This document shows positions 1 through 64,000 of a DNA stretch of 64,000 nt, in pieces. Under the pieces are notes generated by a model that did not search any database, was not told where the DNA came from, and saw nothing but the letters and a program-made list of their open reading frames with translations. Position numbers and translations under genes: made by a program. This stretch comes from a virus, in IMG/VR virus record IMGVR_UViG_3300025070_000019, positions 32,642 to 96,641 of that record. One strand, given 5' to 3'. Each line of letters begins with the position of its first letter. The first letter of the stretch is position 1.

Positions 1-495
1 CCTAGACTACTATCAAAAGCTTTACGAGCTATTAGTAAAATTAGTGTAGATAATCAATGTATGTATTTATTTATTAATCAAGTACGTATAAACATTGGTG
101 TCATGTATGGAAATCCAGAGACAACTTCTGGTGGTAATGCTATACCGTTTTATTCTTCTGTAAGATTACGTGTCAGTAGTAAACCAAGTTCAGACCAACC
201 TAACAGCATTAACATGAAAGTTAAAATTGTTAAAAATAAAGTAGCTCCTGCTCTTAATAAAGTAGCTGAGTTTACATTTTTATGTGGTCAAGGTACTGAT
301 AAATACCTTGACCTTATCGGTTGTGCTAAAGACATGGGGTTACTTCGTTTTGCTGGTTCTACTGTTAAATGTTTTAATGGAGATACAGGAGAAGAAGAAA
401 GTATTTGCACAGGTGGCAAACTTGGTGCTAAACAATACTTTATGGAAAATCAAGATGCATATGAAAGTCTTAAACAACTTTGTTTAACAAATTAG
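1..495 (+). CDS. recA: RecA-family recombinase, C-terminal part (5' end outside window)
   Basis: RecA-type strand-exchange ATPase for recombination and repair of phage DNA. The frame is open from base 1 (PRLLSKALRAISKISVDN), so the start and the Walker A motif lie upstream of the window. Visible are the 'FINQVRINIGVMYGNPETT' and 'SGGNAIPFYSSVRLRV' segments, which correspond to the L2/DNA-binding region and following strand of bacterial RecA (E. coli has [33 protein letters not shown]). A normal RecA C-terminal region follows and ends in LCLTN. It resembles bacterial RecA more than T4 UvsX. The next gene starts 8 nt downstream with AGGAG, suggesting one operon with the dnaE fragments. Family assignment is secure; allele and origin are not. 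Confidence 0.93.
   Translation, partial: PRLLSKALRAISKISVDNQCMYLFINQVRINIGVMYGNPETTSGGNAIPFYSSVRLRVSSKPSSDQPNSINMKVKIVKNKVAPALNKVAEFTFLCGQGTDKYLDLIGCAKDMGLLRFAGSTVKCFNGDTGEEESICTGGKLGAKQYFMENQDAYESLKQLCLTN
286..313. repeat. 10-bp perfect hairpin in recA
   Basis: GGTCAAGGTA / TACCTTGACC with an 8-nt loop, inside coding sequence. Confidence 0.85.
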
Positions 496-502
496 GAGTA
501 AT

Positions 503-769
503 ATGAAAGCTTTAATAGTTGATACACCATATACAGAATCATTTAAAGGCAAATTCGATAAAATACAAGATAAAGTTTATGATATTTTGCATTTGCTACC
601 ATATAATCAAGATGATGTAGAATTTTTATCTTATTTGGCTGATAACTTCTTAGAAGGTTTAGAAGATTATTATAAAGAGAATGTTTTTAAGTGTAAATGT
701 TGTGAAAGGTTAGCTGTTAAAGGTAACATATGTTCTGACAACTATGAAAAGGATTGTAAAAGACAATGA
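503..769 (+). CDS. Small Cys-rich hypothetical protein between recA and dnaE
   Basis: An 88-residue protein I do not recognise. It starts at an ATG behind AGGAG and its stop overlaps the dnaE start (ATGA), so translation is probably coupled to dnaE. The C-terminal third holds five cysteines (KCKCCERLAVKGNICSDNYEKDC), an arrangement that could bind a metal. The N-terminal part is acidic and predicted helical (DILHLLPYNQDDVEFLSYLADNFLEGLEDYY). Its position between two replication genes suggests an accessory role there, but that is inference only. Confidence 0.75.
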   Translation: MKALIVDTPYTESFKGKFDKIQDKVYDILHLLPYNQDDVEFLSYLADNFLEGLEDYYKENVFKCKCCERLAVKGNICSDNYEKDCKRQ

Positions 770-2034
770 GTGGAGAGTATGTACACTTACATGTACATAC
801 CGAGTATAGTTTATTAGATGGTATAAATAAGGTTAATAGATTACCACATATTATAAAAGAGATGAATCAACCTGCATTAGCTATGACAGATCATGGCAAT
901 GTATCTGGTTCATTTAAGTTTTATAAAGAGTGTAATAAAGCAGGCGTTAAACCTATTATAGGTATGGAAGCTTATTATACTGTAAATGATAGAACTGCTA
1001 GAGAAAAAGATGAATTAGAAAAATCCTATTATCATCTTATTTTGCTGGCTCAAAATAATATTGGTCTAAAAAATCTTATAAAACTATCTTCTTACGCTTA
1101 TACAGAAGGTATGTACAGGAAACCACGTATTGATGATGCATTAATTGCTCAATACTCTGATGGTATAATTGCAACGACTACTTGTTTAGGTGGTCGTGCA
1201 TCTCAATTAATTATTAATGGCCGAGAAAAAGAAGCTGAAAATTTAATACATCATCATAAAGCAATGTTTAAAAATAGATTTTTAGTTGAATTACAATTAC
1301 ATAAAGACAAAGATCAACAACTAGTTAATAATGTATTACAAAGAATTGCATTAGATAATGACTTACCTATGGTTCTTACAAATGACTGCCACTACACGCA
1401 TGAGCATGATAAGTGTCATCATGAGGCAGCTTTATGTTTGCAAACAAAAACAACTCTTAGTAATGAGAAACGTTTTACTTTTGGTGAAATAGATGTACAT
1501 GTAGCACATCATGACTGGATGTGGAAACATGCAGAAGCTCAAGGAATGCCTTATGATGTTATTAGTAATAGTGTTGCTGTTGCTGATTTAATTGATAGCG
1601 ATTCATATTTTATGGATAGAATGAATCGTTATCCTAAGTATCAAGAGCTACCTGAAGATATGACTTCTATTGATTATCTGAATGTAGAAGCTCAACATGG
1701 ATTGTATAGGAGGTTTAAAGAGTTGCCTCCAGAAGATTATAGAAAACGTTTAGCCTATGAGCTGAAAGTAATTAAAAGAATGGGTTTTGCTGATTATCTT
1801 TTGATTGTTGCACAATTTATGAATGGCGCAAAAGAAAGAGGTGTTTTGCATGGCCCCGGTCGTGGCTCTGCTGCAGGTTCTCTTATTGCTTGGGCACTTG
1901 GTATTACTGAAGTGGATCCAATTAAATATGGATTAGTTTTCGAACGTTTTTTAAATGAAGGTCGTGGTGCTACACCACTTATATTCAATAAACAAATGGC
2001 TTTAATAGCTGATCAAAATGGTTTACCATTTTAA
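766..2034 (+). CDS. dnaE: DNA polymerase III alpha, piece 1 (PHP domain and first part of palm)
   Basis: N-terminal part of a bacterial C-family replicative polymerase. The PHP domain is present: YVHLHVHTEYSLLDG near residue 5, MTDHGNVSG near 40, and LTNDCHYTH near 205. The palm begins with HGPGRGSAAGSLIAWALG, and the family sequence continues to LVFERFLNEGRGA (residue 402). After base 1971 homology stops; the frame adds 20 unrelated residues (TPLIFNKQMALIADQNGLPF) and ends. In E. coli DnaE the next residues would be the catalytic P-D-x-D-x-D motif, which here lies at 3116 in another frame. Piece 1 therefore lacks the polymerase Asp residues and fingers and cannot polymerise alone. The 20-residue tail exists only if the RNA is not spliced. 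Confidence 0.93.
   Translation: MSGEYVHLHVHTEYSLLDGINKVNRLPHIIKEMNQPALAMTDHGNVSGSFKFYKECNKAGVKPIIGMEAYYTVNDRTAREKDELEKSYYHLILLAQNNIGLKNLIKLSSYAYTEGMYRKPRIDDALIAQYSDGIIATTTCLGGRASQLIINGREKEAENLIHHHKAMFKNRFLVELQLHKDKDQQLVNNVLQRIALDNDLPMVLTNDCHYTHEHDKCHHEAALCLQTKTTLSNEKRFTFGEIDVHVAHHDWMWKHAEAQGMPYDVISNSVAVADLIDSDSYFMDRMNRYPKYQELPEDMTSIDYLNVEAQHGLYRRFKELPPEDYRKRLAYELKVIKRMGFADYLLIVAQFMNGAKERGVLHGPGRGSAAGSLIAWALGITEVDPIKYGLVFERFLNEGRGATPLIFNKQMALIADQNGLPF
1594..1633. repeat. 13-bp hairpin in dnaE piece 1
   Basis: GATAGCGATTCAT / ATGAATCGTTATC, one G-U pair in the mRNA sense, 14-nt loop. Confidence 0.8.
1964..1978. repeat. Hairpin at the upstream edge of the dnaE insertion
   Basis: GTGGTG-CTA-CACCAC, a 6-bp stem that spans the point where DnaE homology stops. 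Confidence 0.7.
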
Positions 2035-2047
2035 GAAAGAAAAAATA

Positions 2048-2476
2048 ATGCAAATTAAAACTCCTTTTATTGTATACTACGAAGATTACAAAAAAGATAA
2101 CAATATTTTAAATGAAAATATTTATAAAAATTTGAATAAAAGTAATTTAAATTCTTATAAAAGAATTATAAATAGAATCAACAGAAACCTTCACGAAGGT
2201 AACGAGCATGTAGCTCATTATACCAAAAAAGCTATCATTTCATTTGAAAAGAGCGAAATATGTTTTACTAATTTAAGATCTTTTTTAACTTTAAAAGATC
2301 AATTTGTAAATGAACAGTCATTCAATTTAGCAAAGATTAAAACTGCTAGTGAATTTGAAGATTGGGTTAGAAATCAAAATGAAGACAAACCTTTAGAATT
2401 ACTTAATTTAAAAATTCAAGAAATTCAACATAATTTAAATGGTTTAAAAGAGTTATTAAAAAGTTTTGATTTATGA
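2048..2476 (+). CDS. Hypothetical protein inside the dnaE insertion
   Basis: 142 residues from the ATG at 2048; an in-frame ATG at 2018 lies inside the end of dnaE piece 1 and is less likely. Lysine- and asparagine-rich, mostly helical, with a C-terminal amphipathic stretch (LELLNLKIQEIQHNLNGLKELLKSFDL) that looks like a coiled coil. No nuclease motif of the LAGLIDADG, GIY-YIG or HNH type is visible. The stop overlaps the next start (ATGA at 2473). The ribosome-binding site is poor. Function unknown. Confidence 0.55.
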   Translation: MQIKTPFIVYYEDYKKDNNILNENIYKNLNKSNLNSYKRIINRINRNLHEGNEHVAHYTKKAIISFEKSEICFTNLRSFLTLKDQFVNEQSFNLAKIKTASEFEDWVRNQNEDKPLELLNLKIQEIQHNLNGLKELLKSFDL

Positions 2477-2718
2477 AAATTAAAGAAGTACCTATTTTAT
2501 GGAGGATGAATCGTAAAGCTAAAACTGCTACAAACAGTTTTAGTACAGATGGAAGTAACATTTATAGTTATCGTCTTAAAATTGGTTATACAAATGAATA
2601 TGGTCAAAAAGTTTTACTTAGATATACAAAAGAATATAACAATTTCAAAAGTCACACTACTAGTAGACACGTCAATCTAGCAGCTTATCATGCTGACATA
2701 TTTGAAATACCTAGCTAA
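2473..2718 (+). CDS. Hypothetical basic protein inside the dnaE insertion
   Basis: 81 residues, translationally coupled to the preceding ORF by an ATGA overlap. The sequence is basic and rich in Ser/Thr/Tyr (RMNRKAKTATNSFSTDG, LLRYTKEYNNFKSHTTSRH) and could bind nucleic acid, but no family motif is visible. It contains the perfect 10-nt palindrome CTACTAGTAG at 2656-2665. Together with the upstream ORF it forms the main cargo of the insertion. Confidence 0.5.
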   Translation: MKIKEVPILWRMNRKAKTATNSFSTDGSNIYSYRLKIGYTNEYGQKVLLRYTKEYNNFKSHTTSRHVNLAAYHADIFEIPS

Positions 2719-2781
2719 CATCCACCTTTACATCTACGTACGGGTTGTAACATCCAACGTTTAAACATAGAAAGACCCTTT
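2719..2781 (+). other. Noncoding stretch inside the dnaE insertion
   Basis: 63 nt without an ORF of note, clearly richer in C and G than its surroundings. ACATCCA occurs twice, and GGGT at 2749-2752 could pair with ACCC at 2774-2777 across a TAACATCC-containing loop. This is where I would look for part of a ribozyme core, but I cannot show conserved group I P3/P7 elements. Confidence 0.3.
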
Positions 2782-2865
2782 ATGCAAAAAATTTGTATTG
2801 AACTTTTTTTAATTCCAGCAATAATTGCTTTTTTTAAAAAAATGAAAAAGAAAAAAAATGTATGA
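2782..2865 (+). CDS. Possible 27-residue membrane peptide
   Basis: The reading frame from the ATG at 2782 gives MQKICIELFLIPAIIAFF followed by the strongly basic tail KKMKKKKNV. That is one hydrophobic helix with a positive end, typical of a small inner-membrane peptide. Its stop overlaps the start of dnaE piece 2 (ATGTATGA), so its translation could deliver ribosomes to piece 2, which otherwise has only a purine-rich leader. No clear Shine-Dalgarno precedes it. Confidence 0.3.
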   Translation: MQKICIELFLIPAIIAFFKKMKKKKNV

Positions 2866-4450
2866 CAGTAGAAAAAATAATTTAAAACTCTTAGATGAGA
2901 ATATAATAGATGAAAGATACGATCAAGTCGATCCCGATTATTTAGCTTTTGAAGTTAAAATGGTATCAGATGAAGATTTAGAAAGAATTTTCTGGTTGTT
3001 AACTGAAAAAGTTAAATTTGAATCGAATCCATACAATTCTATCTTGCTTTATATTACAGGGATTACAGATGACTTTAATTTTGATAAAGCTAGATCTGAA
3101 ATGGTTGGTGGTGCTCCACCTGACATTGACATTGACCATGATGCTTTAGACAGAGAAGAAGCGATTCAATGGTGTGTTGATTACTGGGGTAGAGAAAATG
3201 TAGCTAATATTATTACTCATGGTACTTTTAAACCTAAAAGTTTAGCGCGGTCTTTTTATCGTATTACTGAAGGCAATAATGAAGACCTTAACGAGTTACT
3301 TAAAAAGATACCTATGCCTGTATATGGTAAAGAAGCTACATTAGATGAAATACTTGAAGTTGCACCTGAAATAAAAGAAGAAATACGATATGCAAACTTT
3401 TTGGAGTTTGCAGATCGTATTGAAGGTATGGTTTCTACATTTGGTATTCATGCTGCTGGTATTATTATATCTGACACTGAAGTTAATGATACTGTTCCTG
3501 TATGGAAAAATAGCAAGGCAGATCGTATTACTCAATATGATAAAGATGAATGTGAAGAACTTGGTTTGATTAAGTTTGACTTCTTAGGTATAGACACATT
3601 GTCTATTATTAAAGAATGCCGTCATTTAATTAAACATCATACTTTATTAGATATAGAACCATATGCAATTGAAGATGGAGATGAAAGAACTTATCAGACA
3701 CTTTGTAGTGGCTTGCTTACTGGCGTCTTTCAAATGGAAACATCTGGTACTGCTAAAAAACTAATACTTAGTATTCGTCCTAAATCAATAGAAGATTTAT
3801 CTGCTATATCAGCTTTGAATCGTCCAGGTCCGTTACAAGCAGGACTAGATAAACAATATATAGAGAACAAATATAAGGGCTCTCCTCCAAAAGATTTACC
3901 TAGTAATGTTGCTGAAGTATTACAAGCTAGTTACTGGACTTTAGTTTATCAAGAACAAGTAATGGATATATGTTCTAAAATTGCAGGATTCACTCCTAAA
4001 CAAGCTGATGATATTCGTCGTGCTATGGGTAAAAAGAAACATGAAGTATTAGAAAAATATAAAGAACAATTCATTGAAGGTTGTCAATCAATTGGTGGTC
4101 TTGCCAAAGATTATTCAAGTAATCTTTGGGATGATCTTGTCGGTTTTGCAGACTATTGTTTATTAGGTAATACTAAGATTCAAACTGTAGATGGTACTTT
4201 CACAATAAAAGACATAGTTGATAACTTTATTTCAGCAGAAGTATTTAGTTATAGTTTTAAAGATAAAAATTTTATTAAACAAAAAGTATCTCAATGGTAT
4301 AATCGTGGTGTCAAGCCAGTATATCGTTACACGTTAGAAGATGGTACTTATGTCGATTGTACAGAAGATCATAAGTTTTTAACAATAAATGATGATATGC
4401 TTGAAATTGATGCTATATTTGATAAAAATATAAAATTAAAGACTAAATAA
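2858..4450 (+). CDS. dnaE: DNA polymerase III alpha, piece 2 (catalytic palm, thumb, fingers) fused to split-intein N-half
   Basis: 530-residue protein. Residues 1-85 (MYDSRKNNLKLLDENI... to MVGG) have no counterpart in DnaE and are encoded within the insertion. Homology starts at APPDIDIDHD (residue 86), which carries the catalytic Asp pair. It continues through ANIITHGTFKPKSLARS, IKFDFLGIDTLSII (third catalytic Asp), ISALNRPGPLQAG, VYQEQVMDI and RRAMGKKKHEVL, and ends at VGFADY (residue 433). The remaining 97 residues, from Cys434, are an intein N-half. The exteins end at the point used by the cyanobacterial DnaE split intein. Without piece 3 this protein lacks the C-terminal fingers and the helix-hairpin-helix and OB modules. 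The start codon is uncertain if the insertion is spliced out. Confidence 0.93.
   Translation: MYDSRKNNLKLLDENIIDERYDQVDPDYLAFEVKMVSDEDLERIFWLLTEKVKFESNPYNSILLYITGITDDFNFDKARSEMVGGAPPDIDIDHDALDREEAIQWCVDYWGRENVANIITHGTFKPKSLARSFYRITEGNNEDLNELLKKIPMPVYGKEATLDEILEVAPEIKEEIRYANFLEFADRIEGMVSTFGIHAAGIIISDTEVNDTVPVWKNSKADRITQYDKDECEELGLIKFDFLGIDTLSIIKECRHLIKHHTLLDIEPYAIEDGDERTYQTLCSGLLTGVFQMETSGTAKKLILSIRPKSIEDLSAISALNRPGPLQAGLDKQYIENKYKGSPPKDLPSNVAEVLQASYWTLVYQEQVMDICSKIAGFTPKQADDIRRAMGKKKHEVLEKYKEQFIEGCQSIGGLAKDYSSNLWDDLVGFADYCLLGNTKIQTVDGTFTIKDIVDNFISAEVFSYSFKDKNFIKQKVSQWYNRGVKPVYRYTLEDGTYVDCTEDHKFLTINDDMLEIDAIFDKNIKLKTK
3107..3120. repeat. Hairpin at the downstream edge of the dnaE insertion
   Basis: GGTGG-TGCT-CCACC, a 5-bp stem that spans the point where DnaE homology resumes. 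Confidence 0.7.
3382..3421. repeat. 17-bp hairpin with one mismatch in dnaE piece 2
   Basis: AATACGATATGCAAACT / AGTTTGCAGATCGTATT with a 6-nt loop; 16 of 17 positions pair. Confidence 0.85.
4157..4447 (+). other. Split intein, N-terminal half (IntN), 97 residues
   Basis: Begins with the nucleophile Cys in FADY/CLLGNTKIQTVDG (block A). Block B reads GTYVDCTEDHKFLT and contains the expected T-x-x-H. It aligns along its length with the Npu/Ssp DnaE N-intein: same start, W-x-x-R-G near the middle (QWYNRGVKPVYRY versus QWHDRGEQEVFEY) and the same ending region (MLEIDAIF versus MLPIDEIF). It terminates at a stop codon with no endonuclease domain. The partner half lies at 18000-18113. Confidence 0.93.
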
Positions 4451-4461
4451 AAAGGTATCTT

Positions 4462-4833
4462 ATGGCTACTCATGCAGAATCTAAAAATCAAGGTACTATA
4501 ATTGTAGATAGTACACTTAATATAGAAAATATCAACAATAGTGATCAAGGTTTATCAGTAGGACAAGTAATGACTATTCTACCTAAATCTCATGACCTTT
4601 CATCTCAGTGTGATGGTAGCTTAAAAGATTTTGTTTTAAGTCCAGCAGTAGTTCAAAATACTTTAAACTTTTTTAGTTTATATTTAGACGGTGTATTGCT
4701 TACAAGATCAGCAGATTTAACAATTTCAGACTATGTAGTATCTTCTCATAGTCAAATTAATTTACATCAATCAATACCTGCACCTCCTGCAGGTTCTAGT
4801 TTAATTGCTATTTATATAGGAGTAGTAGGATAA
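4462..4833 (+). CDS. Small tail-fibre-type structural protein
   Basis: 123 residues, first gene after the intein N-half and only 11 nt behind its stop, so no terminator separates polymerase from fibre genes here. The C-terminal half has the pattern HDLSSQ..DG...FVLSP..., SLYLDGVLLT...DYVV..., LIAIYIG, a beta-rich fibre module that recurs at 12199-12504, 12507-12842 and at the end of the 16517-17896 protein. It ends TAATG, overlapping the next start. A virion location is inferred from context and the shared fold pattern; the function is not known. Confidence 0.7.
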   Translation: MATHAESKNQGTIIVDSTLNIENINNSDQGLSVGQVMTILPKSHDLSSQCDGSLKDFVLSPAVVQNTLNFFSLYLDGVLLTRSADLTISDYVVSSHSQINLHQSIPAPPAGSSLIAIYIGVVG

Positions 4834-7800
4834 TGGCTATTGATAGAAAATCAAGATTAAAACCAGGATCAATACATCCTACATTAGTAGATGAAACTAG
4901 TGGTTTACAAGTAAATCCTGATACAGGAATTTTAAATGCTACAAGTCTAAAAAATGAAATCAATACCTTTGATCAAAGATTTAACAACTTGCCTTGGAAA
5001 CAAGTTATTAATGTTCAAGAAGTATTTGACGATGTAGATATCACAGATGAAGCTACTCAAGTTTTAGAATTAAATCACATCCTTGTACCTGGCAATACAT
5101 ATTACAGTCGTACAGATAAAGCTTTTTATATATACATAAAAGATGTAACTAATATAGATTCTGCATGGCAACCTACAAACTGGATTGCAGCTAATAGAAT
5201 AGAAGGTTTTTTAAAAATACCTTTAACTTTAGATTATGCTGATAAAGAATATGTAAATACTCAAGTTTCACAGCTTGTAGGTGTAGATCAGCAAACTTTA
5301 CAAAGCATACAAGACTTATTAGATTACATTGCTAACAATCCAACAGCAAATATTATTGGCAGAATAACAGCTTTAGAAACTAACAAAGCCAATCGAAGTG
5401 AAATTTACACTCAAGATATTATTGATAATAAGCTTCAAACTATTAATACAAATATTGATTTACTATCTGATTCTATAATGACCCCTGCAAATTATTCTTG
5501 CGGCAATGACCCTCTAGACTCTGATAATAATATAAATGATTTATATAATAATACTAAAGTAAGAATAGTAGACGACTTTACCTTGAATTATTTAATTAAA
5601 CAAGGCGTAGAAATTTCAGAAACCCCACTAATAATAGATCAAGCACCAGTTCTTTTTACAGGTTTGCAACCTCAAAAGAACTACATGTTTAGCAGGCTTA
5701 ATAAAGTTGAAATAAATCGCAATTTATCTTTACAACAAGGCAATTCAGATCAAATAACATTCAATAATATTTGGTTTGCTTATGGATTTGAAGTTAAATC
5801 TACTTCTGCTTATGTAAAATTAACTTTTAATAATTGTTTGTTTGAAAATACATCCCTTGCAGGAGGGAGTGTATTTTCTTCTTTAGTTGAAGATGCAAAT
5901 GTAAATCGTATTGATTTAGAATTTTACAATTGTACATTTAACTTAACTAACAATTTATTAATAAAACGAGCAAATGTATCATTTGATAATTGTTTCTTTT
6001 TAGATTCTGCTAATAAGGATCAAATAAACTTATATAATAATTGCGACGCAAAAGTTATTAATTCTCATTCAGAATCTTGTATCAACATATACGACAATTC
6101 TTTACTTGAGTTACAAGGATGTAGTTTTAAGAAAACTACAGGATCTGAGTCTTACCTTGATATAAGAAATTTAGATGTCAACTTAAGTCCTTCATTAGTT
6201 AAATTAAAAGATATTACCTTTGACACTTATGAAACATTTACTAGTGATTATATATCTGGTACAGGTGAGTTATATTTAGATTATAATATAATAGAGCAAA
6301 ATTTAAGATCTGCTTTAGTAGATGGAACTAAGATTATAGTACCAAGAATATCCTCTATGTTAAATGCAGGCTCTGGTATTGAGTTAAATAAGTTTTTTCA
6401 ACCTTATGGTAGTGAAAACTTTTTCTATAATGATGAGTTCGCAAGAGATGCTATTGGAGCTATGATTACCTCAAGTACTCATAGCTCAGGTATTGTTTGG
6501 ACTTACAATGATAACAATAATAAACTTAGTCTTTCATTAGAAACATTATCATCTATAGATTTAGCAGATACCAATAACATTGCTTATAAAGATGAAGAAA
6601 ATGTATTTTCAGGAACTTTAAATGCTTTTCAAAACATAAGTACAAATATAATAACAAATTCTGCTACTTTATCTACAGGCAGTGTAAAATCAACAACAGG
6701 TAATATAGACACATTAGAAAGCGCAAACCTTACTACTACTACACAGTTGTCTACTGACAACTCTACAAAAGCAGCTACAACTGCTTTTGTACAAGAACGT
6801 TTTAGTAACTTAGTTGCACAATTCAATAGCACTGAACTTACTGAACTTTCAGATGTAACAATCACAAGTGCAACTTTATCTAGCAGTCAAGTTTTAAAAT
6901 ATGATTCTAATACTACTCAATGGATTAATGCTCAATTAGATTTTGATGACTTACTTGATACAGATAAAGTTGTTACAGAAAATGATTCTGTATTTAAATT
7001 AGGACAAATAGATCCTCCTACAGATCAAAGAGATAATGGTGCTATACCAGAAACAACTAGATATTTATCTACTAATCAAGTTTTAGCTTGGAATGGTATT
7101 GACAGAATTGATGAAGGTACAGGAGATGAAGATCCTAATGCTAAATATATACCTGTACTTATAAATGAAATAATTTTATATGCACAAGAAGCTAACAGTC
7201 AGCAAGGTGAAACAGTAGCAGGAGCTGGTATAATTACTATTGCTTCTACAGAAGGAGTAAGAGATGGCACAGATCTTAATAAAGCTGTTATACCTCCTTA
7301 CCTATATAAACATTATTTAAGAAGAGATGCATCTAATATTGATCCATCTGAAACTCAAAGTGCAAGAGATAACCTTGATATAGACTCTGAATTTGTAAAG
7401 ATTGATTTAAGCAATGCCACAACTGCTGCTAATTATAGAAGTCATATAGGCTTACCTGCTCTTGAAGCAGGTAAATATCTAGTTGGAACTGCTAGTAATT
7501 GGACAAATACAGATAGAACATTAGGTTATTTACAACCAGAAGGTTTAGATTTTACTTCCTCACCTAGTAGTAAATGGGATCTTTCACCTTCTTATTTTTA
7601 TAATGTTAAAACACCTGCTAATGAAACTAAATATGTTGTATTACCTGATATAAATTCTATGAATCCTCAAGGTGGTACAATCAGAATTAAAAAAGAAAAT
7701 GGTTCTACACATGCAACTGCTGGAACAGTTTCTATACGTGCTAATGACTCAGATGATGTTATTATAACTGCTGATAATGAAGTCATTACTTCTTCAGGAA

Positions 7801-8858
7801 GTAATGAAGCACAAATAGACATACTTGTTGCAGGTCATACTGTTGATTTATATGTAGGTTATAGCATTGCTTTGAATAAAAGAGTTTGGTATGCATTCGG
7901 TTATTACTATAATAGTGCAGATCAAACACAACCTGTACCAGTTATTGATTTAACTCAAGAAGCTACAGAAGATGCTATTATATCATTATTCAATCATAAT
8001 GATCATTCACCAGCACTATCTGTTAATTATGATGACCCGAATCATCAAGTAGAACTTAATTTAGCTTTTGCTTCTCAAGCTGAAGTTACAGCAGGCACTA
8101 TAGATAATTTACCTATTGCTCCTAATACCTTAAAATCAATCACAAATGATATAGATACTTCTATTACAGATTTAGAAACTTTAGCTAGCAATACATATTT
8201 AGCTAAAGATAGTAATTTAGATGATTTACAAGATGTACCTACAGCAAGAACTAATTTAGGTTTAGGTACTGCAGCTACATATAATGTTGGTATAAATTCT
8301 GGTGAGTTATTATTAAATGGAACATTACTACCTAATAAATTTACTTATTTTAACGGTACTAATTTAGTTACAAATGATTTACCTATAGCTACTTCAACAA
8401 TAAATGGTTTAATTCAAACAACAACTATCACAGATGTAATTACTACAAATGCTTTATCTGATACTAAAGCATTGACCCCTTATGATTTAAATGAAGCCAT
8501 AACTACTAATGTAGGTACTTCTACTATACGTGATAACATTTTAAGTTTAACCAATACTTTAAAATATGAATATACCAACAATGCTACTGTAAATGCTACA
8601 GTTACTAAGCATTATTCATTAAGAGCAGACCCTAATAGTATCGTTGTAAATTTACCAGATATTACAACTGTTGCTACTGGTGCAAGAATTAGTATTAAAT
8701 TAAAAAGATTAGTTAATAACAATACTGTTACAATAAACCCATATAGTAATCAAACAATAGATGACGACACATCTAGCTTTGTACTAGATGTTGTCGGTCA
8801 AGCAATTACTTTAGTAGCAGGTAATGATAATAATGAAACTGATTGGGAGATTGTATAA
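4833..8858 (+). CDS. Large tail fibre protein with a predicted beta-helix
   Basis: 1,341 residues. Residues 1-190 look like an attachment domain with a coiled-coil stretch (ITALETNKANRSEIY). Residues about 300-480 show repeated short N-C-x-F turns (FNNCLFENT, FYNCTFNLT, FDNCFFLDS, LQGCSFKKT) expected for a right-handed parallel beta-helix. Around residue 645 is TDNSTKAATTAFVQ, a motif common in phage fibres. The last 90 residues (HYSLRADPNSIVVNLPDI...TDWEIV) form a C-terminal domain shared with the fibre at 12853-14640. Probably a receptor-binding or baseplate-attached fibre. Several strong intragenic hairpins lie in this gene. Confidence 0.85.
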   Translation: MAIDRKSRLKPGSIHPTLVDETSGLQVNPDTGILNATSLKNEINTFDQRFNNLPWKQVINVQEVFDDVDITDEATQVLELNHILVPGNTYYSRTDKAFYIYIKDVTNIDSAWQPTNWIAANRIEGFLKIPLTLDYADKEYVNTQVSQLVGVDQQTLQSIQDLLDYIANNPTANIIGRITALETNKANRSEIYTQDIIDNKLQTINTNIDLLSDSIMTPANYSCGNDPLDSDNNINDLYNNTKVRIVDDFTLNYLIKQGVEISETPLIIDQAPVLFTGLQPQKNYMFSRLNKVEINRNLSLQQGNSDQITFNNIWFAYGFEVKSTSAYVKLTFNNCLFENTSLAGGSVFSSLVEDANVNRIDLEFYNCTFNLTNNLLIKRANVSFDNCFFLDSANKDQINLYNNCDAKVINSHSESCINIYDNSLLELQGCSFKKTTGSESYLDIRNLDVNLSPSLVKLKDITFDTYETFTSDYISGTGELYLDYNIIEQNLRSALVDGTKIIVPRISSMLNAGSGIELNKFFQPYGSENFFYNDEFARDAIGAMITSSTHSSGIVWTYNDNNNKLSLSLETLSSIDLADTNNIAYKDEENVFSGTLNAFQNISTNIITNSATLSTGSVKSTTGNIDTLESANLTTTTQLSTDNSTKAATTAFVQERFSNLVAQFNSTELTELSDVTITSATLSSSQVLKYDSNTTQWINAQLDFDDLLDTDKVVTENDSVFKLGQIDPPTDQRDNGAIPETTRYLSTNQVLAWNGIDRIDEGTGDEDPNAKYIPVLINEIILYAQEANSQQGETVAGAGIITIASTEGVRDGTDLNKAVIPPYLYKHYLRRDASNIDPSETQSARDNLDIDSEFVKIDLSNATTAANYRSHIGLPALEAGKYLVGTASNWTNTDRTLGYLQPEGLDFTSSPSSKWDLSPSYFYNVKTPANETKYVVLPDINSMNPQGGTIRIKKENGSTHATAGTVSIRANDSDDVIITADNEVITSSGSNEAQIDILVAGHTVDLYVGYSIALNKRVWYAFGYYYNSADQTQPVPVIDLTQEATEDAIISLFNHNDHSPALSVNYDDPNHQVELNLAFASQAEVTAGTIDNLPIAPNTLKSITNDIDTSITDLETLASNTYLAKDSNLDDLQDVPTARTNLGLGTAATYNVGINSGELLLNGTLLPNKFTYFNGTNLVTNDLPIATSTINGLIQTTTITDVITTNALSDTKALTPYDLNEAITTNVGTSTIRDNILSLTNTLKYEYTNNATVNATVTKHYSLRADPNSIVVNLPDITTVATGARISIKLKRLVNNNTVTINPYSNQTIDDDTSSFVLDVVGQAITLVAGNDNNETDWEIV
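5844..5878. repeat. 14-bp hairpin with one bulge in the large fibre gene
   Basis: GAAAATACA-TCCCT, loop TGCAGG, then AGGGA, a bulged G, TGTATTTTC. Confidence 0.85.
6745..6791. repeat. Two adjacent hairpins in the large fibre gene
   Basis: AGTTGTC-TACT-GACAACT (6745-6762), then TACAAAAGCAG / CTGCTTTTGTA, a perfect 11-bp stem with a 6-nt loop (6764-6791). Confidence 0.85.
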
Positions 8859-9367
8859 TGAGTCATAATTTAACAAAAGTTTTAAATCAACCTGGTTTAA
8901 AAGAAATTGATAATTCGAATCAATTTATAAATGTAACATTAGATACAGATAATGTAGATGAAGGTGTTACCAATCTTTATTATACAGATGCTCGTGGATT
9001 AGCTACTATGCGAGCTAATCCTATTATACAAGATCGGCATTTTTATACTGTTGATGAACTTGCAGTTAAACAAGGCGATTTATATTGGCGAATCATATCG
9101 CCAATAAAACTTTTGCAAGCTAAAGCTTATGTTGGTACACCATCAGTAGGTGCAGATATTTCTTTACATGTAATAAAGAATGATTCTACAGCACCTGAAG
9201 ATTTACTATATGATTTAGACATTACATCTACAACCAATGAAGTTTATATTGATGATGAATATACTTTAGCTGTAGGTGATTATTTACGTGTCGATGTAGT
9301 ACAAATTGGTACTACTACAAAAGGTTCAGACCTTATTGTATCTTTTAAATATCATTCAATACTTTAA
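8858..9367 (+). CDS. Fibre-associated protein, MSH-type adaptor or head
   Basis: 169 residues from the ATG at 8858, which overlaps the stop of the large fibre (TAATG); a start 15 nt upstream would lie inside that gene. It begins MSHNLTKVLNQPG and has DNVDEGVTNLYYTDARG, a fibre motif seen in many phages. The rest is beta-rich (LYWRIISPIKLLQAKAYVG...SDLIVSFKYHSIL), compatible with a receptor-binding head or chaperone-like adaptor. The gene pair fibre + MSH protein recurs at 12853-15275 with the same junction. Confidence 0.7.
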   Translation: MSHNLTKVLNQPGLKEIDNSNQFINVTLDTDNVDEGVTNLYYTDARGLATMRANPIIQDRHFYTVDELAVKQGDLYWRIISPIKLLQAKAYVGTPSVGADISLHVIKNDSTAPEDLLYDLDITSTTNEVYIDDEYTLAVGDYLRVDVVQIGTTTKGSDLIVSFKYHSIL

Positions 9368-9383
9368 TTAAGGATTATATATT

Positions 9384-11600
9384 ATGGCTGTTGTTAAAGA
9401 AATTACAGGAAAACTTTTAATTGCTGATCGTGATAATGGAACAACAAGTAGTGGTCAAATTGCACTACCTGAAGTTTCAATTATAAATGACAACAATACT
9501 GTACTTATAGAAAATGAATCTCAACAAACTCTTTACTTGAATAACGAAGCTCATGATTCTGTTACATTAACACCATATTTTGATAAAAAAGCAACAGGTA
9601 TAAAAAGAAATGCTAAAAATGTTTTTAATCAATTTTCTAATAACATGCTTTTAACTTCAAAACCTCAATGTAGAACTAATTGGAATGATGATACATATAC
9701 TGCTAGCACATATTGGGACAATTGTAGTTTAGATGCTATAAAATATAGCAATGAAACATTTCATAAAAACTTAACATCAGAAGCCTATGATTTTAATCCT
9801 AATTTTTATAAGTTTACAGCTAACAATCAAGAATATACTCTTTTGTTATCTTATGCATTTGAAGACATTGGAAATGTAGCTCAAGCAATTGAAAACACAA
9901 CTCATTTTACTATAATAAAAGGTGATGACTATTCTAATCCAATTGCTACTTTAGAGTTAGACTATAGTAATAACGGTTTATATCCAGACAATATTCATTA
10001 TAGCACAAAATTACCTTTATATTTTGAAATATTAACTATAGATACAACAAATCTTTCTAGTTGTTTTGCAGTTTTACATTTTACTGCTTATCGTGAGTAT
10101 CAATATGAATATATTAAAGGTCAAGGTTTAATTACACTTAATTTTGATTTAAATACTTTTGCATGGAAATCTTCACCTATAAATTTAATATTTCCCAATC
10201 CAGTTTTCCCTGCAAATCAAGATTCGATTTTAGCTGATCTTGATTTGCAGACTGCACCACCAAGTAAAACTAATAAATTATCACATAACTTATTTTATTG
10301 TGGAAAAGATACATCTTCTAATCATATTTTTATGGATATAAATTTAGACCATGATTATGCTTCTGATGGTGGAGCAATAGCTGATGGAGAAATTTCATTT
10401 ACATTATATGAATTAGATGAAGTAAATATGATTTTAGATGCAACAACTAGATTTGTTGCATCAGATAATAATATTGCAAACGTAAAAACAATAACAGATA
10501 ATTATGTAAATGGAGATTTAATAAATATATATTGTTCTAAGTTTCAAGCTTTAGATAGTAACAAATCTAATACAATGTATTCTTACATTGCAGCTTTTGA
10601 TAATTCTGGCAATTTCAAACCAATAAGAATAATATGGAATAAAAATATAGTTATTAGCAATTACGCAGGCACTGGTACTGCACCATTATATGTAGATGAA
10701 TGTACAGTTACTTTTCCTAATTCTAATCCATCTACTAATTATATTAAGAATTGGGCTTCTAACTATGCAGATGCTGCAGATACTTTAGATTCTGTAGCAT
10801 CTAGCAATTATAGAAGTTTACCAAACATACCTTTATTTATGAAAAGTTTATCATTATTGAGTCCAACAGATAATACTATAAACTTTACTTACCTTTTTAA
10901 GAAAAATGAATTAGCTAATCATTTTCATGCTGCTGACGCTCTGCATTCAGATTTAACTTCTTTTTCAATTGATGTATCAGATTTTGCAACTAATTCTGAT
11001 TTAAATTTAACTTATCAGTCTTCATATACTTTAAAAGCTTTAGATTTAATCTACAATTCTGCAGTTAATAAAATTAAAGCAATTACTCCTACAGGTATAA
11101 AAATGCTTTCATATTCAGCAAATGCATGGGTTTTATCTTCAGAACATACAGGCATTTACAATGTATTAGCAGAGGATAGTTATGGGCGCAATTGGGCTTT
11201 AAATATGCCTGTAGCAGATTTAAGCTCTTTAAGTGATTCTGCTTTGCAGTACATTTATTTAAATGTAAAAAATGTAGATATGAAGTTAGAATTATTATCA
11301 GATACGCTTCCACACGTAACATCTTTATCATTAGAAACACCAAATCAGACCTATGCTGGGTCTGATTTAAACAATCGTTTAATTGTAAATGCATATGATG
11401 AAACAAATGTTAGAATTGCAAAAGATGTACGTTTAACTATTGAAGGCAACAACTGTACATTTGATGCAGATTTTGCACAAGGTATTACTGCAGGTGCTAC
11501 TACAGCAGTAGTTACTACATCTACTAGTGCAGATACATTTGTTGATATAACAATTACTAATTCTGGCTTAATTAATGTATCAGCATCATTTGATCTATAA
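9384..11600 (+). CDS. Structural protein with C-terminal Ig-like domain
   Basis: 738 residues, start behind AAGGA. The body is not recognised. The last 90 residues (LIVNAYDETNVRIAKDVRL... to ...INVSASFDL) have the pattern of an invasin-type Ig-like domain, common in phage fibres and baseplates. It contains HFHAADALHSD near residue 513, a metal-site-like His cluster. Placed between fibre genes and followed by another structural gene 11 nt later, so a virion role is likely. It holds a perfect 14-bp hairpin at 10210-10250. Confidence 0.7.
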   Translation: MAVVKEITGKLLIADRDNGTTSSGQIALPEVSIINDNNTVLIENESQQTLYLNNEAHDSVTLTPYFDKKATGIKRNAKNVFNQFSNNMLLTSKPQCRTNWNDDTYTASTYWDNCSLDAIKYSNETFHKNLTSEAYDFNPNFYKFTANNQEYTLLLSYAFEDIGNVAQAIENTTHFTIIKGDDYSNPIATLELDYSNNGLYPDNIHYSTKLPLYFEILTIDTTNLSSCFAVLHFTAYREYQYEYIKGQGLITLNFDLNTFAWKSSPINLIFPNPVFPANQDSILADLDLQTAPPSKTNKLSHNLFYCGKDTSSNHIFMDINLDHDYASDGGAIADGEISFTLYELDEVNMILDATTRFVASDNNIANVKTITDNYVNGDLINIYCSKFQALDSNKSNTMYSYIAAFDNSGNFKPIRIIWNKNIVISNYAGTGTAPLYVDECTVTFPNSNPSTNYIKNWASNYADAADTLDSVASSNYRSLPNIPLFMKSLSLLSPTDNTINFTYLFKKNELANHFHAADALHSDLTSFSIDVSDFATNSDLNLTYQSSYTLKALDLIYNSAVNKIKAITPTGIKMLSYSANAWVLSSEHTGIYNVLAEDSYGRNWALNMPVADLSSLSDSALQYIYLNVKNVDMKLELLSDTLPHVTSLSLETPNQTYAGSDLNNRLIVNAYDETNVRIAKDVRLTIEGNNCTFDADFAQGITAGATTAVVTTSTSADTFVDITITNSGLINVSASFDL
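10210..10250. repeat. 14-bp perfect hairpin in the 738-residue gene
   Basis: CTGCAAATCAAGAT / ATCTTGATTTGCAG with a 13-nt loop, inside coding sequence. Confidence 0.9.
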
Positions 11601-11611
11601 GGATAAAGCTC

Positions 11612-12190
11612 ATGGCATTACATGGATTTGTAGATAGCGTAAAAGAAACATTATCTTTTCAAGTAAAAGATAATTATTTTGTAGTTAATAATCAAACTAG
11701 AGAGAAAAAACTTTTATCATTTGATTTAAAAGTATTTCTGTTTGATGAATTTTTATCTTCTCAAAACCACACTAATGTTAATTTTAATTCTTATAATTCA
11801 TTTGAACTATTTGAGAATGTAGAAGAAGAATCTTACTCTAACCAACCTACATATAATGGTTCTACTGGAGTAGTATCTAAGCTTATGCATTATGTAAATA
11901 AAGCATATTCTTATAGAAATAATACTTTAAGTTATACTACATCTATAGTATCTACAAATATAGATTTTCTTAAATCAACACAACCAACTTACACTTATGA
12001 TGAAAATGACATAAATTATTTTAGTAAAAACTTAATAACTTATATTTCAGGTGCTGATGTTGATATAAATATAGAGTATAACAAATCACAAGATTACGTT
12101 AACCAATACTTCGAAGAAGAACCTTCATCTAATGGAGGAGGTTCTGAAGAACCTCCAGAAGTTACTGGTTTAAAAGAATTTTGGGCATAG
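11612..12190 (+). CDS. Hypothetical structural protein
   Basis: 192 residues. The N-terminus (MALHGFVDSVKETLSFQVKDNYFVVN) is followed by a Tyr/Asn-rich region and a flexible tail SSNGGGSEEPPEV. No family recognised. A GGAGGTTC-TGAA-GAACCTCC hairpin covers the Gly-rich tail (12137-12156). The next start lies 8 nt downstream. The role is assumed structural from its place in the fibre cassette. Confidence 0.6.
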   Translation: MALHGFVDSVKETLSFQVKDNYFVVNNQTREKKLLSFDLKVFLFDEFLSSQNHTNVNFNSYNSFELFENVEEESYSNQPTYNGSTGVVSKLMHYVNKAYSYRNNTLSYTTSIVSTNIDFLKSTQPTYTYDENDINYFSKNLITYISGADVDINIEYNKSQDYVNQYFEEEPSSNGGGSEEPPEVTGLKEFWA

Positions 12191-12198
12191 GAGATATT

Positions 12199-12504
12199 AT
12201 GACTGTTGTTACTATATATAATTCTACAGTTACTACTACAAATTTAACTAACATTACAAATAGAGCGCGTTTAGTTACGCATGACTTAAGTAGTCAACTA
12301 ACTAATAACTCGTTGATATTTATTTTATCACCACCAGCAGTGATTGAAAGTGTTCAAGTAGTTGTAGATGGTCTTACTTTAAAGCCATCTACAGCTAATG
12401 TCGTTGGTGATTACAGTTTGAATAATGCGACTCAACTAGAGCTTCTATTTAATTCACCCTTATCTACTAGCTCTACTATATTAGCAATTTACGAAGAGGC
12501 ATAA
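12199..12504 (+). CDS. Small fibre-module protein
   Basis: 101 residues from the ATG behind AGGAGA; an upstream TTG at 12181 is in frame but overlaps the previous gene. The pattern THDLSSQLTNNSLIFILSPPAV, VQVVVDGLTLKP, DYSL..., ILAIYEEA matches the 4462-4833 protein and the next gene, so these are paralogous beta-modules. Probably a fibre subunit or adaptor. Confidence 0.65.
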   Translation: MTVVTIYNSTVTTTNLTNITNRARLVTHDLSSQLTNNSLIFILSPPAVIESVQVVVDGLTLKPSTANVVGDYSLNNATQLELLFNSPLSTSSTILAIYEEA

Positions 12505-12506
12505 AA

Positions 12507-12842
12507 ATGGCACGTATCACTAAAATAAAAAGAGATAGTTTAGATTTACCTGAAATATTTGCATCTGGTTATCAAACAGATGCAAATGGCAAAGTTATAA
12601 CTGGTTACAAATGGAAAACACATGTTCCATCTTTAAGTCAAGGTATTCATACACAGTTCCAACTACCAGACCCAGTATTAGTTGTTAATAACGTTGAATT
12701 AATATTTTTATTTGTAAATGGTGTTCAAATAACTGCAGATAAAATTTCGTTGCAAAGCCAAAATAGCTTAGTAATATACAGCAATACTGAATTCAGTATT
12801 GATCAAGATGATGTAGTTGAAATAAAATACGTAGCAGCTTAA
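12507..12842 (+). CDS. Small fibre-module protein
   Basis: 111 residues, starting 2 nt after the previous stop. It has the same layout as its neighbour (IHTQFQLPDPVLV, LIFLFVNGVQIT, VVEIKYVAA), that is, a beta-strand carrying an x-V-N/D-G-V turn and a C-terminal strand ending in I-x-Y. It contains a perfect 11-bp hairpin (12557-12587) and a perfect 20-nt palindrome (12782-12801). Confidence 0.65.
   Translation: MARITKIKRDSLDLPEIFASGYQTDANGKVITGYKWKTHVPSLSQGIHTQFQLPDPVLVVNNVELIFLFVNGVQITADKISLQSQNSLVIYSNTEFSIDQDDVVEIKYVAA
12557..12587. repeat. 11-bp perfect hairpin
   Basis: ATTTGCATCTG / CAGATGCAAAT with a 9-nt loop, in the small fibre-module gene at 12507. Confidence 0.85.
12782..12801. repeat. 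20-nt perfect palindrome
   Basis: CAATACTGAATTCAGTATTG, in the same gene, 41 nt before its stop. Confidence 0.9.
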
Positions 12843-12852
12843 GAGGTTTACA

Positions 12853-14640
12853 ATGAAAATTAAATCTAAACAACTAGAAGAAAATTTAGGTTCTCAATCT
12901 TCTCCATTTACATCTGTGCATTCTTCAGATTTTACTGGTAGCTTAACAGGACCTATTCGGTTTAAAGCTAAAAACGAAACAGGCGTTGCAGTAGCTAAGG
13001 GTGTTCCAGTTTATATAAATGGAGTTAGTGGTGATGTCCCAACCATTGCTCTTGCAGATTCCGATACAATAAATATGCCTTGTGTTGGTTTAACAGAATC
13101 TGCAGCTAATAATAATGCTGAAGTTTATATTGTAAGTTTCGGTAATCTTACAGGTTTAAATACAGCCGCTTTAGGTACAGATATTGTTGGAGATACTGTA
13201 TATATAAGTACAACAGCAGGTGCTTTAACTTTAACGCCTCCAGCAGGCAGTTCAAGTAAGTTACAAAATATAGGTCAAGTAATAAGAGAGCATGCAACAG
13301 ATGGCATTATTAAAGTTGGTGGTGCAGGCCGTACAGCTGCAACACCAAACTTAGATCAAGGTAAAATATTTATTGGCAATGCTTCTAATCAATCATCTTC
13401 AAGTGTTTATACATTACCCATTGCAGATGGTAGTAGTGGGCAAGTACTTACTACTGATGGTTCTGGAGCAGTTACATTTCAAGATGCTAGTGGAGGTGGT
13501 GGTAGTTCTGCTGCTGATGATATTACTGCTGGTGATGCAGCAGTTAATATCACTACAACATCTGGTAATATTACTATTGATGCTCAAGCAAATGATTCTG
13601 ATATCATATTTAAAGGTACAGATAATAATTCTGATATAACTATGTTAACTTTAGATGGTTCAGACTCTGGTACAGCTATATTTAATAATAATTTAAAACT
13701 TAAAAGTGATTACAGCGTTTTATATTTTGGTTCAGATGACGATGTACTTGTACAACATGACCCAGATGATGGTTTAAAGTTTCAAGTAAGTTATAGCAAT
13801 GAAAGTATTCGAGACCCAAGGTTTACATTTCAAACAACTTCTGGAAACAATTCTGTAGGCCCTTATCTAACTTTTATGCATAGTGGTAGTGACTCTAATA
13901 ATGATACTATTGGTAATCTTGAATTTAGAGCTGCTACTACTACTAGTAATATACTTTCTGGAACAACAGATTACGCTTTAATCAAAGCTAAAATTTTAGA
14001 TAGAACTAATGCAACTAGATCTGCAGAAGTTTCTATTGCTACTCAAAGTAATGGAACCTCTACTACTGCATTACAAGTTTACGGTAATTCATCTAATACA
14101 AATGTAATAACCAAAATAAATAAAATAGTTAATGTAGCTGATCATGATGGTACTACAGGTTTACAATTAGCAGGTACTTTAGTTACTACTACTGCTGCAG
14201 AACTTAACATTATGGATGGTGATACTTCAGCAACTTCTACTACTTTAGTAGATGCTGACCGTATTATAATTAATGATGCTGGAACAATGAAGCAAGTTGC
14301 ATTAACAGATGTTATGACATATGTTAATGCAAATGTATCTGGTGGTGGTGGATTTACATACACAGCAATCACATCAGCATCTTCACCCGTTGCAGGAGCA
14401 GCCTCAACTCATTATTCAGCAGATACATCAGGCGGAGCGATCACAATCAATCTTCCTGCTTTGAGTGGTGTGACGGCAGGCACTGAGATTCGAGTAAAAC
14501 TTAAAACAGCAGGAAATACATTGACTCTTGATGGTAATCTATCAGAGACAATCGACGGCTCAACCACATACACTCTCACAGTACAAAACCAAGCTGTCAC
14601 TCTTGTGAGTGATGGATCATCAAATTGGGAGGTCATCTAA
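12853..14640 (+). CDS. Tail fibre protein of marine-phage type, apparently chimeric
   Basis: 595 residues. The middle (ADDITAGDAAVNITTTSGN, DSDIIFKGTDNNSDITMLTL, SDDDVLVQHDPDDGLKFQ) is a style I know from cyanophage and pelagiphage fibres. A Gly-rich linker (NVSGGGGF) near residue 500 is followed by a C-terminal domain (HYSADTSGGAITINLP... to ...SNWEVI) homologous to the end of the 4833-8858 fibre. At that linker (base about 14350) the DNA becomes richer in G and C, which suggests the C-terminal domain was exchanged by recombination. The stop overlaps the next ATG (TAATG). Confidence 0.82.
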   Translation: MKIKSKQLEENLGSQSSPFTSVHSSDFTGSLTGPIRFKAKNETGVAVAKGVPVYINGVSGDVPTIALADSDTINMPCVGLTESAANNNAEVYIVSFGNLTGLNTAALGTDIVGDTVYISTTAGALTLTPPAGSSSKLQNIGQVIREHATDGIIKVGGAGRTAATPNLDQGKIFIGNASNQSSSSVYTLPIADGSSGQVLTTDGSGAVTFQDASGGGGSSAADDITAGDAAVNITTTSGNITIDAQANDSDIIFKGTDNNSDITMLTLDGSDSGTAIFNNNLKLKSDYSVLYFGSDDDVLVQHDPDDGLKFQVSYSNESIRDPRFTFQTTSGNNSVGPYLTFMHSGSDSNNDTIGNLEFRAATTTSNILSGTTDYALIKAKILDRTNATRSAEVSIATQSNGTSTTALQVYGNSSNTNVITKINKIVNVADHDGTTGLQLAGTLVTTTAAELNIMDGDTSATSTTLVDADRIIINDAGTMKQVALTDVMTYVNANVSGGGGFTYTAITSASSPVAGAASTHYSADTSGGAITINLPALSGVTAGTEIRVKLKTAGNTLTLDGNLSETIDGSTTYTLTVQNQAVTLVSDGSSNWEVI

Positions 14641-15275
14641 TGAGTCATAATAAAATAACAGTAGCAAGTCAAAGCCCTGATTCAAATGGTGATGTTTCGA
14701 TTGATGTTGCCAATATGTCAGATGTAAATATTAGTACACCATCCGACAATCAAGTATTGCAATATTCGACAGCATCAAGCCAATGGCAAAATCAAACTCT
14801 TTCAGTCGGGTCAGGCTTGCTTGTTCTAGGTCAAGGGGATTCGGACGCATACAGTAATAGCGGTGCTAGTTCAATGAGTGGAGACGTTTATTTATATGCT
14901 CCCTCAGCTTCTATTGTAAATACTCTCGGTGCAACAATCACTAAATATCTTGCCACAGATTGGGTCACATCCATCACATTGCCTCCTGGTAATTATCAAG
15001 CTATGATCACTTATAGAGTTGAGTTTTCAGCAAGTGGATATTTCAATTACGGATTAACAGACACAAGCGGAACAACAGAGTATACATCAAGAGCATATAT
15101 CGGGGAAGATAGGACAAACATTGATAATGCGGCTAGTACTGCTCTGGGCTATTTTGAATTAGCCTCATCAACTACAGTTATTTTGCATAATAACGCTTCC
15201 TCTGGCGTTGCTTCAGTAGCAAGCCAAGGAAACACCCCTGCCGAATTTAGTACTTTAATGATTCGGAGCGTGTAA
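14640..15275 (+). CDS. MSH-type fibre tip or receptor-binding protein
   Basis: 211 residues from the ATG overlapping the fibre stop. It starts MSHNKITVASQSPDSNGDVSIDV, similar to the starts of the 8858 and 15277 proteins. The C-terminal 130 residues are a beta-rich jelly-roll-like head (YLATDWVTSITLPPGNYQ... to ...STLMIRSV), reminiscent of C1q/TNF-like phage tips; that likeness is by pattern only. The DNA is distinctly richer in G+C than the rest of the window (25 of 60 in 14941-15000). Confidence 0.7.
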   Translation: MSHNKITVASQSPDSNGDVSIDVANMSDVNISTPSDNQVLQYSTASSQWQNQTLSVGSGLLVLGQGDSDAYSNSGASSMSGDVYLYAPSASIVNTLGATITKYLATDWVTSITLPPGNYQAMITYRVEFSASGYFNYGLTDTSGTTEYTSRAYIGEDRTNIDNAASTALGYFELASSTTVILHNNASSGVASVASQGNTPAEFSTLMIRSV

Positions 15276-15276
15276 A

Positions 15277-15882
15277 ATGTCTCATTTATTAAACTCTGTA
15301 AATAATGTTAAAAGCTCAAGTGATGGAAATATAAATCTAGGTTTATCTAGTTTAATGAGTTCACCCTCTGATACTGATGTAGTGGGTATTGATGGCGGTG
15401 GAAGTTCTAAGAAATTGGCAATAGGAACTAATGTTGGGGATCTTGCTATGTCTTATGTAGTCCAGTCGGCAGGCTGGGCAGGTTCAGGTACGATCACAGA
15501 GGGATATAATACTTATTTAAGAGGGAGTAGTTGTACAGTAGAGGAAAACACATCAATTATTACAAGACATGCCGCAGGAGGGGCTTCTTGGTTGCAGGGC
15601 TGGACTTTAGTAGCGGGCAATTATTTAATGTTAGCAAGCTGGGGGTTTAGTTTGTCAAGCGGTGGGAATTGTAATGTACAGTTTTATAATGCGACCACTG
15701 CGGCATATGTGGGGCCTAAAATGCACTTTATAACAGGCAATTTTAGCAATCGATTGATTTATCATGCTAACATCTCTAGTAGTACTCGATTCGAGTTGAG
15801 AGCGCGTGATGTTGTTAATAATGTAAATTTATTTGATGCGTCAAGTATGTTCGCATGTACAATACAAATATTTAAAGTTTAA
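15277..15882 (+). CDS. MSH-type fibre tip, paralogue of the preceding gene
   Basis: 201 residues, starting 1 nt after the previous stop. The N-terminus MSHLLNSVNNVKSSSDGNINL matches the previous gene's motif, and the C-terminal head has the same outline (WTLVAGNYLMLASWGFSL, ending CTIQIFKV). Likely an alternative or duplicated receptor-binding tip. It lies within the compositionally distinct block. Confidence 0.68.
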   Translation: MSHLLNSVNNVKSSSDGNINLGLSSLMSSPSDTDVVGIDGGGSSKKLAIGTNVGDLAMSYVVQSAGWAGSGTITEGYNTYLRGSSCTVEENTSIITRHAAGGASWLQGWTLVAGNYLMLASWGFSLSSGGNCNVQFYNATTAAYVGPKMHFITGNFSNRLIYHANISSSTRFELRARDVVNNVNLFDASSMFACTIQIFKV

Positions 15883-15899
15883 AAAATTAGGAGTTTATT

Positions 15900-16262
15900 A
15901 TGTATGTCACTGTAAAATGTAATCAATCTTTAACTGTTGGTCAAGTCGTATCTTATAGTTTATCGAGTAATCAATGGGAGGTTGCAAACTCAATCTCTGA
16001 AGAGATCTCAGTAGTCAAAGATATGCCCTACAACAACGGAACAGATGAGAATCCTGAATATGTTTGTAAAATTCTTGTCTCTGGTCCTGTTCGTTGTTTC
16101 GCTTCAAGAGATATACCAGTGCAAGGAGGTCAATTGAATATTGAGAACGGAAAAGTATTTGTTGATAATTCGCTCACAGAATCAACAGGATTCATCGTGC
16201 CCAAAGACATCAATGAAGCTGATCGAGTTGTTGACTCTTCTGTTGTTATTGTTTTGAGGTAA
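15900..16262 (+). CDS. Small beta-rich structural protein
   Basis: 120 residues, start behind TAGGAG. The sequence (MYVTVKCNQSLTVGQVVSYSL, ILVSGPVRCFASRDIPVQGG, VDSSVVIVLR) looks like a small all-beta decoration or fibre-base domain. It is the last gene of the GC-richer block. No family named. Confidence 0.6.
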   Translation: MYVTVKCNQSLTVGQVVSYSLSSNQWEVANSISEEISVVKDMPYNNGTDENPEYVCKILVSGPVRCFASRDIPVQGGQLNIENGKVFVDNSLTESTGFIVPKDINEADRVVDSSVVIVLR

Positions 16263-16264
16263 TC

Positions 16265-16333
16265 ATGACAATTTATGTAAATGTGATATTTCAAATTCTT
16301 GGCCTGTTTAGCACTGTAATCGATGTGATTTAG
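16265..16333 (+). CDS. Possible 22-residue hydrophobic peptide
   Basis: An ATG 2 nt behind the previous stop, with GAGG 7 nt upstream, opens a 22-codon frame MTIYVNVIFQILGLFSTVIDVI. The composition fits a single membrane helix. It may be a real micropeptide or the remnant of a gene cut by recombination at the end of the GC-richer block. Confidence 0.3.
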   Translation: MTIYVNVIFQILGLFSTVIDVI

Positions 16334-16428
16334 TATGTATCAAACATGATCAACAGTTTACGGAATGGATCTTCTGCTACAGATAAATTTTATAATATTA
16401 ATTTATCAACATACTCAATTTAATATAT

Positions 16429-16436
16429 TATAAATA
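16429..16436 (+). promoter_or_regulatory. Candidate T4-type late promoter (TATAAATA)
   Basis: Exact match to the T4-type late -10 sequence, 81 nt upstream of the start at 16517 and in a noncoding gap. Chance matches occur in this A+T-rich DNA (for example inside genes at 18299 and near 26003), so the intergenic position is the main support. It would imply a gp55-like late sigma factor elsewhere in the genome. Confidence 0.4.
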
Positions 16437-16472
16437 GTAAATTGAAATTATCTTTTACAATAAATTATTATA

Positions 16473-16490
16473 TTTTTGGTTAACCAAAAA
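16473..16490 (+). terminator. 18-nt perfect palindrome, possible terminator or operator
   Basis: TTTTTGGTTAACCAAAAA, a perfect palindrome 27 nt before the next start. With its A and T flanks it could end transcription weakly in either direction or bind a dimeric regulator. It lies downstream of the TATAAATA element, so it would be in the leader of that transcript. Confidence 0.35.
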
Positions 16491-16516
16491 ACAAAACCCT
16501 AATTAGGAGACACCTC

Positions 16517-17896
16517 ATGGCGTTAATTAAAGGTAAACAATTAAGTAATAATACTCTTGCACTTACAAAAGTTGCACTTCAATCAGAAGCTGAAATTCTT
16601 GTTGCAGATTCTAATGGTCAATTACAAGCAGTAAGTCTTGGAACTGATGCTACTATTACAGCAGCAGGTGCTTTAACAATTGCTAATGATGCAATTAACA
16701 GCGCAAAAATTGCTAACGGTTCTGTTACATTTGCTAAACTCAATAGCGGCTCTTATTCAACAGATTTAAGTTCATCTGCTACTGCGTCTGAACTTGCTCG
16801 TGCTGATGCAGCTAAAGCTTATGCTGATTCAATTTTAACTTCAGCTCAAACTTATGCTGATAATGTTGCTAATGGTCTTGATATCAAAGCTTCTGTTAGA
16901 TTAGCTTCTACTGCAGCTTTAACGTTAGCAACAGACGTTGAAAATGGAGACAGCTTAGATGGTATAGCATTAGTTACAGGTGATCGTATTCTTTTAAAAG
17001 ATCAAGCTGATGCAACTGAAAATGGCATCTATGTAGTTGCTGCATCAGGTGCTCCTTCAAGAGCAGCTGATGCAGATCAAGGTGATCTAACAGGTGGTGC
17101 ATTCTTTTTTGTAGAAGAAGGTACTGCTAATGCTGACAATGGTTTTGTTTGTACAACTAATGGTACTCCAACATTAGGTACAGATAATATTGTTTTTGCT
17201 CAATTTAGTGGTGCAGGTAGTGTTAGTGCAGGTGCAGCTTTAACTAAAACTGGTAATCAACTAGATGTAAATGTAGATGATTCAACTATTGAAATAAACA
17301 ATGATACTTTACGGATAAAAGATGCAGGTATTACATCTCTTAAATTAGGTAATCTTTCTATTACACCTGCTAAGATTTCTCCTACTGTTGCCGGTGATGG
17401 TATTGCAGGTGGTAATGGTGTTGCACTTTCAGTAAGTTTAAATGAGTTAACTGCTGCAGTTTTGGATGTATCTGCTGATAGTATTGCATTCATTGATGCT
17501 ACTGACAGCTCAACAAAGAAAGAAAGTGTTGCAGATTTTGCTACTGCTCTAGCAGGTTCTGGTCTTACAGCTTCTTCAGGTGCTTTAGCTGCTGCCCGTC
17601 TTTCATCTAATGATCAATTTGAAACAGCTAGTGCTACTAGTTCGAATGGAGATAGTGCTGGTGTAACTATTGCAGCAACTCCTGAAGGTATGGTTCAAAT
17701 TTTTGTAAATGGATTACAACAAGAATTAGGTCAAGGCGTAAAAACTAAAGATTGTTACTTCAGTGCTGATGGTGGAAGTACAGCAAGAGCAATTACTGCA
17801 ATTGCTAGTGGTGACACATTGTACTGGAATGGAAGTGTTGCAGGCTATCAACTTGATACTAATGATAAAATTAGCATGGTATATGAAACTGCATAA
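16517..17896 (+). CDS. Tail fibre protein (SAKIANGSVTFAKL / LLKDQADATENGIYVV type)
   Basis: 459 residues, start behind AGGAG. The N-terminal half has INSAKIANGSVTFAKL and a coiled-coil stretch (ADAAKAYADSILTSAQTYAD). Residues 125-235 (GDRILLKDQADATENGIYVV, TGGAFFFVEEGTANADNGF) are a module common in phage tail fibres. The last 80 residues (MVQIFVNGLQQEL... to ...ISMVYETA) carry the same strand-turn module as the 4462, 12199 and 12507 proteins. It has its own upstream control region and is followed by three hairpins, so it may be separately expressed. It is the last gene before dnaE resumes. Confidence 0.82.
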   Translation: MALIKGKQLSNNTLALTKVALQSEAEILVADSNGQLQAVSLGTDATITAAGALTIANDAINSAKIANGSVTFAKLNSGSYSTDLSSSATASELARADAAKAYADSILTSAQTYADNVANGLDIKASVRLASTAALTLATDVENGDSLDGIALVTGDRILLKDQADATENGIYVVAASGAPSRAADADQGDLTGGAFFFVEEGTANADNGFVCTTNGTPTLGTDNIVFAQFSGAGSVSAGAALTKTGNQLDVNVDDSTIEINNDTLRIKDAGITSLKLGNLSITPAKISPTVAGDGIAGGNGVALSVSLNELTAAVLDVSADSIAFIDATDSSTKKESVADFATALAGSGLTASSGALAAARLSSNDQFETASATSSNGDSAGVTIAATPEGMVQIFVNGLQQELGQGVKTKDCYFSADGGSTARAITAIASGDTLYWNGSVAGYQLDTNDKISMVYETA

Positions 17897-17938
17897 TCAT
17901 TTATTTCATAAATGATTAAAAAACACTTGGCTGTTTTT
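17895..17938 (+). repeat. Two tandem hairpins at the end of the fibre cassette
   Basis: AATCATTTAT-TTC-ATAAATGATT (10-bp perfect stem, 3-nt loop; 17895-17917) begins within the stop codon. AAAAACA-CTTGGC-TGTTTTT (17919-17938) follows directly and ends in a T-run. They may protect the 3' end of the fibre mRNA or add to termination. Confidence 0.65.
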
Positions 17939-17956
17939 AAATAAACTGTATTTAAT

Positions 17957-17986
17957 AAAGCGTCTTAATTGACGCTTTTGTTTTTT
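17957..17986 (+). terminator. Rho-independent terminator before dnaE piece 3
   Basis: AAAGCGTC-TTAATT-GACGCTTT, a perfect 8-bp stem with a 6-nt loop, followed by a T-rich tail TGTTTTTT. It is placed just upstream of the ribosome site GAGG for dnaE piece 3, so piece 3 needs readthrough or a promoter within the last few bases of this region. Confidence 0.85.
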
Positions 17987-17999
17987 GAGGTATGTAAAA

Positions 18000-18113
18000 A
18001 TGAAAATTGTAAAAAAAGAATTTCTTGGTAACCAAGAAGTTTACGATATCGGTGTGTCTTCTAACGAAGATGCACATAACTTTTTGCTAGATAATAACTT
18101 GATAGCAAGTAAT
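18000..18113 (+). other. Split intein, C-terminal half (IntC), 38 residues
   Basis: MKIVKKEFLGNQEVYDIGVS followed by SNEDAHNFLLDNNLIASN, then +1 Cys in CFN. It matches Npu DnaE IntC (MIKIATRKYLGKQNVYDIGV...DHNFALKNGFIASN/CFN) including VYDIGV, the block F His-Asn and the terminal Asn needed for cyclisation. The turn before the block F His is about three residues longer (SSNEDAH versus ERDH). It begins at its own Met, as expected for a naturally split intein. Confidence 0.94.
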
Positions 18114-19253
18114 TGTTTTAACAAAGCGCATTCAGTTAGCTATTCTATGTTAACTTATATTAGTGCTTATCTAAAAACTCACTACCCTGTTTACTTTTTT
18201 ACTGCTTTGATGTCTACTCGATCTAAAACTTTACAACCTAAATCATGGGCTGTTAAAGCTCCTGAATATGTATTGGAAGCAAAAAAATTTAATATAGATA
18301 TAAATACTCCTAGTGTTAATAAATCAGGTTATGAATTTACTATCTTTAATAATGAAGTATACTTTGGGTTAAATGCTATAAGAGACGTAGGTAAAACAGC
18401 AGCTAAAAGTATTATCAAAGCGAGAAAGAATGTCCCATTTAAAGACATTCTTGATTTTGTCGAACGTGTTAACTTGCAAAAAGTAAATACTAAAACTTTT
18501 GAAGCATTAGCCTATGCAGGTGCTTTTGATAGAATGGGTTACTCTCGTAAAGAGCTTATAGAAAAAACTTCTGAAATATATTCCTATATAAGAGATTTAG
18601 AAGATTATCGACAACGTAAAATAGATGCAGCTGCTAGACGAGAAAAAAATGCTCGCAATACACCTTTAATAGAAAGACGTAACTTTTTACGTAAAGAAAT
18701 AAAAAAAATAAACAATCGTATCAATAAGGATAAAGCTAAAGAAGAAGACTTTGAGAATTTGACTGTGTATGAAAATGAACTAGAACCTTTAGAAGACTTA
18801 GGACTTAAGAAACTAGTTGATCTTAAAGAAAAAGAAAGACCTGTTTTTCCTGAGTTAAAACGCAATAGTTCTGTTGAGTTAGATCTTCAGGATATAACTC
18901 AACAAGCACACTACATTGGCTGTTACTTAGGTGGACACCCTTTGCAATTTGTACAAGTAAGTGGTGTTTCTCAAATTATTTCATTAGATATCGGTGAAAT
19001 TGATACAATAGCTGGTGTAATATTAGGCATTCGTGAGATTACTACTCGTAAAGGCAAAAAAATGGCTGTTATAGATGTAAACGACTCAACGAATACTACT
19101 GAAATAGTTTGTTTTCCTTCAACATGGTCTAAGATAAATAATATGAATTTAAAAACTGGTGATATAGTTAAAGCTAAAATCAAAGTAGAAGAGACAGATC
19201 CAGACTATAAAATGATATTATTCAGCTTAACTACTGTTGATCAAAATCAATAA
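18000..19253 (+). CDS. dnaE: Split-intein C-half fused to DNA polymerase III alpha, piece 3
   Basis: 417 residues from the ATG at 18000 (a TTG 15 nt earlier is in frame but lies on the ribosome site). Residues 1-38 are the intein C-half. From Cys39 the DnaE sequence resumes: CFNKAHSVSYSMLTYISAYLKTHYP. It continues with AIRDVGKTAAKSI (helix-hairpin-helix region), FEALAYAGAFD, a Lys/Glu-rich helical insert at about 195-265, YLGGHPL, and an OB-fold (IAGVILGIREITTRKGKKMAVIDV). Trans-splicing with the 2858-4450 product would restore a contiguous catalytic core. The gene follows a terminator and 13.5 kb of fibre genes, so its expression must be balanced with piece 2 separately. Confidence 0.94.
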   Translation: MKIVKKEFLGNQEVYDIGVSSNEDAHNFLLDNNLIASNCFNKAHSVSYSMLTYISAYLKTHYPVYFFTALMSTRSKTLQPKSWAVKAPEYVLEAKKFNIDINTPSVNKSGYEFTIFNNEVYFGLNAIRDVGKTAAKSIIKARKNVPFKDILDFVERVNLQKVNTKTFEALAYAGAFDRMGYSRKELIEKTSEIYSYIRDLEDYRQRKIDAAARREKNARNTPLIERRNFLRKEIKKINNRINKDKAKEEDFENLTVYENELEPLEDLGLKKLVDLKEKERPVFPELKRNSSVELDLQDITQQAHYIGCYLGGHPLQFVQVSGVSQIISLDIGEIDTIAGVILGIREITTRKGKKMAVIDVNDSTNTTEIVCFPSTWSKINNMNLKTGDIVKAKIKVEETDPDYKMILFSLTTVDQNQ

Positions 19254-19263
19254 GGATCAATTT

Positions 19264-20325
19264 ATGAGATGGACTCCTGAAGAAGAATATTTACTTAGAA
19301 CTAATTTAAATTTAAATAATCAAGAAATAGCTTCTTTAATACAAGAAAAATATAATTCTAAAGTTGCTGGTTTTCCAATAATCAGAACTCCTCATGCTGT
19401 AAGAACTAAGATATATAGAGAAAGTTTAACTAAAGACTCTAAAAACACTTACAATGATGCATGGGATTATATAGTTAAGGTAGCAAAAGAATACAGAGCT
19501 AATTCTGTTAAACATGATGCTGGCTTAACTCGAAACAAAGAATGTAAAATAGTTTCCTTTAGTGATTTACATATACCATTCTTCAATTGGGAAGATATGA
19601 AAACTGCTTTAAATGATCACAAAGATGCTAACATAATTGTTTTAAATGGTGATATATTAGACGCTTATATTTTTAGTACTTTTAGTAAAAGTAAGAATAT
19701 AGCTGCATTAAAAGAATATAAAGTAGCTTTTGATTTAGTTCACTTTCTAAGTGATAGTTTTGAAAAAGTAGTTTTAGTATCCGGTAATCATGATTACCGA
19801 ACAACCAGAGCACTTAAAACCTCTGGTTTTTCAGACGAAGCTTCTAAAGTGTATCGTCCTGATTTATTATTTAGAATTGCAAATGGCGAAAAATTAGATA
19901 ATTATGGAAATTTAGAAGAAAAATTAAATTTCAATAATGTACATTATGATGTATACGATTCTTGGTATAGCATTATTGGCAAAACAATATTCTGCCATCC
20001 ATCTGGTTTTGGTTCTAAATATCCTGGAGCTACAGTAGTAAAACTTTTAGATCACTTTATACATAGAATGGAACCAAGTAGTTTTGATTCTATTGTTGTA
20101 GGACATACACATAAAGTGTATAAAGGTATAGTCTCCAATAAGATGCTTATTGAGCAAGGTGCTATGTGCCATAAATTACCTTATCAGTTTCGTGCTGATT
20201 TAAAATTTAAAAATGCAATGAATGGTTACGCTGTTGTCTACCAAGATGCAGATGGTAACACTAACTTTAATGATAGTGGATCTATTTATTTAGGTTCACA
20301 TTTACCTGTTAAGAAGGGAATATAA
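19264..20325 (+). CDS. Calcineurin-like metallophosphoesterase with N-terminal Myb/SANT-like domain
   Basis: 353 residues from the ATG behind AAGGA; an upstream in-frame start would overlap dnaE. All phosphoesterase motifs are present: FSDLHIPF (D-x-H), LNGDILD (GD), SGNHDY (GNHD) and VGHTHK (GHTH). Residues 1-60 (MRWTPEEEYLLRTNLNLNN, RTPHAVRTKIYRE) resemble a SANT/Myb-like helix-turn-helix, suggesting the enzyme is directed to DNA. The position right after dnaE and before a RecB-like nuclease suggests a role in DNA end processing (as SbcD/Mre11-type proteins have) or nucleotide metabolism. The exact substrate is unknown. Confidence 0.85.
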   Translation: MRWTPEEEYLLRTNLNLNNQEIASLIQEKYNSKVAGFPIIRTPHAVRTKIYRESLTKDSKNTYNDAWDYIVKVAKEYRANSVKHDAGLTRNKECKIVSFSDLHIPFFNWEDMKTALNDHKDANIIVLNGDILDAYIFSTFSKSKNIAALKEYKVAFDLVHFLSDSFEKVVLVSGNHDYRTTRALKTSGFSDEASKVYRPDLLFRIANGEKLDNYGNLEEKLNFNNVHYDVYDSWYSIIGKTIFCHPSGFGSKYPGATVVKLLDHFIHRMEPSSFDSIVVGHTHKVYKGIVSNKMLIEQGAMCHKLPYQFRADLKFKNAMNGYAVVYQDADGNTNFNDSGSIYLGSHLPVKKGI

Positions 20326-20326
20326 A

Positions 20327-20659
20327 ATGTCTGAAGAAATAAAAGATATTGAACTTGATGAAGAAGTAGCAAAACAAAATGTACCTTTGGGCTTTTTGCT
20401 TTCACTGACAAAAGCTTTAGAAAGTAGAGTTGATTATAACTTTAATAATCTAATTCAACTTTCTCTTTTAATTGAATTCTTATATGAATCTTTAGAAAAA
20501 CAAGGAATTAAAATTCCTTTAGATAAAGACTTTGAAAATTTTCAAGAAAAACGTTTAAAAGAAATTAAAGAAGAATTTGATAAACATGTCAAAGAAGAAG
20601 TTCAAAGCTTTGAAGAAAAAGTTGAACAAGAATCTAGCATTGACCTTAAGGATGACTGA
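20327..20659 (+). CDS. Hypothetical acidic coiled-coil protein
   Basis: 110 residues, start 1 nt after the previous stop; its stop overlaps the next start. Strongly acidic at both ends with a long C-terminal amphipathic helix (FENFQEKRLKEIKEEFDK, HVKEEVQSFEEKVEQE). No family recognised. Tight coupling to the nuclease that follows suggests a partner or cofactor of a DNA-processing complex. Confidence 0.65.
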   Translation: MSEEIKDIELDEEVAKQNVPLGFLLSLTKALESRVDYNFNNLIQLSLLIEFLYESLEKQGIKIPLDKDFENFQEKRLKEIKEEFDKHVKEEVQSFEEKVEQESSIDLKDD

Positions 20660-21690
20660 TGTCTTGGTCTTTTATAAAACATGTAACTAATCACTTAGCT
20701 AGACCTGGCTTAAGTGAACAAAAAGCACCAACTTTATGGCCTAGTTCTGCTACAGCTATTAAAGATGGTAAAGTAATAGGAAAATGTCGTAGACAGGCTT
20801 ACTTTAGGTATTTAAAAGATTCATATTATTTTTATAATAAATATGATCATTTAGAAAATCTAGTAAAATATATTGAAGAAAAAGAATCACCAATTGCTTT
20901 GTACACTAGATGGATATGGCAACAAGGTGAACTTTATGAAGATTACTGCACTAATTTAGCTAAAGAATCTGGTGTATTTGTAGCAACTCAAACTTCTGTA
21001 TATGTTCCTGGTTACAATATTTCAGGTAAAATTGACTTAATTGTTGTCAATCCTGAAACAACTAAACTGCATATCGTTGAAGTTAAATCCGTTTATGGAT
21101 TTAACGCTAACTCAGTGTTGGGTACAGAAGCTCAACAACGCAAAGGAAATTTAGGCCAACCTAGAGATTCACATCTTATGCAACTAGGTTTATATCAATG
21201 GTGGTATGGCAACAATGACGATCGTTTTGCTGAAGGCCTACTAGTATATGGTGCTAGAGATACAGGCAGATTTGCTGAATACAAACTAACTGTAGAGAAA
21301 GTAGATGATAAAGATTATATTTTTTATCAAGGTCATACACCAATAACTACATCTAAAGTTAATTCTGGAATTAGCATTCAAAGTATTTTAGACAATTACA
21401 AATATTTAAATTCTGTAAGAGATACTAATGAAATTCCGCCTAAAGACTATGAGTTGTTTTATAGTGAAGATAAAATAGAACAACTTTATAATGATGGTTT
21501 GTTATCTAAAGCTGATACTGCTCAATTTGAAAAACGTAAACAACAGTTAGCTGAAGGTAAAAAACGAGTTGTTAAAGCTGTTGAAAAAGGCGATTGGCAA
21601 TGTCGTTTTTGTCAGTATAAAACAATTTGTTACAATGAAGACAATAATCCTTTTGATATTGAAAGTATGATTGATGAATCCAACATATAA
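20659..21690 (+). CDS. PD-(D/E)XK exonuclease, Cas4/RecB type with Fe-S cysteines
   Basis: 343 residues. The nuclease core reads GKIDLIVV (catalytic Asp), HIVEVKSVYG (E-x-K) and HLMQLGLYQWWYG (the Q-x-x-x-Y motif of RecB/Cas4 nucleases). One Cys near residue 41 (GKCRRQAYFRYL) and three at the C-terminus (WQCRFCQYKTICY) match the four-Cys Fe-S arrangement of Cas4 and AddB. It is expected to degrade or resect DNA ends in phage recombination or host DNA breakdown. No cas genes or CRISPR array are in the window, so a CRISPR role is not suggested. Confidence 0.88.
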   Translation: MSWSFIKHVTNHLARPGLSEQKAPTLWPSSATAIKDGKVIGKCRRQAYFRYLKDSYYFYNKYDHLENLVKYIEEKESPIALYTRWIWQQGELYEDYCTNLAKESGVFVATQTSVYVPGYNISGKIDLIVVNPETTKLHIVEVKSVYGFNANSVLGTEAQQRKGNLGQPRDSHLMQLGLYQWWYGNNDDRFAEGLLVYGARDTGRFAEYKLTVEKVDDKDYIFYQGHTPITTSKVNSGISIQSILDNYKYLNSVRDTNEIPPKDYELFYSEDKIEQLYNDGLLSKADTAQFEKRKQQLAEGKKRVVKAVEKGDWQCRFCQYKTICYNEDNNPFDIESMIDESNI

Positions 21691-22768
21691 TAGAAATCAT
21701 AAGCTTTTTACTAGAGAAAACTTATCTACTAATGATGTTTTATTAAAGCCTAAAACAGGCATTTTAGATACTCGCAGTAAAGCTATAATTGATACTTCTT
21801 ATATATATAGTAGTCCTATGGATACTGTCACAGATATTGAATTAACCCATGAGTTTGTCAGTAATAAACAAAATGCTGTATTCTGTCGTTTTCTTTCGAT
21901 AGAAAAACGACAGAAAGCTCTTGATTTGTTTAGTAGTAATCCTTGGTTTTGGTATTCTGTAGGTTCTTCAGAAGAAGATTTTGAATTCTTAAAACATTAT
22001 TTTTCTAAAGAAAAAACTGCAAGAGAATCAGTTAACATATGTATTGATGTTGCACATGGAGATACAGTGCATCTTGTAGAAGTATATAAGAAATATGCTT
22101 CTGAATCATGGTGTTCTAACCTTATGTCAGGAACTATTGCTAATGAAGAATCTGCAATTCCACTTGTACAAGCTGGGTGCACTCATTTACGTATTGGTAT
22201 TGGACCTGGTAGTGCTTGCAGCACTAGGATTGTTACAGGTTGTGGTATACCTAATTTAACTGCTGTATTTAAAATACATGATATTTTAACTGTATGTAAT
22301 CTTAGAAATAATGTTACATTAATTGCAGATGGTGGCATTAAAGAAACTGGCGATATAGTTAAATATTTATGCGCTGGTGCTGATGCTGTTATGCTAGGTA
22401 GTATGCTTTCTACATTAAAAGAAAGCGCAGGTTGGATGCCAACTAAGCTTTATAAAATTTTTAAATACATTTGGTATTTCGATTACAATAAAAGATATTA
22501 TAAATATTACAGAGGTCAAGCTTCTTATGAATTTCAGATTGAACGTCGCGGTTTAGTCAATGGAGTTCCAGAAGGAGTACAATCTCAGAAAAGATTGTAT
22601 CCTTCTATTGACGCAAAAACCTTTTTAAGTAATTGTAATTCAGCTATAGCATCTGCTATTTCATATCTAGGTACAAATCAAATAACTGATTTGAATCCTA
22701 ATAATGTTGAATTTTTAAAGATTACGCAAAATGGATTTATTGAAAGTAAACCCCATATCTTATTATAA
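21674..22768 (+). CDS. IMP dehydrogenase / GMP reductase family enzyme
   Basis: 364 residues from ATG 21674 (a TTG one codon earlier is possible), overlapping the previous gene by 17 nt. The TIM-barrel motifs are clear: LSTNDVLLKP, SSPMDTVT, the phosphate-binding and catalytic loop GIGPGSACSTR (catalytic Cys), LIADGGIKETGDIVKYL and GADAVMLGSML. YRGQAS followed later by NGVPEGVQ is closer to IMPDH than to GMP reductase. There is no CBS domain and little of the IMPDH mobile flap, so which reaction it performs is open. Either way it controls guanine nucleotide supply during replication. Confidence 0.9.
   Translation: MNPTYNRNHKLFTRENLSTNDVLLKPKTGILDTRSKAIIDTSYIYSSPMDTVTDIELTHEFVSNKQNAVFCRFLSIEKRQKALDLFSSNPWFWYSVGSSEEDFEFLKHYFSKEKTARESVNICIDVAHGDTVHLVEVYKKYASESWCSNLMSGTIANEESAIPLVQAGCTHLRIGIGPGSACSTRIVTGCGIPNLTAVFKIHDILTVCNLRNNVTLIADGGIKETGDIVKYLCAGADAVMLGSMLSTLKESAGWMPTKLYKIFKYIWYFDYNKRYYKYYRGQASYEFQIERRGLVNGVPEGVQSQKRLYPSIDAKTFLSNCNSAIASAISYLGTNQITDLNPNNVEFLKITQNGFIESKPHILL
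21881..21915. repeat. 12-bp perfect hairpin in the IMPDH-like gene
   Basis: TTCTGTCGTTTT / AAAACGACAGAA with an 11-nt loop. Confidence 0.85.
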
Positions 22769-23444
22769 ATATCTTTTAATTGGAGACTCTTTTTTAGATT
22801 TTTATTTTGATGATAAAATAAAAGTTTTTTATGGAGGAGTTTTAAATGTTAAAAAAAATATTGAAATAATAAGTTCAAATAAATTTGAATTAAAAACATC
22901 TCAAAAACCAAAGTGTTTAAATTTTTTTAAAAAAAATAAAAAAATATTTTCTAAAATAAATTCAAAAGAAATAATTAATAACGAAACAATTTTTACTAAA
23001 GTAACTACAATAAGCGATTACAACAAAGGTTTTTTACATAATAATGTAAAAGTTCATGCTCGTATATTAATCGTAGACTCAAAGTATTGTTCTTTATTAA
23101 GAGACTATATCGTACATGCTAAAGTTAAAATTCTTAAACTCGCATCTACAGATGTTTTTAATACTGAGTTTATAGAACTATTTGATTATCTTATAGTGAC
23201 TTACTCAACACATGTTAATTTATTTCACAAAGGTAATTTAATTTATTCTTGCAAAGTTAAAAATAATTTACCTATATGCACTATAGGTGCTGGAGATGTG
23301 TTTATCGGATCTCTCACTTCTTATTTATATAATTGTTTTAAACAGTTTCAACTGTCAGATTTAATTTCCGCTATAGATTTTGCAACATATTATGCTTCTG
23401 AATCTGTAGCTACCTCTTTCACTTGTCGAATAAAGGAAATTTAA
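22731..23444 (+). CDS. PfkB/ribokinase-type sugar kinase-like protein (HldE kinase-like)
   Basis: 237 residues, overlapping the previous gene by 38 nt. Family marks are LLIGDSFLDFYF at the N-terminus, a GG pair (FYGGVLNV), ISDYNKGFL (the heptose kinase HldE/RfaE has SDYGKG), ILIVDSK, and the catalytic CTIGAGDVFIGSLTSYLY near the C-terminus. It is about 80 residues shorter than typical HldE kinase domains and very Lys/Asn-rich, so it may be minimal or specialised. With the GT9 heptosyltransferase and HAD phosphatase in this window it suggests a heptose or surface-sugar route. Confidence 0.75.
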   Translation: MDLLKVNPISYYKYLLIGDSFLDFYFDDKIKVFYGGVLNVKKNIEIISSNKFELKTSQKPKCLNFFKKNKKIFSKINSKEIINNETIFTKVTTISDYNKGFLHNNVKVHARILIVDSKYCSLLRDYIVHAKVKILKLASTDVFNTEFIELFDYLIVTYSTHVNLFHKGNLIYSCKVKNNLPICTIGAGDVFIGSLTSYLYNCFKQFQLSDLISAIDFATYYASESVATSFTCRIKEI

Positions 23445-23446
23445 AA

Positions 23447-25936
23447 ATGTATATAACAGATATTGACGAGGTAGTTTCTTTACTAAGAGAGAAACTACCT
23501 GAGTATCTACAAATTAAACTTGGTAAGGATTTTGATCCTTACAAAAAATTTGTTTGTTTTGCTCATGATGATACTAATCCTAGTATGTCATTGAATCCTA
23601 AAACAGATAATCAAACAGTTAAATGTTTTAGTTGCGGTTATTACGGTGATATCTTTTCTGTAGCCAATCACTTTGACAACTTACCTACTAATGGTGCTGA
23701 ATGGCTCACTGTTACCATTCCATCTCTTTGCGACACCTTGGATATACCTTACTCTCCAGGTGCCCTCACACCGCAACAGAAAGAACGTATTTCTTTATAT
23801 AAATTAGCTGAAGATATTAGTAATATATTGGCTTCTCAAAAGATGAGTGAAAACAGCTATATTAAGGATCGCAATTGGATTCAACCTTATTTAGGTTTAG
23901 GTTCTATCGATCAAGAAGTTATTTTAGAGCAACTTCTTGATCTTGGCTGGTCTTCTTCATTTATTAATGATAGTTCGTTTATTAAAACTAAGTATCAATC
24001 TTTTTTTGGTAAAGATAAAATTACTTTCCCTATTAGAGATCATCTTAAAAGAACTATTGGTTTTATCTGTCGTAATGAATTATCAGAACAAGATAATACT
24101 ATACCTAAATACGTTAATACTCCAGAAAGCGATTTGTATAAAAAATCAAAAGCTCTTATGGGTATTGACGTGGCATACAGAGATGCAAAGAAGTATGGTC
24201 TATACATCGTAGAAGGCCCTGGTGACCTCATGCAGCTCTACCGTTTAGGTATTAAAAATGCTGTAGCTGTTTGTGGTACTGCATTTACTGAATCTCATTT
24301 ATTGTATTTAAAACAAATAGGTATTAAAAAGATTTACCTTTGTTTTGATTGGGACCAAGCAGGATTTGCTGCTACCCATCGTGTATTAGAAAATATACTT
24401 AAAGTTACTTCTGGTATCAATGCTTTTGTAGTAGAAGGTCCTGAAGGCTTTAAAGATCCTGATGAGTATTTATTTGACAAAGACGACGCTAGTCATTTTC
24501 ATAACTTAACACGTTTAACTGCCTTTCAATGGCAGTTAAACTCATTTGGTCAAAATGAAACGCCTGACTACATCTGTCAAAAAATGATACCTATTATTGC
24601 TTCTGAAGAAACAGCAGTCAAAAGAGATTTACTTGTAAAGGAGTTAGCTCAACATACTTCTGTATCTACGTCTTCTATTCATTCAGACGTTAACTCTATT
24701 AGAAATAATAGATTCTCAGAGCGTTTAGATAGAATTAAAACTGTATCTGAATCACATCTTAGATCTGTAATGGATGACCCTGATAATGTTAGGACTCATA
24801 TTGCTTCTTATGAACAGTCTTTAGATTACATTGAAAAAGAATTTAAAACAGATACTATTGGTATTAATTACCAAGTGTCACGTTTCGATGCTATGCAAGA
24901 ACTTAGAACACTTGCAGCAGATGATGAAAATTCAACATCTTTTAAAATGGACTATTTTAAAGATTTTTCTAATAATATGAATGGGGGTATGTCTTGGGCT
25001 AGTGGTGCACTTATGTATGTAGGTGGTCGTGCCAACTCAGGTAAGACTGCTACTTGTCTTATGATTGCTACTGATATTGCTATGAGTGATGAAAACGCTA
25101 CTGTTATTATTCACAGTACAGACGACTCATATGAACAAATCGAGCCACGTATTAAAACCAACATTTACAGAATGGCTTATCCTGATGGAGTTGCATTAAC
25201 TATTGGTATGGTAGTCCAACCTAATTTACACTTATCTGATATGCCTTATGAGTATACTAACGCTCATGAAGAAGCTAATCGTATATTTAAAGAGCTTATT
25301 GAAAAAGAACGTCTTGTTATTATCGATTCAGAAGATGGTGCTACATTATCTACACTAGAAAGAAATCTCAAACATTATCGTATGAGATTTCCTAATCGTA
25401 AAATTATGATGGTTTGTGACAATACTCACAATTATCTTGATTTTATGAATCTAGAACAATCTAGTAGAATGACAGCTATTTCTAATCAACAAAAGAATCT
25501 AACTGTTAAATATCATGCAGCTATGATTGCTACTGCTGAGTATCGTAAGAATATGCCAAAAGACAACTCTAAGTTGTCTTTACCTGTTGATGATGATCTA
25601 GCAGACGCAAGAGCTTTGATGTATAGACCTAACGTTATTTGGCATGTATACAATGATATGCATGATAGGAAACAACATGCCGAAATCTTTTGGCGTGATG
25701 AGGAAAATAATATGCGTCCTCGTTTATTATTACATTTTACAAAAAACAAAATTAGCGGATTTAAAGATAAACTTATTGTAGATCTTGATCCTTCTACTGT
25801 TTCTTTAAAACCTGTATCTGTTGATGATGCAACAAATGAAATACATCAATTTCAAGATTTAAAAGACTCTGGTCAAGTTAGATCTGATGGACGTAAAGTA
25901 ATATTTGTAGATAGTGAAGAATATAATGAAGAGTAA
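23447..25936 (+). CDS. Bifunctional primase-helicase (T7 gp4-like architecture)
   Basis: 829 residues from the ATG behind AAAGGA. The N-terminal zinc ribbon has VCFAHDDTNPSMSLN and VKCFSCGYYGDIFSV (C-x2-H, C-x2-C). The TOPRIM domain shows GLYIVEGPGDLMQLYRLG (Glu) and IYLCFDWDQAG (D-x-D). The C-terminal RecA-like helicase has Walker A VGGRANSGKTATCL near residue 525, then VIIHSTDDSYEQIEPRI and KIMMVCDNTHNYLDFMN (Walker B region). It would unwind DNA and lay primers for the DnaE polymerase encoded just upstream. It appears intact, in contrast to dnaE. Confidence 0.93.
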   Translation: MYITDIDEVVSLLREKLPEYLQIKLGKDFDPYKKFVCFAHDDTNPSMSLNPKTDNQTVKCFSCGYYGDIFSVANHFDNLPTNGAEWLTVTIPSLCDTLDIPYSPGALTPQQKERISLYKLAEDISNILASQKMSENSYIKDRNWIQPYLGLGSIDQEVILEQLLDLGWSSSFINDSSFIKTKYQSFFGKDKITFPIRDHLKRTIGFICRNELSEQDNTIPKYVNTPESDLYKKSKALMGIDVAYRDAKKYGLYIVEGPGDLMQLYRLGIKNAVAVCGTAFTESHLLYLKQIGIKKIYLCFDWDQAGFAATHRVLENILKVTSGINAFVVEGPEGFKDPDEYLFDKDDASHFHNLTRLTAFQWQLNSFGQNETPDYICQKMIPIIASEETAVKRDLLVKELAQHTSVSTSSIHSDVNSIRNNRFSERLDRIKTVSESHLRSVMDDPDNVRTHIASYEQSLDYIEKEFKTDTIGINYQVSRFDAMQELRTLAADDENSTSFKMDYFKDFSNNMNGGMSWASGALMYVGGRANSGKTATCLMIATDIAMSDENATVIIHSTDDSYEQIEPRIKTNIYRMAYPDGVALTIGMVVQPNLHLSDMPYEYTNAHEEANRIFKELIEKERLVIIDSEDGATLSTLERNLKHYRMRFPNRKIMMVCDNTHNYLDFMNLEQSSRMTAISNQQKNLTVKYHAAMIATAEYRKNMPKDNSKLSLPVDDDLADARALMYRPNVIWHVYNDMHDRKQHAEIFWRDEENNMRPRLLLHFTKNKISGFKDKLIVDLDPSTVSLKPVSVDDATNEIHQFQDLKDSGQVRSDGRKVIFVDSEEYNEE

Positions 25937-26306
25937 AGATTACACAGGTTATTTACAAAACTTTGATATTATTAATAAGTCTTGGGGATTTGAAAAAATC
26001 TTTATAAATACCGATTTATACTGTACAAAAGAATTAAATATTTATGAAGGTTGTTCTACTTCTAAACATTATCATAAAGTGAAGCATGAAACATTTTATG
26101 TAGTACAAGGTGTTGCAAATATATCTTTGTATAAAAAAGATGGAAGTTTAAAAGAAACTTGCACTTTAAATGAAAAAGAAAGTTTTTGTATACAACCTGA
26201 TACATTACATTCAATTGAAAATGTTAGTTTCGGTAAAACATTAATTTTGTTAGAATCTTCTACGCAAGATAAACAATCAGATAATATAAGGTTAAAAAAT
26301 GTCTAG
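25926..26306 (+). CDS. Cupin protein, probably sugar-phosphate isomerase-like
   Basis: 126 residues from the ATG overlapping the primase-helicase end (an in-frame GTG lies four codons earlier). Cupin motif 1 is textbook: G-x5-H-x-H-x4-E-x6-G in GCSTSKHYHKVKHETFYVVQ-G. Motif 2 is P-x3-H-x3-N in QPDTLHSIEN. The lead-in KSWGFEKIFINTDLYCTKEL recalls phosphomannose isomerase-type cupins. It could belong with the PfkB-like kinase, HAD and GT9 genes in modifying a surface sugar. Metal binding is very likely; the substrate is not known. Confidence 0.8.
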   Translation: MKSKDYTGYLQNFDIINKSWGFEKIFINTDLYCTKELNIYEGCSTSKHYHKVKHETFYVVQGVANISLYKKDGSLKETCTLNEKESFCIQPDTLHSIENVSFGKTLILLESSTQDKQSDNIRLKNV

Positions 26307-26586
26307 TGATAAAGATTTAGGTGTCTACCTACACAGTAAAAAAGTTTTCTATTACCTTGAAGCAGGCAATAGCTATATTGGTAATACAGTTGAAAGAGTA
26401 AGGAAAACTTTGATTCAAAGAGGCTATATTACTCCTGAAGTTGGAAATATTACTTCTGTAAATTATACTATATGTAGTATCAAAGAAGCTAAAATGAAAG
26501 ATTATGAAATGAAACCCATTTATCTTTCAAAACATATTCGTAAGCTTTACGAACAAACACAAGAATCTAAATCATCATTTAAATGA
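26299..26586 (+). CDS. Hypothetical protein
   Basis: 95 residues, overlapping the cupin gene by 8 nt. Mixed composition with a basic mid-section (NTVERVRKTLIQRGYITPEV) that could be a small winged-helix or DNA-binding fold; nothing diagnostic. Confidence 0.55.
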   Translation: MSSDKDLGVYLHSKKVFYYLEAGNSYIGNTVERVRKTLIQRGYITPEVGNITSVNYTICSIKEAKMKDYEMKPIYLSKHIRKLYEQTQESKSSFK

Positions 26587-26603
26587 TTTAAATAGGAGAT
26601 ATT

Positions 26604-26939
26604 ATGATTGAGCAAGTTTTAAAATTTTTAATTGCTTATAAAAAAGAACTTATTTATTTAGCTATTTTTTTAATAGGCTTTATTGCTGGAATTTCAATAT
26701 CTCCTACATGTGATAGAGATAGTATTTGTGAAGACGACATTAACGCTAAGAAAGCTGCTATCAAACAGCTAAATAAAAGACAAGCAGAACATATAGAAGA
26801 TCTTCGTAACAAAGAAGATTCTATGAAAAAAAAATGTGACAAAACTGTTGCTAAAGCATTAAAAGACAATAATATAAATTCTAGTGAGCTAGATTGTTTA
26901 ATTTGTGGAGGTATATTACAACAATGTATAAAAAAATAA
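26604..26939 (+). CDS. Small membrane protein with cytoplasmic or periplasmic coiled coil
   Basis: 111 residues, start behind AGGAGA. One transmembrane helix at residues 16-33 (LIYLAIFLIGFIAGISI), then a charged helical domain with Cys residues (CDRDSICEDD, KKKCDK, LDCLICGG). The stop overlaps the next gene, whose product has a signal peptide. An inner-membrane plus secreted pair with coiled coils is the layout of lysis spanins, but no family signature is seen. Confidence 0.6.
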   Translation: MIEQVLKFLIAYKKELIYLAIFLIGFIAGISISPTCDRDSICEDDINAKKAAIKQLNKRQAEHIEDLRNKEDSMKKKCDKTVAKALKDNNINSSELDCLICGGILQQCIKK

Positions 26940-27409
26940 TATTTTTATTATTATCTTTATTTAGTTTATCTGTTAGTGCTGAAGGATTTAATTTAGGATT
27001 AAATCCTTCTACTTGGCAACCTCATTTTTTTGAATATGAATTAACTTCTACTTTTAAAATTGATAAGGTCGTTTATTTAAAACAAACAGTTCCTGCTCCA
27101 TTTGAAGGAATACTGTTGTATAAAGCTGATTTAGAAGACATTAAAACAGAAATGAATCGTATATCTAATAATGAAACAGATTGCATAGATGAACAACGTT
27201 TAATTTGCGATAAATTAATAGACACAATAAATGACGATTGTTTATCTTATAATGATCAACTTATAAAAGATAAAAAAGAACTTATAAAGAAGCTTAATTT
27301 AAAAACTAGTCAATATAAAAAACTACAATTTAAAACTACAGTTGCACTTGTAATCAGTGGCGTAATTGTAACAGCTTTAACAACATCGTTAGTTTATGGA
27401 ACGTTATAA
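26924..27409 (+). CDS. Exported membrane-anchored coiled-coil protein
   Basis: 161 residues from ATG 26924, chosen because it gives a clean signal peptide, MYKKIIFLLLSLFSLSVSA-EG; an upstream in-frame ATG adds ten residues and spoils it. VPAPFEGILLYKADLEDIKTE is a segment I associate with phage envelope proteins of the spanin/Rz neighbourhood. A helical linker and a C-terminal transmembrane segment (TTVALVISGVIVTALTTSLVY) follow. Probably acts at the envelope in lysis, together with the overlapping upstream gene. No endolysin is recognised in the window. Confidence 0.6.
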   Translation: MYKKIIFLLLSLFSLSVSAEGFNLGLNPSTWQPHFFEYELTSTFKIDKVVYLKQTVPAPFEGILLYKADLEDIKTEMNRISNNETDCIDEQRLICDKLIDTINDDCLSYNDQLIKDKKELIKKLNLKTSQYKKLQFKTTVALVISGVIVTALTTSLVYGTL

Positions 27410-28157
27410 CGAAGATGAAGTAATTACAATCTCTTATTGCAATTACTTACATTATTTAGGCGGTAATATTAACAAGCTTTCTATAGCTCAATGTTTATTT
27501 AAAGATTTAATTTTAAAGTTAAATTATTTAATTTTAAAAAAAGAATTAAAAGATATAGATTTATTTTTAAATAACTATTTAAAAACTTTAATTAAAAAAT
27601 ACTACTCAGATATAAACACAATTGATGATTTAGGTTATTTACACTCTTTTTATAGTCAATTGTTTTTTAAGTATATTGACTTATTTCCAACAGAAAAATA
27701 TATGCCTGGTTTTGTAGATTACAAACCTGTAGTAAAAATGGATGATATTGAATTAAAATTAAATTTAGATCTTATTTTAATACAACAAAATAAAGACGCA
27801 TACTATCATCTTATATGTTTTGCAAAAGATTTAGATGAATTTAATATAAAAAATAACCCATTGAATTACTTTAAATTAAAGATATTAAGAAAAATACATA
27901 CTAAACAAAAACGTAGAAGAGAACCAGTTAAGATGCATTTCTTATATATTCCTACTCCTACATTTAGAAATCGCAATCAACGCGACTATAGATTAAAACA
28001 TATAACAATAGACCTAGAAGATTACAAAGAAGTAAATACGGATAATTTTAAATCTTTATTTAAAGATTACAAAAAAAGAAAACCTAAACCTAGATTTTAC
28101 TGTAATGAAAAAAACTGTATAAAAAGAAAGGAGTGCTTAAATGCCAACTTACGGTGA
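27396..28157 (+). CDS. Degenerate Cas4/RecB-like nuclease-fold protein
   Basis: 253 residues, overlapping its neighbours on both sides. The order helical domain, LNLDLILIQQNK, YHLICFAKD, then a C-terminal Cys group FYCNEKNCIKRKEC resembles a Cas4-type PD-(D/E)XK protein with an Fe-S region. The Asp is present, but the E-x-K position reads F-A-K, so the catalytic Glu seems lost. It may be an inactive structural partner of the intact nuclease at 20659-21690, or a diverged family member. Confidence 0.5.
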   Translation: MERYNEDEVITISYCNYLHYLGGNINKLSIAQCLFKDLILKLNYLILKKELKDIDLFLNNYLKTLIKKYYSDINTIDDLGYLHSFYSQLFFKYIDLFPTEKYMPGFVDYKPVVKMDDIELKLNLDLILIQQNKDAYYHLICFAKDLDEFNIKNNPLNYFKLKILRKIHTKQKRRREPVKMHFLYIPTPTFRNRNQRDYRLKHITIDLEDYKEVNTDNFKSLFKDYKKRKPKPRFYCNEKNCIKRKECLNANLR

Positions 28158-28440
28158 TTTTGTACTAGCATCTAAGATAAGAATAAATCTTCCATCAGAC
28201 TTATTCTATGGTGGACCTTGGACTCATTTAGCAACTGTAAAAAGAAGTTTATGTGAATATGTAGCTTTATTACATGAACCGAGCCAAAAGATATATATAG
28301 AACAAATAAGTGCTACTGGTCATTTTCATCACATAGAAGACGATTCTTTATGGACTGCACTTGTGCAATTTCTTGTATCGAAAGGTGTATTAGGTTTCAA
28401 TAAAGATGAAGAGATTGTTGTAGGTAATTTTGAAAAGTAG
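28141..28440 (+). CDS. Hypothetical protein
   Basis: 99 residues, start behind AAAGGAG inside the end of the previous gene. It has a His-rich turn (TGHFHHIEDDSLW) and a GGPWTHLATVKRS segment. No family recognised. Overlaps on both sides suggest an operon with the two nuclease-like genes. Confidence 0.6.
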   Translation: MPTYGDFVLASKIRINLPSDLFYGGPWTHLATVKRSLCEYVALLHEPSQKIYIEQISATGHFHHIEDDSLWTALVQFLVSKGVLGFNKDEEIVVGNFEK

Positions 28441-28849
28441 AAGTGTACTTAAGAATCAATTCTTTTATTATGAAAATGCTTCTAATTTCCATAATAAAGT
28501 ACGTGACATATTTGCAAACGATTCTTTCTTTAGGCAATTTGGTTGCTATCAAGAAGTACCTTTATCATTTCTTGTAGATGATTATCCTAATAATAAAGAT
28601 GCTGTTGATTGGTGGATAGATGAGTTTGGAGTAATTATAGAATTACATGGCAGACAACATTATCACTCTACATCTTTTACAAAAGATATAAGCTATGAAG
28701 AAAAACAGAAAAACTTTTTTAACATTAAGTATAGAGATAATCGAAAGAAAACATTTTTATTAGATGCAGATTACAAATACATAGAAATTTCTTATAAAGA
28801 AATTGGTAAAATAACTTCTGAATATTTAAAACAATTAATATTAAATTGA
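28430..28849 (+). CDS. Vsr/DUF559-like PD-(D/E)XK endonuclease with TTG start
   Basis: 139 residues. The core VDWWIDEFGVIIELHGRQHYH followed by YRDNRKKTFLLDADYKYIEIS has the outline of Vsr-type and related phage nucleases (Asp strand, I-I-E-x-x-G-x-x-H, then D-x-x-K and a buried strand). The frame begins at TTG 28430; no in-frame ATG precedes the conserved part, so the TTG seems genuine. It may be a repair or host-DNA nuclease, or a free-standing homing endonuclease of the Vsr-like kind that has been reported beside fractured phage genes and split inteins. Confidence 0.7.
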   Translation: MKSRSVLKNQFFYYENASNFHNKVRDIFANDSFFRQFGCYQEVPLSFLVDDYPNNKDAVDWWIDEFGVIIELHGRQHYHSTSFTKDISYEEKQKNFFNIKYRDNRKKTFLLDADYKYIEISYKEIGKITSEYLKQLILN

Positions 28850-28856
28850 GGTTATC

Positions 28857-29492
28857 ATGAATAAAGAAGAACTAATTCAAATGTTATTTGCACTTGAGGA
28901 ACAAGAAAAGATCAACACTGTATGGGAACCAAACTCAATATTGTTTTATGGACCTGATAGCCGCGTTATCAGTTTCAATCAAGACGTAAATGCTCAATCA
29001 GCTACTTCTTTAATATCACAGCTTTATCATTTAAACCATTTAGATACAGAAGATACAATTGGTATACATTTAAATACACCTGGTGGAAACTTAACAGACG
29101 CTTTAGCTATATATGATTGTATAACTCAATTACCTAACCCTGTTATTATTCAAGCTACAGGTTTATGTGCTTCTGCTGGTTTGATTATATTAAGTGCTGC
29201 TGATTATAGAATAGCTACACCTAATTGTAGTTTCTTTTACCATGAGCCTGTAGTAGATGGTTCAGCTATTACTTCTTCTAGCGAGATGAATGAGTTTGCA
29301 TCTCACTATGCAAACTCAAAAGTAATTGCAGATAGACTTATACAAAGAAAAGCTAAAATTAAAAAAAGCATTTGGAACAAATATTTTGAAGGTAAAACTT
29401 CTTATTGGTTTGACACTCAAAAAGCATTAGAATATAACATAATAGATAAAATTAGTGAATCAGATAAAATTGATTTTAAAATAAAAACATAA
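28857..29492 (+). CDS. clpP: ClpP-like serine protease
   Basis: 211 residues. ClpP/crotonase-fold marks: IGIHLNTPGGNLTDALAIYD (oxyanion GG loop), QATGLCASAGLIILSAAD with the catalytic Ser in A-S-A-G, and CSFFYHEP with the catalytic His. The Asp is likely in the YNIIDKI region. Length fits a single ClpP domain. In phages such proteins may mature the prohead or remodel host proteolysis. No Clp ATPase is visible here, so it may use the host's. There is no signal peptide, so it is cytoplasmic. Confidence 0.87.
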   Translation: MNKEELIQMLFALEEQEKINTVWEPNSILFYGPDSRVISFNQDVNAQSATSLISQLYHLNHLDTEDTIGIHLNTPGGNLTDALAIYDCITQLPNPVIIQATGLCASAGLIILSAADYRIATPNCSFFYHEPVVDGSAITSSSEMNEFASHYANSKVIADRLIQRKAKIKKSIWNKYFEGKTSYWFDTQKALEYNIIDKISESDKIDFKIKT

Positions 29493-29508
29493 TTGTAAAG
29501 GATTTATT

Positions 29509-29859
29509 ATGGCTTCAAGAGGTCGAGGAGCAAGAACAAAAGGTGCTGCTTTTGAAAGAGAGTTAGCTAAGTATTTTACAGAAAATACTAAACTAACAGC
29601 CAAACGAGGGATTGGTCAAACTAGATCAGGTGGTTCTGAAGTATCCGATGTTGATATGCCTATACTTCATATAGAAGCTAAAAGACATAAAAGATGCAAT
29701 ATAAAAGCTGCACTTAGACAAGCTATTGATGATGCTAATGTAAATGGCAAAATACCAGTTGCTATAACTAGAGACGATAGAGCTGATATTTTAGTAACTA
29801 TGCGTTTAGATGATTGGATAGATCTATTCAATGCTTATCTTGTCAAAAAGAAAAAATGA
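29509..29859 (+). CDS. Hjc-like Holliday junction resolvase (PD-(D/E)XK)
   Basis: 116 residues, start behind AAAGGA. The layout KGAAFERELAKYFTE (Glu), RSGGSEVSDVDMP (Asp) and LHIEAKRHKR (E-x-K), then ALRQAIDDA...PVAITRDDRADILVTM, is that of small resolvase-type nucleases such as archaeal Hjc and phage relatives. It would cut branched DNA before packaging. It works naturally with the RecA-family protein and primase-helicase in the same region. Its stop overlaps the next start (ATGA). Confidence 0.82.
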   Translation: MASRGRGARTKGAAFERELAKYFTENTKLTAKRGIGQTRSGGSEVSDVDMPILHIEAKRHKRCNIKAALRQAIDDANVNGKIPVAITRDDRADILVTMRLDDWIDLFNAYLVKKKK

Positions 29860-30590
29860 TAATAAAACCAAAAAAGAAATCATTATATATAACTGTTGAC
29901 TATAATGATTTTGTTTTGCATTATCATAATATCTTTACTTTAAATTCTCAGAGTAAAGTCAAGTCGAGTTACATTTCAAAAAAGGAGTCTATTGCTTTTA
30001 TCCTTATAGCAGTGGATTCCTTTTTTGATTTTATAACTAACTTATTTAATGCAAAACAATATAACAAAAATATAACTTTATATACTTTATTAAAATTATT
30101 AGAAAAAGATGATCGTCCAATTGCAACTTTAAATTGGAAGTTAAAGAAGTACAAAAACTACCTTTTGCAAAATGATCTTTCTTTCAAAGATCATTTAGTT
30201 GAAGCATTTTTAATGCATTTAAATAAAGTACATAAAAGAAAACCTAAGTATAAAAAAAATTACAGATTGTTTTATTTTATTACTTGTGAAATTAAAACTT
30301 TTTTATTTAAAATAATTAGAAAAATCATTTATAAATCTAAAAGAGATTTTTTAACTAATCAATCCTATTATTATTATAATAATAAATGCTTTGACATATT
30401 TATAGATAGTGGTTATTTATCTATTATAGAAAAAGAAAATCCTTTTTTATTTTATCTGTATATTAAATACACAGAAGATTACTATGATAAAAAAGATTTT
30501 TATAAATTTCTAAATAATATTAGTAATAACTCTAATTATCATAAAGAGGACTTATGTCAATTGATAAAAAAACTGCCATACAGCAATTAG
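29856..30590 (+). CDS. Hypothetical Lys/Tyr/Phe-rich protein
   Basis: 244 residues from ATG 29856, coupled to the resolvase gene. Extremely rich in Lys, Tyr, Phe and Asn. The middle (DHLVEAFLMHLNKVHKRKPK, then KNYRLFYFITCEIKTFLF) faintly recalls sigma-70 region 2, and the C-terminus is helical. A diverged late sigma factor is conceivable but not supported by a clear motif. It carries two strong hairpins (29976-30028 and 30170-30196). Confidence 0.6.
   Translation: MIIKPKKKSLYITVDYNDFVLHYHNIFTLNSQSKVKSSYISKKESIAFILIAVDSFFDFITNLFNAKQYNKNITLYTLLKLLEKDDRPIATLNWKLKKYKNYLLQNDLSFKDHLVEAFLMHLNKVHKRKPKYKKNYRLFYFITCEIKTFLFKIIRKIIYKSKRDFLTNQSYYYYNNKCFDIFIDSGYLSIIEKENPFLFYLYIKYTEDYYDKKDFYKFLNNISNNSNYHKEDLCQLIKKLPYSN
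29976..30028. repeat. 20-bp hairpin with three wobble pairs in the 244-residue gene
   Basis: Arms 29976-29995 and 30009-30028, 13-nt loop; 17 Watson-Crick and 3 G-U pairs in the mRNA sense. The longest stem in the window. Confidence 0.88.
30170..30196. repeat. 11-bp perfect hairpin
   Basis: AAATGATCTTT / AAAGATCATTT with a 5-nt loop, in the same gene. Confidence 0.85.
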
Positions 30591-31051
30591 GCACAAATAG
30601 TAATGTATCTAATCAATACAGTTTAGTTAAAAAACTATCTGGACCTAAAATAAATAAAACAGTAAAAATGGTTATACCTGCTGGTAGAAATTTAACAGAA
30701 TTAATTAGTAGAGAAAAATTGCCTCAAGCAATCTTTACTTGGTTAAGAAGAGTTCGCCATTTTAAAAATGTAACAATTAGTTTTGTTGATGATATCTCCA
30801 ATAGAGATTATCACGAAACTACAGTTGTAGATTTTAATACTAATAATAGACTTCCTGAATGGGAACTCCAAGGCAAAAAATGGTTAGCAGAAAGAACTGC
30901 AGAAGTACTTGCAATGGAGAACATACTTGCTGTTAGAATAGATAAACAAGGTATCCACGCGATTTTAGATATGAAACAATCTTTTAATTCTGAAAGTGAA
31001 AATTGGGAACCACATTTATTATTTACACCTCACAAACCTACAGGATTTTAA
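30554..31051 (+). CDS. Hypothetical protein
   Basis: 165 residues, start behind AGAGGA inside the previous gene. Contains a basic region (FTWLRRVRHFKN) and KKWLAERTAEVLAMENILAVRID. Ends with a Pro/His tail (EPHLLFTPHKPTGF). No family recognised. Confidence 0.62.
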   Translation: MSIDKKTAIQQLGTNSNVSNQYSLVKKLSGPKINKTVKMVIPAGRNLTELISREKLPQAIFTWLRRVRHFKNVTISFVDDISNRDYHETTVVDFNTNNRLPEWELQGKKWLAERTAEVLAMENILAVRIDKQGIHAILDMKQSFNSESENWEPHLLFTPHKPTGF

Positions 31052-31053
31052 TT

Positions 31054-31320
31054 ATGAGTTTATTTAAAGAAAGACAACAAACTAGTAAAAGAATTATTGC
31101 ATTAGAAAATCAAATTCTTGCTCTTAAACAAGAATTAGCTAATCAATCTTCACAACCAGTTGCTTCATGTGATAAATGTGAAAGTGAAAAGTTATTATTA
31201 GACTCTCAGCTTAAAGATCTTAAAGCTGAACTTAAGAAAGTTAAATCTGATTTAACTCGCAGTAAAAATAAAATCACTAAATTGCAAGATCAACTTTCTT
31301 CATCGCAAAGTGAAGAATAA
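31054..31320 (+). CDS. Coiled-coil protein with a CxxC pair
   Basis: 88 residues from ATG 31054, 2 nt after the previous stop; longer in-frame starts lie inside that gene. Two heptad-rich helices flank ASCDKCES. Low-complexity, charged C-terminus. Its last base overlaps the next ATG. Confidence 0.62.
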   Translation: MSLFKERQQTSKRIIALENQILALKQELANQSSQPVASCDKCESEKLLLDSQLKDLKAELKKVKSDLTRSKNKITKLQDQLSSSQSEE

Positions 31321-31457
31321 TGTGTAATTGTAAAAAAGATAAAAAATCTGATTTACAAAAACGCATAGAAAAAATGAGAAAAGAAATTGCAGATTTAGAA
31401 TCTAAATTAGGTTTAGATTCTAATAAAAAAGATTTTAATCCTTATTTTAAAGATTAA
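31320..31457 (+). CDS. 45-residue coiled-coil protein at the strand switch
   Basis: ATG at 31320 overlaps the previous stop. The product is MCNCKKDKKSDLQKRIEKMR followed by KEIADLESKLGLDSNKKDF and NPYFKD. It has a C-x-C pair and one leucine-zipper-like helix, echoing the preceding gene. A perfect 12-bp hairpin (31395-31423) covers its second half. Its stop overlaps by 4 nt the stop of the convergent gene on the other strand. Confidence 0.55.
   Translation: MCNCKKDKKSDLQKRIEKMRKEIADLESKLGLDSNKKDFNPYFKD
31395..31423. repeat. 12-bp perfect hairpin near the strand switch
   Basis: TTAGAATCTAAA / TTTAGATTCTAA with a 5-nt loop. No T-run follows on either strand, so it is not a standard terminator. 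Confidence 0.85.
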
Positions 31458-31681
31458 TCAATATCTGGAATATCTTCTAAAATTGAAACTCTACGTTCTA
31501 ATGAATTTAAAGTTTCATGCATTGCTTGTAACTCAGTAGAAATTGCAGTTAACAGTTCTTGTACTTGTGTAAGTGACACCATTTGATTCTGTGCCGTAAA
31601 AAGATCTCGAACTCTTTCTTCAAGATTCGAGATTCTACGTACTGTTAATGCATCAAATTGATTATTTAATTCAATAGCCAT
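31454..31681 (-). CDS. Small coiled-coil protein
   Basis: 75 residues, nearly all predicted coiled coil (RISNLEERVRDLF, LLTAISTELQAMHETLNSLERRVSILED). Last gene of the minus-strand block, starting at the stop of the HAD fusion. It could pair with the coiled-coil tail of that protein, or assist lysis or tail assembly; no direct evidence. Confidence 0.6.
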   Translation of the reverse strand: MAIELNNQFDALTVRRISNLEERVRDLFTAQNQMVSLTQVQELLTAISTELQAMHETLNSLERRVSILEDIPDID

Positions 31682-32037
31682 TATTGACCTCCTGATAGAC
31701 TTTCAAATAACTTGACTATAATTGTCATAGTGCCACCACCTAATGCACCCCAACCAATCTTTTCAGCCATAGTTACTTTGATTTGATTTAGATCTTCTTT
31801 AGTTTTGTCATCTGTTTGTTTTAAAACTTGAACATCTCTTTCTAGATTATCAACTTTAACTTTAAGTTCATTAACTTTAAGCTCACTATGATTGATTTTA
31901 TCTATAAGAGTATCTACTCTAGATAATAAAGTTTCTAAATTCTTTTCTATTTTTTTCTCCATTTCATTTAAGCGATAAGTAATTATACCGATATTATTAC
32001 TGTTACTATCTGAATTGTGAGAAGATTGAGGTTGCAT
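31681..32037 (-). CDS. Possible internal product: coiled-coil membrane protein, XhlA-like
   Basis: Same frame as the HAD fusion. On the minus strand AAGGAGT lies 5 nt before an ATG at 32037 (MQPQSSHNSDSNSNN), exactly where the HAD domain ends. The 118-residue product would be a free coiled-coil protein with a C-terminal membrane segment. The sequence NFYDFKEYVM encodes the site, so it may also be a coincidence of codons. Confidence 0.45.
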   Translation of the reverse strand: MQPQSSHNSDSNSNNIGIITYRLNEMEKKIEKNLETLLSRVDTLIDKINHSELKVNELKVKVDNLERDVQVLKQTDDKTKEDLNQIKVTMAEKIGWGALGGGTMTIIVKLFESLSGGQ

Positions 32038-32355
32038 AACATACTCCTTGAAATCATAAAAGTTTAAAGCTTTATCATCTATATACACATCTGCATTTGG
32101 TTTACCAAAATAAATTTCATCATAGGGTATGTTATACCTGTTCAAATTAAATAGAGTGCTTTCGACAATTTCTTTATTTATTTTACCAATATTACCATTA
32201 AATGTCTGCATTTTACGAGCAGTATACAAAACAATTTCATGGTTTAGTGACTTTAAATGATGAATATATTTAACTGTAGACGATATAGGCTCATGTTTTT
32301 TATAATCTTTATTTATCTTAAAAATAACCCCATCGATATCAAAACAAAAACGCAT
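31681..32355 (-). CDS. HAD phosphatase fused to coiled coil and membrane tail
   Basis: 224 residues. Residues 1-108 are a complete small HAD domain: FDIDGVIF (D-x-D), VLYTARK, and FGKPNADVYIDDKALNFYDF (Lys and Asp-Asp). It resembles phosphatases of capsule and LPS sugar synthesis. Residues 125-200 are a coiled coil (MEKKIEKNLETLLSRVDTL...), and the end EKIGWGALGGGTMTIIVKLF is a short hydrophobic segment like that of XhlA-type membrane proteins. A strong ribosome site sits inside the frame at the domain border, so two products may be made (see 31681-32037). Fusion or overlapping genes cannot be told apart by reading. Confidence 0.75.
   Translation of the reverse strand: MRFCFDIDGVIFKINKDYKKHEPISSTVKYIHHLKSLNHEIVLYTARKMQTFNGNIGKINKEIVESTLFNLNRYNIPYDEIYFGKPNADVYIDDKALNFYDFKEYVMQPQSSHNSDSNSNNIGIITYRLNEMEKKIEKNLETLLSRVDTLIDKINHSELKVNELKVKVDNLERDVQVLKQTDDKTKEDLNQIKVTMAEKIGWGALGGGTMTIIVKLFESLSGGQ
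32043..32049 (-). promoter_or_regulatory. Internal Shine-Dalgarno inside the HAD fusion gene
   Basis: AAGGAGT on the minus strand, 5 nt upstream of the in-frame ATG at 32037. It is among the best ribosome sites in this block and lies between two domains. Confidence 0.5.
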
Positions 32356-33154
32356 AATTACTAATTTCCCTTATCACTTGACTAGGCTTTATTTCTTTCA
32401 TACACATGTAATTATTGCAATCTTTATAAAAACAACCTTTACATTTTACAGAAGTATATAATGCATCATGTGTAGGATAATGTTTTAAACGCAACTTAGG
32501 CTTAGTACTTCCAAAAAGTACTAAGCTTTTAACTTTTAACATAGCTGCAAAATGCATAAAACAACTATCTACACATATTAATAAATCTGCACCTGATAAG
32601 AATTGAACACATTTTTTAAGTTCATAATTCGAATAACTAGAAATACGTTTATCTTTTATTTTAAGAGGCATTTGATTTAAATATATTATATTGCAATCAG
32701 TATTATCTAATATCCATCCTATCAATGTTTCTGTATATTCATAGGACCAACTTCTTCTATCTTCAGCTGATTCTGTATGTATAGCTATAGTTTTTTTATC
32801 ATAAGAATATGAGATATTATTAGTATATACAGGCAAATAACTACTAGGTGCTACTTTACAATATTTAGCAAATATTTCTTGTCTAGATAAAGAATATCCA
32901 GCTTGCTCATAAGCATATGCTATATATGATAAGTCATGCACTGTATTATAAACATGATGATCAAAACTATCAATATCATATACACCCCCTACGAAAGGGT
33001 TTTTGTTTAAAACTTTTATTTCACTTATATATGATAGGTTTGTATAGAAGTCAATCTTAGTATTGTTTACTAATGATAATTCACGAATAATTGGAGATAT
33101 CATTAAAATATCTCCAATGCCTGAAGTGCTTCTAAGTATGGCTATTTTTTTCAT
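32339..33154 (-). CDS. Glycosyltransferase family 9 (ADP-heptose transferase type)
   Basis: 271 residues. N-terminal KIAILRSTSGIGDILMISPII matches the G-x-G-D loop of WaaC/WaaF heptosyltransferases. The C-terminal donor site reads LLICVDSCFMHFAAMLKVKS and LVLFGSTKP, and a Cys-rich end (CKGCFYKDCNNYMCMKEI) is typical of GT9. Slightly short for the family (about 320). It would transfer heptose or a similar sugar from a nucleotide donor, perhaps to host LPS or a virion protein. It overlaps the HAD gene (17 nt) and the upstream fibre gene (ATGA), so it is co-translated with virion genes. Confidence 0.85.
   Translation of the reverse strand: MKKIAILRSTSGIGDILMISPIIRELSLVNNTKIDFYTNLSYISEIKVLNKNPFVGGVYDIDSFDHHVYNTVHDLSYIAYAYEQAGYSLSRQEIFAKYCKVAPSSYLPVYTNNISYSYDKKTIAIHTESAEDRRSWSYEYTETLIGWILDNTDCNIIYLNQMPLKIKDKRISSYSNYELKKCVQFLSGADLLICVDSCFMHFAAMLKVKSLVLFGSTKPKLRLKHYPTHDALYTSVKCKGCFYKDCNNYMCMKEIKPSQVIREISNYAFLF
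32500..32526. repeat. 11-bp perfect hairpin in the GT9 gene
   Basis: GCTTAGTACTT / AAGTACTAAGC with a 5-nt loop. Confidence 0.85.
33090..33118. repeat. 11-bp perfect hairpin near the start of the GT9 gene
   Basis: ATTGGAGATAT / ATATCTCCAAT with a 7-nt loop, beginning 36 nt after the start codon at 33154. Confidence 0.85.
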
Positions 33155-35898
33155 GTCAAGATTTGTATATCAACTAAATTTAAAGATCTTAAACGACGTA
33201 AAAATAAATTCTTTTTAGTATATGACGAAGCTACAGCTAATTGTTGTAAAGTATTTGCTGTATTGTTAAATACATTTAATGCAGTATCTATTGTTTTAAA
33301 ACCAATACTAAAATATAAATAGTCAATTAAATCTTCATAATAGTTTTGATTTAAACTAGGATTTGTACCTGCTGCATATTTTGTATTTGTGTTATTATTA
33401 TTTATTTCTAATAGGTTTTCACAAAAAGCATTCATTCCAAATGCAATTTCATCTTTACGCCCTATTAATCCTAAACTCCAATCATGAGAATTTACTATAG
33501 TTCCTACTTCTTCTTTAAAAGAAATTTTTTGTAATGCACTTAAACCTAAATCTACATTATCAAATAATAACTCTTGAAGAGTTTTACTCCAGAGATTTTG
33601 TACATTTGTATAATTGTAATTAATGTTACTAGATAAATTTTCAGCAAAGTAATCAAACACTTCTTGACCTGTTAAAGAATATTTAGAAAAATCTTTTTCT
33701 TGTCCTACTATGAATTCTATCATTAATTCTAATAAAGTTTTATTCATAAAAGATTCACTAATAACAACACCAACGCTACCTTCTATATTTCTTATATCTA
33801 ATATAGACTCAGGACATATGTATATATTATCTCCCATTTCGTATGGGCCTAATATCATTATTTTAGATACACCATCAGATTGTATAGTTACATTATTACT
33901 TGATACACCAGGAGTACTGTCATTGTTTTGCAATGTACTTATATCTGTTAAAGATAAACTTCCATGCAAGCTATTAGCTCCTTGGTAAGTAGTTATAAAT
34001 GTTCTAAATGTTGATATCGGTTGTGAATTAGATTTACCGAATTGATAAAGAAATTGTCTTTTTATAAAATCTTGTTTATCTGCAAGATTATAGTTTAATA
34101 ACACTTCTTCACCTTGAGATGTTAATGAATGAGATTTACTATAATGTTTTACAGATTCATTTAATACTGATGAATCTGTAAGGCCTATTAAGTTGTTATC
34201 AATATAGTTAATCTTTGATATTCCATCATCAACAACTATGTTTGAAAAAACAGCTTTAAAATCTAAATCACTTCTACAAACACCTAGAACTTTTGTAACG
34301 TCAAAATAATTACAAACATAATCATACTTAAATGCATAATAACTTCCTGCCATGCCGCTAGATATAACACCATGTTCGTTATTAAGATTTTTTGTAAACT
34401 TACTACAAGAGTTCTGAGAAAAGTAAACATTTAAATCTTCAAACAATTCTAAGTCTTCATTCAGAAATGCAATGTTTGTATTGAACTTAACAAAACTACT
34501 TTTAATATAGTTTATACTCATAGGTGAATTAACACGCATAAGTTTACTATAAGGTGCTGCTTTAAAAACATATGGTATATTTTTATAATAAGTAGCTGGT
34601 GTGCTTAAAGTTGGATCTTGTTGCAATTGAGTTTTAGTATAAATTTTTCTATTACTTAAGTTACGATATCTACTGTTAAGACCTTGTGTAAATTCAGGTC
34701 CTCTTTTAGTCCATTGATTAAACAACTTAGACCAAATTAAATTAATGTTAGTAGCTTTATCATCATTGGGTATTTGACTATGATAAGAATACATATCATC
34801 TATAGTGCTGTTACTACCTACTATACCTAATTTAGAAGTAGCTTCAATGCTACCTTCTAAATCCCCTTGATTCAAGGGTCTTGGTACCCAACTACCAATA
34901 ACAGGATCATCTTGATCTGCTGCACTTGTATCGTCTACTGCTGTACTGTCATATACAAGTACATAACCATCTTTTATATTGTTATATGTATTAACATCAG
35001 CAAGTTGAGTTATAGACGATTCATTTATCTTCTCTAAGGCCACTTCTTTGACTTTTTCACGCAATAGGTTATCTCTCCTATTCGTAAAGCCAGAACCGTC
35101 AATGTCGAGCGATTTATGAAGGTTATGTGGTGTAAGAACTAATTGATGGTTACCAGTAGTTGAATTAGCTTTTTGAGCTAAAGCTCCAATCTCTGTTGGA
35201 GTAGCAATTTCTACTACGCCAGCTACTTCTGTTGTAGCTGGCTCTACATTAGCGGTTACACTTAAAGTAGGATAATTATCTTCACCTGTACCAGGATCTA
35301 AAGCTAAATTCACTTTAGAGTCTTGAGTATGACCAGATATGACTTGATTGAATATTTCATAAAGATGTCTAGCTAAGGGCCATTCTAATGATGGGTCGTC
35401 ACTGCAATTTAAATTATATTTAGTTCCAAAAGCATCTTTAGCTACTTTGCTGTTATTTAAAGTGTTACACCTTATAGCATCCCATAAATCATTAAGATCA
35501 ACAGTAGCTTGGCTAATCTCTACAACTTTCTCTACCATATTAGCCATAATGTAATCGAAAGACTCTTTTATAGTACAAGGTCTCCCGTCAGAGTTATTAA
35601 CACCTGGCTTCCAAAATAATTCAGTATTAAACTTATTATTACCTTGTTCTTCTGGATAAGTAACAATAGTCATACCAGACAAACCAGATTCTAATACATC
35701 GTACGGATATCTAGGTTTTGAACAAAGCATAGTAAATGCAGGATAGACAATAGAGTTAATATAACTAGATATATTATTTAAATCGTCTCTGTTTCTTCTA
35801 GACGTAATCACTAATGCGTCTTTATTAGACGCATTAGTGACAGTTGCAGAATTTATTTTAACTATTTTATTTAGATTGTTTAAATAATTTACAGCCAT
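33151..35898 (-). CDS. Large fibre-like structural protein
   Basis: 915 residues. Around residues 225-290 it has TTEVAGVVEIATPTEIGALA and HQLVLTPHNLHKSL, a recurrent tail-fibre element. The rest is not recognised. The gene overlaps the GT9 start by 4 nt. A perfect 14-bp hairpin begins 58 nt after the start codon (35808-35840). Probably a long fibre or baseplate spike at the distal end of the structural operon. Confidence 0.72.
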   Translation of the reverse strand: MAVNYLNNLNKIVKINSATVTNASNKDALVITSRRNRDDLNNISSYINSIVYPAFTMLCSKPRYPYDVLESGLSGMTIVTYPEEQGNNKFNTELFWKPGVNNSDGRPCTIKESFDYIMANMVEKVVEISQATVDLNDLWDAIRCNTLNNSKVAKDAFGTKYNLNCSDDPSLEWPLARHLYEIFNQVISGHTQDSKVNLALDPGTGEDNYPTLSVTANVEPATTEVAGVVEIATPTEIGALAQKANSTTGNHQLVLTPHNLHKSLDIDGSGFTNRRDNLLREKVKEVALEKINESSITQLADVNTYNNIKDGYVLVYDSTAVDDTSAADQDDPVIGSWVPRPLNQGDLEGSIEATSKLGIVGSNSTIDDMYSYHSQIPNDDKATNINLIWSKLFNQWTKRGPEFTQGLNSRYRNLSNRKIYTKTQLQQDPTLSTPATYYKNIPYVFKAAPYSKLMRVNSPMSINYIKSSFVKFNTNIAFLNEDLELFEDLNVYFSQNSCSKFTKNLNNEHGVISSGMAGSYYAFKYDYVCNYFDVTKVLGVCRSDLDFKAVFSNIVVDDGISKINYIDNNLIGLTDSSVLNESVKHYSKSHSLTSQGEEVLLNYNLADKQDFIKRQFLYQFGKSNSQPISTFRTFITTYQGANSLHGSLSLTDISTLQNNDSTPGVSSNNVTIQSDGVSKIMILGPYEMGDNIYICPESILDIRNIEGSVGVVISESFMNKTLLELMIEFIVGQEKDFSKYSLTGQEVFDYFAENLSSNINYNYTNVQNLWSKTLQELLFDNVDLGLSALQKISFKEEVGTIVNSHDWSLGLIGRKDEIAFGMNAFCENLLEINNNNTNTKYAAGTNPSLNQNYYEDLIDYLYFSIGFKTIDTALNVFNNTANTLQQLAVASSYTKKNLFLRRLRSLNLVDIQILT
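35808..35840. repeat. 14-bp perfect hairpin near the start of the 915-residue gene
   Basis: TCACTAATGCGTCT / AGACGCATTAGTGA with a 5-nt loop, 58 nt after the start codon. Confidence 0.9.
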
Positions 35899-35900
35899 AT

Positions 35901-37937
35901 CTATATCACTCTTACTTGTATCTGATCTATTTTAGGAGTAACTTTTATATCTGAGCTTTTTAATACAGCTTTAATATATAAAAGATTACTTTCATTAACA
36001 TCATTATTTCTTTTTTTACAATTTATTCTAAAACTTTCTAGTTTAATTTCGCTACTATTTTGTTGAGAATTTATTTTAAAGTAAATCCCATTATCATTTT
36101 CAACAATTGTAAAAATATTTAAATTATCAGATAAGATAAACCTTTGATTAGATACTTCTTTTAAATCAAAAGAATATACTTCATCTGCACCACTATATAC
36201 TTTTCTGCCTAAAAAATTAGGGTTATATTTAAAGCCTTCTATAATGTACTTATGATTGTATGGATATAGTTTATCTAATAGCTTTAATTGTTTTGCATTG
36301 TTGATATCTAATTCATTATCAACATCAATCTTTTTGTAATTTTCAGAATTAGTTTTAAAAGTATGTGCTCCTTGGGGGATAAATACTTTTCCATTAACTT
36401 GCTTATCATTTATAAAGCAGCTGTTGTTTCCAAAGTTAAAGTAACGTCCTTCAGGTTGCTGTATTTCAAATATAGTATTATAAAAACCTTGATGATCATA
36501 ATACCAACCAGTTCCTGAGTTATATAAAGATTGATTGCTAAATTTATTTAAAATATTGCGTTTTATTTTTAAAGAGTTTTTTATAAACTTATCTTTATTT
36601 TCATTACTTATAAATACATTTAAAAGATATTCATTATCATTTAAATTTATATTTAAACCGTCAATATTGTTTGCTATATAATAATTATCAGCATCTGGAT
36701 CTACTATATCAAATAAATTTTCATCTGATTCACTAGATGTAAAGTTATTAAATTGAACTACTTCTCTACCTGTACCATCAAAATTACAATAACTCCAATT
36801 AACATTATCTTTGCTAAGATAAAAGTTTACTGAACTTTTATCTGGCACAATACAACATGTGCCCCCTTTCAAAGTAGCCATAGAAAAGTTAATAGCTTCG
36901 TCATTTTCATCTTTTATTTCATATGGCCCTAAGTAAAGAACTGACTCTTTGTCTATTTTGAATTCTCTTTCAATCATCCCTACATAATCTAATGCAAATG
37001 CATAAGCATAAGTATCTGCATCTCTATAGTCTGCAAAATGCTTAGTCATTACAATCTTCACTCTTTTTACATTAGGTTTGTTTATCTCAATAAACATTTC
37101 GTTTTCTTCGACTCTTAAACCACTATCAAATATCTCTGTATATGAGTTGTTATCTTGAGTATATAAACACTTATATGAAAGCTTAGAGTTTCTTTCTATT
37201 GCACCTGTAGTTATTTTAAGTGTGTTAATAAATTTATTTTCTTCATCATTGAAATTTAAATCAATTATAAAGTCAATAACATCACTTTCTACAGTAGAAT
37301 AACTTATTACTTTAAAAAAAGACCCGTCTTCATATAGACAATCACTAATTTTGTTAATTTCTCTATTGCCTACTAAAGATTTACTTCTAGATCTTACATC
37401 ATAAGATATGTTTAGTATGCCTTTTTCTTTTGCAGAAAAAGATGAAAAACCTAATGTCGCTTTACCATTAAAGAAATCTATATTGCTATTATCAAAGTTC
37501 ACTTTACTATAGTCATCAAAGTTTTCTACTATCCCATAAGTAAAAATATCATCTTTAGAATATAACAATAGATTCTTATTTATATTTCTTTCATTTTTTT
37601 TTATTTCTTTTAGTAATCTATCTAGCTTTTGAAAATGACTTCTAAAGTTATTTTCAACAATATTCTTTTGATTGCTTACATTAGATAGCAGTGATTTAAA
37701 ATCCAACTCCATATTATCTAATAGGTTATTAAAAACAGATGCAGAAGATGAATCACCAGTTAATTGAAACTTTTGTTTACTTCCACTAAGTATACCAGTC
37801 ATTAAAGCATTTGGTTTTTCAACATTATAGTTATTATATAAAGCTTTAATTTCTTGTTGAGTAGGTGCCCTATCATATAAAGATATGAATTCTTTTATTA
37901 ACTTTTCTTTAATAGAGCCTTCATGCATCTTTATCAT
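35901..37937 (-). CDS. Virion structural protein, unrecognised
   Basis: 678 residues, 2 nt behind the upstream gene's stop. The N-terminal helix (EGSIKEKLIKEFISLYDRAP) is followed by a helical section and a long beta-rich part. A second Met three codons in (MHEGS) may be the true start. Similar in style to the next two upstream proteins, which may be paralogous baseplate or fibre components. No family named. Confidence 0.65.
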   Translation of the reverse strand: MIKMHEGSIKEKLIKEFISLYDRAPTQQEIKALYNNYNVEKPNALMTGILSGSKQKFQLTGDSSSASVFNNLLDNMELDFKSLLSNVSNQKNIVENNFRSHFQKLDRLLKEIKKNERNINKNLLLYSKDDIFTYGIVENFDDYSKVNFDNSNIDFFNGKATLGFSSFSAKEKGILNISYDVRSRSKSLVGNREINKISDCLYEDGSFFKVISYSTVESDVIDFIIDLNFNDEENKFINTLKITTGAIERNSKLSYKCLYTQDNNSYTEIFDSGLRVEENEMFIEINKPNVKRVKIVMTKHFADYRDADTYAYAFALDYVGMIEREFKIDKESVLYLGPYEIKDENDEAINFSMATLKGGTCCIVPDKSSVNFYLSKDNVNWSYCNFDGTGREVVQFNNFTSSESDENLFDIVDPDADNYYIANNIDGLNINLNDNEYLLNVFISNENKDKFIKNSLKIKRNILNKFSNQSLYNSGTGWYYDHQGFYNTIFEIQQPEGRYFNFGNNSCFINDKQVNGKVFIPQGAHTFKTNSENYKKIDVDNELDINNAKQLKLLDKLYPYNHKYIIEGFKYNPNFLGRKVYSGADEVYSFDLKEVSNQRFILSDNLNIFTIVENDNGIYFKINSQQNSSEIKLESFRINCKKRNNDVNESNLLYIKAVLKSSDIKVTPKIDQIQVRVI

Positions 37938-37938
37938 T

Positions 37939-40833
37939 TTATTTCATTCCTATATCAATAGAATAAATTAAAGGAGAAAAGAAATTTTCTAATCCACTTA
38001 GATTGAGGTTGTCTTTATTTTTAAACCAAATAAATTTAATAGAATTATTTATAGAAGATAAACCTTCTGTATAAACATCAATGCTGCGTTTATTTACAAT
38101 AAGATCTTCTACTTCTTTCATTAAACTATATTCTAAACCTAATCTTCCTACATTGTAGGTTATGTTTTTATCTTGAATATTCTGTATATCCTCAGAAGTA
38201 TACAGAATACCTTCGCTATAGTCTACACTAAACCGTTTTGTGTTTTTAGTTTTTTTGTTCTGATACCAATAAGATACATAGTAATTGTTTAAAGTTTTAG
38301 ATCTTAAATTTTCAGCAAACGTAATTGTAACAACTCTATCTTCTATACCAATTGACGAAGTACTTATTTCATCTCCAAGTATATCATAAACTTCTACATT
38401 TAATTGATTCTCTCTATACGGTATTTCTCTTATAGTAAATTTAATGGTATTTTCATTACTCACTTGTAAACTAGGTATATAATCTTTTTCTATTTTTTCT
38501 AAACCTAAAAATTCACTATACCCGTCAATAAAATCTATTTCTTCAAAATCTACGCTTTCACCAAAAAAATTTTTATCTAGATAAACACTACCTTCTACTA
38601 TATTTGTATTTGATAGTAAAAATGTATTGTCTCTATTGTCATATGCAACAGTGTTTCTAGTATCTGAGTAACTGCCATCAAACAAATAGTAATTTGTATT
38701 TTGATTATCTATAGATTCTGTTATCTCTTTAAATGTTATACTATCAGGTTTTATATAAATACCTTTAATCCTGTTGTCTTGAGACCATACTTCAAAATCA
38801 TTTTTATCTATTTCTTCTATATTATAGTATCTATAACTGATTCTAGTTTCATTAGTTGCCTCATAATAAAGAATACCATAAGTATTGTTTATTATGAATT
38901 GGTCACTAGTTAATTCTACCCAACTATTATTTACTAGTGTTTTGATTTTTAAACTATTAACATCAATGTAATTGTGTTTTAAAAAATGCCTTTTATTACC
39001 TAACTTAAGTATGTACTCTACTTTATCTGATTCGAATACAATTGATTTTAATTTAATGTTCTTTTTATCATAATCAAATATTTCGTTAATACGTACGTAA
39101 TAACCTTCTGGTTTTTTAATTAAAGTAGGTACTATAGGTTTCAAAGCATAACTTATTACTAAATTTCTATTCAAAGTATTATTTATAACAATTGTATGAC
39201 CATCAATATCTAAAAAATATTTATTATAATTAGTTTCTTCTTCACTAAATTCCAACTCAGTTAATGATTGAACTCTACTCCAAGTTTCTTCATTAACATC
39301 TAATATCAGATCATTGTAATCAATATTGAATTCATTTAGATTTATTGGCAATCTAAATGAACTTACTCCGTTATTGTTTATTTCTTTTATGAAAGATAGC
39401 TTTTCACTATCAAAGGAACGGTTAGCTAAGTTAGGTTGAAAAACTTTAAGACTATTATCTATCTGCTTTTGATCAAAGTTATAGCTAATAGGAGATACAT
39501 CTTTAGTAAATGTATTTAGGATAGTATCAATAGATACAAAGAACTCTTCATTTGAATAAGAATTAAGTTTTCTAAATTTATCTTCATCTTTTTTTAGATT
39601 AATTTTATATACTAATTCTTTGCTTTCACCATTAAGAATCTTTGTTTCGCTCTTGTCTTTTATAAAGTTTAACTTTTCAAATTCAGCACCGTTATTTTCT
39701 GAAAGCTTAAACTCTGTTTCATATGCAGAATTTTCTTTTGGATATTGATTTACATTAGCATTTAGTAAGAATAAGTTAGGCTGGGTATTTATTTTAGTAC
39801 TAGATATTTCACCTTCTATTTGATAAGTGTTACGCAAAAATTTTAGCTCACGTAAATATATAGAAAAGATTTTTATATCATCTACTAGTTTAAATTCATT
39901 GCTTTCTAGTTCTAAAGTAACTCTCTCAGCATAAACAGGTAAATGTTTTACAACTAAAGTATCTTCAGTTAAATAATCATCAAAGTTTAGGCTTTGATGA
40001 TTTGTATCAATTACATTTTTTAGATTTACAATACCATTTGTAGAGGATTCAAAAGACATATTGTTTATTTTAAAGTTAGTACTAATAAAATTATTAGTGC
40101 GGCTTATTTGAAACTCATTTATTATTTGTTCAGAATCAAATTCCATAATCAATACTAACTTTACAGGACCTTTACCTACTTTAAAAAACTCAAATCCTGA
40201 TGCAATATTTTTATTTATAATGTTATATACAAGTTTATTAGTTCCTGTATTATAGTTACCAGGAATACCTTTTGACTGTTTAGATATGTATATTTTTTTA
40301 ATCCCTACATTATGTGTTTCTTTTATAGGTAATGTAAGAACTTTAGCAACAGTATCTACAGATAAAGCTGTCTTCATATTTCTTTGAAATGAAAGATTAT
40401 ACATGTTAAAGAAGTTTTCTTTAATTGAAAACTTCTTTTCTACGTCAAAGCTCAATAGTGATTCTAACTTTTGTTTAAGTTCATTTAGTTTAGATTGTAT
40501 ACTTAACTTTTTAAATTCTACTTGTTGGCTATAGTCTACGATTGAATTAGTTAGATCTTCAGTCCTGTATTGCAACTCAAACATCTTTAAATCAAAATAT
40601 TCTTTAATTATATTTTGATTACTTAAGTCTAATTGTTTAAATGCGTTAGGATAACTAATCTTGCTTTCTAATAACTCTTTATAATCTTTAAAACTACTAA
40701 ACTGACTATGTTGATTTAGTAATTCTTCTTTAGAAGTATAAAGACTAATGTTAGCTTTCTTTCTTTCAAGAAATTCTTTTAGTAGATCAAATTCAACTTT
40801 ATGACTTTTTTTTAAAACACTATTGAATGACAT
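37939..40833 (-). CDS. Virion structural protein, unrecognised
   Basis: 964 residues. The N-terminal 150 residues are helical and coiled-coil rich (SFNSVLKKSHKVEFDLLKEF, QQVEFKKLSIQSKLNELKQK); the remainder is beta-rich with many Asn/Asp. It overlaps the upstream gene by 14 nt. Three strong hairpins lie inside or at the ends of this frame. Likely part of a baseplate-proximal fibre complex, by context only. Confidence 0.65.
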   Translation of the reverse strand: MSFNSVLKKSHKVEFDLLKEFLERKKANISLYTSKEELLNQHSQFSSFKDYKELLESKISYPNAFKQLDLSNQNIIKEYFDLKMFELQYRTEDLTNSIVDYSQQVEFKKLSIQSKLNELKQKLESLLSFDVEKKFSIKENFFNMYNLSFQRNMKTALSVDTVAKVLTLPIKETHNVGIKKIYISKQSKGIPGNYNTGTNKLVYNIINKNIASGFEFFKVGKGPVKLVLIMEFDSEQIINEFQISRTNNFISTNFKINNMSFESSTNGIVNLKNVIDTNHQSLNFDDYLTEDTLVVKHLPVYAERVTLELESNEFKLVDDIKIFSIYLRELKFLRNTYQIEGEISSTKINTQPNLFLLNANVNQYPKENSAYETEFKLSENNGAEFEKLNFIKDKSETKILNGESKELVYKINLKKDEDKFRKLNSYSNEEFFVSIDTILNTFTKDVSPISYNFDQKQIDNSLKVFQPNLANRSFDSEKLSFIKEINNNGVSSFRLPINLNEFNIDYNDLILDVNEETWSRVQSLTELEFSEEETNYNKYFLDIDGHTIVINNTLNRNLVISYALKPIVPTLIKKPEGYYVRINEIFDYDKKNIKLKSIVFESDKVEYILKLGNKRHFLKHNYIDVNSLKIKTLVNNSWVELTSDQFIINNTYGILYYEATNETRISYRYYNIEEIDKNDFEVWSQDNRIKGIYIKPDSITFKEITESIDNQNTNYYLFDGSYSDTRNTVAYDNRDNTFLLSNTNIVEGSVYLDKNFFGESVDFEEIDFIDGYSEFLGLEKIEKDYIPSLQVSNENTIKFTIREIPYRENQLNVEVYDILGDEISTSSIGIEDRVVTITFAENLRSKTLNNYYVSYWYQNKKTKNTKRFSVDYSEGILYTSEDIQNIQDKNITYNVGRLGLEYSLMKEVEDLIVNKRSIDVYTEGLSSINNSIKFIWFKNKDNLNLSGLENFFSPLIYSIDIGMK
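38178..38209. repeat. 11-bp perfect hairpin
   Basis: TATTCTGTATA / TATACAGAATA with a 10-nt loop, in the 964-residue gene. Confidence 0.85.
39975..40002. repeat. 11-bp perfect hairpin
   Basis: AATCATCAAAG / CTTTGATGATT with a 6-nt loop, in the 964-residue gene. Confidence 0.85.
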
Positions 40834-42715
40834 TAGAACTACCTCTAGTTTCTACTTCTACAAAGTCTTCATATTCTATGTATTCTTTTACATTTTCTTC
40901 TAATTCTTCAACTAAAATTCTATATTCTTTTATTAAACTGCTTTCGTTATTCTTAGATAAGTTTCTAAAGATAAATCTAGGTCTTAAAAAGCCGACACTG
41001 TTATTTAACTTCTTATCAAAGACAATCTCATTATTTATATAAGATATTGTTCTTTCATAATTTAAAAAGAATATATTTTCTAGTAAGTATTCTGCTTTAT
41101 AAATAGCATTGTTTGAAGGTTCTGCTTTCATTAATATTTGAATTTCACCTGCTAATTTAAAACTTAAGCTATCTTCTATAGTCTTAACTAATGTGCTGCC
41201 ATCTTCTATATAAGTCGCTCCATCATTAAAAGATATAGAGTAATCATTGCCAATAGTAAGTTTTGTTTCATTCTTATATAAAGAGATACAATCTTTTAGT
41301 TTTAGATTAGTTTTACTTATCAAAGGAAACAGTTTTAAATTGCATTTTTTGTCTATAAAAGTTAATGCTTCTCTTTCGAGAGAAGCATTGTTCGATACAG
41401 GCACTATGAGATTTATACGTGGTGTTTTAGTAAAGTTTTTGTTTTTCTTTTTATATGCTTTGAAATCTTTCTCACCATATAGGACAATATGGCATTCTTT
41501 TTCTACAAAACACTCTTCATCTTCATATAAGTAGTCTTGATCTATAGTAAAGCTTAAAGGTTGGTTAATAAATAAAGGCAGTGCTTCTCTATAGAAACCG
41601 TATCCTTTATACACTTTTCTTTTTATTTCTAATTTAAGTATAGAAAGATCATATACTTTATTTATTTGTTTCTCTTTTATTACAGGATTGTAATTTAAAA
41701 ATGATTTTTGCAACAAGATATTTTCTGTATGCGTTTCAATATCTTCATCTACTAAAGAAGCACTATCGTAATACTTTTCTTGAAATAACTTTATCTTTAT
41801 TTTGTTACTGCGAATTCTATTGAAGTAAATGTTTTTTCTGTTGTAGTTATCTGATTCAGATACATCCTTTACATTCACCCATTGGTTTTCTTCATTGTTG
41901 TAGAAAAGATTAGCAATGTCAAAACGAATAGGTAGGCCCGATGAGCTTTCAATGAATATGTTATTCAATTCTTGATAACCACTAAAATGTATTATCAGTG
42001 ACAATGATACAGGCCGATCTTTTTTGATTTGGCCTGTTTCGTTAAACATATGTTTACCTACAATATAATTAAATACTTTTTCATTTCTATATAAGAACGA
42101 AGTATCTTTAGTTACATCTAGTTGAGTTAAGTTGTCAGAACCGTATGATTCTTCTTCACAGACTTCTATACAAACTATATTTAAGTCTTTTGTTAATCTA
42201 ATTGGTGCTGATATGCAATCAGACTTATAATCTGATTGCATTGAATCTTTAAATGAAAGTTTTCTTTTGTCGTCAAATAAATCGTAAACTTCTAAGAAAT
42301 CTTTTTCTTTAAAAATAGAATAAACTTTTACTTTATTATATTTAGAATTTAATTTTATATTTGTAGCTTTTATTAAAGAATTTAAATTTTTAATGTCTTT
42401 ATTTAAAACTTTTAAGTATTCAATTGTTTTAGTATTAAAAAAATCAACTTGATTATTTATTCTTTTTAAAGATCTTGAAGAATAAAAAAAATAAAACATA
42501 TAATTTTTAAAATCAAAGTTAAAAGTTCTTACATTTAAAGCTTCATTATAATTAGATTTTTTAAAAACCAGATTATTAAAGTTATTTAACTTTGGTAACA
42601 AAAAGGATTCTAACTTCTGTAAATCAGAACCTCTAGAGCTATTTTTTAATGAAAGCCTATATCTACTTGCATCTTGTAGATCTCTACTAAAATCAAATAA
42701 CAACGGATTTATCAT
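40820..42715 (-). CDS. Virion structural protein, unrecognised
   Basis: 631 residues; its ATG overlaps the upstream stop. The helical N-terminus (FSRDLQDASRYRLSLKNSSR) precedes a mixed region. Same organisation as its two downstream neighbours, which suggests an ancient duplication or a hetero-oligomer. Contains a UUCG-loop 11-bp hairpin (41364-41389) and another 11-bp hairpin (42213-42241). Confidence 0.65.
   Translation of the reverse strand: MINPLLFDFSRDLQDASRYRLSLKNSSRGSDLQKLESFLLPKLNNFNNLVFKKSNYNEALNVRTFNFDFKNYMFYFFYSSRSLKRINNQVDFFNTKTIEYLKVLNKDIKNLNSLIKATNIKLNSKYNKVKVYSIFKEKDFLEVYDLFDDKRKLSFKDSMQSDYKSDCISAPIRLTKDLNIVCIEVCEEESYGSDNLTQLDVTKDTSFLYRNEKVFNYIVGKHMFNETGQIKKDRPVSLSLIIHFSGYQELNNIFIESSSGLPIRFDIANLFYNNEENQWVNVKDVSESDNYNRKNIYFNRIRSNKIKIKLFQEKYYDSASLVDEDIETHTENILLQKSFLNYNPVIKEKQINKVYDLSILKLEIKRKVYKGYGFYREALPLFINQPLSFTIDQDYLYEDEECFVEKECHIVLYGEKDFKAYKKKNKNFTKTPRINLIVPVSNNASLEREALTFIDKKCNLKLFPLISKTNLKLKDCISLYKNETKLTIGNDYSISFNDGATYIEDGSTLVKTIEDSLSFKLAGEIQILMKAEPSNNAIYKAEYLLENIFFLNYERTISYINNEIVFDKKLNNSVGFLRPRFIFRNLSKNNESSLIKEYRILVEELEENVKEYIEYEDFVEVETRGSSNVIQ
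41364..41389. repeat. 11-bp perfect hairpin with tetraloop
   Basis: AATGCTTCTCT-TTCG-AGAGAAGCATT, in the 631-residue gene; in the mRNA the loop reads CGAA. Confidence 0.88.
42213..42241. repeat. 11-bp perfect hairpin
   Basis: ATGCAATCAGA / TCTGATTGCAT with a 7-nt loop, in the 631-residue gene. Confidence 0.85.
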
Positions 42716-43230
42716 TAGAAACCTCTATCTTCTATTTGTAACCCAATATAAAAGCGTCTTGTTTCAGATAAAGAATTATTAGTAAAACCAATTCTATAAC
42801 TATATACACCTGGAATTGATATATTCTTTATATTTAACAACTCAATACCATTCCCTAATTTAGAACCTCTAGTATAACTAAAATAAACTTTTTCTCTATT
42901 TTCTATAGGAAAATTTTCATCTTCATTAAGAGCAGGAGCTTTAATATATAAACCTGATGGACTATCTGTATTTGATCCCCATAATAAAAGATCTTGATAA
43001 TCAGAATAAGATGATTGTAATCCAGGATAATCTACTTCACCATGATTGGTAGATGGCTGCAAATACATTACAGGGGTTATTGTTGGTAAATTGAAATCAA
43101 CTATATTTATATTGATTGTAATTTCTATACCATTATTTAAATCACCTATAAGTTTTTGACGATCAGAACTCTTTAAGAGTTCTCCATTCTCATTAGTAAA
43201 ATAAAATGTTTTATTAGAGTTACCTATCAT
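42715..43230 (-). CDS. Small beta-rich structural protein
   Basis: 171 residues, overlapping both neighbours by 1-4 nt. The sequence (NGIEITININIVDFNLPTITP, IPGVYSYRIGFTNNSLSE) looks all-beta. It is translationally coupled to the Fn3-containing protein upstream; probably a baseplate or fibre-base component. Confidence 0.62.
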   Translation of the reverse strand: MIGNSNKTFYFTNENGELLKSSDRQKLIGDLNNGIEITININIVDFNLPTITPVMYLQPSTNHGEVDYPGLQSSYSDYQDLLLWGSNTDSPSGLYIKAPALNEDENFPIENREKVYFSYTRGSKLGNGIELLNIKNISIPGVYSYRIGFTNNSLSETRRFYIGLQIEDRGF

Positions 43231-45203
43231 AGTACTTTTACTCCAGTTACATTGCTTTTAGGATGAGAATCTATTCTAACTGTATAATAATAAGTACCGT
43301 CAGTATCTACATCGTTATCTTCGTATATTATAGAATCAACATATTCTAATTGTTCTACTCTATATATTTCTATTGGATTATCAATAGGAGTTTTACTTCG
43401 TTCTAATATATATGTACCAGGGCCTTCCCATGTGAATGTAATGGATACTTTATTTGCGGATAAACTATCTATTTGTAGTTTACTCTTAGGAAAAGTATAT
43501 TCGATAATAATATCTATATGTGCTGGTAATTTACGTCTAAATAAACGATCTAATTGAGCTTCAGAATAAGTGCCGCCATTTTTACTTAATAAAGAAGCCG
43601 GAGCTTCTATATATAAGATATCATTATTTTGATATACTTGACCTTCTGCTCCATAACCATATTCAGATTGTAATATTTTAAACTGCCTATTGATTATATC
43701 TTCATAATTGCTTTCTTTTAATGGATGCTTTTTTGATACATCAAAATGTAATATCTCATCTACATAAGATATATCGTCATATGTAATTTCACCTAACTCC
43801 ATATAATTTTGATCAATTACATAATCTGCTTTAAAATTACTTAAATACTTACCAATCAAAGAATCATCTTTATTGATTGGAAATTCAGATGATTCAAGTA
43901 TTCTATCTTCTTCATCTAGTAAGAAATGATGTACATGTCTACTTAAATGTTTACCTACAAAAGGTTTTAAGTAAAAGTAATATTTATTATGTATTATCTT
44001 TTCATTTTGGAAAGGATTCAAGTTTACATAATTGTATATGTAAGTATCAGTATTATAATAAAAAGATGCTTCTACAATATGTGTGATGTCAATTGCAGTA
44101 GATAATTCTACAATGCCATTATGTTCATCCCAAGATAATATACCTTCTTCAAACAAAACATCAGATGTAGAAAAACGAGTACCTATTAATCTTAGATCTG
44201 TAGTCAATGCTTTTATTATGTTTTGCTCTTCATTATAAATAAAAACATTCATTTCGATGTTTTCATTTGGATCAATCTTTATTTTGTTTACAGGCAACTT
44301 AATAAGGCTGCTGCTAACTCTAAAACAATCTTTATAATCTAATCGTATTAAGCCGTATATAGGATTGAATGCTTGTCTTTCATACTCAGGTATCTTGTAT
44401 GTTGAGTTATCAAAGCAATATCCATTTGTAATCCTGGGAGTCCATACATTCTTAATAGAGAAAGCTTCAGGTCCTAATAACTGTATTATATTAGTATCTA
44501 AACCTTTTACATATAGCTTATCTTTAGAGCATGCATCTGCATCTTTATTTACTTCATATATAAAATGATTACCAGATTGACTAACTGTATATACATCACC
44601 TTCTAATAAACCAGTATCAATGTCAATGTCTTCCCAAGAAGCTCTCTTAAAACAAGGCTCTACATTAAGCAATTCATTAAAGGAATTGCCATCTGTATCT
44701 ATTCCTGATACATAGTAGATTTTATAATCGCCAGTTCTTTTATTATAAGAATTTATGTAATTAGTATATAAGTAATTACCTTGAATTTTGTAACCATATT
44801 CAACATCTACTGTATCTCCTAAAGATACATAGTAGATGTTAGCTTCTTGTATTTTACGTTTATGTTTATAAAAAAGCGGTTTAGCAATACCTTCTTTATT
44901 TAGATATGTTTTATCACTTATTAGAACGTCTCTAAAAAACAATGAAAACGATTTAGTTTTAAATGAAAAATCATAGTTCTCAAAATAGTTTTCATTATTA
45001 CTAGTTATCTTCCAATGCAATTGGTTGATATTTAAATGATCTTCACTGTTAACTTCATCAGACTCGATATACTCTAATTCTACATTTTTATCATTAATAT
45101 ATTTAGAATATACGATTGAATCTACAGGTTGAGAAACAATTGCTTCTAAGGCAATTGTTTTTTCTTCTTTTCCTTTGTAATTTAATACTTCTAAAGTTAA
45201 CAT
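43227..45203 (-). CDS. Structural protein with C-terminal Fn3-like domain
   Basis: 658 residues. The last 85 (QIDSLSANKVSITFTWEG, YILERSKT, DTDGTYYYTVRIDS) have the strand pattern of a fibronectin type III domain, common on phage surfaces. The N-terminal part is not recognised. It ends in an ATGA overlap with the next gene. A 10-bp hairpin extended by wobble pairs lies 43-70 nt after its start (45134-45160). Confidence 0.7.
   Translation of the reverse strand: MLTLEVLNYKGKEEKTIALEAIVSQPVDSIVYSKYINDKNVELEYIESDEVNSEDHLNINQLHWKITSNNENYFENYDFSFKTKSFSLFFRDVLISDKTYLNKEGIAKPLFYKHKRKIQEANIYYVSLGDTVDVEYGYKIQGNYLYTNYINSYNKRTGDYKIYYVSGIDTDGNSFNELLNVEPCFKRASWEDIDIDTGLLEGDVYTVSQSGNHFIYEVNKDADACSKDKLYVKGLDTNIIQLLGPEAFSIKNVWTPRITNGYCFDNSTYKIPEYERQAFNPIYGLIRLDYKDCFRVSSSLIKLPVNKIKIDPNENIEMNVFIYNEEQNIIKALTTDLRLIGTRFSTSDVLFEEGILSWDEHNGIVELSTAIDITHIVEASFYYNTDTYIYNYVNLNPFQNEKIIHNKYYFYLKPFVGKHLSRHVHHFLLDEEDRILESSEFPINKDDSLIGKYLSNFKADYVIDQNYMELGEITYDDISYVDEILHFDVSKKHPLKESNYEDIINRQFKILQSEYGYGAEGQVYQNNDILYIEAPASLLSKNGGTYSEAQLDRLFRRKLPAHIDIIIEYTFPKSKLQIDSLSANKVSITFTWEGPGTYILERSKTPIDNPIEIYRVEQLEYVDSIIYEDNDVDTDGTYYYTVRIDSHPKSNVTGVKVL
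45134..45160. repeat. 10-bp perfect hairpin near a gene start
   Basis: AAACAATTGC / GCAATTGTTT with a 7-nt loop, 43 nt after the start at 45203. Confidence 0.8.
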
Positions 45204-45213
45204 TTATAGTGCC

Positions 45214-48200
45214 TTATGTCCCAGTTTTAATTTTATTTACATTTAAATTTGTTATATCAAATGTAATATTCAATTTAATACTGTCTGAATTTGTTACTTC
45301 TTTTACTTCTAAAATAAAATTTAATCCAAATACATAATTTAAAGTTTCGCTCATTTCAAAAACCCAATCCATGTCATCTACTAAGGCTGTAACACCACTA
45401 TTATTTCCATCCAACCAATGATTTCCAGTACCGCTATATAGATGCAATCTCCATTTATTTTTAAAAGAAGTATTTATTATATTTTTCCTTTTATGATCTA
45501 TATGATAAAAAGCATTTGAAAAAATAGATTTTTTAAAATTTGAAAAGGAACTTAATATATTTTCATTACTAAATAATCTTGGATAAGAAATACTATAATC
45601 AAATTTAGGATAAGAGAATAAACTTAAAATGTTTCTAACTATATATTTTTTTAAGTAGACAGAAAGATTAACATCTTTTTTATATTGTTTTCCTAAATAT
45701 TGATCATTGATCTTAACAAAGATTGGTTTAGTAAAATTTCCATTGGTATTTAAATATGCATTATCGTTTTCAGTATCTATATAATATCCATTAAAATAAA
45801 AATCATTTTCAGAACGTTTTTTAAATTCATTTACATTTGTATAACTGATAACAAAATTAGGTATATTCAACCATTCAATATGTGAATCATTACTATCTGT
45901 TTTCTTTATATCACTTTCTTCATCTTTAATTGTTTTTCTAAAATGAAAATTAATTAAGTTAAACTTAATCACTTCTTTGTTGTATTTACCATCATTTAAA
46001 CTTTTAATTTTAAATCTTCTTGTAACTTCATTATCTGTACGTTCAGCTTGATCAGGTTCTTTTCTTAAAATAGTTATATATTGACTATTTTCACCATAAT
46101 CTTTCCACCTATTGATTCTAGTTTTTATAGGATTTGAATCACTGTTGTGTATACGGTGAATACACTCCTTACCATATGGCAAGGAATATAAATACCTATT
46201 AATAGGGTAATAGCCATATGTATCAGACAAACTATAATCTTCTAAATCGCTATAGCTTTTTAAATCTACTAAATAATTTCTATCACTAATAAAAGACCAA
46301 TAATTGTTTGCATTATCAGGTATTCCGCTATATTGTGCATTTTTTATATGTCCTGCAAAATCCGTATATCTTACAATATTTTGTTTATTATAATTAAAAT
46401 CAGTATCATCACCATTATACAACGAATTATTTGATTGTTGTATTGTATACCAACTAGAATCATTGTCTTCAGAGAATGAAGAATTACTTTCTATGTACGT
46501 ATAATTATCATGCATTTGATGTGTATTTTGTTCATTCTCAAATGAATGAACTAAAATAAAAGTGTAATCATCTTTATTTGTGATAAAACTATTAAAATTT
46601 TCACCTATAATATTAGGTCTTATGTGAAATCTAATAGTATTTCCTAATATTGTATAATCATAATTTTGTTTAGTCCAGTATGGATCTGTGTTTTCTCCAA
46701 AATCAAAAGGTGCTTCCTTGTAAGAGGTTCCATTATTAAATGGTTCATATGACATATGAAAATCATCATAAGTTATAAAATACGGTTTTAACCAATAAAT
46801 TTTATTTGTAGATGTATTTTTTACATAAATTGCAAAATTTTCATTAATTAAAGCTTTTGGATATTTTCTGTGAGTAGTTATGTTTTCAGGTGTATTGTTA
46901 CTATCATTTTCTTCATTTTCAAAAGAAAAATAACCATGAGTAAAAATACCATTTCTAAATTTCCAGTAATCGTGAGCTTGATATGTATCTTGGTTCCAGT
47001 CAATACTATTTATTCTTTCAAATATAACAACTTCTCCATAAGGTTGAAGTTTGTATTGATCTGTAGAATTTTGACTAACGTTTCTAACGGTTTGCAATTG
47101 AATTCTATCTATAGCTTCTGCAATATATGGAGTTGTTTTTAAGTTGTTATTTATGAGACTTGTTATATCTAAATAGTTAAATGTTCGTTTTTCATTTGAT
47201 TTATATTTAAAAATTCTTAAATCATTATCAAGAAAATTATACTCTCCTACATTTTGCGTACTTCCTTGTGTACTTTCTCTTAATATTGTTTGTGTTGTTA
47301 ATACAAATTCACTAAAATTTGTACTACTAGGAGCAAGTTGTTGAAGCTCTCCAAATGATATTACATGTTCATGATTTTCATTTGCTGTAATTTCATTACC
47401 GTCATTATTTAACCAAGGTAAATTAAAATTATTACTACTATCTAATTCTATTTCATCTTTATACTCTAATATAAAGTTATCATCTTCTATAGGTAATATA
47501 TATTCTTTAATATTTAAGTTTTTATAACCAATAGCAGGGCAACCAATTTTATTAGATTCATCACCGTTTTTATATACTTCACCTGCATATACAAGCCATT
47601 CAAACTGGCCTGATTCCTGATTTATTTTATTTAAGTTAGGTCTATAATAATCAGGAGTGTCAGATAACATTCTTGGTTGCAAAGTATATGTATTTTCAAT
47701 ATCCTTACGTATTTGAATGTCTGAATGATCTTTCCAAATTGTTAAATCTGCTTTTGTATTAAATAAACTTGTTGTTTCAAATGTAGTTGAATAATCTAGT
47801 GCATGTTCTTCATCGTTAACTGTATTACTGCCAATAGTATTATCAATAGACTCTCTAGTTTGATAGTAGTATTCTTGATTTGTAAACAATTCTTGAGATC
47901 CGTTTTCGTAACGGATCTTTTTGTTTTGTTCATAATCGTCATAAATATAATTTGCTTTTTCAAAAACATTAGGTGCAGTATTTACTATACTATCAGCAGC
48001 TATTGAATCAATATTGTTATATGAGCTTATTTGTACATTAGGTGCAATATTTGAACCTGTTTTAGGATTTTCTTGACCTTCAATAAAAAGATTAGAATCT
48101 AAATCTCTTTTTATATGTGCTCCATCATTTCCGATACCACCAAATGAAATACTATGACTCAATCCATCTTTTGATTGAACAGGTTGATTTGCAGCATTTT

Positions 48201-49452
48201 GATAGTCAAACTCTGAACGACTCATTAACAATGTACCAAGCATACTATTGTTGCCGTTATTTACGGTTTCATCAGTCATATAACCGATTCTATGCAAATA
48301 CATAGGTAAATGATTGTCTTCTACTGAGGACTTAGAAAACGAAATATCAGGCAATAAGAATCTTACATGTTCTTTTACAAAAATGCCTGCAAGATTTTTA
48401 ATGTTTATACGTTCTTCGCCAAATGTTCCGTCATGTGTGTGACGGAACCATTTTAATCGCAAATCATCAATGCTAGTAGTTATATCAGTAGCAACTGTAA
48501 CTAAAACAAAGTTATGTCCTTCTCCAATACATAAAGAAGCATTTTTAATTTCAATTGTTGTTTCACTTACATAAAAATAATCTGCTGTAAGATAACCTTC
48601 ACCTAAAGTTAAATCCTTCAAGTAAAGACTGTTTAAAGGTATAGCGTCTCCAACAGAAAGACTTTCTGCCATCCATTCAGGTAATTTAATTTGTGATTGA
48701 TAGTTATATTCTTCAGTGTTTAAAAGATCTACATCTTTGAAACCATCTTCATTTGCTAAACCGCTTTGTTGTGCAAAAACTTTAGGTAATTGTATAGTAT
48801 AACTATTGTCTTCACCTGTGACTGGTTCTATCTTTAATTTAGCATCATCTGTATTTGCATTTGTAGATATAAAAATATTTGGATCTGGTATTACATTAAA
48901 TCCTGCTTCAGAGTAGTTAATTCCTCCAAAGTATTCATTAGGGTTCGTAAAATAACTTAATCTTATCTCTTCATTAGTAGGTTTAGCAAATACGATACTA
49001 TTGTTTTCTCTATTATAGTAATACTGATTTTCGTTGCTAAAAGAATTTGAATTAACTTCAATTAGACTAGATGGGTTCAAAGTGAATAAATTGTTATTAT
49101 TTAATTCATAGTTTAATTCATGTTCTTTAGTACCTAAAACTATAGTTTCACTAACTGATTTGCCACTATCTGAATGATCTAGCATTTTTGCATTTAAATT
49201 AGATGCAGGACCTATAATCCTAGCTAAATTAAGTATATCTAAGTTTCTACGTTGACCATTTGTTGCATTCCATTTAGCGGAATGCAATACACCTTCTGGT
49301 CTTACATCGTATACATCTCCAATAGCTCTCGATATATCTTCCATACCTCTACTAAAGTAAGAAACCATTGCATTGAATTTATCAGCAGATGGTCTTTCAC
49401 CTGCTGCAAATCTAATTAAATTTGAAGTAAAAGATTTTAATATATCAGCCAT
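45214..49452 (-). CDS. Very large structural protein, unrecognised
   Basis: 1,412 residues. The N-terminus is helical (FTSNLIRFAAGERPSADKFN, SYFSRGMEDISRAIGDVYDV), like attachment regions of neck or baseplate fibres. The body is Asn/Asp/Tyr-rich and beta-like with many HxH or HTH-dipeptide turns (WFRHTHDGTFGEERINI). The order downstream of baseplate J-like genes suggests a large fibre or spike. Three hairpins lie in the gene. Confidence 0.68.
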   Translation of the reverse strand: MADILKSFTSNLIRFAAGERPSADKFNAMVSYFSRGMEDISRAIGDVYDVRPEGVLHSAKWNATNGQRRNLDILNLARIIGPASNLNAKMLDHSDSGKSVSETIVLGTKEHELNYELNNNNLFTLNPSSLIEVNSNSFSNENQYYYNRENNSIVFAKPTNEEIRLSYFTNPNEYFGGINYSEAGFNVIPDPNIFISTNANTDDAKLKIEPVTGEDNSYTIQLPKVFAQQSGLANEDGFKDVDLLNTEEYNYQSQIKLPEWMAESLSVGDAIPLNSLYLKDLTLGEGYLTADYFYVSETTIEIKNASLCIGEGHNFVLVTVATDITTSIDDLRLKWFRHTHDGTFGEERINIKNLAGIFVKEHVRFLLPDISFSKSSVEDNHLPMYLHRIGYMTDETVNNGNNSMLGTLLMSRSEFDYQNAANQPVQSKDGLSHSISFGGIGNDGAHIKRDLDSNLFIEGQENPKTGSNIAPNVQISSYNNIDSIAADSIVNTAPNVFEKANYIYDDYEQNKKIRYENGSQELFTNQEYYYQTRESIDNTIGSNTVNDEEHALDYSTTFETTSLFNTKADLTIWKDHSDIQIRKDIENTYTLQPRMLSDTPDYYRPNLNKINQESGQFEWLVYAGEVYKNGDESNKIGCPAIGYKNLNIKEYILPIEDDNFILEYKDEIELDSSNNFNLPWLNNDGNEITANENHEHVISFGELQQLAPSSTNFSEFVLTTQTILRESTQGSTQNVGEYNFLDNDLRIFKYKSNEKRTFNYLDITSLINNNLKTTPYIAEAIDRIQLQTVRNVSQNSTDQYKLQPYGEVVIFERINSIDWNQDTYQAHDYWKFRNGIFTHGYFSFENEENDSNNTPENITTHRKYPKALINENFAIYVKNTSTNKIYWLKPYFITYDDFHMSYEPFNNGTSYKEAPFDFGENTDPYWTKQNYDYTILGNTIRFHIRPNIIGENFNSFITNKDDYTFILVHSFENEQNTHQMHDNYTYIESNSSFSEDNDSSWYTIQQSNNSLYNGDDTDFNYNKQNIVRYTDFAGHIKNAQYSGIPDNANNYWSFISDRNYLVDLKSYSDLEDYSLSDTYGYYPINRYLYSLPYGKECIHRIHNSDSNPIKTRINRWKDYGENSQYITILRKEPDQAERTDNEVTRRFKIKSLNDGKYNKEVIKFNLINFHFRKTIKDEESDIKKTDSNDSHIEWLNIPNFVISYTNVNEFKKRSENDFYFNGYYIDTENDNAYLNTNGNFTKPIFVKINDQYLGKQYKKDVNLSVYLKKYIVRNILSLFSYPKFDYSISYPRLFSNENILSSFSNFKKSIFSNAFYHIDHKRKNIINTSFKNKWRLHLYSGTGNHWLDGNNSGVTALVDDMDWVFEMSETLNYVFGLNFILEVKEVTNSDSIKLNITFDITNLNVNKIKTGT
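48421..48453. repeat. 13-bp hairpin with one bulge
   Basis: AAAT-GTTCCGTCA, loop TGTGTG, TGACGGAAC, bulged C, ATTT, in the 1,412-residue gene. Confidence 0.82.
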
Positions 49453-49453
49453 T

Positions 49454-51952
49454 TTAATTCTCTACCATAAAGTTGATTTGATAAACATTGTTTGGATTAA
49501 TAGTAATAAAGTTTGCACCACCTAAACCAGCAGACTCTTCAGTGACATTATCTTTTATTCTAAATCCATTAGTTGATTTTAAGTATTCAGGAAAATCTAC
49601 TTTTATATTAATGAAATTACTAAAAATAGTTCTACCTGTTGCAGGGTCTGTACAGAATGCCCTTAACTTGATTAGCTTAGGATAAAAAACTTTATACCCA
49701 GCAATTAGATTATTAGAGTCAATTTCAGAACCTTTAGGTAACAGAATATCATCAAAATATATTCTGTTACCGATTATTCTTGAAGGTAATAGTTTTTGGT
49801 ATTCAGGGTTTTCAATAGTGTCATTATATTTATAAATGATTCTTTCTAATGCACCTTGTTCATTATTACGATAATCATTAGGATTCCATTTTATTTCATT
49901 ACGTTTAAATACAGTAATACCACTTACACTTAATGGTAAGCTTCCATTTAAATCTAAAAATGATTTAAGTGCACCAGTTAAAAATAAATACACTTTATTA
50001 TTTACTATTTTATAAATAATAACTTTACCTGAATCATCAAAAGATCTTAAGTTGTTTAAAGTAAATACTGTAGCAAAACCATAATTCCTTATAGTTCTAT
50101 CTTGTCCAGCACAAATGTTTTCTAGTATTTGTGCTGCTGAGCTTTCTTGATTTACATCATAAGCATAATACTCGTAAGGATCTTCAATGTTTTTATCTAC
50201 TGTCAATACGAGAAACTCATTTTCTATTTCTTGACTAGTAACATTTAAAAACAATCCATAACTTCCATAATATGGATCTGTTTTTAAAACTTGAAAAACA
50301 CTTATATCATTTACTGTTAATCCAACTGGAATATCTTGTAAATCAAAGTAAGAGTTATTACGAATATAATCTACATGTGTAAATTGAGATAAACCATTAT
50401 GTTCGTAAGGGTAACTATAACTTGTTTGAGCGACGCCTTCTAAGTTTGTTATTTTAGTAATTTGTAAAGCTTCACTTTCAAACAAACCTTCTTTAGCTGT
50501 AAAAGTTACTTTTATATCTTCTACTGGTGAATTAATATTGTTTAAAGCTCTAGCAAATAATAGTGCAGCATTACCTTGCATATATAATGGACCATATACA
50601 TTACCAGCTATTTGACTTAGGTCTGTTGATAATTGCAATTTGCTTACATGTTTTTCTATAGGAGATATTTGAAGTACGCCATTACTTTCTTCTTTAGTAT
50701 ATGGTTTTAAATTTATATTATAATAAGTTAAATCTTTTTCGTATACTTCATAATCTATTCTAGGTGTAACTGTGTAATTCACATAAATCTGTTCGCCTTC
50801 TTTTAAGTTTCTAGGACGAGAAATCAAAGCTATTTTAGATTTATGATTAATTGCAGCTGATATGTTTTCTTTTAAATAGAAAACATATTTACCTTTACTA
50901 TAATATTCAACTTCAACAGTACCGCCAATTAGTAAAACACCTTGTTCTGGATAATTATCTATTTTATTTAGAGTAAATAATTTCCTATTATCTACTCTAT
51001 CTACATAACATACATTACTTTCTTCTTCGTAATTGTTAAAGATAATCTTACCAGTATGACTTTCTAGAATATAATGAGTATCACCATCTCTACTGTTATA
51101 AAAGTTATCTACTTCAGTCCATTCAATCAAGCTACCATCAGGGTAGATAGTTTGTAATTTTAAATTTTTACATGGAAAATACTCTAGATAAGCAATTGAT
51201 CTTGAATATTTACCTATACCCAAATATTCATTAAAACATTCAATTGATTCTAAATCTGTTGATTCAACACCAACTTTAAAACTAAAGTCATTGCTACTAT
51301 ATATAAATAATTCATCATCTGTTTCACGAGATATAAAATATTCATAATCATCAAAATTACCTTTTTCGTTAACCTGTATAAAAGTACGAAAGGGTATGTT
51401 TATAAAGTTTCTATCTCTCTTAAAGATAGTCATAGTTAAAGAGGGTTCTAAGCAATCTTCTTTAACTTGTTGTACGTATAATCCATCTTCATTTAAAGAT
51501 GGATTATACAGCTCACTAGATGAGTAATTTGAGTAAAGTTTTTTAACATAATTATAAATACTGTAATTACCTGTTTTTATAACAGGTAACCATTTTTTTA
51601 CTTTTGTTTTGTATTGTATTTCGATGATACTATTTAGTTTTATACCATCTACAATAGAACCTTTCCAATCACTTTTTATTGTACCTTCCTGCAAATTGTA
51701 AGAGTATCCACCTAATGTATTTTCAATTCTATTTCTAATAGAATTTAAGTCTTGTGGAAAGCTTACATTCCAACGCCAAGATCCAGCTTCTGCAAATGTA
51801 CCAGTTAAAGGATAGTATTCTTTTTCTTCGTAAATATGATTTTGTATATCTATTTTTTGAGTAACGCAAAACTTATCAATAGATTCAGTATCAGTACCAC
51901 CTAAACCTCTTGTAACAATTTTGCTACCAAGATTTCTTAATATAATAGACAT
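49454..51952 (-). CDS. Structural protein with Ig-like (Big_1-type) domain
   Basis: 832 residues. Residues about 490-570 (GNAALLFARALNNINSPVED followed by IKVTFTAKEGLFESEALQI and TNLEGVAQTSYSYP) match the invasin/Big_1 pattern. The N-terminal two thirds are not recognised. The gene sits 1 nt before the 1,412-residue protein's start. It carries 13-bp, 11-bp, 10-bp and 14-bp hairpins, the densest group seen in one gene. Confidence 0.72.
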   Translation of the reverse strand: MSIILRNLGSKIVTRGLGGTDTESIDKFCVTQKIDIQNHIYEEKEYYPLTGTFAEAGSWRWNVSFPQDLNSIRNRIENTLGGYSYNLQEGTIKSDWKGSIVDGIKLNSIIEIQYKTKVKKWLPVIKTGNYSIYNYVKKLYSNYSSSELYNPSLNEDGLYVQQVKEDCLEPSLTMTIFKRDRNFINIPFRTFIQVNEKGNFDDYEYFISRETDDELFIYSSNDFSFKVGVESTDLESIECFNEYLGIGKYSRSIAYLEYFPCKNLKLQTIYPDGSLIEWTEVDNFYNSRDGDTHYILESHTGKIIFNNYEEESNVCYVDRVDNRKLFTLNKIDNYPEQGVLLIGGTVEVEYYSKGKYVFYLKENISAAINHKSKIALISRPRNLKEGEQIYVNYTVTPRIDYEVYEKDLTYYNINLKPYTKEESNGVLQISPIEKHVSKLQLSTDLSQIAGNVYGPLYMQGNAALLFARALNNINSPVEDIKVTFTAKEGLFESEALQITKITNLEGVAQTSYSYPYEHNGLSQFTHVDYIRNNSYFDLQDIPVGLTVNDISVFQVLKTDPYYGSYGLFLNVTSQEIENEFLVLTVDKNIEDPYEYYAYDVNQESSAAQILENICAGQDRTIRNYGFATVFTLNNLRSFDDSGKVIIYKIVNNKVYLFLTGALKSFLDLNGSLPLSVSGITVFKRNEIKWNPNDYRNNEQGALERIIYKYNDTIENPEYQKLLPSRIIGNRIYFDDILLPKGSEIDSNNLIAGYKVFYPKLIKLRAFCTDPATGRTIFSNFINIKVDFPEYLKSTNGFRIKDNVTEESAGLGGANFITINPNNVYQINFMVEN
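49737..49771. repeat. 13-bp perfect hairpin
   Basis: GGTAACAGAATAT / ATATTCTGTTACC with a 9-nt loop, in the 832-residue gene. Confidence 0.88.
50860..50888. repeat. 11-bp perfect hairpin
   Basis: ATATGTTTTCT / AGAAAACATAT with a 7-nt loop, in the 832-residue gene. Confidence 0.85.
51476..51509. repeat. 14-bp perfect hairpin
   Basis: GTATAATCCATCTT / AAGATGGATTATAC with a 6-nt loop, in the 832-residue gene. Confidence 0.9.
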
Positions 51953-51961
51953 ACATTATCC

Positions 51962-52498
51962 TTATATGGTTTTTAATGAAACAACGCTTCTTTTAAAAGG
52001 ATTGTTAGAAGTTGGTTGTCCATTATTATCATATAAGTTAAAAGTAGCCAATATATCATTTGGATCATTAGGGTGACTAAACAATAATTGATTGTTTTCT
52101 ATTCGCCATTCACCTTGTTCTATGTCAATTAATCTTTGAACATGACCATCTAATCTATCTGCAATTATTTTTAATTGATCTGCTACACTTTTAATTTCTT
52201 TAGTTTTAACATCTAAAACGTCAACGCCTTCCATACGTAAGGTGATATGTGAACTACTAACATTACCAGTCCTTATCTTTATAAGATAAACTTGATGAGT
52301 GTAAGCTTCTATATCAAAAGAAAATGAATAAAAGCCTTCTCCTAAATTGTTTATTACTGGTGTTGTAAAACCAACACTACCTATCAATTCTTCTGATAAA
52401 CCAGTAGCTAAAACATGTTGAATAGATACAAATTCAGGAGTTAAGTTATTTAATGATTGATTAGCTTCCTCAACATAAAAAGTATATACATCACTCAT
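51962..52498 (-). CDS. Small structural protein
   Basis: 178 residues. The N-terminal two thirds are beta-rich (VYTFYVEEANQSLNNLTPEF, GFYSFSFDIEAYTHQVYLIK), followed by a helix (VADQLKIIADRLDGHVQRLI) and a short strand tail. Could be a trimeric adaptor. No family named. Confidence 0.62.
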   Translation of the reverse strand: MSDVYTFYVEEANQSLNNLTPEFVSIQHVLATGLSEELIGSVGFTTPVINNLGEGFYSFSFDIEAYTHQVYLIKIRTGNVSSSHITLRMEGVDVLDVKTKEIKSVADQLKIIADRLDGHVQRLIDIEQGEWRIENNQLLFSHPNDPNDILATFNLYDNNGQPTSNNPFKRSVVSLKTI

Positions 52499-52501
52499 TT
52501 C

Positions 52502-53368
52502 TTATTCTCCCCAATAGGTATTTTGTTTTTGTAATAAAGAATTTATTATCTTTGCGCCTTTTTGAGATAATACTTTATTCTTTTCAGAACTTTCAACTAC
52601 GTTACCATTAGTAATTGCACCATAGTTTTCATTATCTTTTTTTACATCGTATAAATAATCTTCCATGTTGTCACTATTAAATGCAGTAGCTTTTATTGGT
52701 AGCCATTTAACAGTAAACGGAAAGTCTTTGTAATCAAAGGTAACTGACTCAAGTTCGTCTGAATATTTGCGTAATACATTTTCTACTAAAGAAAATGTAA
52801 ATGGTGTATTTACGTTTTCACCAACGCCCATGTTAGTCAAAAAAAGACCATTGTAGTCTTGTAAATTTTCGATGTTACTTTTAGGTAAAAGATTTACAAA
52901 ATTATTTACATCAAAACTTTGATAGTTTCTTTTAGTAGTTTTTGGCATTAAATTTTTAGCATCAAAAAAACGGTAGTCAATATCAGTTAAATCTTTAATT
53001 GTAAAATACGTTGGATACAATTCAAAAACATCTCTAACTTTAAAAATAAATTTTAAATCACTTAGTTTTTCGTTATGAAAAACTTCATCGTTTAAATAAA
53101 AAATTAAACGGTTTTCTTTTATCTCTATATTTAAATCTAAGGTTTCATCTACTAAATCTATTTCAAATAAATCATAATCTGTTAATGAAGTAGAGCAACC
53201 AAAACTTTTTTCAAAAGCATACTTTTCAGTATCAGCAGTATTCTTTAAAAGCTTATAAATTCTTTCTCTAAAAGAATTTAATCTTTCGTCTTTTTGTCTA
53301 GCAATTCCGTATTTGAAACTTAGCTCATCTAAAGTAGTACTATTTCTTATTTTATTTGCTTTAATCAT
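52502..53368 (-). CDS. Structural protein, baseplate-associated by position
   Basis: 288 residues from the ATG at 53368, chosen because AGAGGAAAT precedes it; the upstream in-frame ATG at 53392 lies on that site. It overlaps the upstream stop (ATGATTAA). Begins MIKANKIRNSTTLDELSFKYG. Not recognised; placed between J-like baseplate genes and fibres. Confidence 0.62.
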   Translation of the reverse strand: MIKANKIRNSTTLDELSFKYGIARQKDERLNSFRERIYKLLKNTADTEKYAFEKSFGCSTSLTDYDLFEIDLVDETLDLNIEIKENRLIFYLNDEVFHNEKLSDLKFIFKVRDVFELYPTYFTIKDLTDIDYRFFDAKNLMPKTTKRNYQSFDVNNFVNLLPKSNIENLQDYNGLFLTNMGVGENVNTPFTFSLVENVLRKYSDELESVTFDYKDFPFTVKWLPIKATAFNSDNMEDYLYDVKKDNENYGAITNGNVVESSEKNKVLSQKGAKIINSLLQKQNTYWGE

Positions 53369-55214
53369 AACTAATTTCCTCTTCCTCACCATTCTCTAAT
53401 GATAATGTTAAGCTATCATACTCTTCTAATAAAGCAGCTATGTTATTTTCGTAATCATATATAAAATAATCTTTATGCTCTTTCATTTCACTAACTTGAC
53501 AAGTATTACTATACTCTCTTGTTATGTATAATGTATTTTCTACATTTTGATAAAATATACCAACTTCATAATTTTCTTCATCACTTAAATCAAGTGGTGA
53601 ATCTAATTCTAATATCGGTGTAACATATTCACACATAATTGAATAAGAATTTATAAATAACTCTCTTTGTAAATTGTCTTCTAAAAGGCTTTCTACTTTT
53701 TTCTTAAATTCTATTTCATTAATAATTCCATTTTGTAATTTAGTAATTAATGAAACATCTCTGTTGTTAGCAAAAGAAAATATATAAAAATCATATTGAC
53801 CGAATTCATTAAAGGTTACATCAAAAGCTATTGAAGAAAATAATTTAACATCACCATTTAATATATTATTTTCGAAAACATATAATTGATCGCTCCAAGT
53901 ACTTTTATCTTCTTGTAAGTACTCAAAATTAAATTCTTCATTACCATCTACAGATATTGGAGTTCTTCTAGCAATAAAAACTTTAGGTATTGTACCTTTA
54001 TTTCTTTCAATTTGGGCATGCATCTTAAGAGTTTCACCTAATGAAACTCTTTGTTTTTCTGATTCGATTACATAAGTAACTCTTTTAGTTCTTTCAAACT
54101 CTTTAGTTTGAAATGATATAGGTTCTAAATTATACCAACGTATTATATTATCTCTTGATGCAGTTACTATTAAATTTCGTTGATAATCGTAACAGTAGTC
54201 TTCTATTTTTACATGATTGTCAGCACTATCTAATAAACATTGCGAATACTTGACATAATCAAATTCATTACTATCTATTGTACTATATTCATTTTGATAA
54301 TCTGTTCTGTTTCTATAGAATCTATGTATATTATCTATAGATGAATAAGTACTGTTTTCACTATCTGTATTTTGTTTTAATTGTGTTACTAAAAAAGTTT
54401 CTCTTAATGAATTTCCAAATGAAATTGGGTCACTTTTCAATATACTAAAAAGATTTTTGTGTTCTTTACTACCTAGTTTAACTGGTAACTGCAGAACTTC
54501 TATTTTTGCATTAATTCCTGAAACTTCAATAGTTTCAGCTTTAACTACATTATACTTATCTTCTTTTTGTAATGGAGTTAATTTTCTATAAAAGTTTTTT
54601 GATTCGTAATAACCCTCATTATATACATTTATATATTCTTGTGAGGGTTCTCCATATATATCAATACCACTAATTAATATGCGGTTTTGTTGAGATTTAT
54701 TATCTTTTAATAAATCAAACTCAATGCTATCGTAAACATTGAAACATATCTTTTTAGGTATTTTAAAATCATAAACTTCTGAATGTTTATGATTTAAGTT
54801 ATTGTTATTAAATAAATGCAACAATCTACCAGATACATTTTCTGATGAATGTACTGATAATTCAGTAGGTAGTAGATTTGAAAGATCTGTATAGTTGTAT
54901 ACTTCTGTTAAAGGAATCTCTTCATCGTTCCTAGTTCCTGTAAATAGGATTGTATTTAGTTTTCTAACTTCATCTAAAAGCGTTGTAACTTTTTCACTTT
55001 CAAAAGCATTTATAATATATAGATTTGCTGGTTCACATACAGGTAAACCATGCAAAACTTCTTGTTGCATTTCCATCTTATAGTTAGAAATGCGAGCATC
55101 TTCTATATACTTGCCAATACTATCTAATAATATTGCAGAGTCAGAAGAAGAATCTTTTCTAACTTTAGACCAGTAAGGAAATCTATTTCTTATTGATTGG
55201 CCTACATTACTCAT
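53361..55214 (-). CDS. Baseplate or tail structural protein
   Basis: 617 residues, overlapping the J-like gene by one base. The N-terminus (MSNVGQSIRNRFPYWSKVRK) is reminiscent of baseplate wedge partners that follow the J protein; this is positional inference. It ends in an acidic tail (LENGEEEEISYD). No catalytic motif seen. Confidence 0.66.
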   Translation of the reverse strand: MSNVGQSIRNRFPYWSKVRKDSSSDSAILLDSIGKYIEDARISNYKMEMQQEVLHGLPVCEPANLYIINAFESEKVTTLLDEVRKLNTILFTGTRNDEEIPLTEVYNYTDLSNLLPTELSVHSSENVSGRLLHLFNNNNLNHKHSEVYDFKIPKKICFNVYDSIEFDLLKDNKSQQNRILISGIDIYGEPSQEYINVYNEGYYESKNFYRKLTPLQKEDKYNVVKAETIEVSGINAKIEVLQLPVKLGSKEHKNLFSILKSDPISFGNSLRETFLVTQLKQNTDSENSTYSSIDNIHRFYRNRTDYQNEYSTIDSNEFDYVKYSQCLLDSADNHVKIEDYCYDYQRNLIVTASRDNIIRWYNLEPISFQTKEFERTKRVTYVIESEKQRVSLGETLKMHAQIERNKGTIPKVFIARRTPISVDGNEEFNFEYLQEDKSTWSDQLYVFENNILNGDVKLFSSIAFDVTFNEFGQYDFYIFSFANNRDVSLITKLQNGIINEIEFKKKVESLLEDNLQRELFINSYSIMCEYVTPILELDSPLDLSDEENYEVGIFYQNVENTLYITREYSNTCQVSEMKEHKDYFIYDYENNIAALLEEYDSLTLSLENGEEEEISYD

Positions 55215-56461
55215 TATCTAAGATCCTCTTCTATAATAACATCTATTTTACCAAAGTTAATTCTTTCATCTTCTTTAATAATATAAAAGCTATTCATTAA
55301 TTCTTGTCGCTCTTCAGGATATTCGTTATATCTATCTGTTTTTCGTATATATAGTTTTTCAAATATGTTTCTATTATTAGATTGATTGCCAAATCCAACA
55401 ACATCTCCATTGTTAAAACTGTTTTTAAGGTATGTAGATATGGTTTCAAAATCTATCACTTTGCTGTTTTCTAACTGTTTTATCAAAGAGTATAAATCTT
55501 GTTTTACATTCTTCCTTATACGTTCTTTTACTAACTCACTAACACCTGTTCGGACATATACTCTTAATTGAAACTCAAATATAACTTTTATACCTTGATT
55601 AACAATCAATTTTCTCCCTGGCAATCTTAGTTCATTTATTCTAGATTGAACCATATTATTTATATTTACGTTAGTTTCTTTACCTGTATTAAACAGTATG
55701 ACACCAACAGTACCTATACCATTATAAGAAGGTATAACTCTTATATCTACAACTCCAGGCACTAACAAAGATCTTAATGTAATTGCATCTACATTAAGAT
55801 TAATTTGAGATGTTAAAAAGTTTGTTAATCTAAATTTAAAATCTTCATCCGTTTCTAAATCTCTACCATTTAAGATAGGGTATACATTAGATACATTTAA
55901 TCCGCCAAAGTTTACCATAGAGTAATCTGTAAAATTATGATGTACAAGACTATTAGAATCTACATTGTAGTTAAAACCTGTATTGACAGCTATTGCGGAA
56001 AAAAAAGCTTGTCTTGAATCAGCTTCAAGTATTACATTAGCAACAGTTCTATAAACTATAGGTGAATTATCTATATCACGTTCTGTAGATATTAAGGTTC
56101 CCACTGGTATAACTATGTCGTTATTGCCATTCAAACTTCCAAATGTACCTTCATCAGGATAAAAGTAGAAGTTTCTTTCATTAGCATTAGATTCTGCAAA
56201 TGAATCAGGTATTCTAGTTAAACCGTACATTTCAAAAGCAATTTTATCTAGATTACTTCCTGTAGCATTTGAAGGTTGAGAATTGTTAAAGTAATTCTCA
56301 ACTTGTCTACGTACAAAAATAAGTTCATCTGCAACGCTTTCAGCAAACATATTTACTGTTGAATCAATAGCGTTGTAACTTAAATTTAAGTTATTTGAGA
56401 TCTCATTTTCTATAGATCTTTTAACTTGTGTTTCACTTATATTAGGAATTAATCTAGCCAT
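55214..56461 (-). CDS. Baseplate J-like (gp47/gp6-type) protein
   Basis: 415 residues. Characteristic features are an early helical segment with MFAESVADELIFVRRQVENY, the GSNLDKIAFEMYGLTR turn, VIPVGTLISTE, and the NGRDLETDEDFKFRLTNFLTS element followed by LLVPGVVDIRVIPSYNGIGT and GVILFNTG. These match the Baseplate_J family of contractile-tail phages, where the protein forms the baseplate wedge. It follows the gp25-like gene, the normal order W-J. This supports a contractile tail (myovirus). Confidence 0.85.
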   Translation of the reverse strand: MARLIPNISETQVKRSIENEISNNLNLSYNAIDSTVNMFAESVADELIFVRRQVENYFNNSQPSNATGSNLDKIAFEMYGLTRIPDSFAESNANERNFYFYPDEGTFGSLNGNNDIVIPVGTLISTERDIDNSPIVYRTVANVILEADSRQAFFSAIAVNTGFNYNVDSNSLVHHNFTDYSMVNFGGLNVSNVYPILNGRDLETDEDFKFRLTNFLTSQINLNVDAITLRSLLVPGVVDIRVIPSYNGIGTVGVILFNTGKETNVNINNMVQSRINELRLPGRKLIVNQGIKVIFEFQLRVYVRTGVSELVKERIRKNVKQDLYSLIKQLENSKVIDFETISTYLKNSFNNGDVVGFGNQSNNRNIFEKLYIRKTDRYNEYPEERQELMNSFYIIKEDERINFGKIDVIIEEDLR

Positions 56462-56470
56462 TGTATTACC

Positions 56471-56905
56471 TTAAAAATTTTGTACTGTTAAATTGTTATC
56501 TAGATTATATGAAAAACCATATGCGAAAATCTCGTCTCTATTAATTCTATTGTTATATACATTTATTGTAACTATAGCATTTACATTGTTTTGCATAACT
56601 ACAGAAATAGAAAGATTTTCACTTTCTAAAAAACCATCTATAGTTAATGTCTCTATAATTCTAGACTGGATTCTATTAACAAGACTGTTATCTATTTTAC
56701 TACCTAATTCATCGTTTAGATTAGCACAAAGAATTTTTTCTATTTCAAAGTCATTTGCATTTGTTTGAATTCTTCTAGTAATAGTTTGCTCTAACAATTC
56801 GTTATCTTCATAAGTTGCATTTCTAACTTTATCTGTTTTTTTAGAAACAATAATATCAAAATCTTCTGTCAAGAAGATATCTTTGCTATCATAATTAATA
56901 ATCAT
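56471..56905 (-). CDS. gp25/W-like baseplate wedge protein
   Basis: 144 residues. Size, position directly before the J-like gene and the outline (MIINYDSKDIFLTEDFDIIV, LLEQTITRRIQTNANDFEI, then NRIQSRIIETLTIDGFL) fit the gp25/lysozyme-like wedge family that initiates sheath assembly. The match is by context and layout more than by motif. It overlaps the upstream gene (ATGA). Confidence 0.65.
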   Translation of the reverse strand: MIINYDSKDIFLTEDFDIIVSKKTDKVRNATYEDNELLEQTITRRIQTNANDFEIEKILCANLNDELGSKIDNSLVNRIQSRIIETLTIDGFLESENLSISVVMQNNVNAIVTINVYNNRINRDEIFAYGFSYNLDNNLTVQNF

Positions 56906-57243
56906 GCCATCCCCTGTAAAATAGCAATAGCTCCAGAAGCTATTGCTATTTGAGTCATTGATCCAAGTATAGGTAAATCAAAATACTTTCTTGGAGTTGG
57001 ATTAAGCAAACCTGGTAAATAATCAAACGGTATATTACTATTACTATGCATCGGTCCTTTAATATTATTAGTGTTAATATATAAAGGATTTCCAGGACCA
57101 GGCTGTATATTTATACCTGATGGTAGAATTTCTATAGCTGATAAGCCATTATATCCACCATATAAAGCAGTAAAGTTCATATCTAACTTTAAACCTGCAA
57201 CACACTTTTTGTTAAATTGAGCTTTTAATACTTTACTTGACAT
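56902..57243 (-). CDS. Small structural protein
   Basis: 113 residues from ATG 57243, which follows GGAGGAATCC; a longer frame from 57297 lies inside the upstream gene. The C-terminus is hydrophobic (GSMTQIAIASGAIAILQGMA) and is encoded by a perfect 14-bp hairpin (56919-56951). The middle is Gly/Pro-rich (SGINIQPGPGNPLYIN). Perhaps a baseplate hub or spike component. Confidence 0.62.
   Translation of the reverse strand: MSSKVLKAQFNKKCVAGLKLDMNFTALYGGYNGLSAIEILPSGINIQPGPGNPLYINTNNIKGPMHSNSNIPFDYLPGLLNPTPRKYFDLPILGSMTQIAIASGAIAILQGMA
56919..56951. repeat. 14-bp perfect hairpin at a gene end
   Basis: AAATAGCAATAGCT / AGCTATTGCTATTT with a 5-nt loop, in the last 18 codons of the 113-residue gene. 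Confidence 0.9.
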
Positions 57244-57742
57244 GTGGATTCCTCCAACTTTCTCCAGTGCCTTCTTGTTCGTTATATAAATATGCATTAT
57301 CTTGAGAGGTTTGATCTATATTCAAACCTCCTAGAGACGCACCGCTAATATAAGTATCAGTTTTTTCATCTTGATAAAATGATTCATCTACTTTTTTAAA
57401 AGTAAATTTAGCATATTGAATTTCATCTTGTGAAAAAGATTTTGAAAATACTAATAATTCTCTACCTATTATATTTTCATCTAAACCATAAATCATTCTT
57501 AATTCATCATAACTATTAGGCCACATAACATGGTAGAATTCATAATCTTGTTTACAGAAAATAATAAAATGAATTCCTGACTCAAATGTTTTATCTATAA
57601 ACTTAGTAGTAGGTTTATAATTTGCACATATATCTACAATGTAACAATCTAAACTTAAGTATCTTGTTTCATTTAAATTAAACTGAAAGCTATTTAAACT
57701 GTTGTTATATGAAAATAAACTTCTTCTACCTGATGTTTCCAT
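57233..57742 (-). CDS. Hypothetical baseplate-region protein
   Basis: 169 residues, overlapping the next gene by 11 nt. Contains DNIIGRELLVFSKSFSQDEI-like and YHVMWPNSYDELRMIYGLDE segments; small mixed fold. Not recognised. The gene lies between the giant structural protein and the gp25-like gene, so a hub or tail-completion role is likely. Confidence 0.62.
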   Translation of the reverse strand: METSGRRSLFSYNNSLNSFQFNLNETRYLSLDCYIVDICANYKPTTKFIDKTFESGIHFIIFCKQDYEFYHVMWPNSYDELRMIYGLDENIIGRELLVFSKSFSQDEIQYAKFTFKKVDESFYQDEKTDTYISGASLGGLNIDQTSQDNAYLYNEQEGTGESWRNPHVK

Positions 57743-57753
57743 AATTGTTTCCT

Positions 57754-60700
57754 TTACTTGTCACTTAAATACCAACCAGTTATTCTTCTTCTAGTTTCAT
57801 CTCCAAAAATAGCAGCAGTTAAATCACTACTTAATATCTCTGTTGCGAAACTCCAATCATCATCTGTTTCTGATATTTCTAAAACTCTTCTACCTATTTC
57901 ATCATATTCTTTTTCACGACTAACTCGTGCACTTACAGCATTAGACATACTGTTATAAATGTTTCCATAAACATTTTCCCATATATCTTTATCTGATATC
58001 TCTTCAAAACCACCTGCTAGTAAAGGCATACCATCTCTAACTAAAGGGTATAGTTGTACGTTGTTACCACCCTTCATAGAAGAAAATATTGCTTTCTTAA
58101 AGTAGTTTTTACCTAGATTGCCACTTTTGTAAGAATCATCAAGTTTATCAAGACCAAAATCTGTTAACATTCCTACAGTAAATGAACCCAATGCAAATAA
58201 GAATGCGCCCTTTCCTTTACCTAAACTAGATACCATTCCTTTGCTTAAGAATTTATTATAACGTGCTTCAGTAAACATACTACTTCCCATAGCACCAGCT
58301 CCTATTATAAATGAACTAGTTTTAATTAGTTGAGATGCGGTATCTCTAGAGATACCTCCGCTAGTTAATGCTGCAATTGCATCTGCATTTTCAGGAGTTA
58401 CATCAGTAACAAAATTAGGTAGATTGTTTTGTTTTCTATAATTTATTTCATCAAAAACACTATTCGTAATAATGTCTGTCAAATTATCTTCAACATCTAG
58501 TTTAATCGCAGAGTCTCTATTTGTTTTTTCAATTGTATCTTCTACAACAGATCTAATTGTATCTTTTATATCACTATCTGAATCTTGAAAGCTTCGATAA
58601 GAAGAGAACTTTTCAAAGAGTTCTCTTCTAGCTTCATATTCAATCATTGCATTATAAGTTGGATAAGTTAGTGATTCGTTTCCTGTAACTAATGCACTTA
58701 TTCCTATTTCACTTATAAAGCCTGTTTGGAAGTCAAAAGAATGTATCGTATAATCTACTTCTAATGGTCCATGCATGTTAGTAATATTATCTTTAAGAAT
58801 AATAACATCATTAGTGTTTATTTTAGTATTACCTAATATTAATAAAGACCCTTGATAAAGTTTCTTACTTCTTTCTAATAAAGCACCCATGCCCCATCTA
58901 AAAGCATTTGCAATACCTTTAATGTTGCCATTTGGATCATTTAAAACAACTTCTTTTCTATTATGTTCGCTTACCTTATATAAAGAAGAAACTTCAATAG
59001 TATTTAAATCAGAACCTTCTCCATCTCTTGAAGTATACATTTGATAATGCACTTTAATACTGTTGATCAAATCATGTCCTGATACAACAATATCATTTGA
59101 GATGATATTGTTTTCTGCAGTTATATAATGATATTGACGATACGGAGTAAACCTATCTTTTGTTTTACGAAGATATTCGTCAATTGCTAATGTACTAAAC
59201 AAATATCGTTTATTTTCAGTTTGGTTCTTATTATAAATAGGAAACAAAATATTTAAGGTTGTTTCGTTTATTAAACCTTCAGAACTATTTAATATGCCTT
59301 CTTCTATTTTATTTAGTCTATCAATAACATTATTGGTTACTTGTTTACTAAAATAACGTTGATTAGGTAACCCAAAAAACATTCTGTATTCCATTGAATT
59401 ACCATATGGTCTAATACCAAAGACATATCCAGGATGTCTATAAGACATATCTTTAAATATTTTCCATACAGTTTGACCATTTATTTTATATAAGTTTTCG
59501 TTTTTATTAATGTCTAATCTTTTTTCACTTAAGAAAAAAGAAGACTCATATATTTCTTTTCTAACATCCTCACTACTTATATTAAAATAATTCAAAATAG
59601 TAGCATCGTAAAATTGATATAAAAAGTTTAAAACAGGTGGATAACTACTATCATGCATATATAGCTTAGGGTCAGGTGAAAAAATATTATCATCTTGAGG
59701 TGATAATAACAATTTTTGAGTAAGCTTAAATCTGTCTTTTTGTTGTGTTTCAAATGCATCAAATATAAAGTTTTTAGCTGCTACTAAACTATCTATAAAC
59801 CCTCCATAATAAGCTGCTGCACCAACTAAAGGAATTGCATATGCATACTGACCAATAAATGCTCTCGTTAAACCACCGCCAGTAAAAACATTCCATCCAT
59901 AACCTACTCTAGATAAAATTCCTTGATTAATAAAACCTAATTTTGAAGCATTTTCATAACCTAATTCTCTTACTATTAATTTTTCAGCTTTATTTAAAAA
60001 ACTATTAGTAACTGGAGAACTAGATATGATTCTGTTTCCATAACCATATTTATTTATAATTCGGCCTAAAATACTACTACGTTTTAATTCATTAGCTACA
60101 TTTTGGATTAGAGTTTTATTTTCCAAACCTATATTCATTACATTACTATAAGGACTTATATTTGACATTTGTCTAAATTGAATTAAATTTTTTATTGCAG
60201 TATTAGTAGTTTTACCTCCACTCCAGCCTATCTTATATCCTAATTGCCCTGTCTTCACTCCAACATAACTAATAGCTTTTACAGCTGTATTGTCATAAAC
60301 ACTCTTACCAAATGTTGCAACACTTTGTCCTAATCTAGAAGCAGGACCTTTTAATGCTTGAGGTATATATTTATTAAAAAGCTTTTTACTTACAGCTCCA
60401 CCAAATTTGCCTAAAGGTATTGCACCTAACAAAAAGAATAAATATACACTATTATCTGACAACACATCTGTGAATGTTCTAGTGTATTTTAAATCAAAAT
60501 AACTACTATTGCTGTAATCTTCTAAGTCTAGTGAAGGTTCCATAGCTTCTGATGTTTGAAATTTACGACCAACTTTTCTTCTACCAAAGTGTTTTAGCTC
60601 TGGTGACATTATTGCATGAGAAAGTAAATGATGTGTTGTTAAGAAATGGTTGTTGTTGTCACTAAATGCATTTGCACCTTTTACTTTTGTATCTAATTCT

Positions 60701-63700
60701 ACTCCAAAAGATTGAACTATAATATTGCAAATTGTATTGTTGTTTCCATATGAAATATCAGTTATTCTTCCAGATATTAATATATCTAATTCGTTTGTGT
60801 TGGAATCATATCCAGCCCTAAGCTGGACATTGATTCCGTGACGAAGCACTACTGAGTCAGCATACTTTCTATATATATTTTTTAAATCTAAGGAATCTTC
60901 ATCTATATCAGCAGGTATATCAGTATCTACTAAATCACCTTTTCTACTACCATCTAAAATACCTGATAAGTTTTGTAATTGTATCTTTGCAGTAGCAGCA
61001 GGTAAATTTCTATTGTTTTCTATTGAAAAACTAATGACAGAATTGTAACTAAAAAAGTCATCATATGCAGTTAAACGATCACTAAAGATACTATCTTCTT
61101 CTACTAAGTATAATCTAAATGTAGGAAAAGCATTTTTTAAACTAGGTACAGTTGTTATACCTTTAGAAGAATCTTTAGATATTTCTACAGGATTGTAATT
61201 TTCTAATTCTAATGGATTGTTTTTAAAAGGTAAATTGTTTAAGTTATTGTTACTTTTTCTTCGTTTATACCCTAGTTTACTTCCAAACATATTTCTAACA
61301 TCTTTAAACTCAGACATTAAAGCTGAATTCATTTTCTTTATATCCTTTAGTTTAGATTCATTGTCTGGATCTTTTGAATCTAAGACGATGTTATTTAATG
61401 TAGTTTTATTATCCTCTTCTAATTTTTTTTCAGTTGTTAAAACTTCTTTACTTAAGATTACATTTCCACTTGGATATTCATAAGTATCAGTTAAAAAGTC
61501 ATTGTCCTCAAACATCTTTTTAAATGTTTCTTTATTTTTTACATTTTTCAAGTTAGAGCTGTATTGATTTCCTAATTTAAATACAGCTCCATTTCTCATT
61601 GCATCCATAAAGTTTTTAGAATTTTTTACAATCTTTTCTGCGTTATTAATTCTTGTATCTATAAACGTATTTAAATTGTTATCGTTCTCGTAATAAGTAT
61701 TAAAATCTTTTATAAAGAACATTGGATGCATACTTGGATTTTCGTTAAAACTACTAAAATCTTCAGGAGATTTTGGTAGTTTTATGTCAGGGTAAGCATT
61801 TGTTTCTAATAATTCAAAAACACTTTTACCATCAAATATAGTTAGTAGCTCTGAACTTTCTTTTTCTAATATGTCTTTATTTAAAATTATAGAATCTTCT
61901 AGTAATGCTTTGGCAATGTTTTTTAAGTAAGCAATTCTTTGATTTTGTAATTGTTTTAATTGATCTTTTCTATCTTTAAAAAATGTAAACTCAAATTCTT
62001 CATTATTTATTTGAGCATCAATCAAATTGTTATTATTAAAATATTCTATGCCTATTTCTGGTTTAACAACATTTTTCCAATCATCAATATAAAAAACTTC
62101 AGTAGCTAAATCTTCATTTTCAAAAAACTCTTCCCTCATAGGAAACATAAACAAATACTGCATATATTCTTCTAATGGTTGTATAAGAAGTCTATCACTT
62201 AAACCATTAAATCTATATTTATCAAAATCTCCACTACTAGTATTTTTAACTATCATTCTTCTTACTGCACTAGATGTTTTTAATCTAGTGCTAAGATCTA
62301 CAAACTTTTTAAATAAAGGTGTATTGTAAATTATTTTTTCACTAAAATTTTGTATACCACTAAATACAGTGTCTGACTGATCTATTTGATTTAAGAAATC
62401 TTTATATAATACTTCATCTTCTCGTTCAATTCTTTCTAAAGCACTTTTCTTTAATTCCTCTAGTATTTCTTTAGAATCCATCTTATCGATAAATTGTAAA
62501 TACTCTCTACAATCTTTTTGAAAGTTTTGACTTTCACTAAAAGCTAATAAAACTCTTTTTAATTGTAAAAGAGCATCATCACTAACTCCTTCAAAAAAGC
62601 CTTCTACTAATGTGCTTACAAAATTAACAGTACCAAATATAGCAAATCCTAGACCTATACCTGAACTTGCTTCAACAAGTATAAGTCCTAAAAGAAAAGC
62701 CAATTCACTTGCAATCATTACATTCTTTTGTTTTTGACTAAAATTAGATTCAGTATCAAATTGACTTGTTTTTAATTGTGAATACATATTTACATACAAA
62801 TGTGAAGTACCTAAAAAATTGCTTTCTAAATAATTGTAATGTAATGGAATTACATCGATATCGAATAATTCAGATATTATTCGATTCATTTCTTCTTTAA
62901 TTGTATCTTGTTCTACTACATCTAAATATAAATGCGGTTCAATTAAAAGTATTGAAGCTAATGCTTGAAAGTTATTTAAAAGATCTTTATTTATTTTACG
63001 TTCTTTTTTATAATTTTCTTTTTTAACTTTTATTATAAGCTTTTGTTGAGTCGTATAAGGGACAATGGCTCCATGACCGACACCTACTCTTTCTTGATCT
63101 GTTTCTATTGTTATATTTTTAAATCTACTTAATTGACCTTTAATTAGATTTAATTGATTTAGATTTCTGTCATAACTTCTTCCACTTAAAGCAGTATAAT
63201 TTGTACTAATAACAATTTGTTTTTCATATAAAGTTAAATCATTGCTAGTCTCTAAATTTACATCTTCAAAATGCAATCTATTATATTTTTCAAAAACAGA
63301 TTTAGTACCTTCTTGATTCTTTAAAAATTCTTTTAATGACTTTGCTTCATTGAAAATATTTTCATTTTCAATTTCATTTAACATAAGACTATTATTTAAG
63401 TTTAAAGTATTACCTGCAGTTATATTATCGTTTGTTTCTTGAAAGTCATTATTTGATGAATCATTCTCTTCGTCGTCTGAAGGACTAGTTGCTATTTGAT
63501 AATCTGATTCAAAACTTTTATATTTTAATTCATCCATATGTTGATTTACATATGAAGTTAAAGAATTTATTTTTGCATTATGCCCATCCCAAAAATCATT
63601 TTTAGCTTGCGAAGCATTTTGATTTGCTTCTGTTCTAAAAGCAGCATTTCCACTAACACCCACCCACCTTCTTTTATTAGTTTTTAAAGAAGTGGCATTT

Positions 63701-64000
63701 CTTTTTGTTGAAGAATTATAATCTTCTATAACTCTTAAATTTAAATCAATATGTAAAAAATAATTTAAATTAGTTTTCATTAAATAATCAGACTTTCTAA
63801 AGTCTGATATTGACATATTGTTAATATTTAATTCATTGTAAGTATTAGTGAAAAAATCTAAAGAATAGTTTCCATAAACACCCATTCCTACCCAAGATAA
63901 AGCATTTGATCTTTCATTTTGATTTAAAGACAATGCACCATAATCTTTAGTTATTTTATTTCTTTTTAAAAGTAATTCAATAAAAGCAGCAAGCTCCAAA
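57754..64000 (-). CDS. Giant virion protein, baseplate hub-like (N-terminus outside window)
   Basis: At least 2,081 residues, open to the window edge; the first apparent start (TTG at 63999) is only the edge of the frame. Helical regions with hydrophobic stretches occur near residues 425-470 (LAFLLGLILVEASSGIGLGF), 1180 and 1930 (GAFLFALGSFTVGMLTDFG). Residues about 955-1100 (FRLYLVEED, FSIENNRNLPAATAKIQLQN, GINVQLRAGYDSNTNELDIL, ISGRITDISYG) resemble hub proteins of the gp44/late-control D group. Size with membrane-like helices is also seen in tape-measure or injected proteins. Role uncertain; virion location very likely. Confidence 0.7.
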   Translation of the reverse strand, partial: LELAAFIELLLKRNKITKDYGALSLNQNERSNALSWVGMGVYGNYSLDFFTNTYNELNINNMSISDFRKSDYLMKTNLNYFLHIDLNLRVIEDYNSSTKRNATSLKTNKRRWVGVSGNAAFRTEANQNASQAKNDFWDGHNAKINSLTSYVNQHMDELKYKSFESDYQIATSPSDDEENDSSNNDFQETNDNITAGNTLNLNNSLMLNEIENENIFNEAKSLKEFLKNQEGTKSVFEKYNRLHFEDVNLETSNDLTLYEKQIVISTNYTALSGRSYDRNLNQLNLIKGQLSRFKNITIETDQERVGVGHGAIVPYTTQQKLIIKVKKENYKKERKINKDLLNNFQALASILLIEPHLYLDVVEQDTIKEEMNRIISELFDIDVIPLHYNYLESNFLGTSHLYVNMYSQLKTSQFDTESNFSQKQKNVMIASELAFLLGLILVEASSGIGLGFAIFGTVNFVSTLVEGFFEGVSDDALLQLKRVLLAFSESQNFQKDCREYLQFIDKMDSKEILEELKKSALERIEREDEVLYKDFLNQIDQSDTVFSGIQNFSEKIIYNTPLFKKFVDLSTRLKTSSAVRRMIVKNTSSGDFDKYRFNGLSDRLLIQPLEEYMQYLFMFPMREEFFENEDLATEVFYIDDWKNVVKPEIGIEYFNNNNLIDAQINNEEFEFTFFKDRKDQLKQLQNQRIAYLKNIAKALLEDSIILNKDILEKESSELLTIFDGKSVFELLETNAYPDIKLPKSPEDFSSFNENPSMHPMFFIKDFNTYYENDNNLNTFIDTRINNAEKIVKNSKNFMDAMRNGAVFKLGNQYSSNLKNVKNKETFKKMFEDNDFLTDTYEYPSGNVILSKEVLTTEKKLEEDNKTTLNNIVLDSKDPDNESKLKDIKKMNSALMSEFKDVRNMFGSKLGYKRRKSNNNLNNLPFKNNPLELENYNPVEISKDSSKGITTVPSLKNAFPTFRLYLVEEDSIFSDRLTAYDDFFSYNSVISFSIENNRNLPAATAKIQLQNLSGILDGSRKGDLVDTDIPADIDEDSLDLKNIYRKYADSVVLRHGINVQLRAGYDSNTNELDILISGRITDISYGNNNTICNIIVQSFGVELDTKVKGANAFSDNNNHFLTTHHLLSHAIMSPELKHFGRRKVGRKFQTSEAMEPSLDLEDYSNSSYFDLKYTRTFTDVLSDNSVYLFFLLGAIPLGKFGGAVSKKLFNKYIPQALKGPASRLGQSVATFGKSVYDNTAVKAISYVGVKTGQLGYKIGWSGGKTTNTAIKNLIQFRQMSNISPYSNVMNIGLENKTLIQNVANELKRSSILGRIINKYGYGNRIISSSPVTNSFLNKAEKLIVRELGYENASKLGFINQGILSRVGYGWNVFTGGGLTRAFIGQYAYAIPLVGAAAYYGGFIDSLVAAKNFIFDAFETQQKDRFKLTQKLLLSPQDDNIFSPDPKLYMHDSSYPPVLNFLYQFYDATILNYFNISSEDVRKEIYESSFFLSEKRLDINKNENLYKINGQTVWKIFKDMSYRHPGYVFGIRPYGNSMEYRMFFGLPNQRYFSKQVTNNVIDRLNKIEEGILNSSEGLINETTLNILFPIYNKNQTENKRYLFSTLAIDEYLRKTKDRFTPYRQYHYITAENNIISNDIVVSGHDLINSIKVHYQMYTSRDGEGSDLNTIEVSSLYKVSEHNRKEVVLNDPNGNIKGIANAFRWGMGALLERSKKLYQGSLLILGNTKINTNDVIILKDNITNMHGPLEVDYTIHSFDFQTGFISEIGISALVTGNESLTYPTYNAMIEYEARRELFEKFSSYRSFQDSDSDIKDTIRSVVEDTIEKTNRDSAIKLDVEDNLTDIITNSVFDEINYRKQNNLPNFVTDVTPENADAIAALTSGGISRDTASQLIKTSSFIIGAGAMGSSMFTEARYNKFLSKGMVSSLGKGKGAFLFALGSFTVGMLTDFGLDKLDDSYKSGNLGKNYFKKAIFSSMKGGNNVQLYPLVRDGMPLLAGGFEEISDKDIWENVYGNIYNSMSNAVSARVSREKEYDEIGRRVLEISETDDDWSFATEILSSDLTAAIFGDETRRRITGWYLSDK
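58600..58629. repeat. 11-bp perfect hairpin
   Basis: AGAAGAGAACT / AGTTCTCTTCT with an 8-nt loop, in the giant virion gene. Confidence 0.85.
59086..59112. repeat. 11-bp perfect hairpin
   Basis: AACAATATCAT / ATGATATTGTT with a 5-nt loop, in the giant virion gene. Confidence 0.85.

Follow-up and report, generated by a model that had tools for sequence, protein, structure and literature searches.

The window, the whole stretch of 64,000 nucleotides analysed here from a 96.6-kb IMG/VR record of an uncultured phage, contains a dnaE gene that is spread over three open reading frames (Table 1). Pfam searches on the DnaE flanks identified palm (1.3e-35), fingers (3.4e-45), HhH (1.2e-28) and OB-fold (1e-8) domains, and PHP, a palm with PDxDxD, fingers, HhH and OB are all present when the three frames are taken together. 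The second and third frames carry the halves of a split intein, and the 13.5-kb gap between these halves holds 12 ORFs, all on the + strand.

Table 1. Features of the dnaE locus (positions in the window)
Feature	Position	Strand	Evidence
DnaE piece N1: PHP, first palm part, ~20-aa lineage-specific tail	766–2034	+	PHP 1.2e-48; DNA_pol3_alpha positions 2–102 of 260 (Pfam)
Two small ORFs at the N1/N2 break (2018–2476, 2473–2718), no assigned function	2018–2718	+	No Pfam match above cut-off
DnaE piece N2 (N-extein): ~85-aa lineage-specific head, catalytic PDIDID palm part, fingers	2858–4156	+	Finger 3.4e-45; DNA_pol3_alpha positions 100–260 (Pfam); alignment
Split-intein N-half, 97 aa, Cys1, block B TEDH	4157–4447	+	Best phmmer match in PDB a DnaE split intein, E 5.9e-17
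Cassette gene 1, 123 aa, modelled domain like phage tail nozzle/fibre proteins	4462–4833	+	AF2 pLDDT 76, Foldseek
Cassette gene 2, 1341 aa, long fibre-type protein	4833–8858	+	Relatives in G003, G007, G024 cassettes
Cassette gene 3, possibly minor-tail-type	8843–9367	+	PHROG minor tail family, weak (22 residues, 1.7e-5)
Cassette gene 4, 738 aa	9384–11600	+	phrog_20698 (function not assigned) 1.8e-9; relatives in other cassettes
Cassette genes 5–7 (11612–12190, 12181–12504, 12507–12842)	11612–12842	+	No PHROG match
Cassette gene 8, 595 aa	12853–14640	+	No PHROG match
Cassette genes 9–11 (14625–15275, 15277–15882, 15900–16262)	14625–16262	+	ORF calls
Cassette gene 12, 459 aa, virion/tail-fibre type	16517–17896	+	PHROGs
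Terminator-like hairpin and T-run just before C-half start	17957–17986	+	-10.5 kcal/mol, 21 nt from ATG
Split-intein C-half, 38 aa, terminal Asn	18000–18113	+	Sequence, PDB matches, alignment
DnaE piece C (C-extein): CFNKAHS, HhH, OB fold	18114–19253	+	HHH_6 1.2e-28; tRNA_anti-codon 1e-8 (Pfam)

Split-intein halves and a polymerase in three pieces

The N-half of the intein closes ORF 2858–4450, with Cys1 directly after LVGFADY. The C-half reads MKIVKK...IASN, followed by CFNKAHS, and lies inside ORF 17985–19253; its start was set at 18000, the start common to relatives. When the N-half was compared with PDB chains, DnaE split inteins were the top matches (4lx3_A, E 5.9e-17) and the first intein from a non-DnaE protein appeared at 1e-3, so that the similarity to DnaE-type inteins exceeds that to other kinds. 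Its Pfam match to Intein_splicing (5.8e-7) was under the cut-off of that family. The region around the C-half matched DnaE intein C-fragments (4lx3_B, E 2.4e-5) as well as DnaE C-exteins in the PDB. The insertion point is between Y and CFNK of DnaE, and Cys1, the block B TxxH, the terminal Asn and the +1 Cys are all in place. These data, together with the DnaE Pfam domains on both flanks, uphold the sequence-only reading, which had claimed a DnaE split-intein pair with a Cys-start N-half and an Asn-end C-half whose exteins meet as VGFADY + CFNKAHS at the DnaE site.

Cys1 and TxxH were retained in 12 of 12 N-halves (12 records, near-copies left out). For most relatives the Asn|Cys end of the C-half carries no independent weight, having been demanded by the scan pattern; the C-halves of G000, G001, G002 and G007 were found without this requirement. 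Identities to the window halves were 38–53% for N-halves and 47–68% for C-halves in the records compared, and piece C including its intein half was 62–64% identical in three relatives. The dN/dS ratio was 0.24–0.59 for the N-half (5 of 5 pairs) and 0–0.29 for the C-half in 8 of 10 pairs, those with unsaturated dS. In some pairs the N-half ratio was above that of the N-extein, which counts against our main reading. Judged from these sequences, mature DnaE is probably made by trans-splicing. The N2 piece with its intein half would meet the intein half carrying piece C, and the two would be linked through protein trans-splicing at Y|C, where DnaE inteins are known to sit; the joined product would contain the peptide LVGFADYCFNKAHS.

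The sequence-only reading had placed dnaE in two ORFs. The split at the intein stands, and ORF 766–2034 with PHP and part of the palm has to be added as a third piece. This second, intein-free break (2034/2858) cuts the palm, so that the polymerase differs from DnaE-type enzymes made as one chain. N1 was aligned across six records, its tail was set against contiguous DnaE, and the joint with its N1 tail of about 20 amino acids and N2 head of about 85 amino acids was inspected by eye. A second split intein was rejected, as by eye no Cys/Ser/Thr + Asn joint pattern holds across relatives. An RNA intron was rejected as well, Rfam over 1900–3000 giving a single microRNA-family match (E 0.75) and nothing intron-like. 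The AF2 model of N2 was unusable (mean pLDDT 42.8). Elsewhere in the group, matches to group I introns were seen in dnaE of G007 and in recA of G002.

Two chains are expected even after splicing. The spliced product would work with the separate N1 chain (PHP and palm part), presumably by non-covalent assembly, and the polymerase must be rebuilt from three chains. Comparable cases are insertions of introns or freestanding homing endonucleases in phage genes and a ribonucleotide reductase split into two functioning peptides; the N1/N2 break resembles such genes in pieces. The fibre cassette differs from these insertions, being no intron and no recognised endonuclease.

This would be the only recognised replicative polymerase of the phage. 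No PolA or PolB match was obtained in any of the 10 records searched, several of which are fragments. An intact dnaE elsewhere, raised beforehand as an objection, was not found in the 96.6-kb record, itself possibly incomplete: PF07733 matched the two N pieces only, and the C-half query gave a single match.

The cassette between the halves

For the protein of gene 1, the best PDB match of the structural model by Foldseek was the nozzle-fibre complex 8vbx_S (E 2.1e-3), none being ≤1e-3, and in BFVD 27 matches with E ≤1e-3 included a T7 tail fibre. The model thus resembles, weakly and with no PDB match at E ≤1e-3, nozzle/fibre and tail proteins of the T7-type tail fibre attachment region. Unlike that region, the gene 1 family, to which ORF 12181–12504 also belongs, consists of separate proteins of 97–140 amino acids in a phage with a Baseplate_J gene. 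Gene 12 matched PHROG families for head decoration (1.4e-27), virion structural (6.8e-20) and tail fiber proteins (7.1e-18), and also families of no assigned function, from 1.1e-34. ORF 14625–15275 matched families without assigned function and ORF 15277–15882 had no PHROG match; in all, 6 of the 10 window cassette proteins scanned were without a match.

Including the relatives, 91 of the 103 gap proteins were scanned with Pfam at E ≤0.001, 11 near-copies and one cut-off protein being excluded. The matches were collagen (5), M15 peptidase (2), LamG (1) and an Ig-like model (1). A nuclease was recognised in 0 of 91, a scan that a distant nuclease could escape, and the 25 most frequent PHROG families out of 91 had tail fiber, tail, collagen-like or virion annotations or were unassigned, none being named nuclease. 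With the same reservation, no endonuclease of the kind that drives the spread of a homing mobile element was recognised among these 91 proteins. Members of tail-fibre and virion families are present, next to several genes without any match. Both earlier claims about the gap, that virion-type genes fill it and that it lacks a small endonuclease gene, were borne out, the first by the PHROG families and the gene 1 fold, the second in the sense that none was recognised.

Layout and turnover among relatives

In 13 IMG/VR records, that of the window among them, the two split halves occur on one strand with their order unchanged. G030 is a near-copy of G016 (100% over 18,001 bp) and G026 of G021 (99.8%), which leaves 11 distinct records. 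In all 13 the gap measures 2.8–13.5 kb and holds 3–17 ORFs, all on the dnaE strand. The relative G004 has the uninterrupted site GFADYCFNKAHS and forms one DnaE clade with the intein carriers. The recurrence of the layout, the empty site in G004 and the turnover and exchange described below had not been part of the sequence-only reading. In G031/G032, from another phage group, an ORF-contiguous intein with HNH-like residues, seen by eye, lies at the same DnaE site. Scanning with the aligned C-halves gave 17 loci, nine of them known carriers and eight distant; the seven distant loci inspected encode DnaE that lacks this intein. In bacterial and archaeal genomes the alignment gave two loci, both cyanobacterial. 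A scan with the C-half protein alone gave one locus, by eye an intein-like stretch in another gene. In a phage collection all DnaE matches were below 60% identity and the baseplate protein was without match.

The cassette content turns over while the flanking dnaE stays conserved. G002 has a collagen-type cassette, yet the DnaE-N2 tree places it in the clade of G003, G007 and G024 (support 100/99); a topology with the collagen-type rows together fails the AU test on this tree. The test is partly post hoc because cassette kinds were assigned after the IntN sequences had been seen. For the C-extein tree, with G018 and G020 (untyped cassettes) left out, grouping by cassette was not rejected (p 0.075). 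DNA similarity between G007 and G002 ends 9 nt past the end of IntN and returns at the start of IntC; fast-evolving genes merely accumulating in the gap would also lose DNA similarity at the borders. G001 and G030 share a fibre block with 90.0% identity over 4,242 bp, whereas their 46 blocks outside the gap average 71.2% and reach 82.0% at most. The G002 cassette and the G001/G030 block point to exchange between phages, as far as sequence comparison can tell; the window's own cassette is not among these cases. The most likely route of exchange would be homologous recombination, both in the dnaE flanks, which are conserved, and in shared fibre parts.

Possible roles of the arrangement

Split inteins are commonly regarded as remnants of homing elements. 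In cyanobacteria the two parts of the split dnaE are far apart on the chromosome. The phage intein is like the cyanobacterial DnaE split inteins (Npu, Ssp) in that it is split, sits in the same protein at the same insertion site and shows clear sequence similarity, and it is unlike them in that its halves are a few kb apart on one strand and enclose a single kind of cargo. Fractured genes with split inteins and a homing endonuclease gene between the halves were reportedly described by Dassa and co-workers in 2009. In Pseudomonas phage MIJ3 the split gene is PolB and the intervening gene an HNH homing endonuclease. The present locus shares with these a phage replication gene broken by nearby split-intein halves, in 13 records, with something in between. 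It differs in what lies there: tail-fibre-type ORFs, 3–17 in number, and no nuclease recognised by Pfam among the 91 of 103 gap proteins scanned. Literature searches turned up no description of virion genes lying between the halves of a split intein.

We read the locus as a fractured gene in which the seat of the endonuclease is taken by a swappable virion cassette. Our main reading, to which we give a probability of about 0.74, is that the polymerase is made in pieces and trans-spliced and that the intein gap holds an exchangeable tail-fibre-type cassette. Because the halves would act in trans, DNA of variable length would be tolerated between them without harm to the enzyme. The cassette would occupy the place where inteins elsewhere carry a homing endonuclease, and the sequences show that it turns over and at least sometimes moves between phages. 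It seems that changeable fibre genes, with which the virus grabs its host, are parked and swapped inside an essential polymerase gene. Related phages have retained a split intein in the replicative polymerase, and the virion genes it encloses change fast, which makes it a concrete and testable case of an intein supporting gene exchange; the diverged DnaE split inteins form a natural panel for engineering.

A more far-reaching version, which we put forward tentatively and at somewhat less than even odds, sees the split intein of this essential enzyme as a lasting dock at which host-range genes undergo guarded cassette exchange, with the dnaE halves as recombination anchors. Trans-splicing would render the cargo harmless, and an exchange that lost or mismatched a half would kill the polymerase; fibre modules would therefore be swapped whole and locked to an essential gene. 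If true, what began as a homing parasite has become an intein that guards the exchange of cassettes.

Alternatively, and rather unlikely in our view, the locus is an ordinary fractured gene that once had a homing endonuclease, in which fibre genes landed a single time and the layout was kept by descent without advantage. The contiguous intein with HNH-like residues in G031/G032 would fit such an origin, as would the single clade formed by the carriers and G004 and the way cassette kind closely tracks the N2 tree (5 changes of kind, the minimum possible being 4). However, the gaps of G017/G019, G027 and G028 contain largely different cassettes with only some gene families common with the rest, and G002 and the G001/G030 block show replacement after the first insertion.

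The gap might also act as a timing device, DnaE-C being made only once transcription has passed the fibre block or an attenuator, with active polymerase appearing late or in step with virions; the sequence-only reading had likewise made active polymerase depend on expressing both sides of what would be a late gene block. Of 20 records examined, 8 (the window's included) have a strong hairpin and T-run downstream of the last long cassette gene and ahead of the C-half. In G000, G001, G018 and G020 this element ends 19–23 nt before the C-half, which leaves little room for a promoter after it, and in G007, G022, G024, G027 and G029 the preceding ORF stops 8–17 nt before the C-half. This variation, which means that transcription logic differs between relatives, speaks against a timing role, as does the possibility of an internal promoter, and known phages need their replication enzymes ahead of the virion genes. 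Motif searches in the window identified no late-promoter signal. The candidate TATAAATA occurred 36 times, a count attained by one shuffle in 100 (expectation 24.5 ± 5.2), and was rejected since by eye it is absent from the 60 nt before the 17 reverse-strand genes listed; sigma-70-like sites were not enriched (93 vs 111 ± 12 expected). We consider a timing role improbable.

Loss of splicing, with DnaE either acting as fragments in non-covalent association or disappearing altogether, would agree with a polymerase that already must tolerate the intein-free N1/N2 break. It is very unlikely given the splice residues kept in all 12 N-halves examined, a dN/dS below 1 in every computable pair and the lack of PolA or PolB matches in the 10 records searched. 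An assembly chimera, conceivable for a single metagenomic contig, is refuted by the relatives, and the layout is genuine as first proposed: it recurs in 13 records, 11 of them distinct.

DnaE pieces and intein halves of the window

The window covers positions 32642-96641 of a 96,641-bp IMG/VR virus record, and its DnaE polymerase is shared out among three plus-strand ORFs, N1, N2 and C (see table). The sequence-only reading had placed the two intein halves, IntN (97 aa) and IntC (38 aa), at 4157-4447 and 18000-18113, in exact agreement with our ORF and domain analysis. In PDB searches the N-half matched Npu-type DnaE split inteins with an E-value of 5.9e-17, the first intein of another protein following at 1e-3. 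The C-half stretch matched DnaE intein C-fragments at 2.4e-5. The C half likely starts at 18000; an MKI start is common to the window and three relatives. By site, residues and similarity, the intein can be assigned to the DnaE split-intein family. A Baseplate_J match in the window (3.3e-15) suggests that the phage has a contractile tail.

Purine-type genes were seen in the window and in a scan locus, L003. The PurA/PurZ-like matches were all below cut-offs, with the PurZ model weaker than PurA; such a phage purine set might bear on modified adenine.

Features of the window, related records and scan loci
Feature	Record	Position	Strand	Content
N1	window	766-2034	+	PHP domain, palm positions 2-102 of Pfam model
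N2	window	2858-4450	+	palm positions 100-260, fingers, intein N-half
C	window	17985-19253	+	intein C-half, HhH, OB fold
Cassette gene	window	8843-9367		weak PHROGs minor-tail match, 1.7e-5 over 22 residues
Cassette gene	window	16517-17896		PHROGs virion matches: head decoration 1.4e-27, tail fiber 7.1e-18
IMPDH/GMP-reductase-like gene	window	21671-22768
Vsr-like nuclease (by eye)	window	28430-28849		139-aa ORF, ELHGRQHY stretch; no Pfam or NCBIfam match
Clp-protease-like gene	window	28857-29492	+	Pfam 9.4e-26
PurA/PurZ-like, PurB-like genes	L003	3789-4856 and 4849-5949
Broken recA	L006	6737-7552, 7374-7647		break at GVMYGN/PETTSGG
Second recA part	L011	near 6821		stands alone
Group I intron region in dnaE N2 of G007	L011	10897-11219 and 11221-12195
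ORF-contiguous intein	G031:C1 (G032 alike)	19650-21428		HNH-like residues (by eye), same DnaE site
Intein-like stretch (by eye)	L012	from 9914		just after FAEYGFNKS
Intein-like stretch (by eye)	L014	from 9839		just after FAEYGFNKS

Conservation and likely function of the split polymerase

Relatives were sought in viral contigs by a scan for N/CFNKAH, which returned 27 loci. Nineteen have a stand-alone intein C-half ahead of the DnaE C-extein and make up, together with the window record, a set of 20 C-half records; two (L034, L039) carry a contiguous intein and six were chance matches. An N-half piece was found on the same contig in 13 of the 20 records, always in the same orientation as the C half and lying 5′ of it. 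The other seven lack an N2 match on contigs of 6.7-36.6 kb that end 0.02-11.1 kb upstream of the C half. The split layout described in the sequence-only reading is thus real and conserved, with both halves together in 13 records (11 after removal of the near-copies G030, of G016, and G026, of G021), and this conservation across records rules out an assembly artefact as its source. The halves are 2.8 to 13.5 kb apart, with 3-17 ORFs between them (13 records, simple longest-ORF caller); all 101 of these ORFs lie on the dnaE strand.

Cys1 and TxxH were kept in all 12 N-halves, and in the C-halves Asn is the last residue ahead of Cys, an ending which the scan pattern required for most of them. The dN/dS was 0.24-0.59 for the N-half (five of five pairs) and 0-0.29 for the C-half in eight of ten pairs, dS being saturated in two; for the pair G017/G019 dN/dS was 0.18/0.56 and 0.012/0.42. 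Judged from these sequences, trans-splicing of the DnaE halves is very likely. The 161.8-kb relative G001 is probably close to complete, because G001 and G030 align as circular permutations of each other. N1, N2 and C have one match apiece in G001, and no match to PolA or PolB was obtained there.

N1 is present in 13 of 21 records searched and is an ORF separate from N2 in each of them. The N1/N2 break of the window lies before the catalytic PDIDID motif, is intein-free and gave no Rfam intron match. In three contiguous viral DnaE proteins 39 residues lead from GRGS to PDxDxD; at this point the window has a lineage-specific tail of ~20 aa (N1) and head of ~85 aa (N2) added, which are conserved in aligned relatives. 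The palm would therefore have to be built by two chains even after splicing. Small accessory ORFs occupy the N1/N2 gap. In addition, G030 has an ORF of 858 aa there, and G004, G027 and G028 have a reverse-strand ORF of 120-129 aa with an LGRPA motif, virion-like by eye; neither of these has a Pfam or PHROG match. N2 of G007 is also interrupted by a group I intron (RF00028, 66.8 bits; cut-off 50), with an opposite-strand 324-aa ORF, nuclease-like by eye and without a Pfam match. The broken recA of L006 has a group I intron match below cut-off (E 1.1e-5), and an ORF there is weakly similar to PHROGs of HNH and intron-encoded nucleases.

Hairpins upstream of the C half were scanned in 20 records without a shuffle control; in G023 the upstream sequence is limited to 17 nt. 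The window record, G001, G018 and G020 show a T-run hairpin whose end lies 19-23 nt ahead of the C-half start; in G002, G016, G025 and G030 such a hairpin is located 260-294 nt upstream of the C half and precedes a small gene. In G007, G022, G024, G027 and G029, 8-17 nt separate the preceding ORF from the C half, and hairpins are weak, the best reaching -3.7 to -7.7 kcal/mol. The remaining records are mixed; the G015 hairpin (-16.6) lies 168 nt upstream, inside an ORF. Positions 1-20000 of the window contain 15 terminator-like sites compared with 6.3 ± 2.5 in shuffles. Candidates for production of the C half are read-through, antitermination or a promoter of its own; control of the polymerase by late-gene timing is unproven.

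A virion cassette in the place of an endonuclease

In the related record G004 the N2 and C parts form a single 807-aa ORF, reading ELVGFADYCFNKAHS across the site, and N1 is likewise separate. Genes 3′ of the joined ORF match, by eye, the metallophosphatase, nuclease-type and IMPDH-type genes following the C half in the window. This uninterrupted site with matching downstream genes argues that intein and cassette together were cleanly inserted, or cleanly lost in G004. Trees group G004 with the split carriers G027 and G028 and therefore do not tell gain from loss. In another phage group (G031/G032) the same DnaE site holds an ORF-contiguous intein with HNH-like residues, seen by eye; thus, the cassette occupies the place where inteins elsewhere carry an endonuclease. 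No split of the window type was found in the distant viral DnaE loci L012-L017. The intein-like stretches of L012 and L014 (FAEYGFNKSV) lie a few residues beyond the window site.

Fractured genes reportedly have a homing endonuclease gene between the split-intein halves. The window layout works in the manner of a fractured gene, but the Pfam scan described below found no endonuclease between the halves. In phage MIJ3, the subject of the nearest paper, an HNH endonuclease separates the parts of a split PolB intein. Genes broken by inteins are also noted for ocean metagenomes in a survey of phage ribonucleotide reductase genes. The literature covered, from which subscription papers were mostly absent, gave no example of virion genes enclosed by the halves of a split intein. 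The layout is best read as a DnaE split intein of known family with a virion cassette in place of the endonuclease.

For the cassette content, 91 gap proteins from 12 records were scanned out of 103 in all; those omitted were 11 near-copies and one protein truncated at the edge of its contig. Pfam matches at E<=0.001 comprised only collagen repeats (5), M15 peptidase (2, two models), LamG-like (1) and an Ig-like model (1), with no endonuclease. At E<=1e-5, 91 PHROGs families were matched, and the 25 listed were tail fiber, tail, collagen-like minor tail, virion structural or unknown. Ten of the 12 window cassette proteins were scanned, six of which had no PHROGs match at E<=0.01. The commonest family (97-140 aa, 20 members) occurs in 11 of 14 clustered records. 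The structure model of its window member (pLDDT 76) gave 8vbx_S as top PDB match (E 2.1e-3; none at E<=1e-3) and 27 viral models at E<=1e-3, including tail fibres of T7 and Vi06; as modelled, it appears to resemble tail nozzle/fibre proteins.

Turnover and exchange of cassettes

Counterparts of the first cassette protein in four relatives share 17-38% identity with it, against 62-69% for the two DnaE pieces of the split relatives. Three main kinds of cassette were distinguished: kind A with a 1,244-1,341-aa fibre (window record, G007, G024, and G003, cut by the contig end), collagen-like kind B (G001, G002, G016, G021 and near-copies) and kind C with many small genes and a peptidase (G017, G019); G027 and G028 are different again. 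Some gene families occur in more than one kind. In the N2 tree G002, of kind B, falls inside the G003/G007/G024 clade (support 100/99), and the AU test rejected kind B as a single clade (p 1e-62). For the C-extein the same test gave p 0.0004 when G018 and G020 were counted as outsiders, G020 falling among the B rows, and p 0.075 without these two.

Among the compared records G007 is nearest to G002 (N1 82, N2 82, IntN 59, C 73%), IntC being equally near to G007 and G001 (74%). Despite this G007-like DnaE, the five cassette genes of G002 all had their best matches in kind B. DNA similarity between G007 and G002 stops at 5691, 9 nt beyond the IntN end, and resumes at 17866, the IntC start. Comparison of G001 with G030 yielded 48 blocks at least 300 bp long. 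One of them, a fibre block of 4,242 bp inside the gap, is 90.0% identical, compared with 69.6% for the block across N2, IntN and the first cassette genes and a mean of 71.2% (maximum 82.0%) for the 46 blocks outside the gap. We read the 4,242-bp block as a recent transfer of fibre DNA within the gap. These two cases, G002 and the G001/G030 block, are the basis for the idea that the gap is a site where fibre modules are exchanged.
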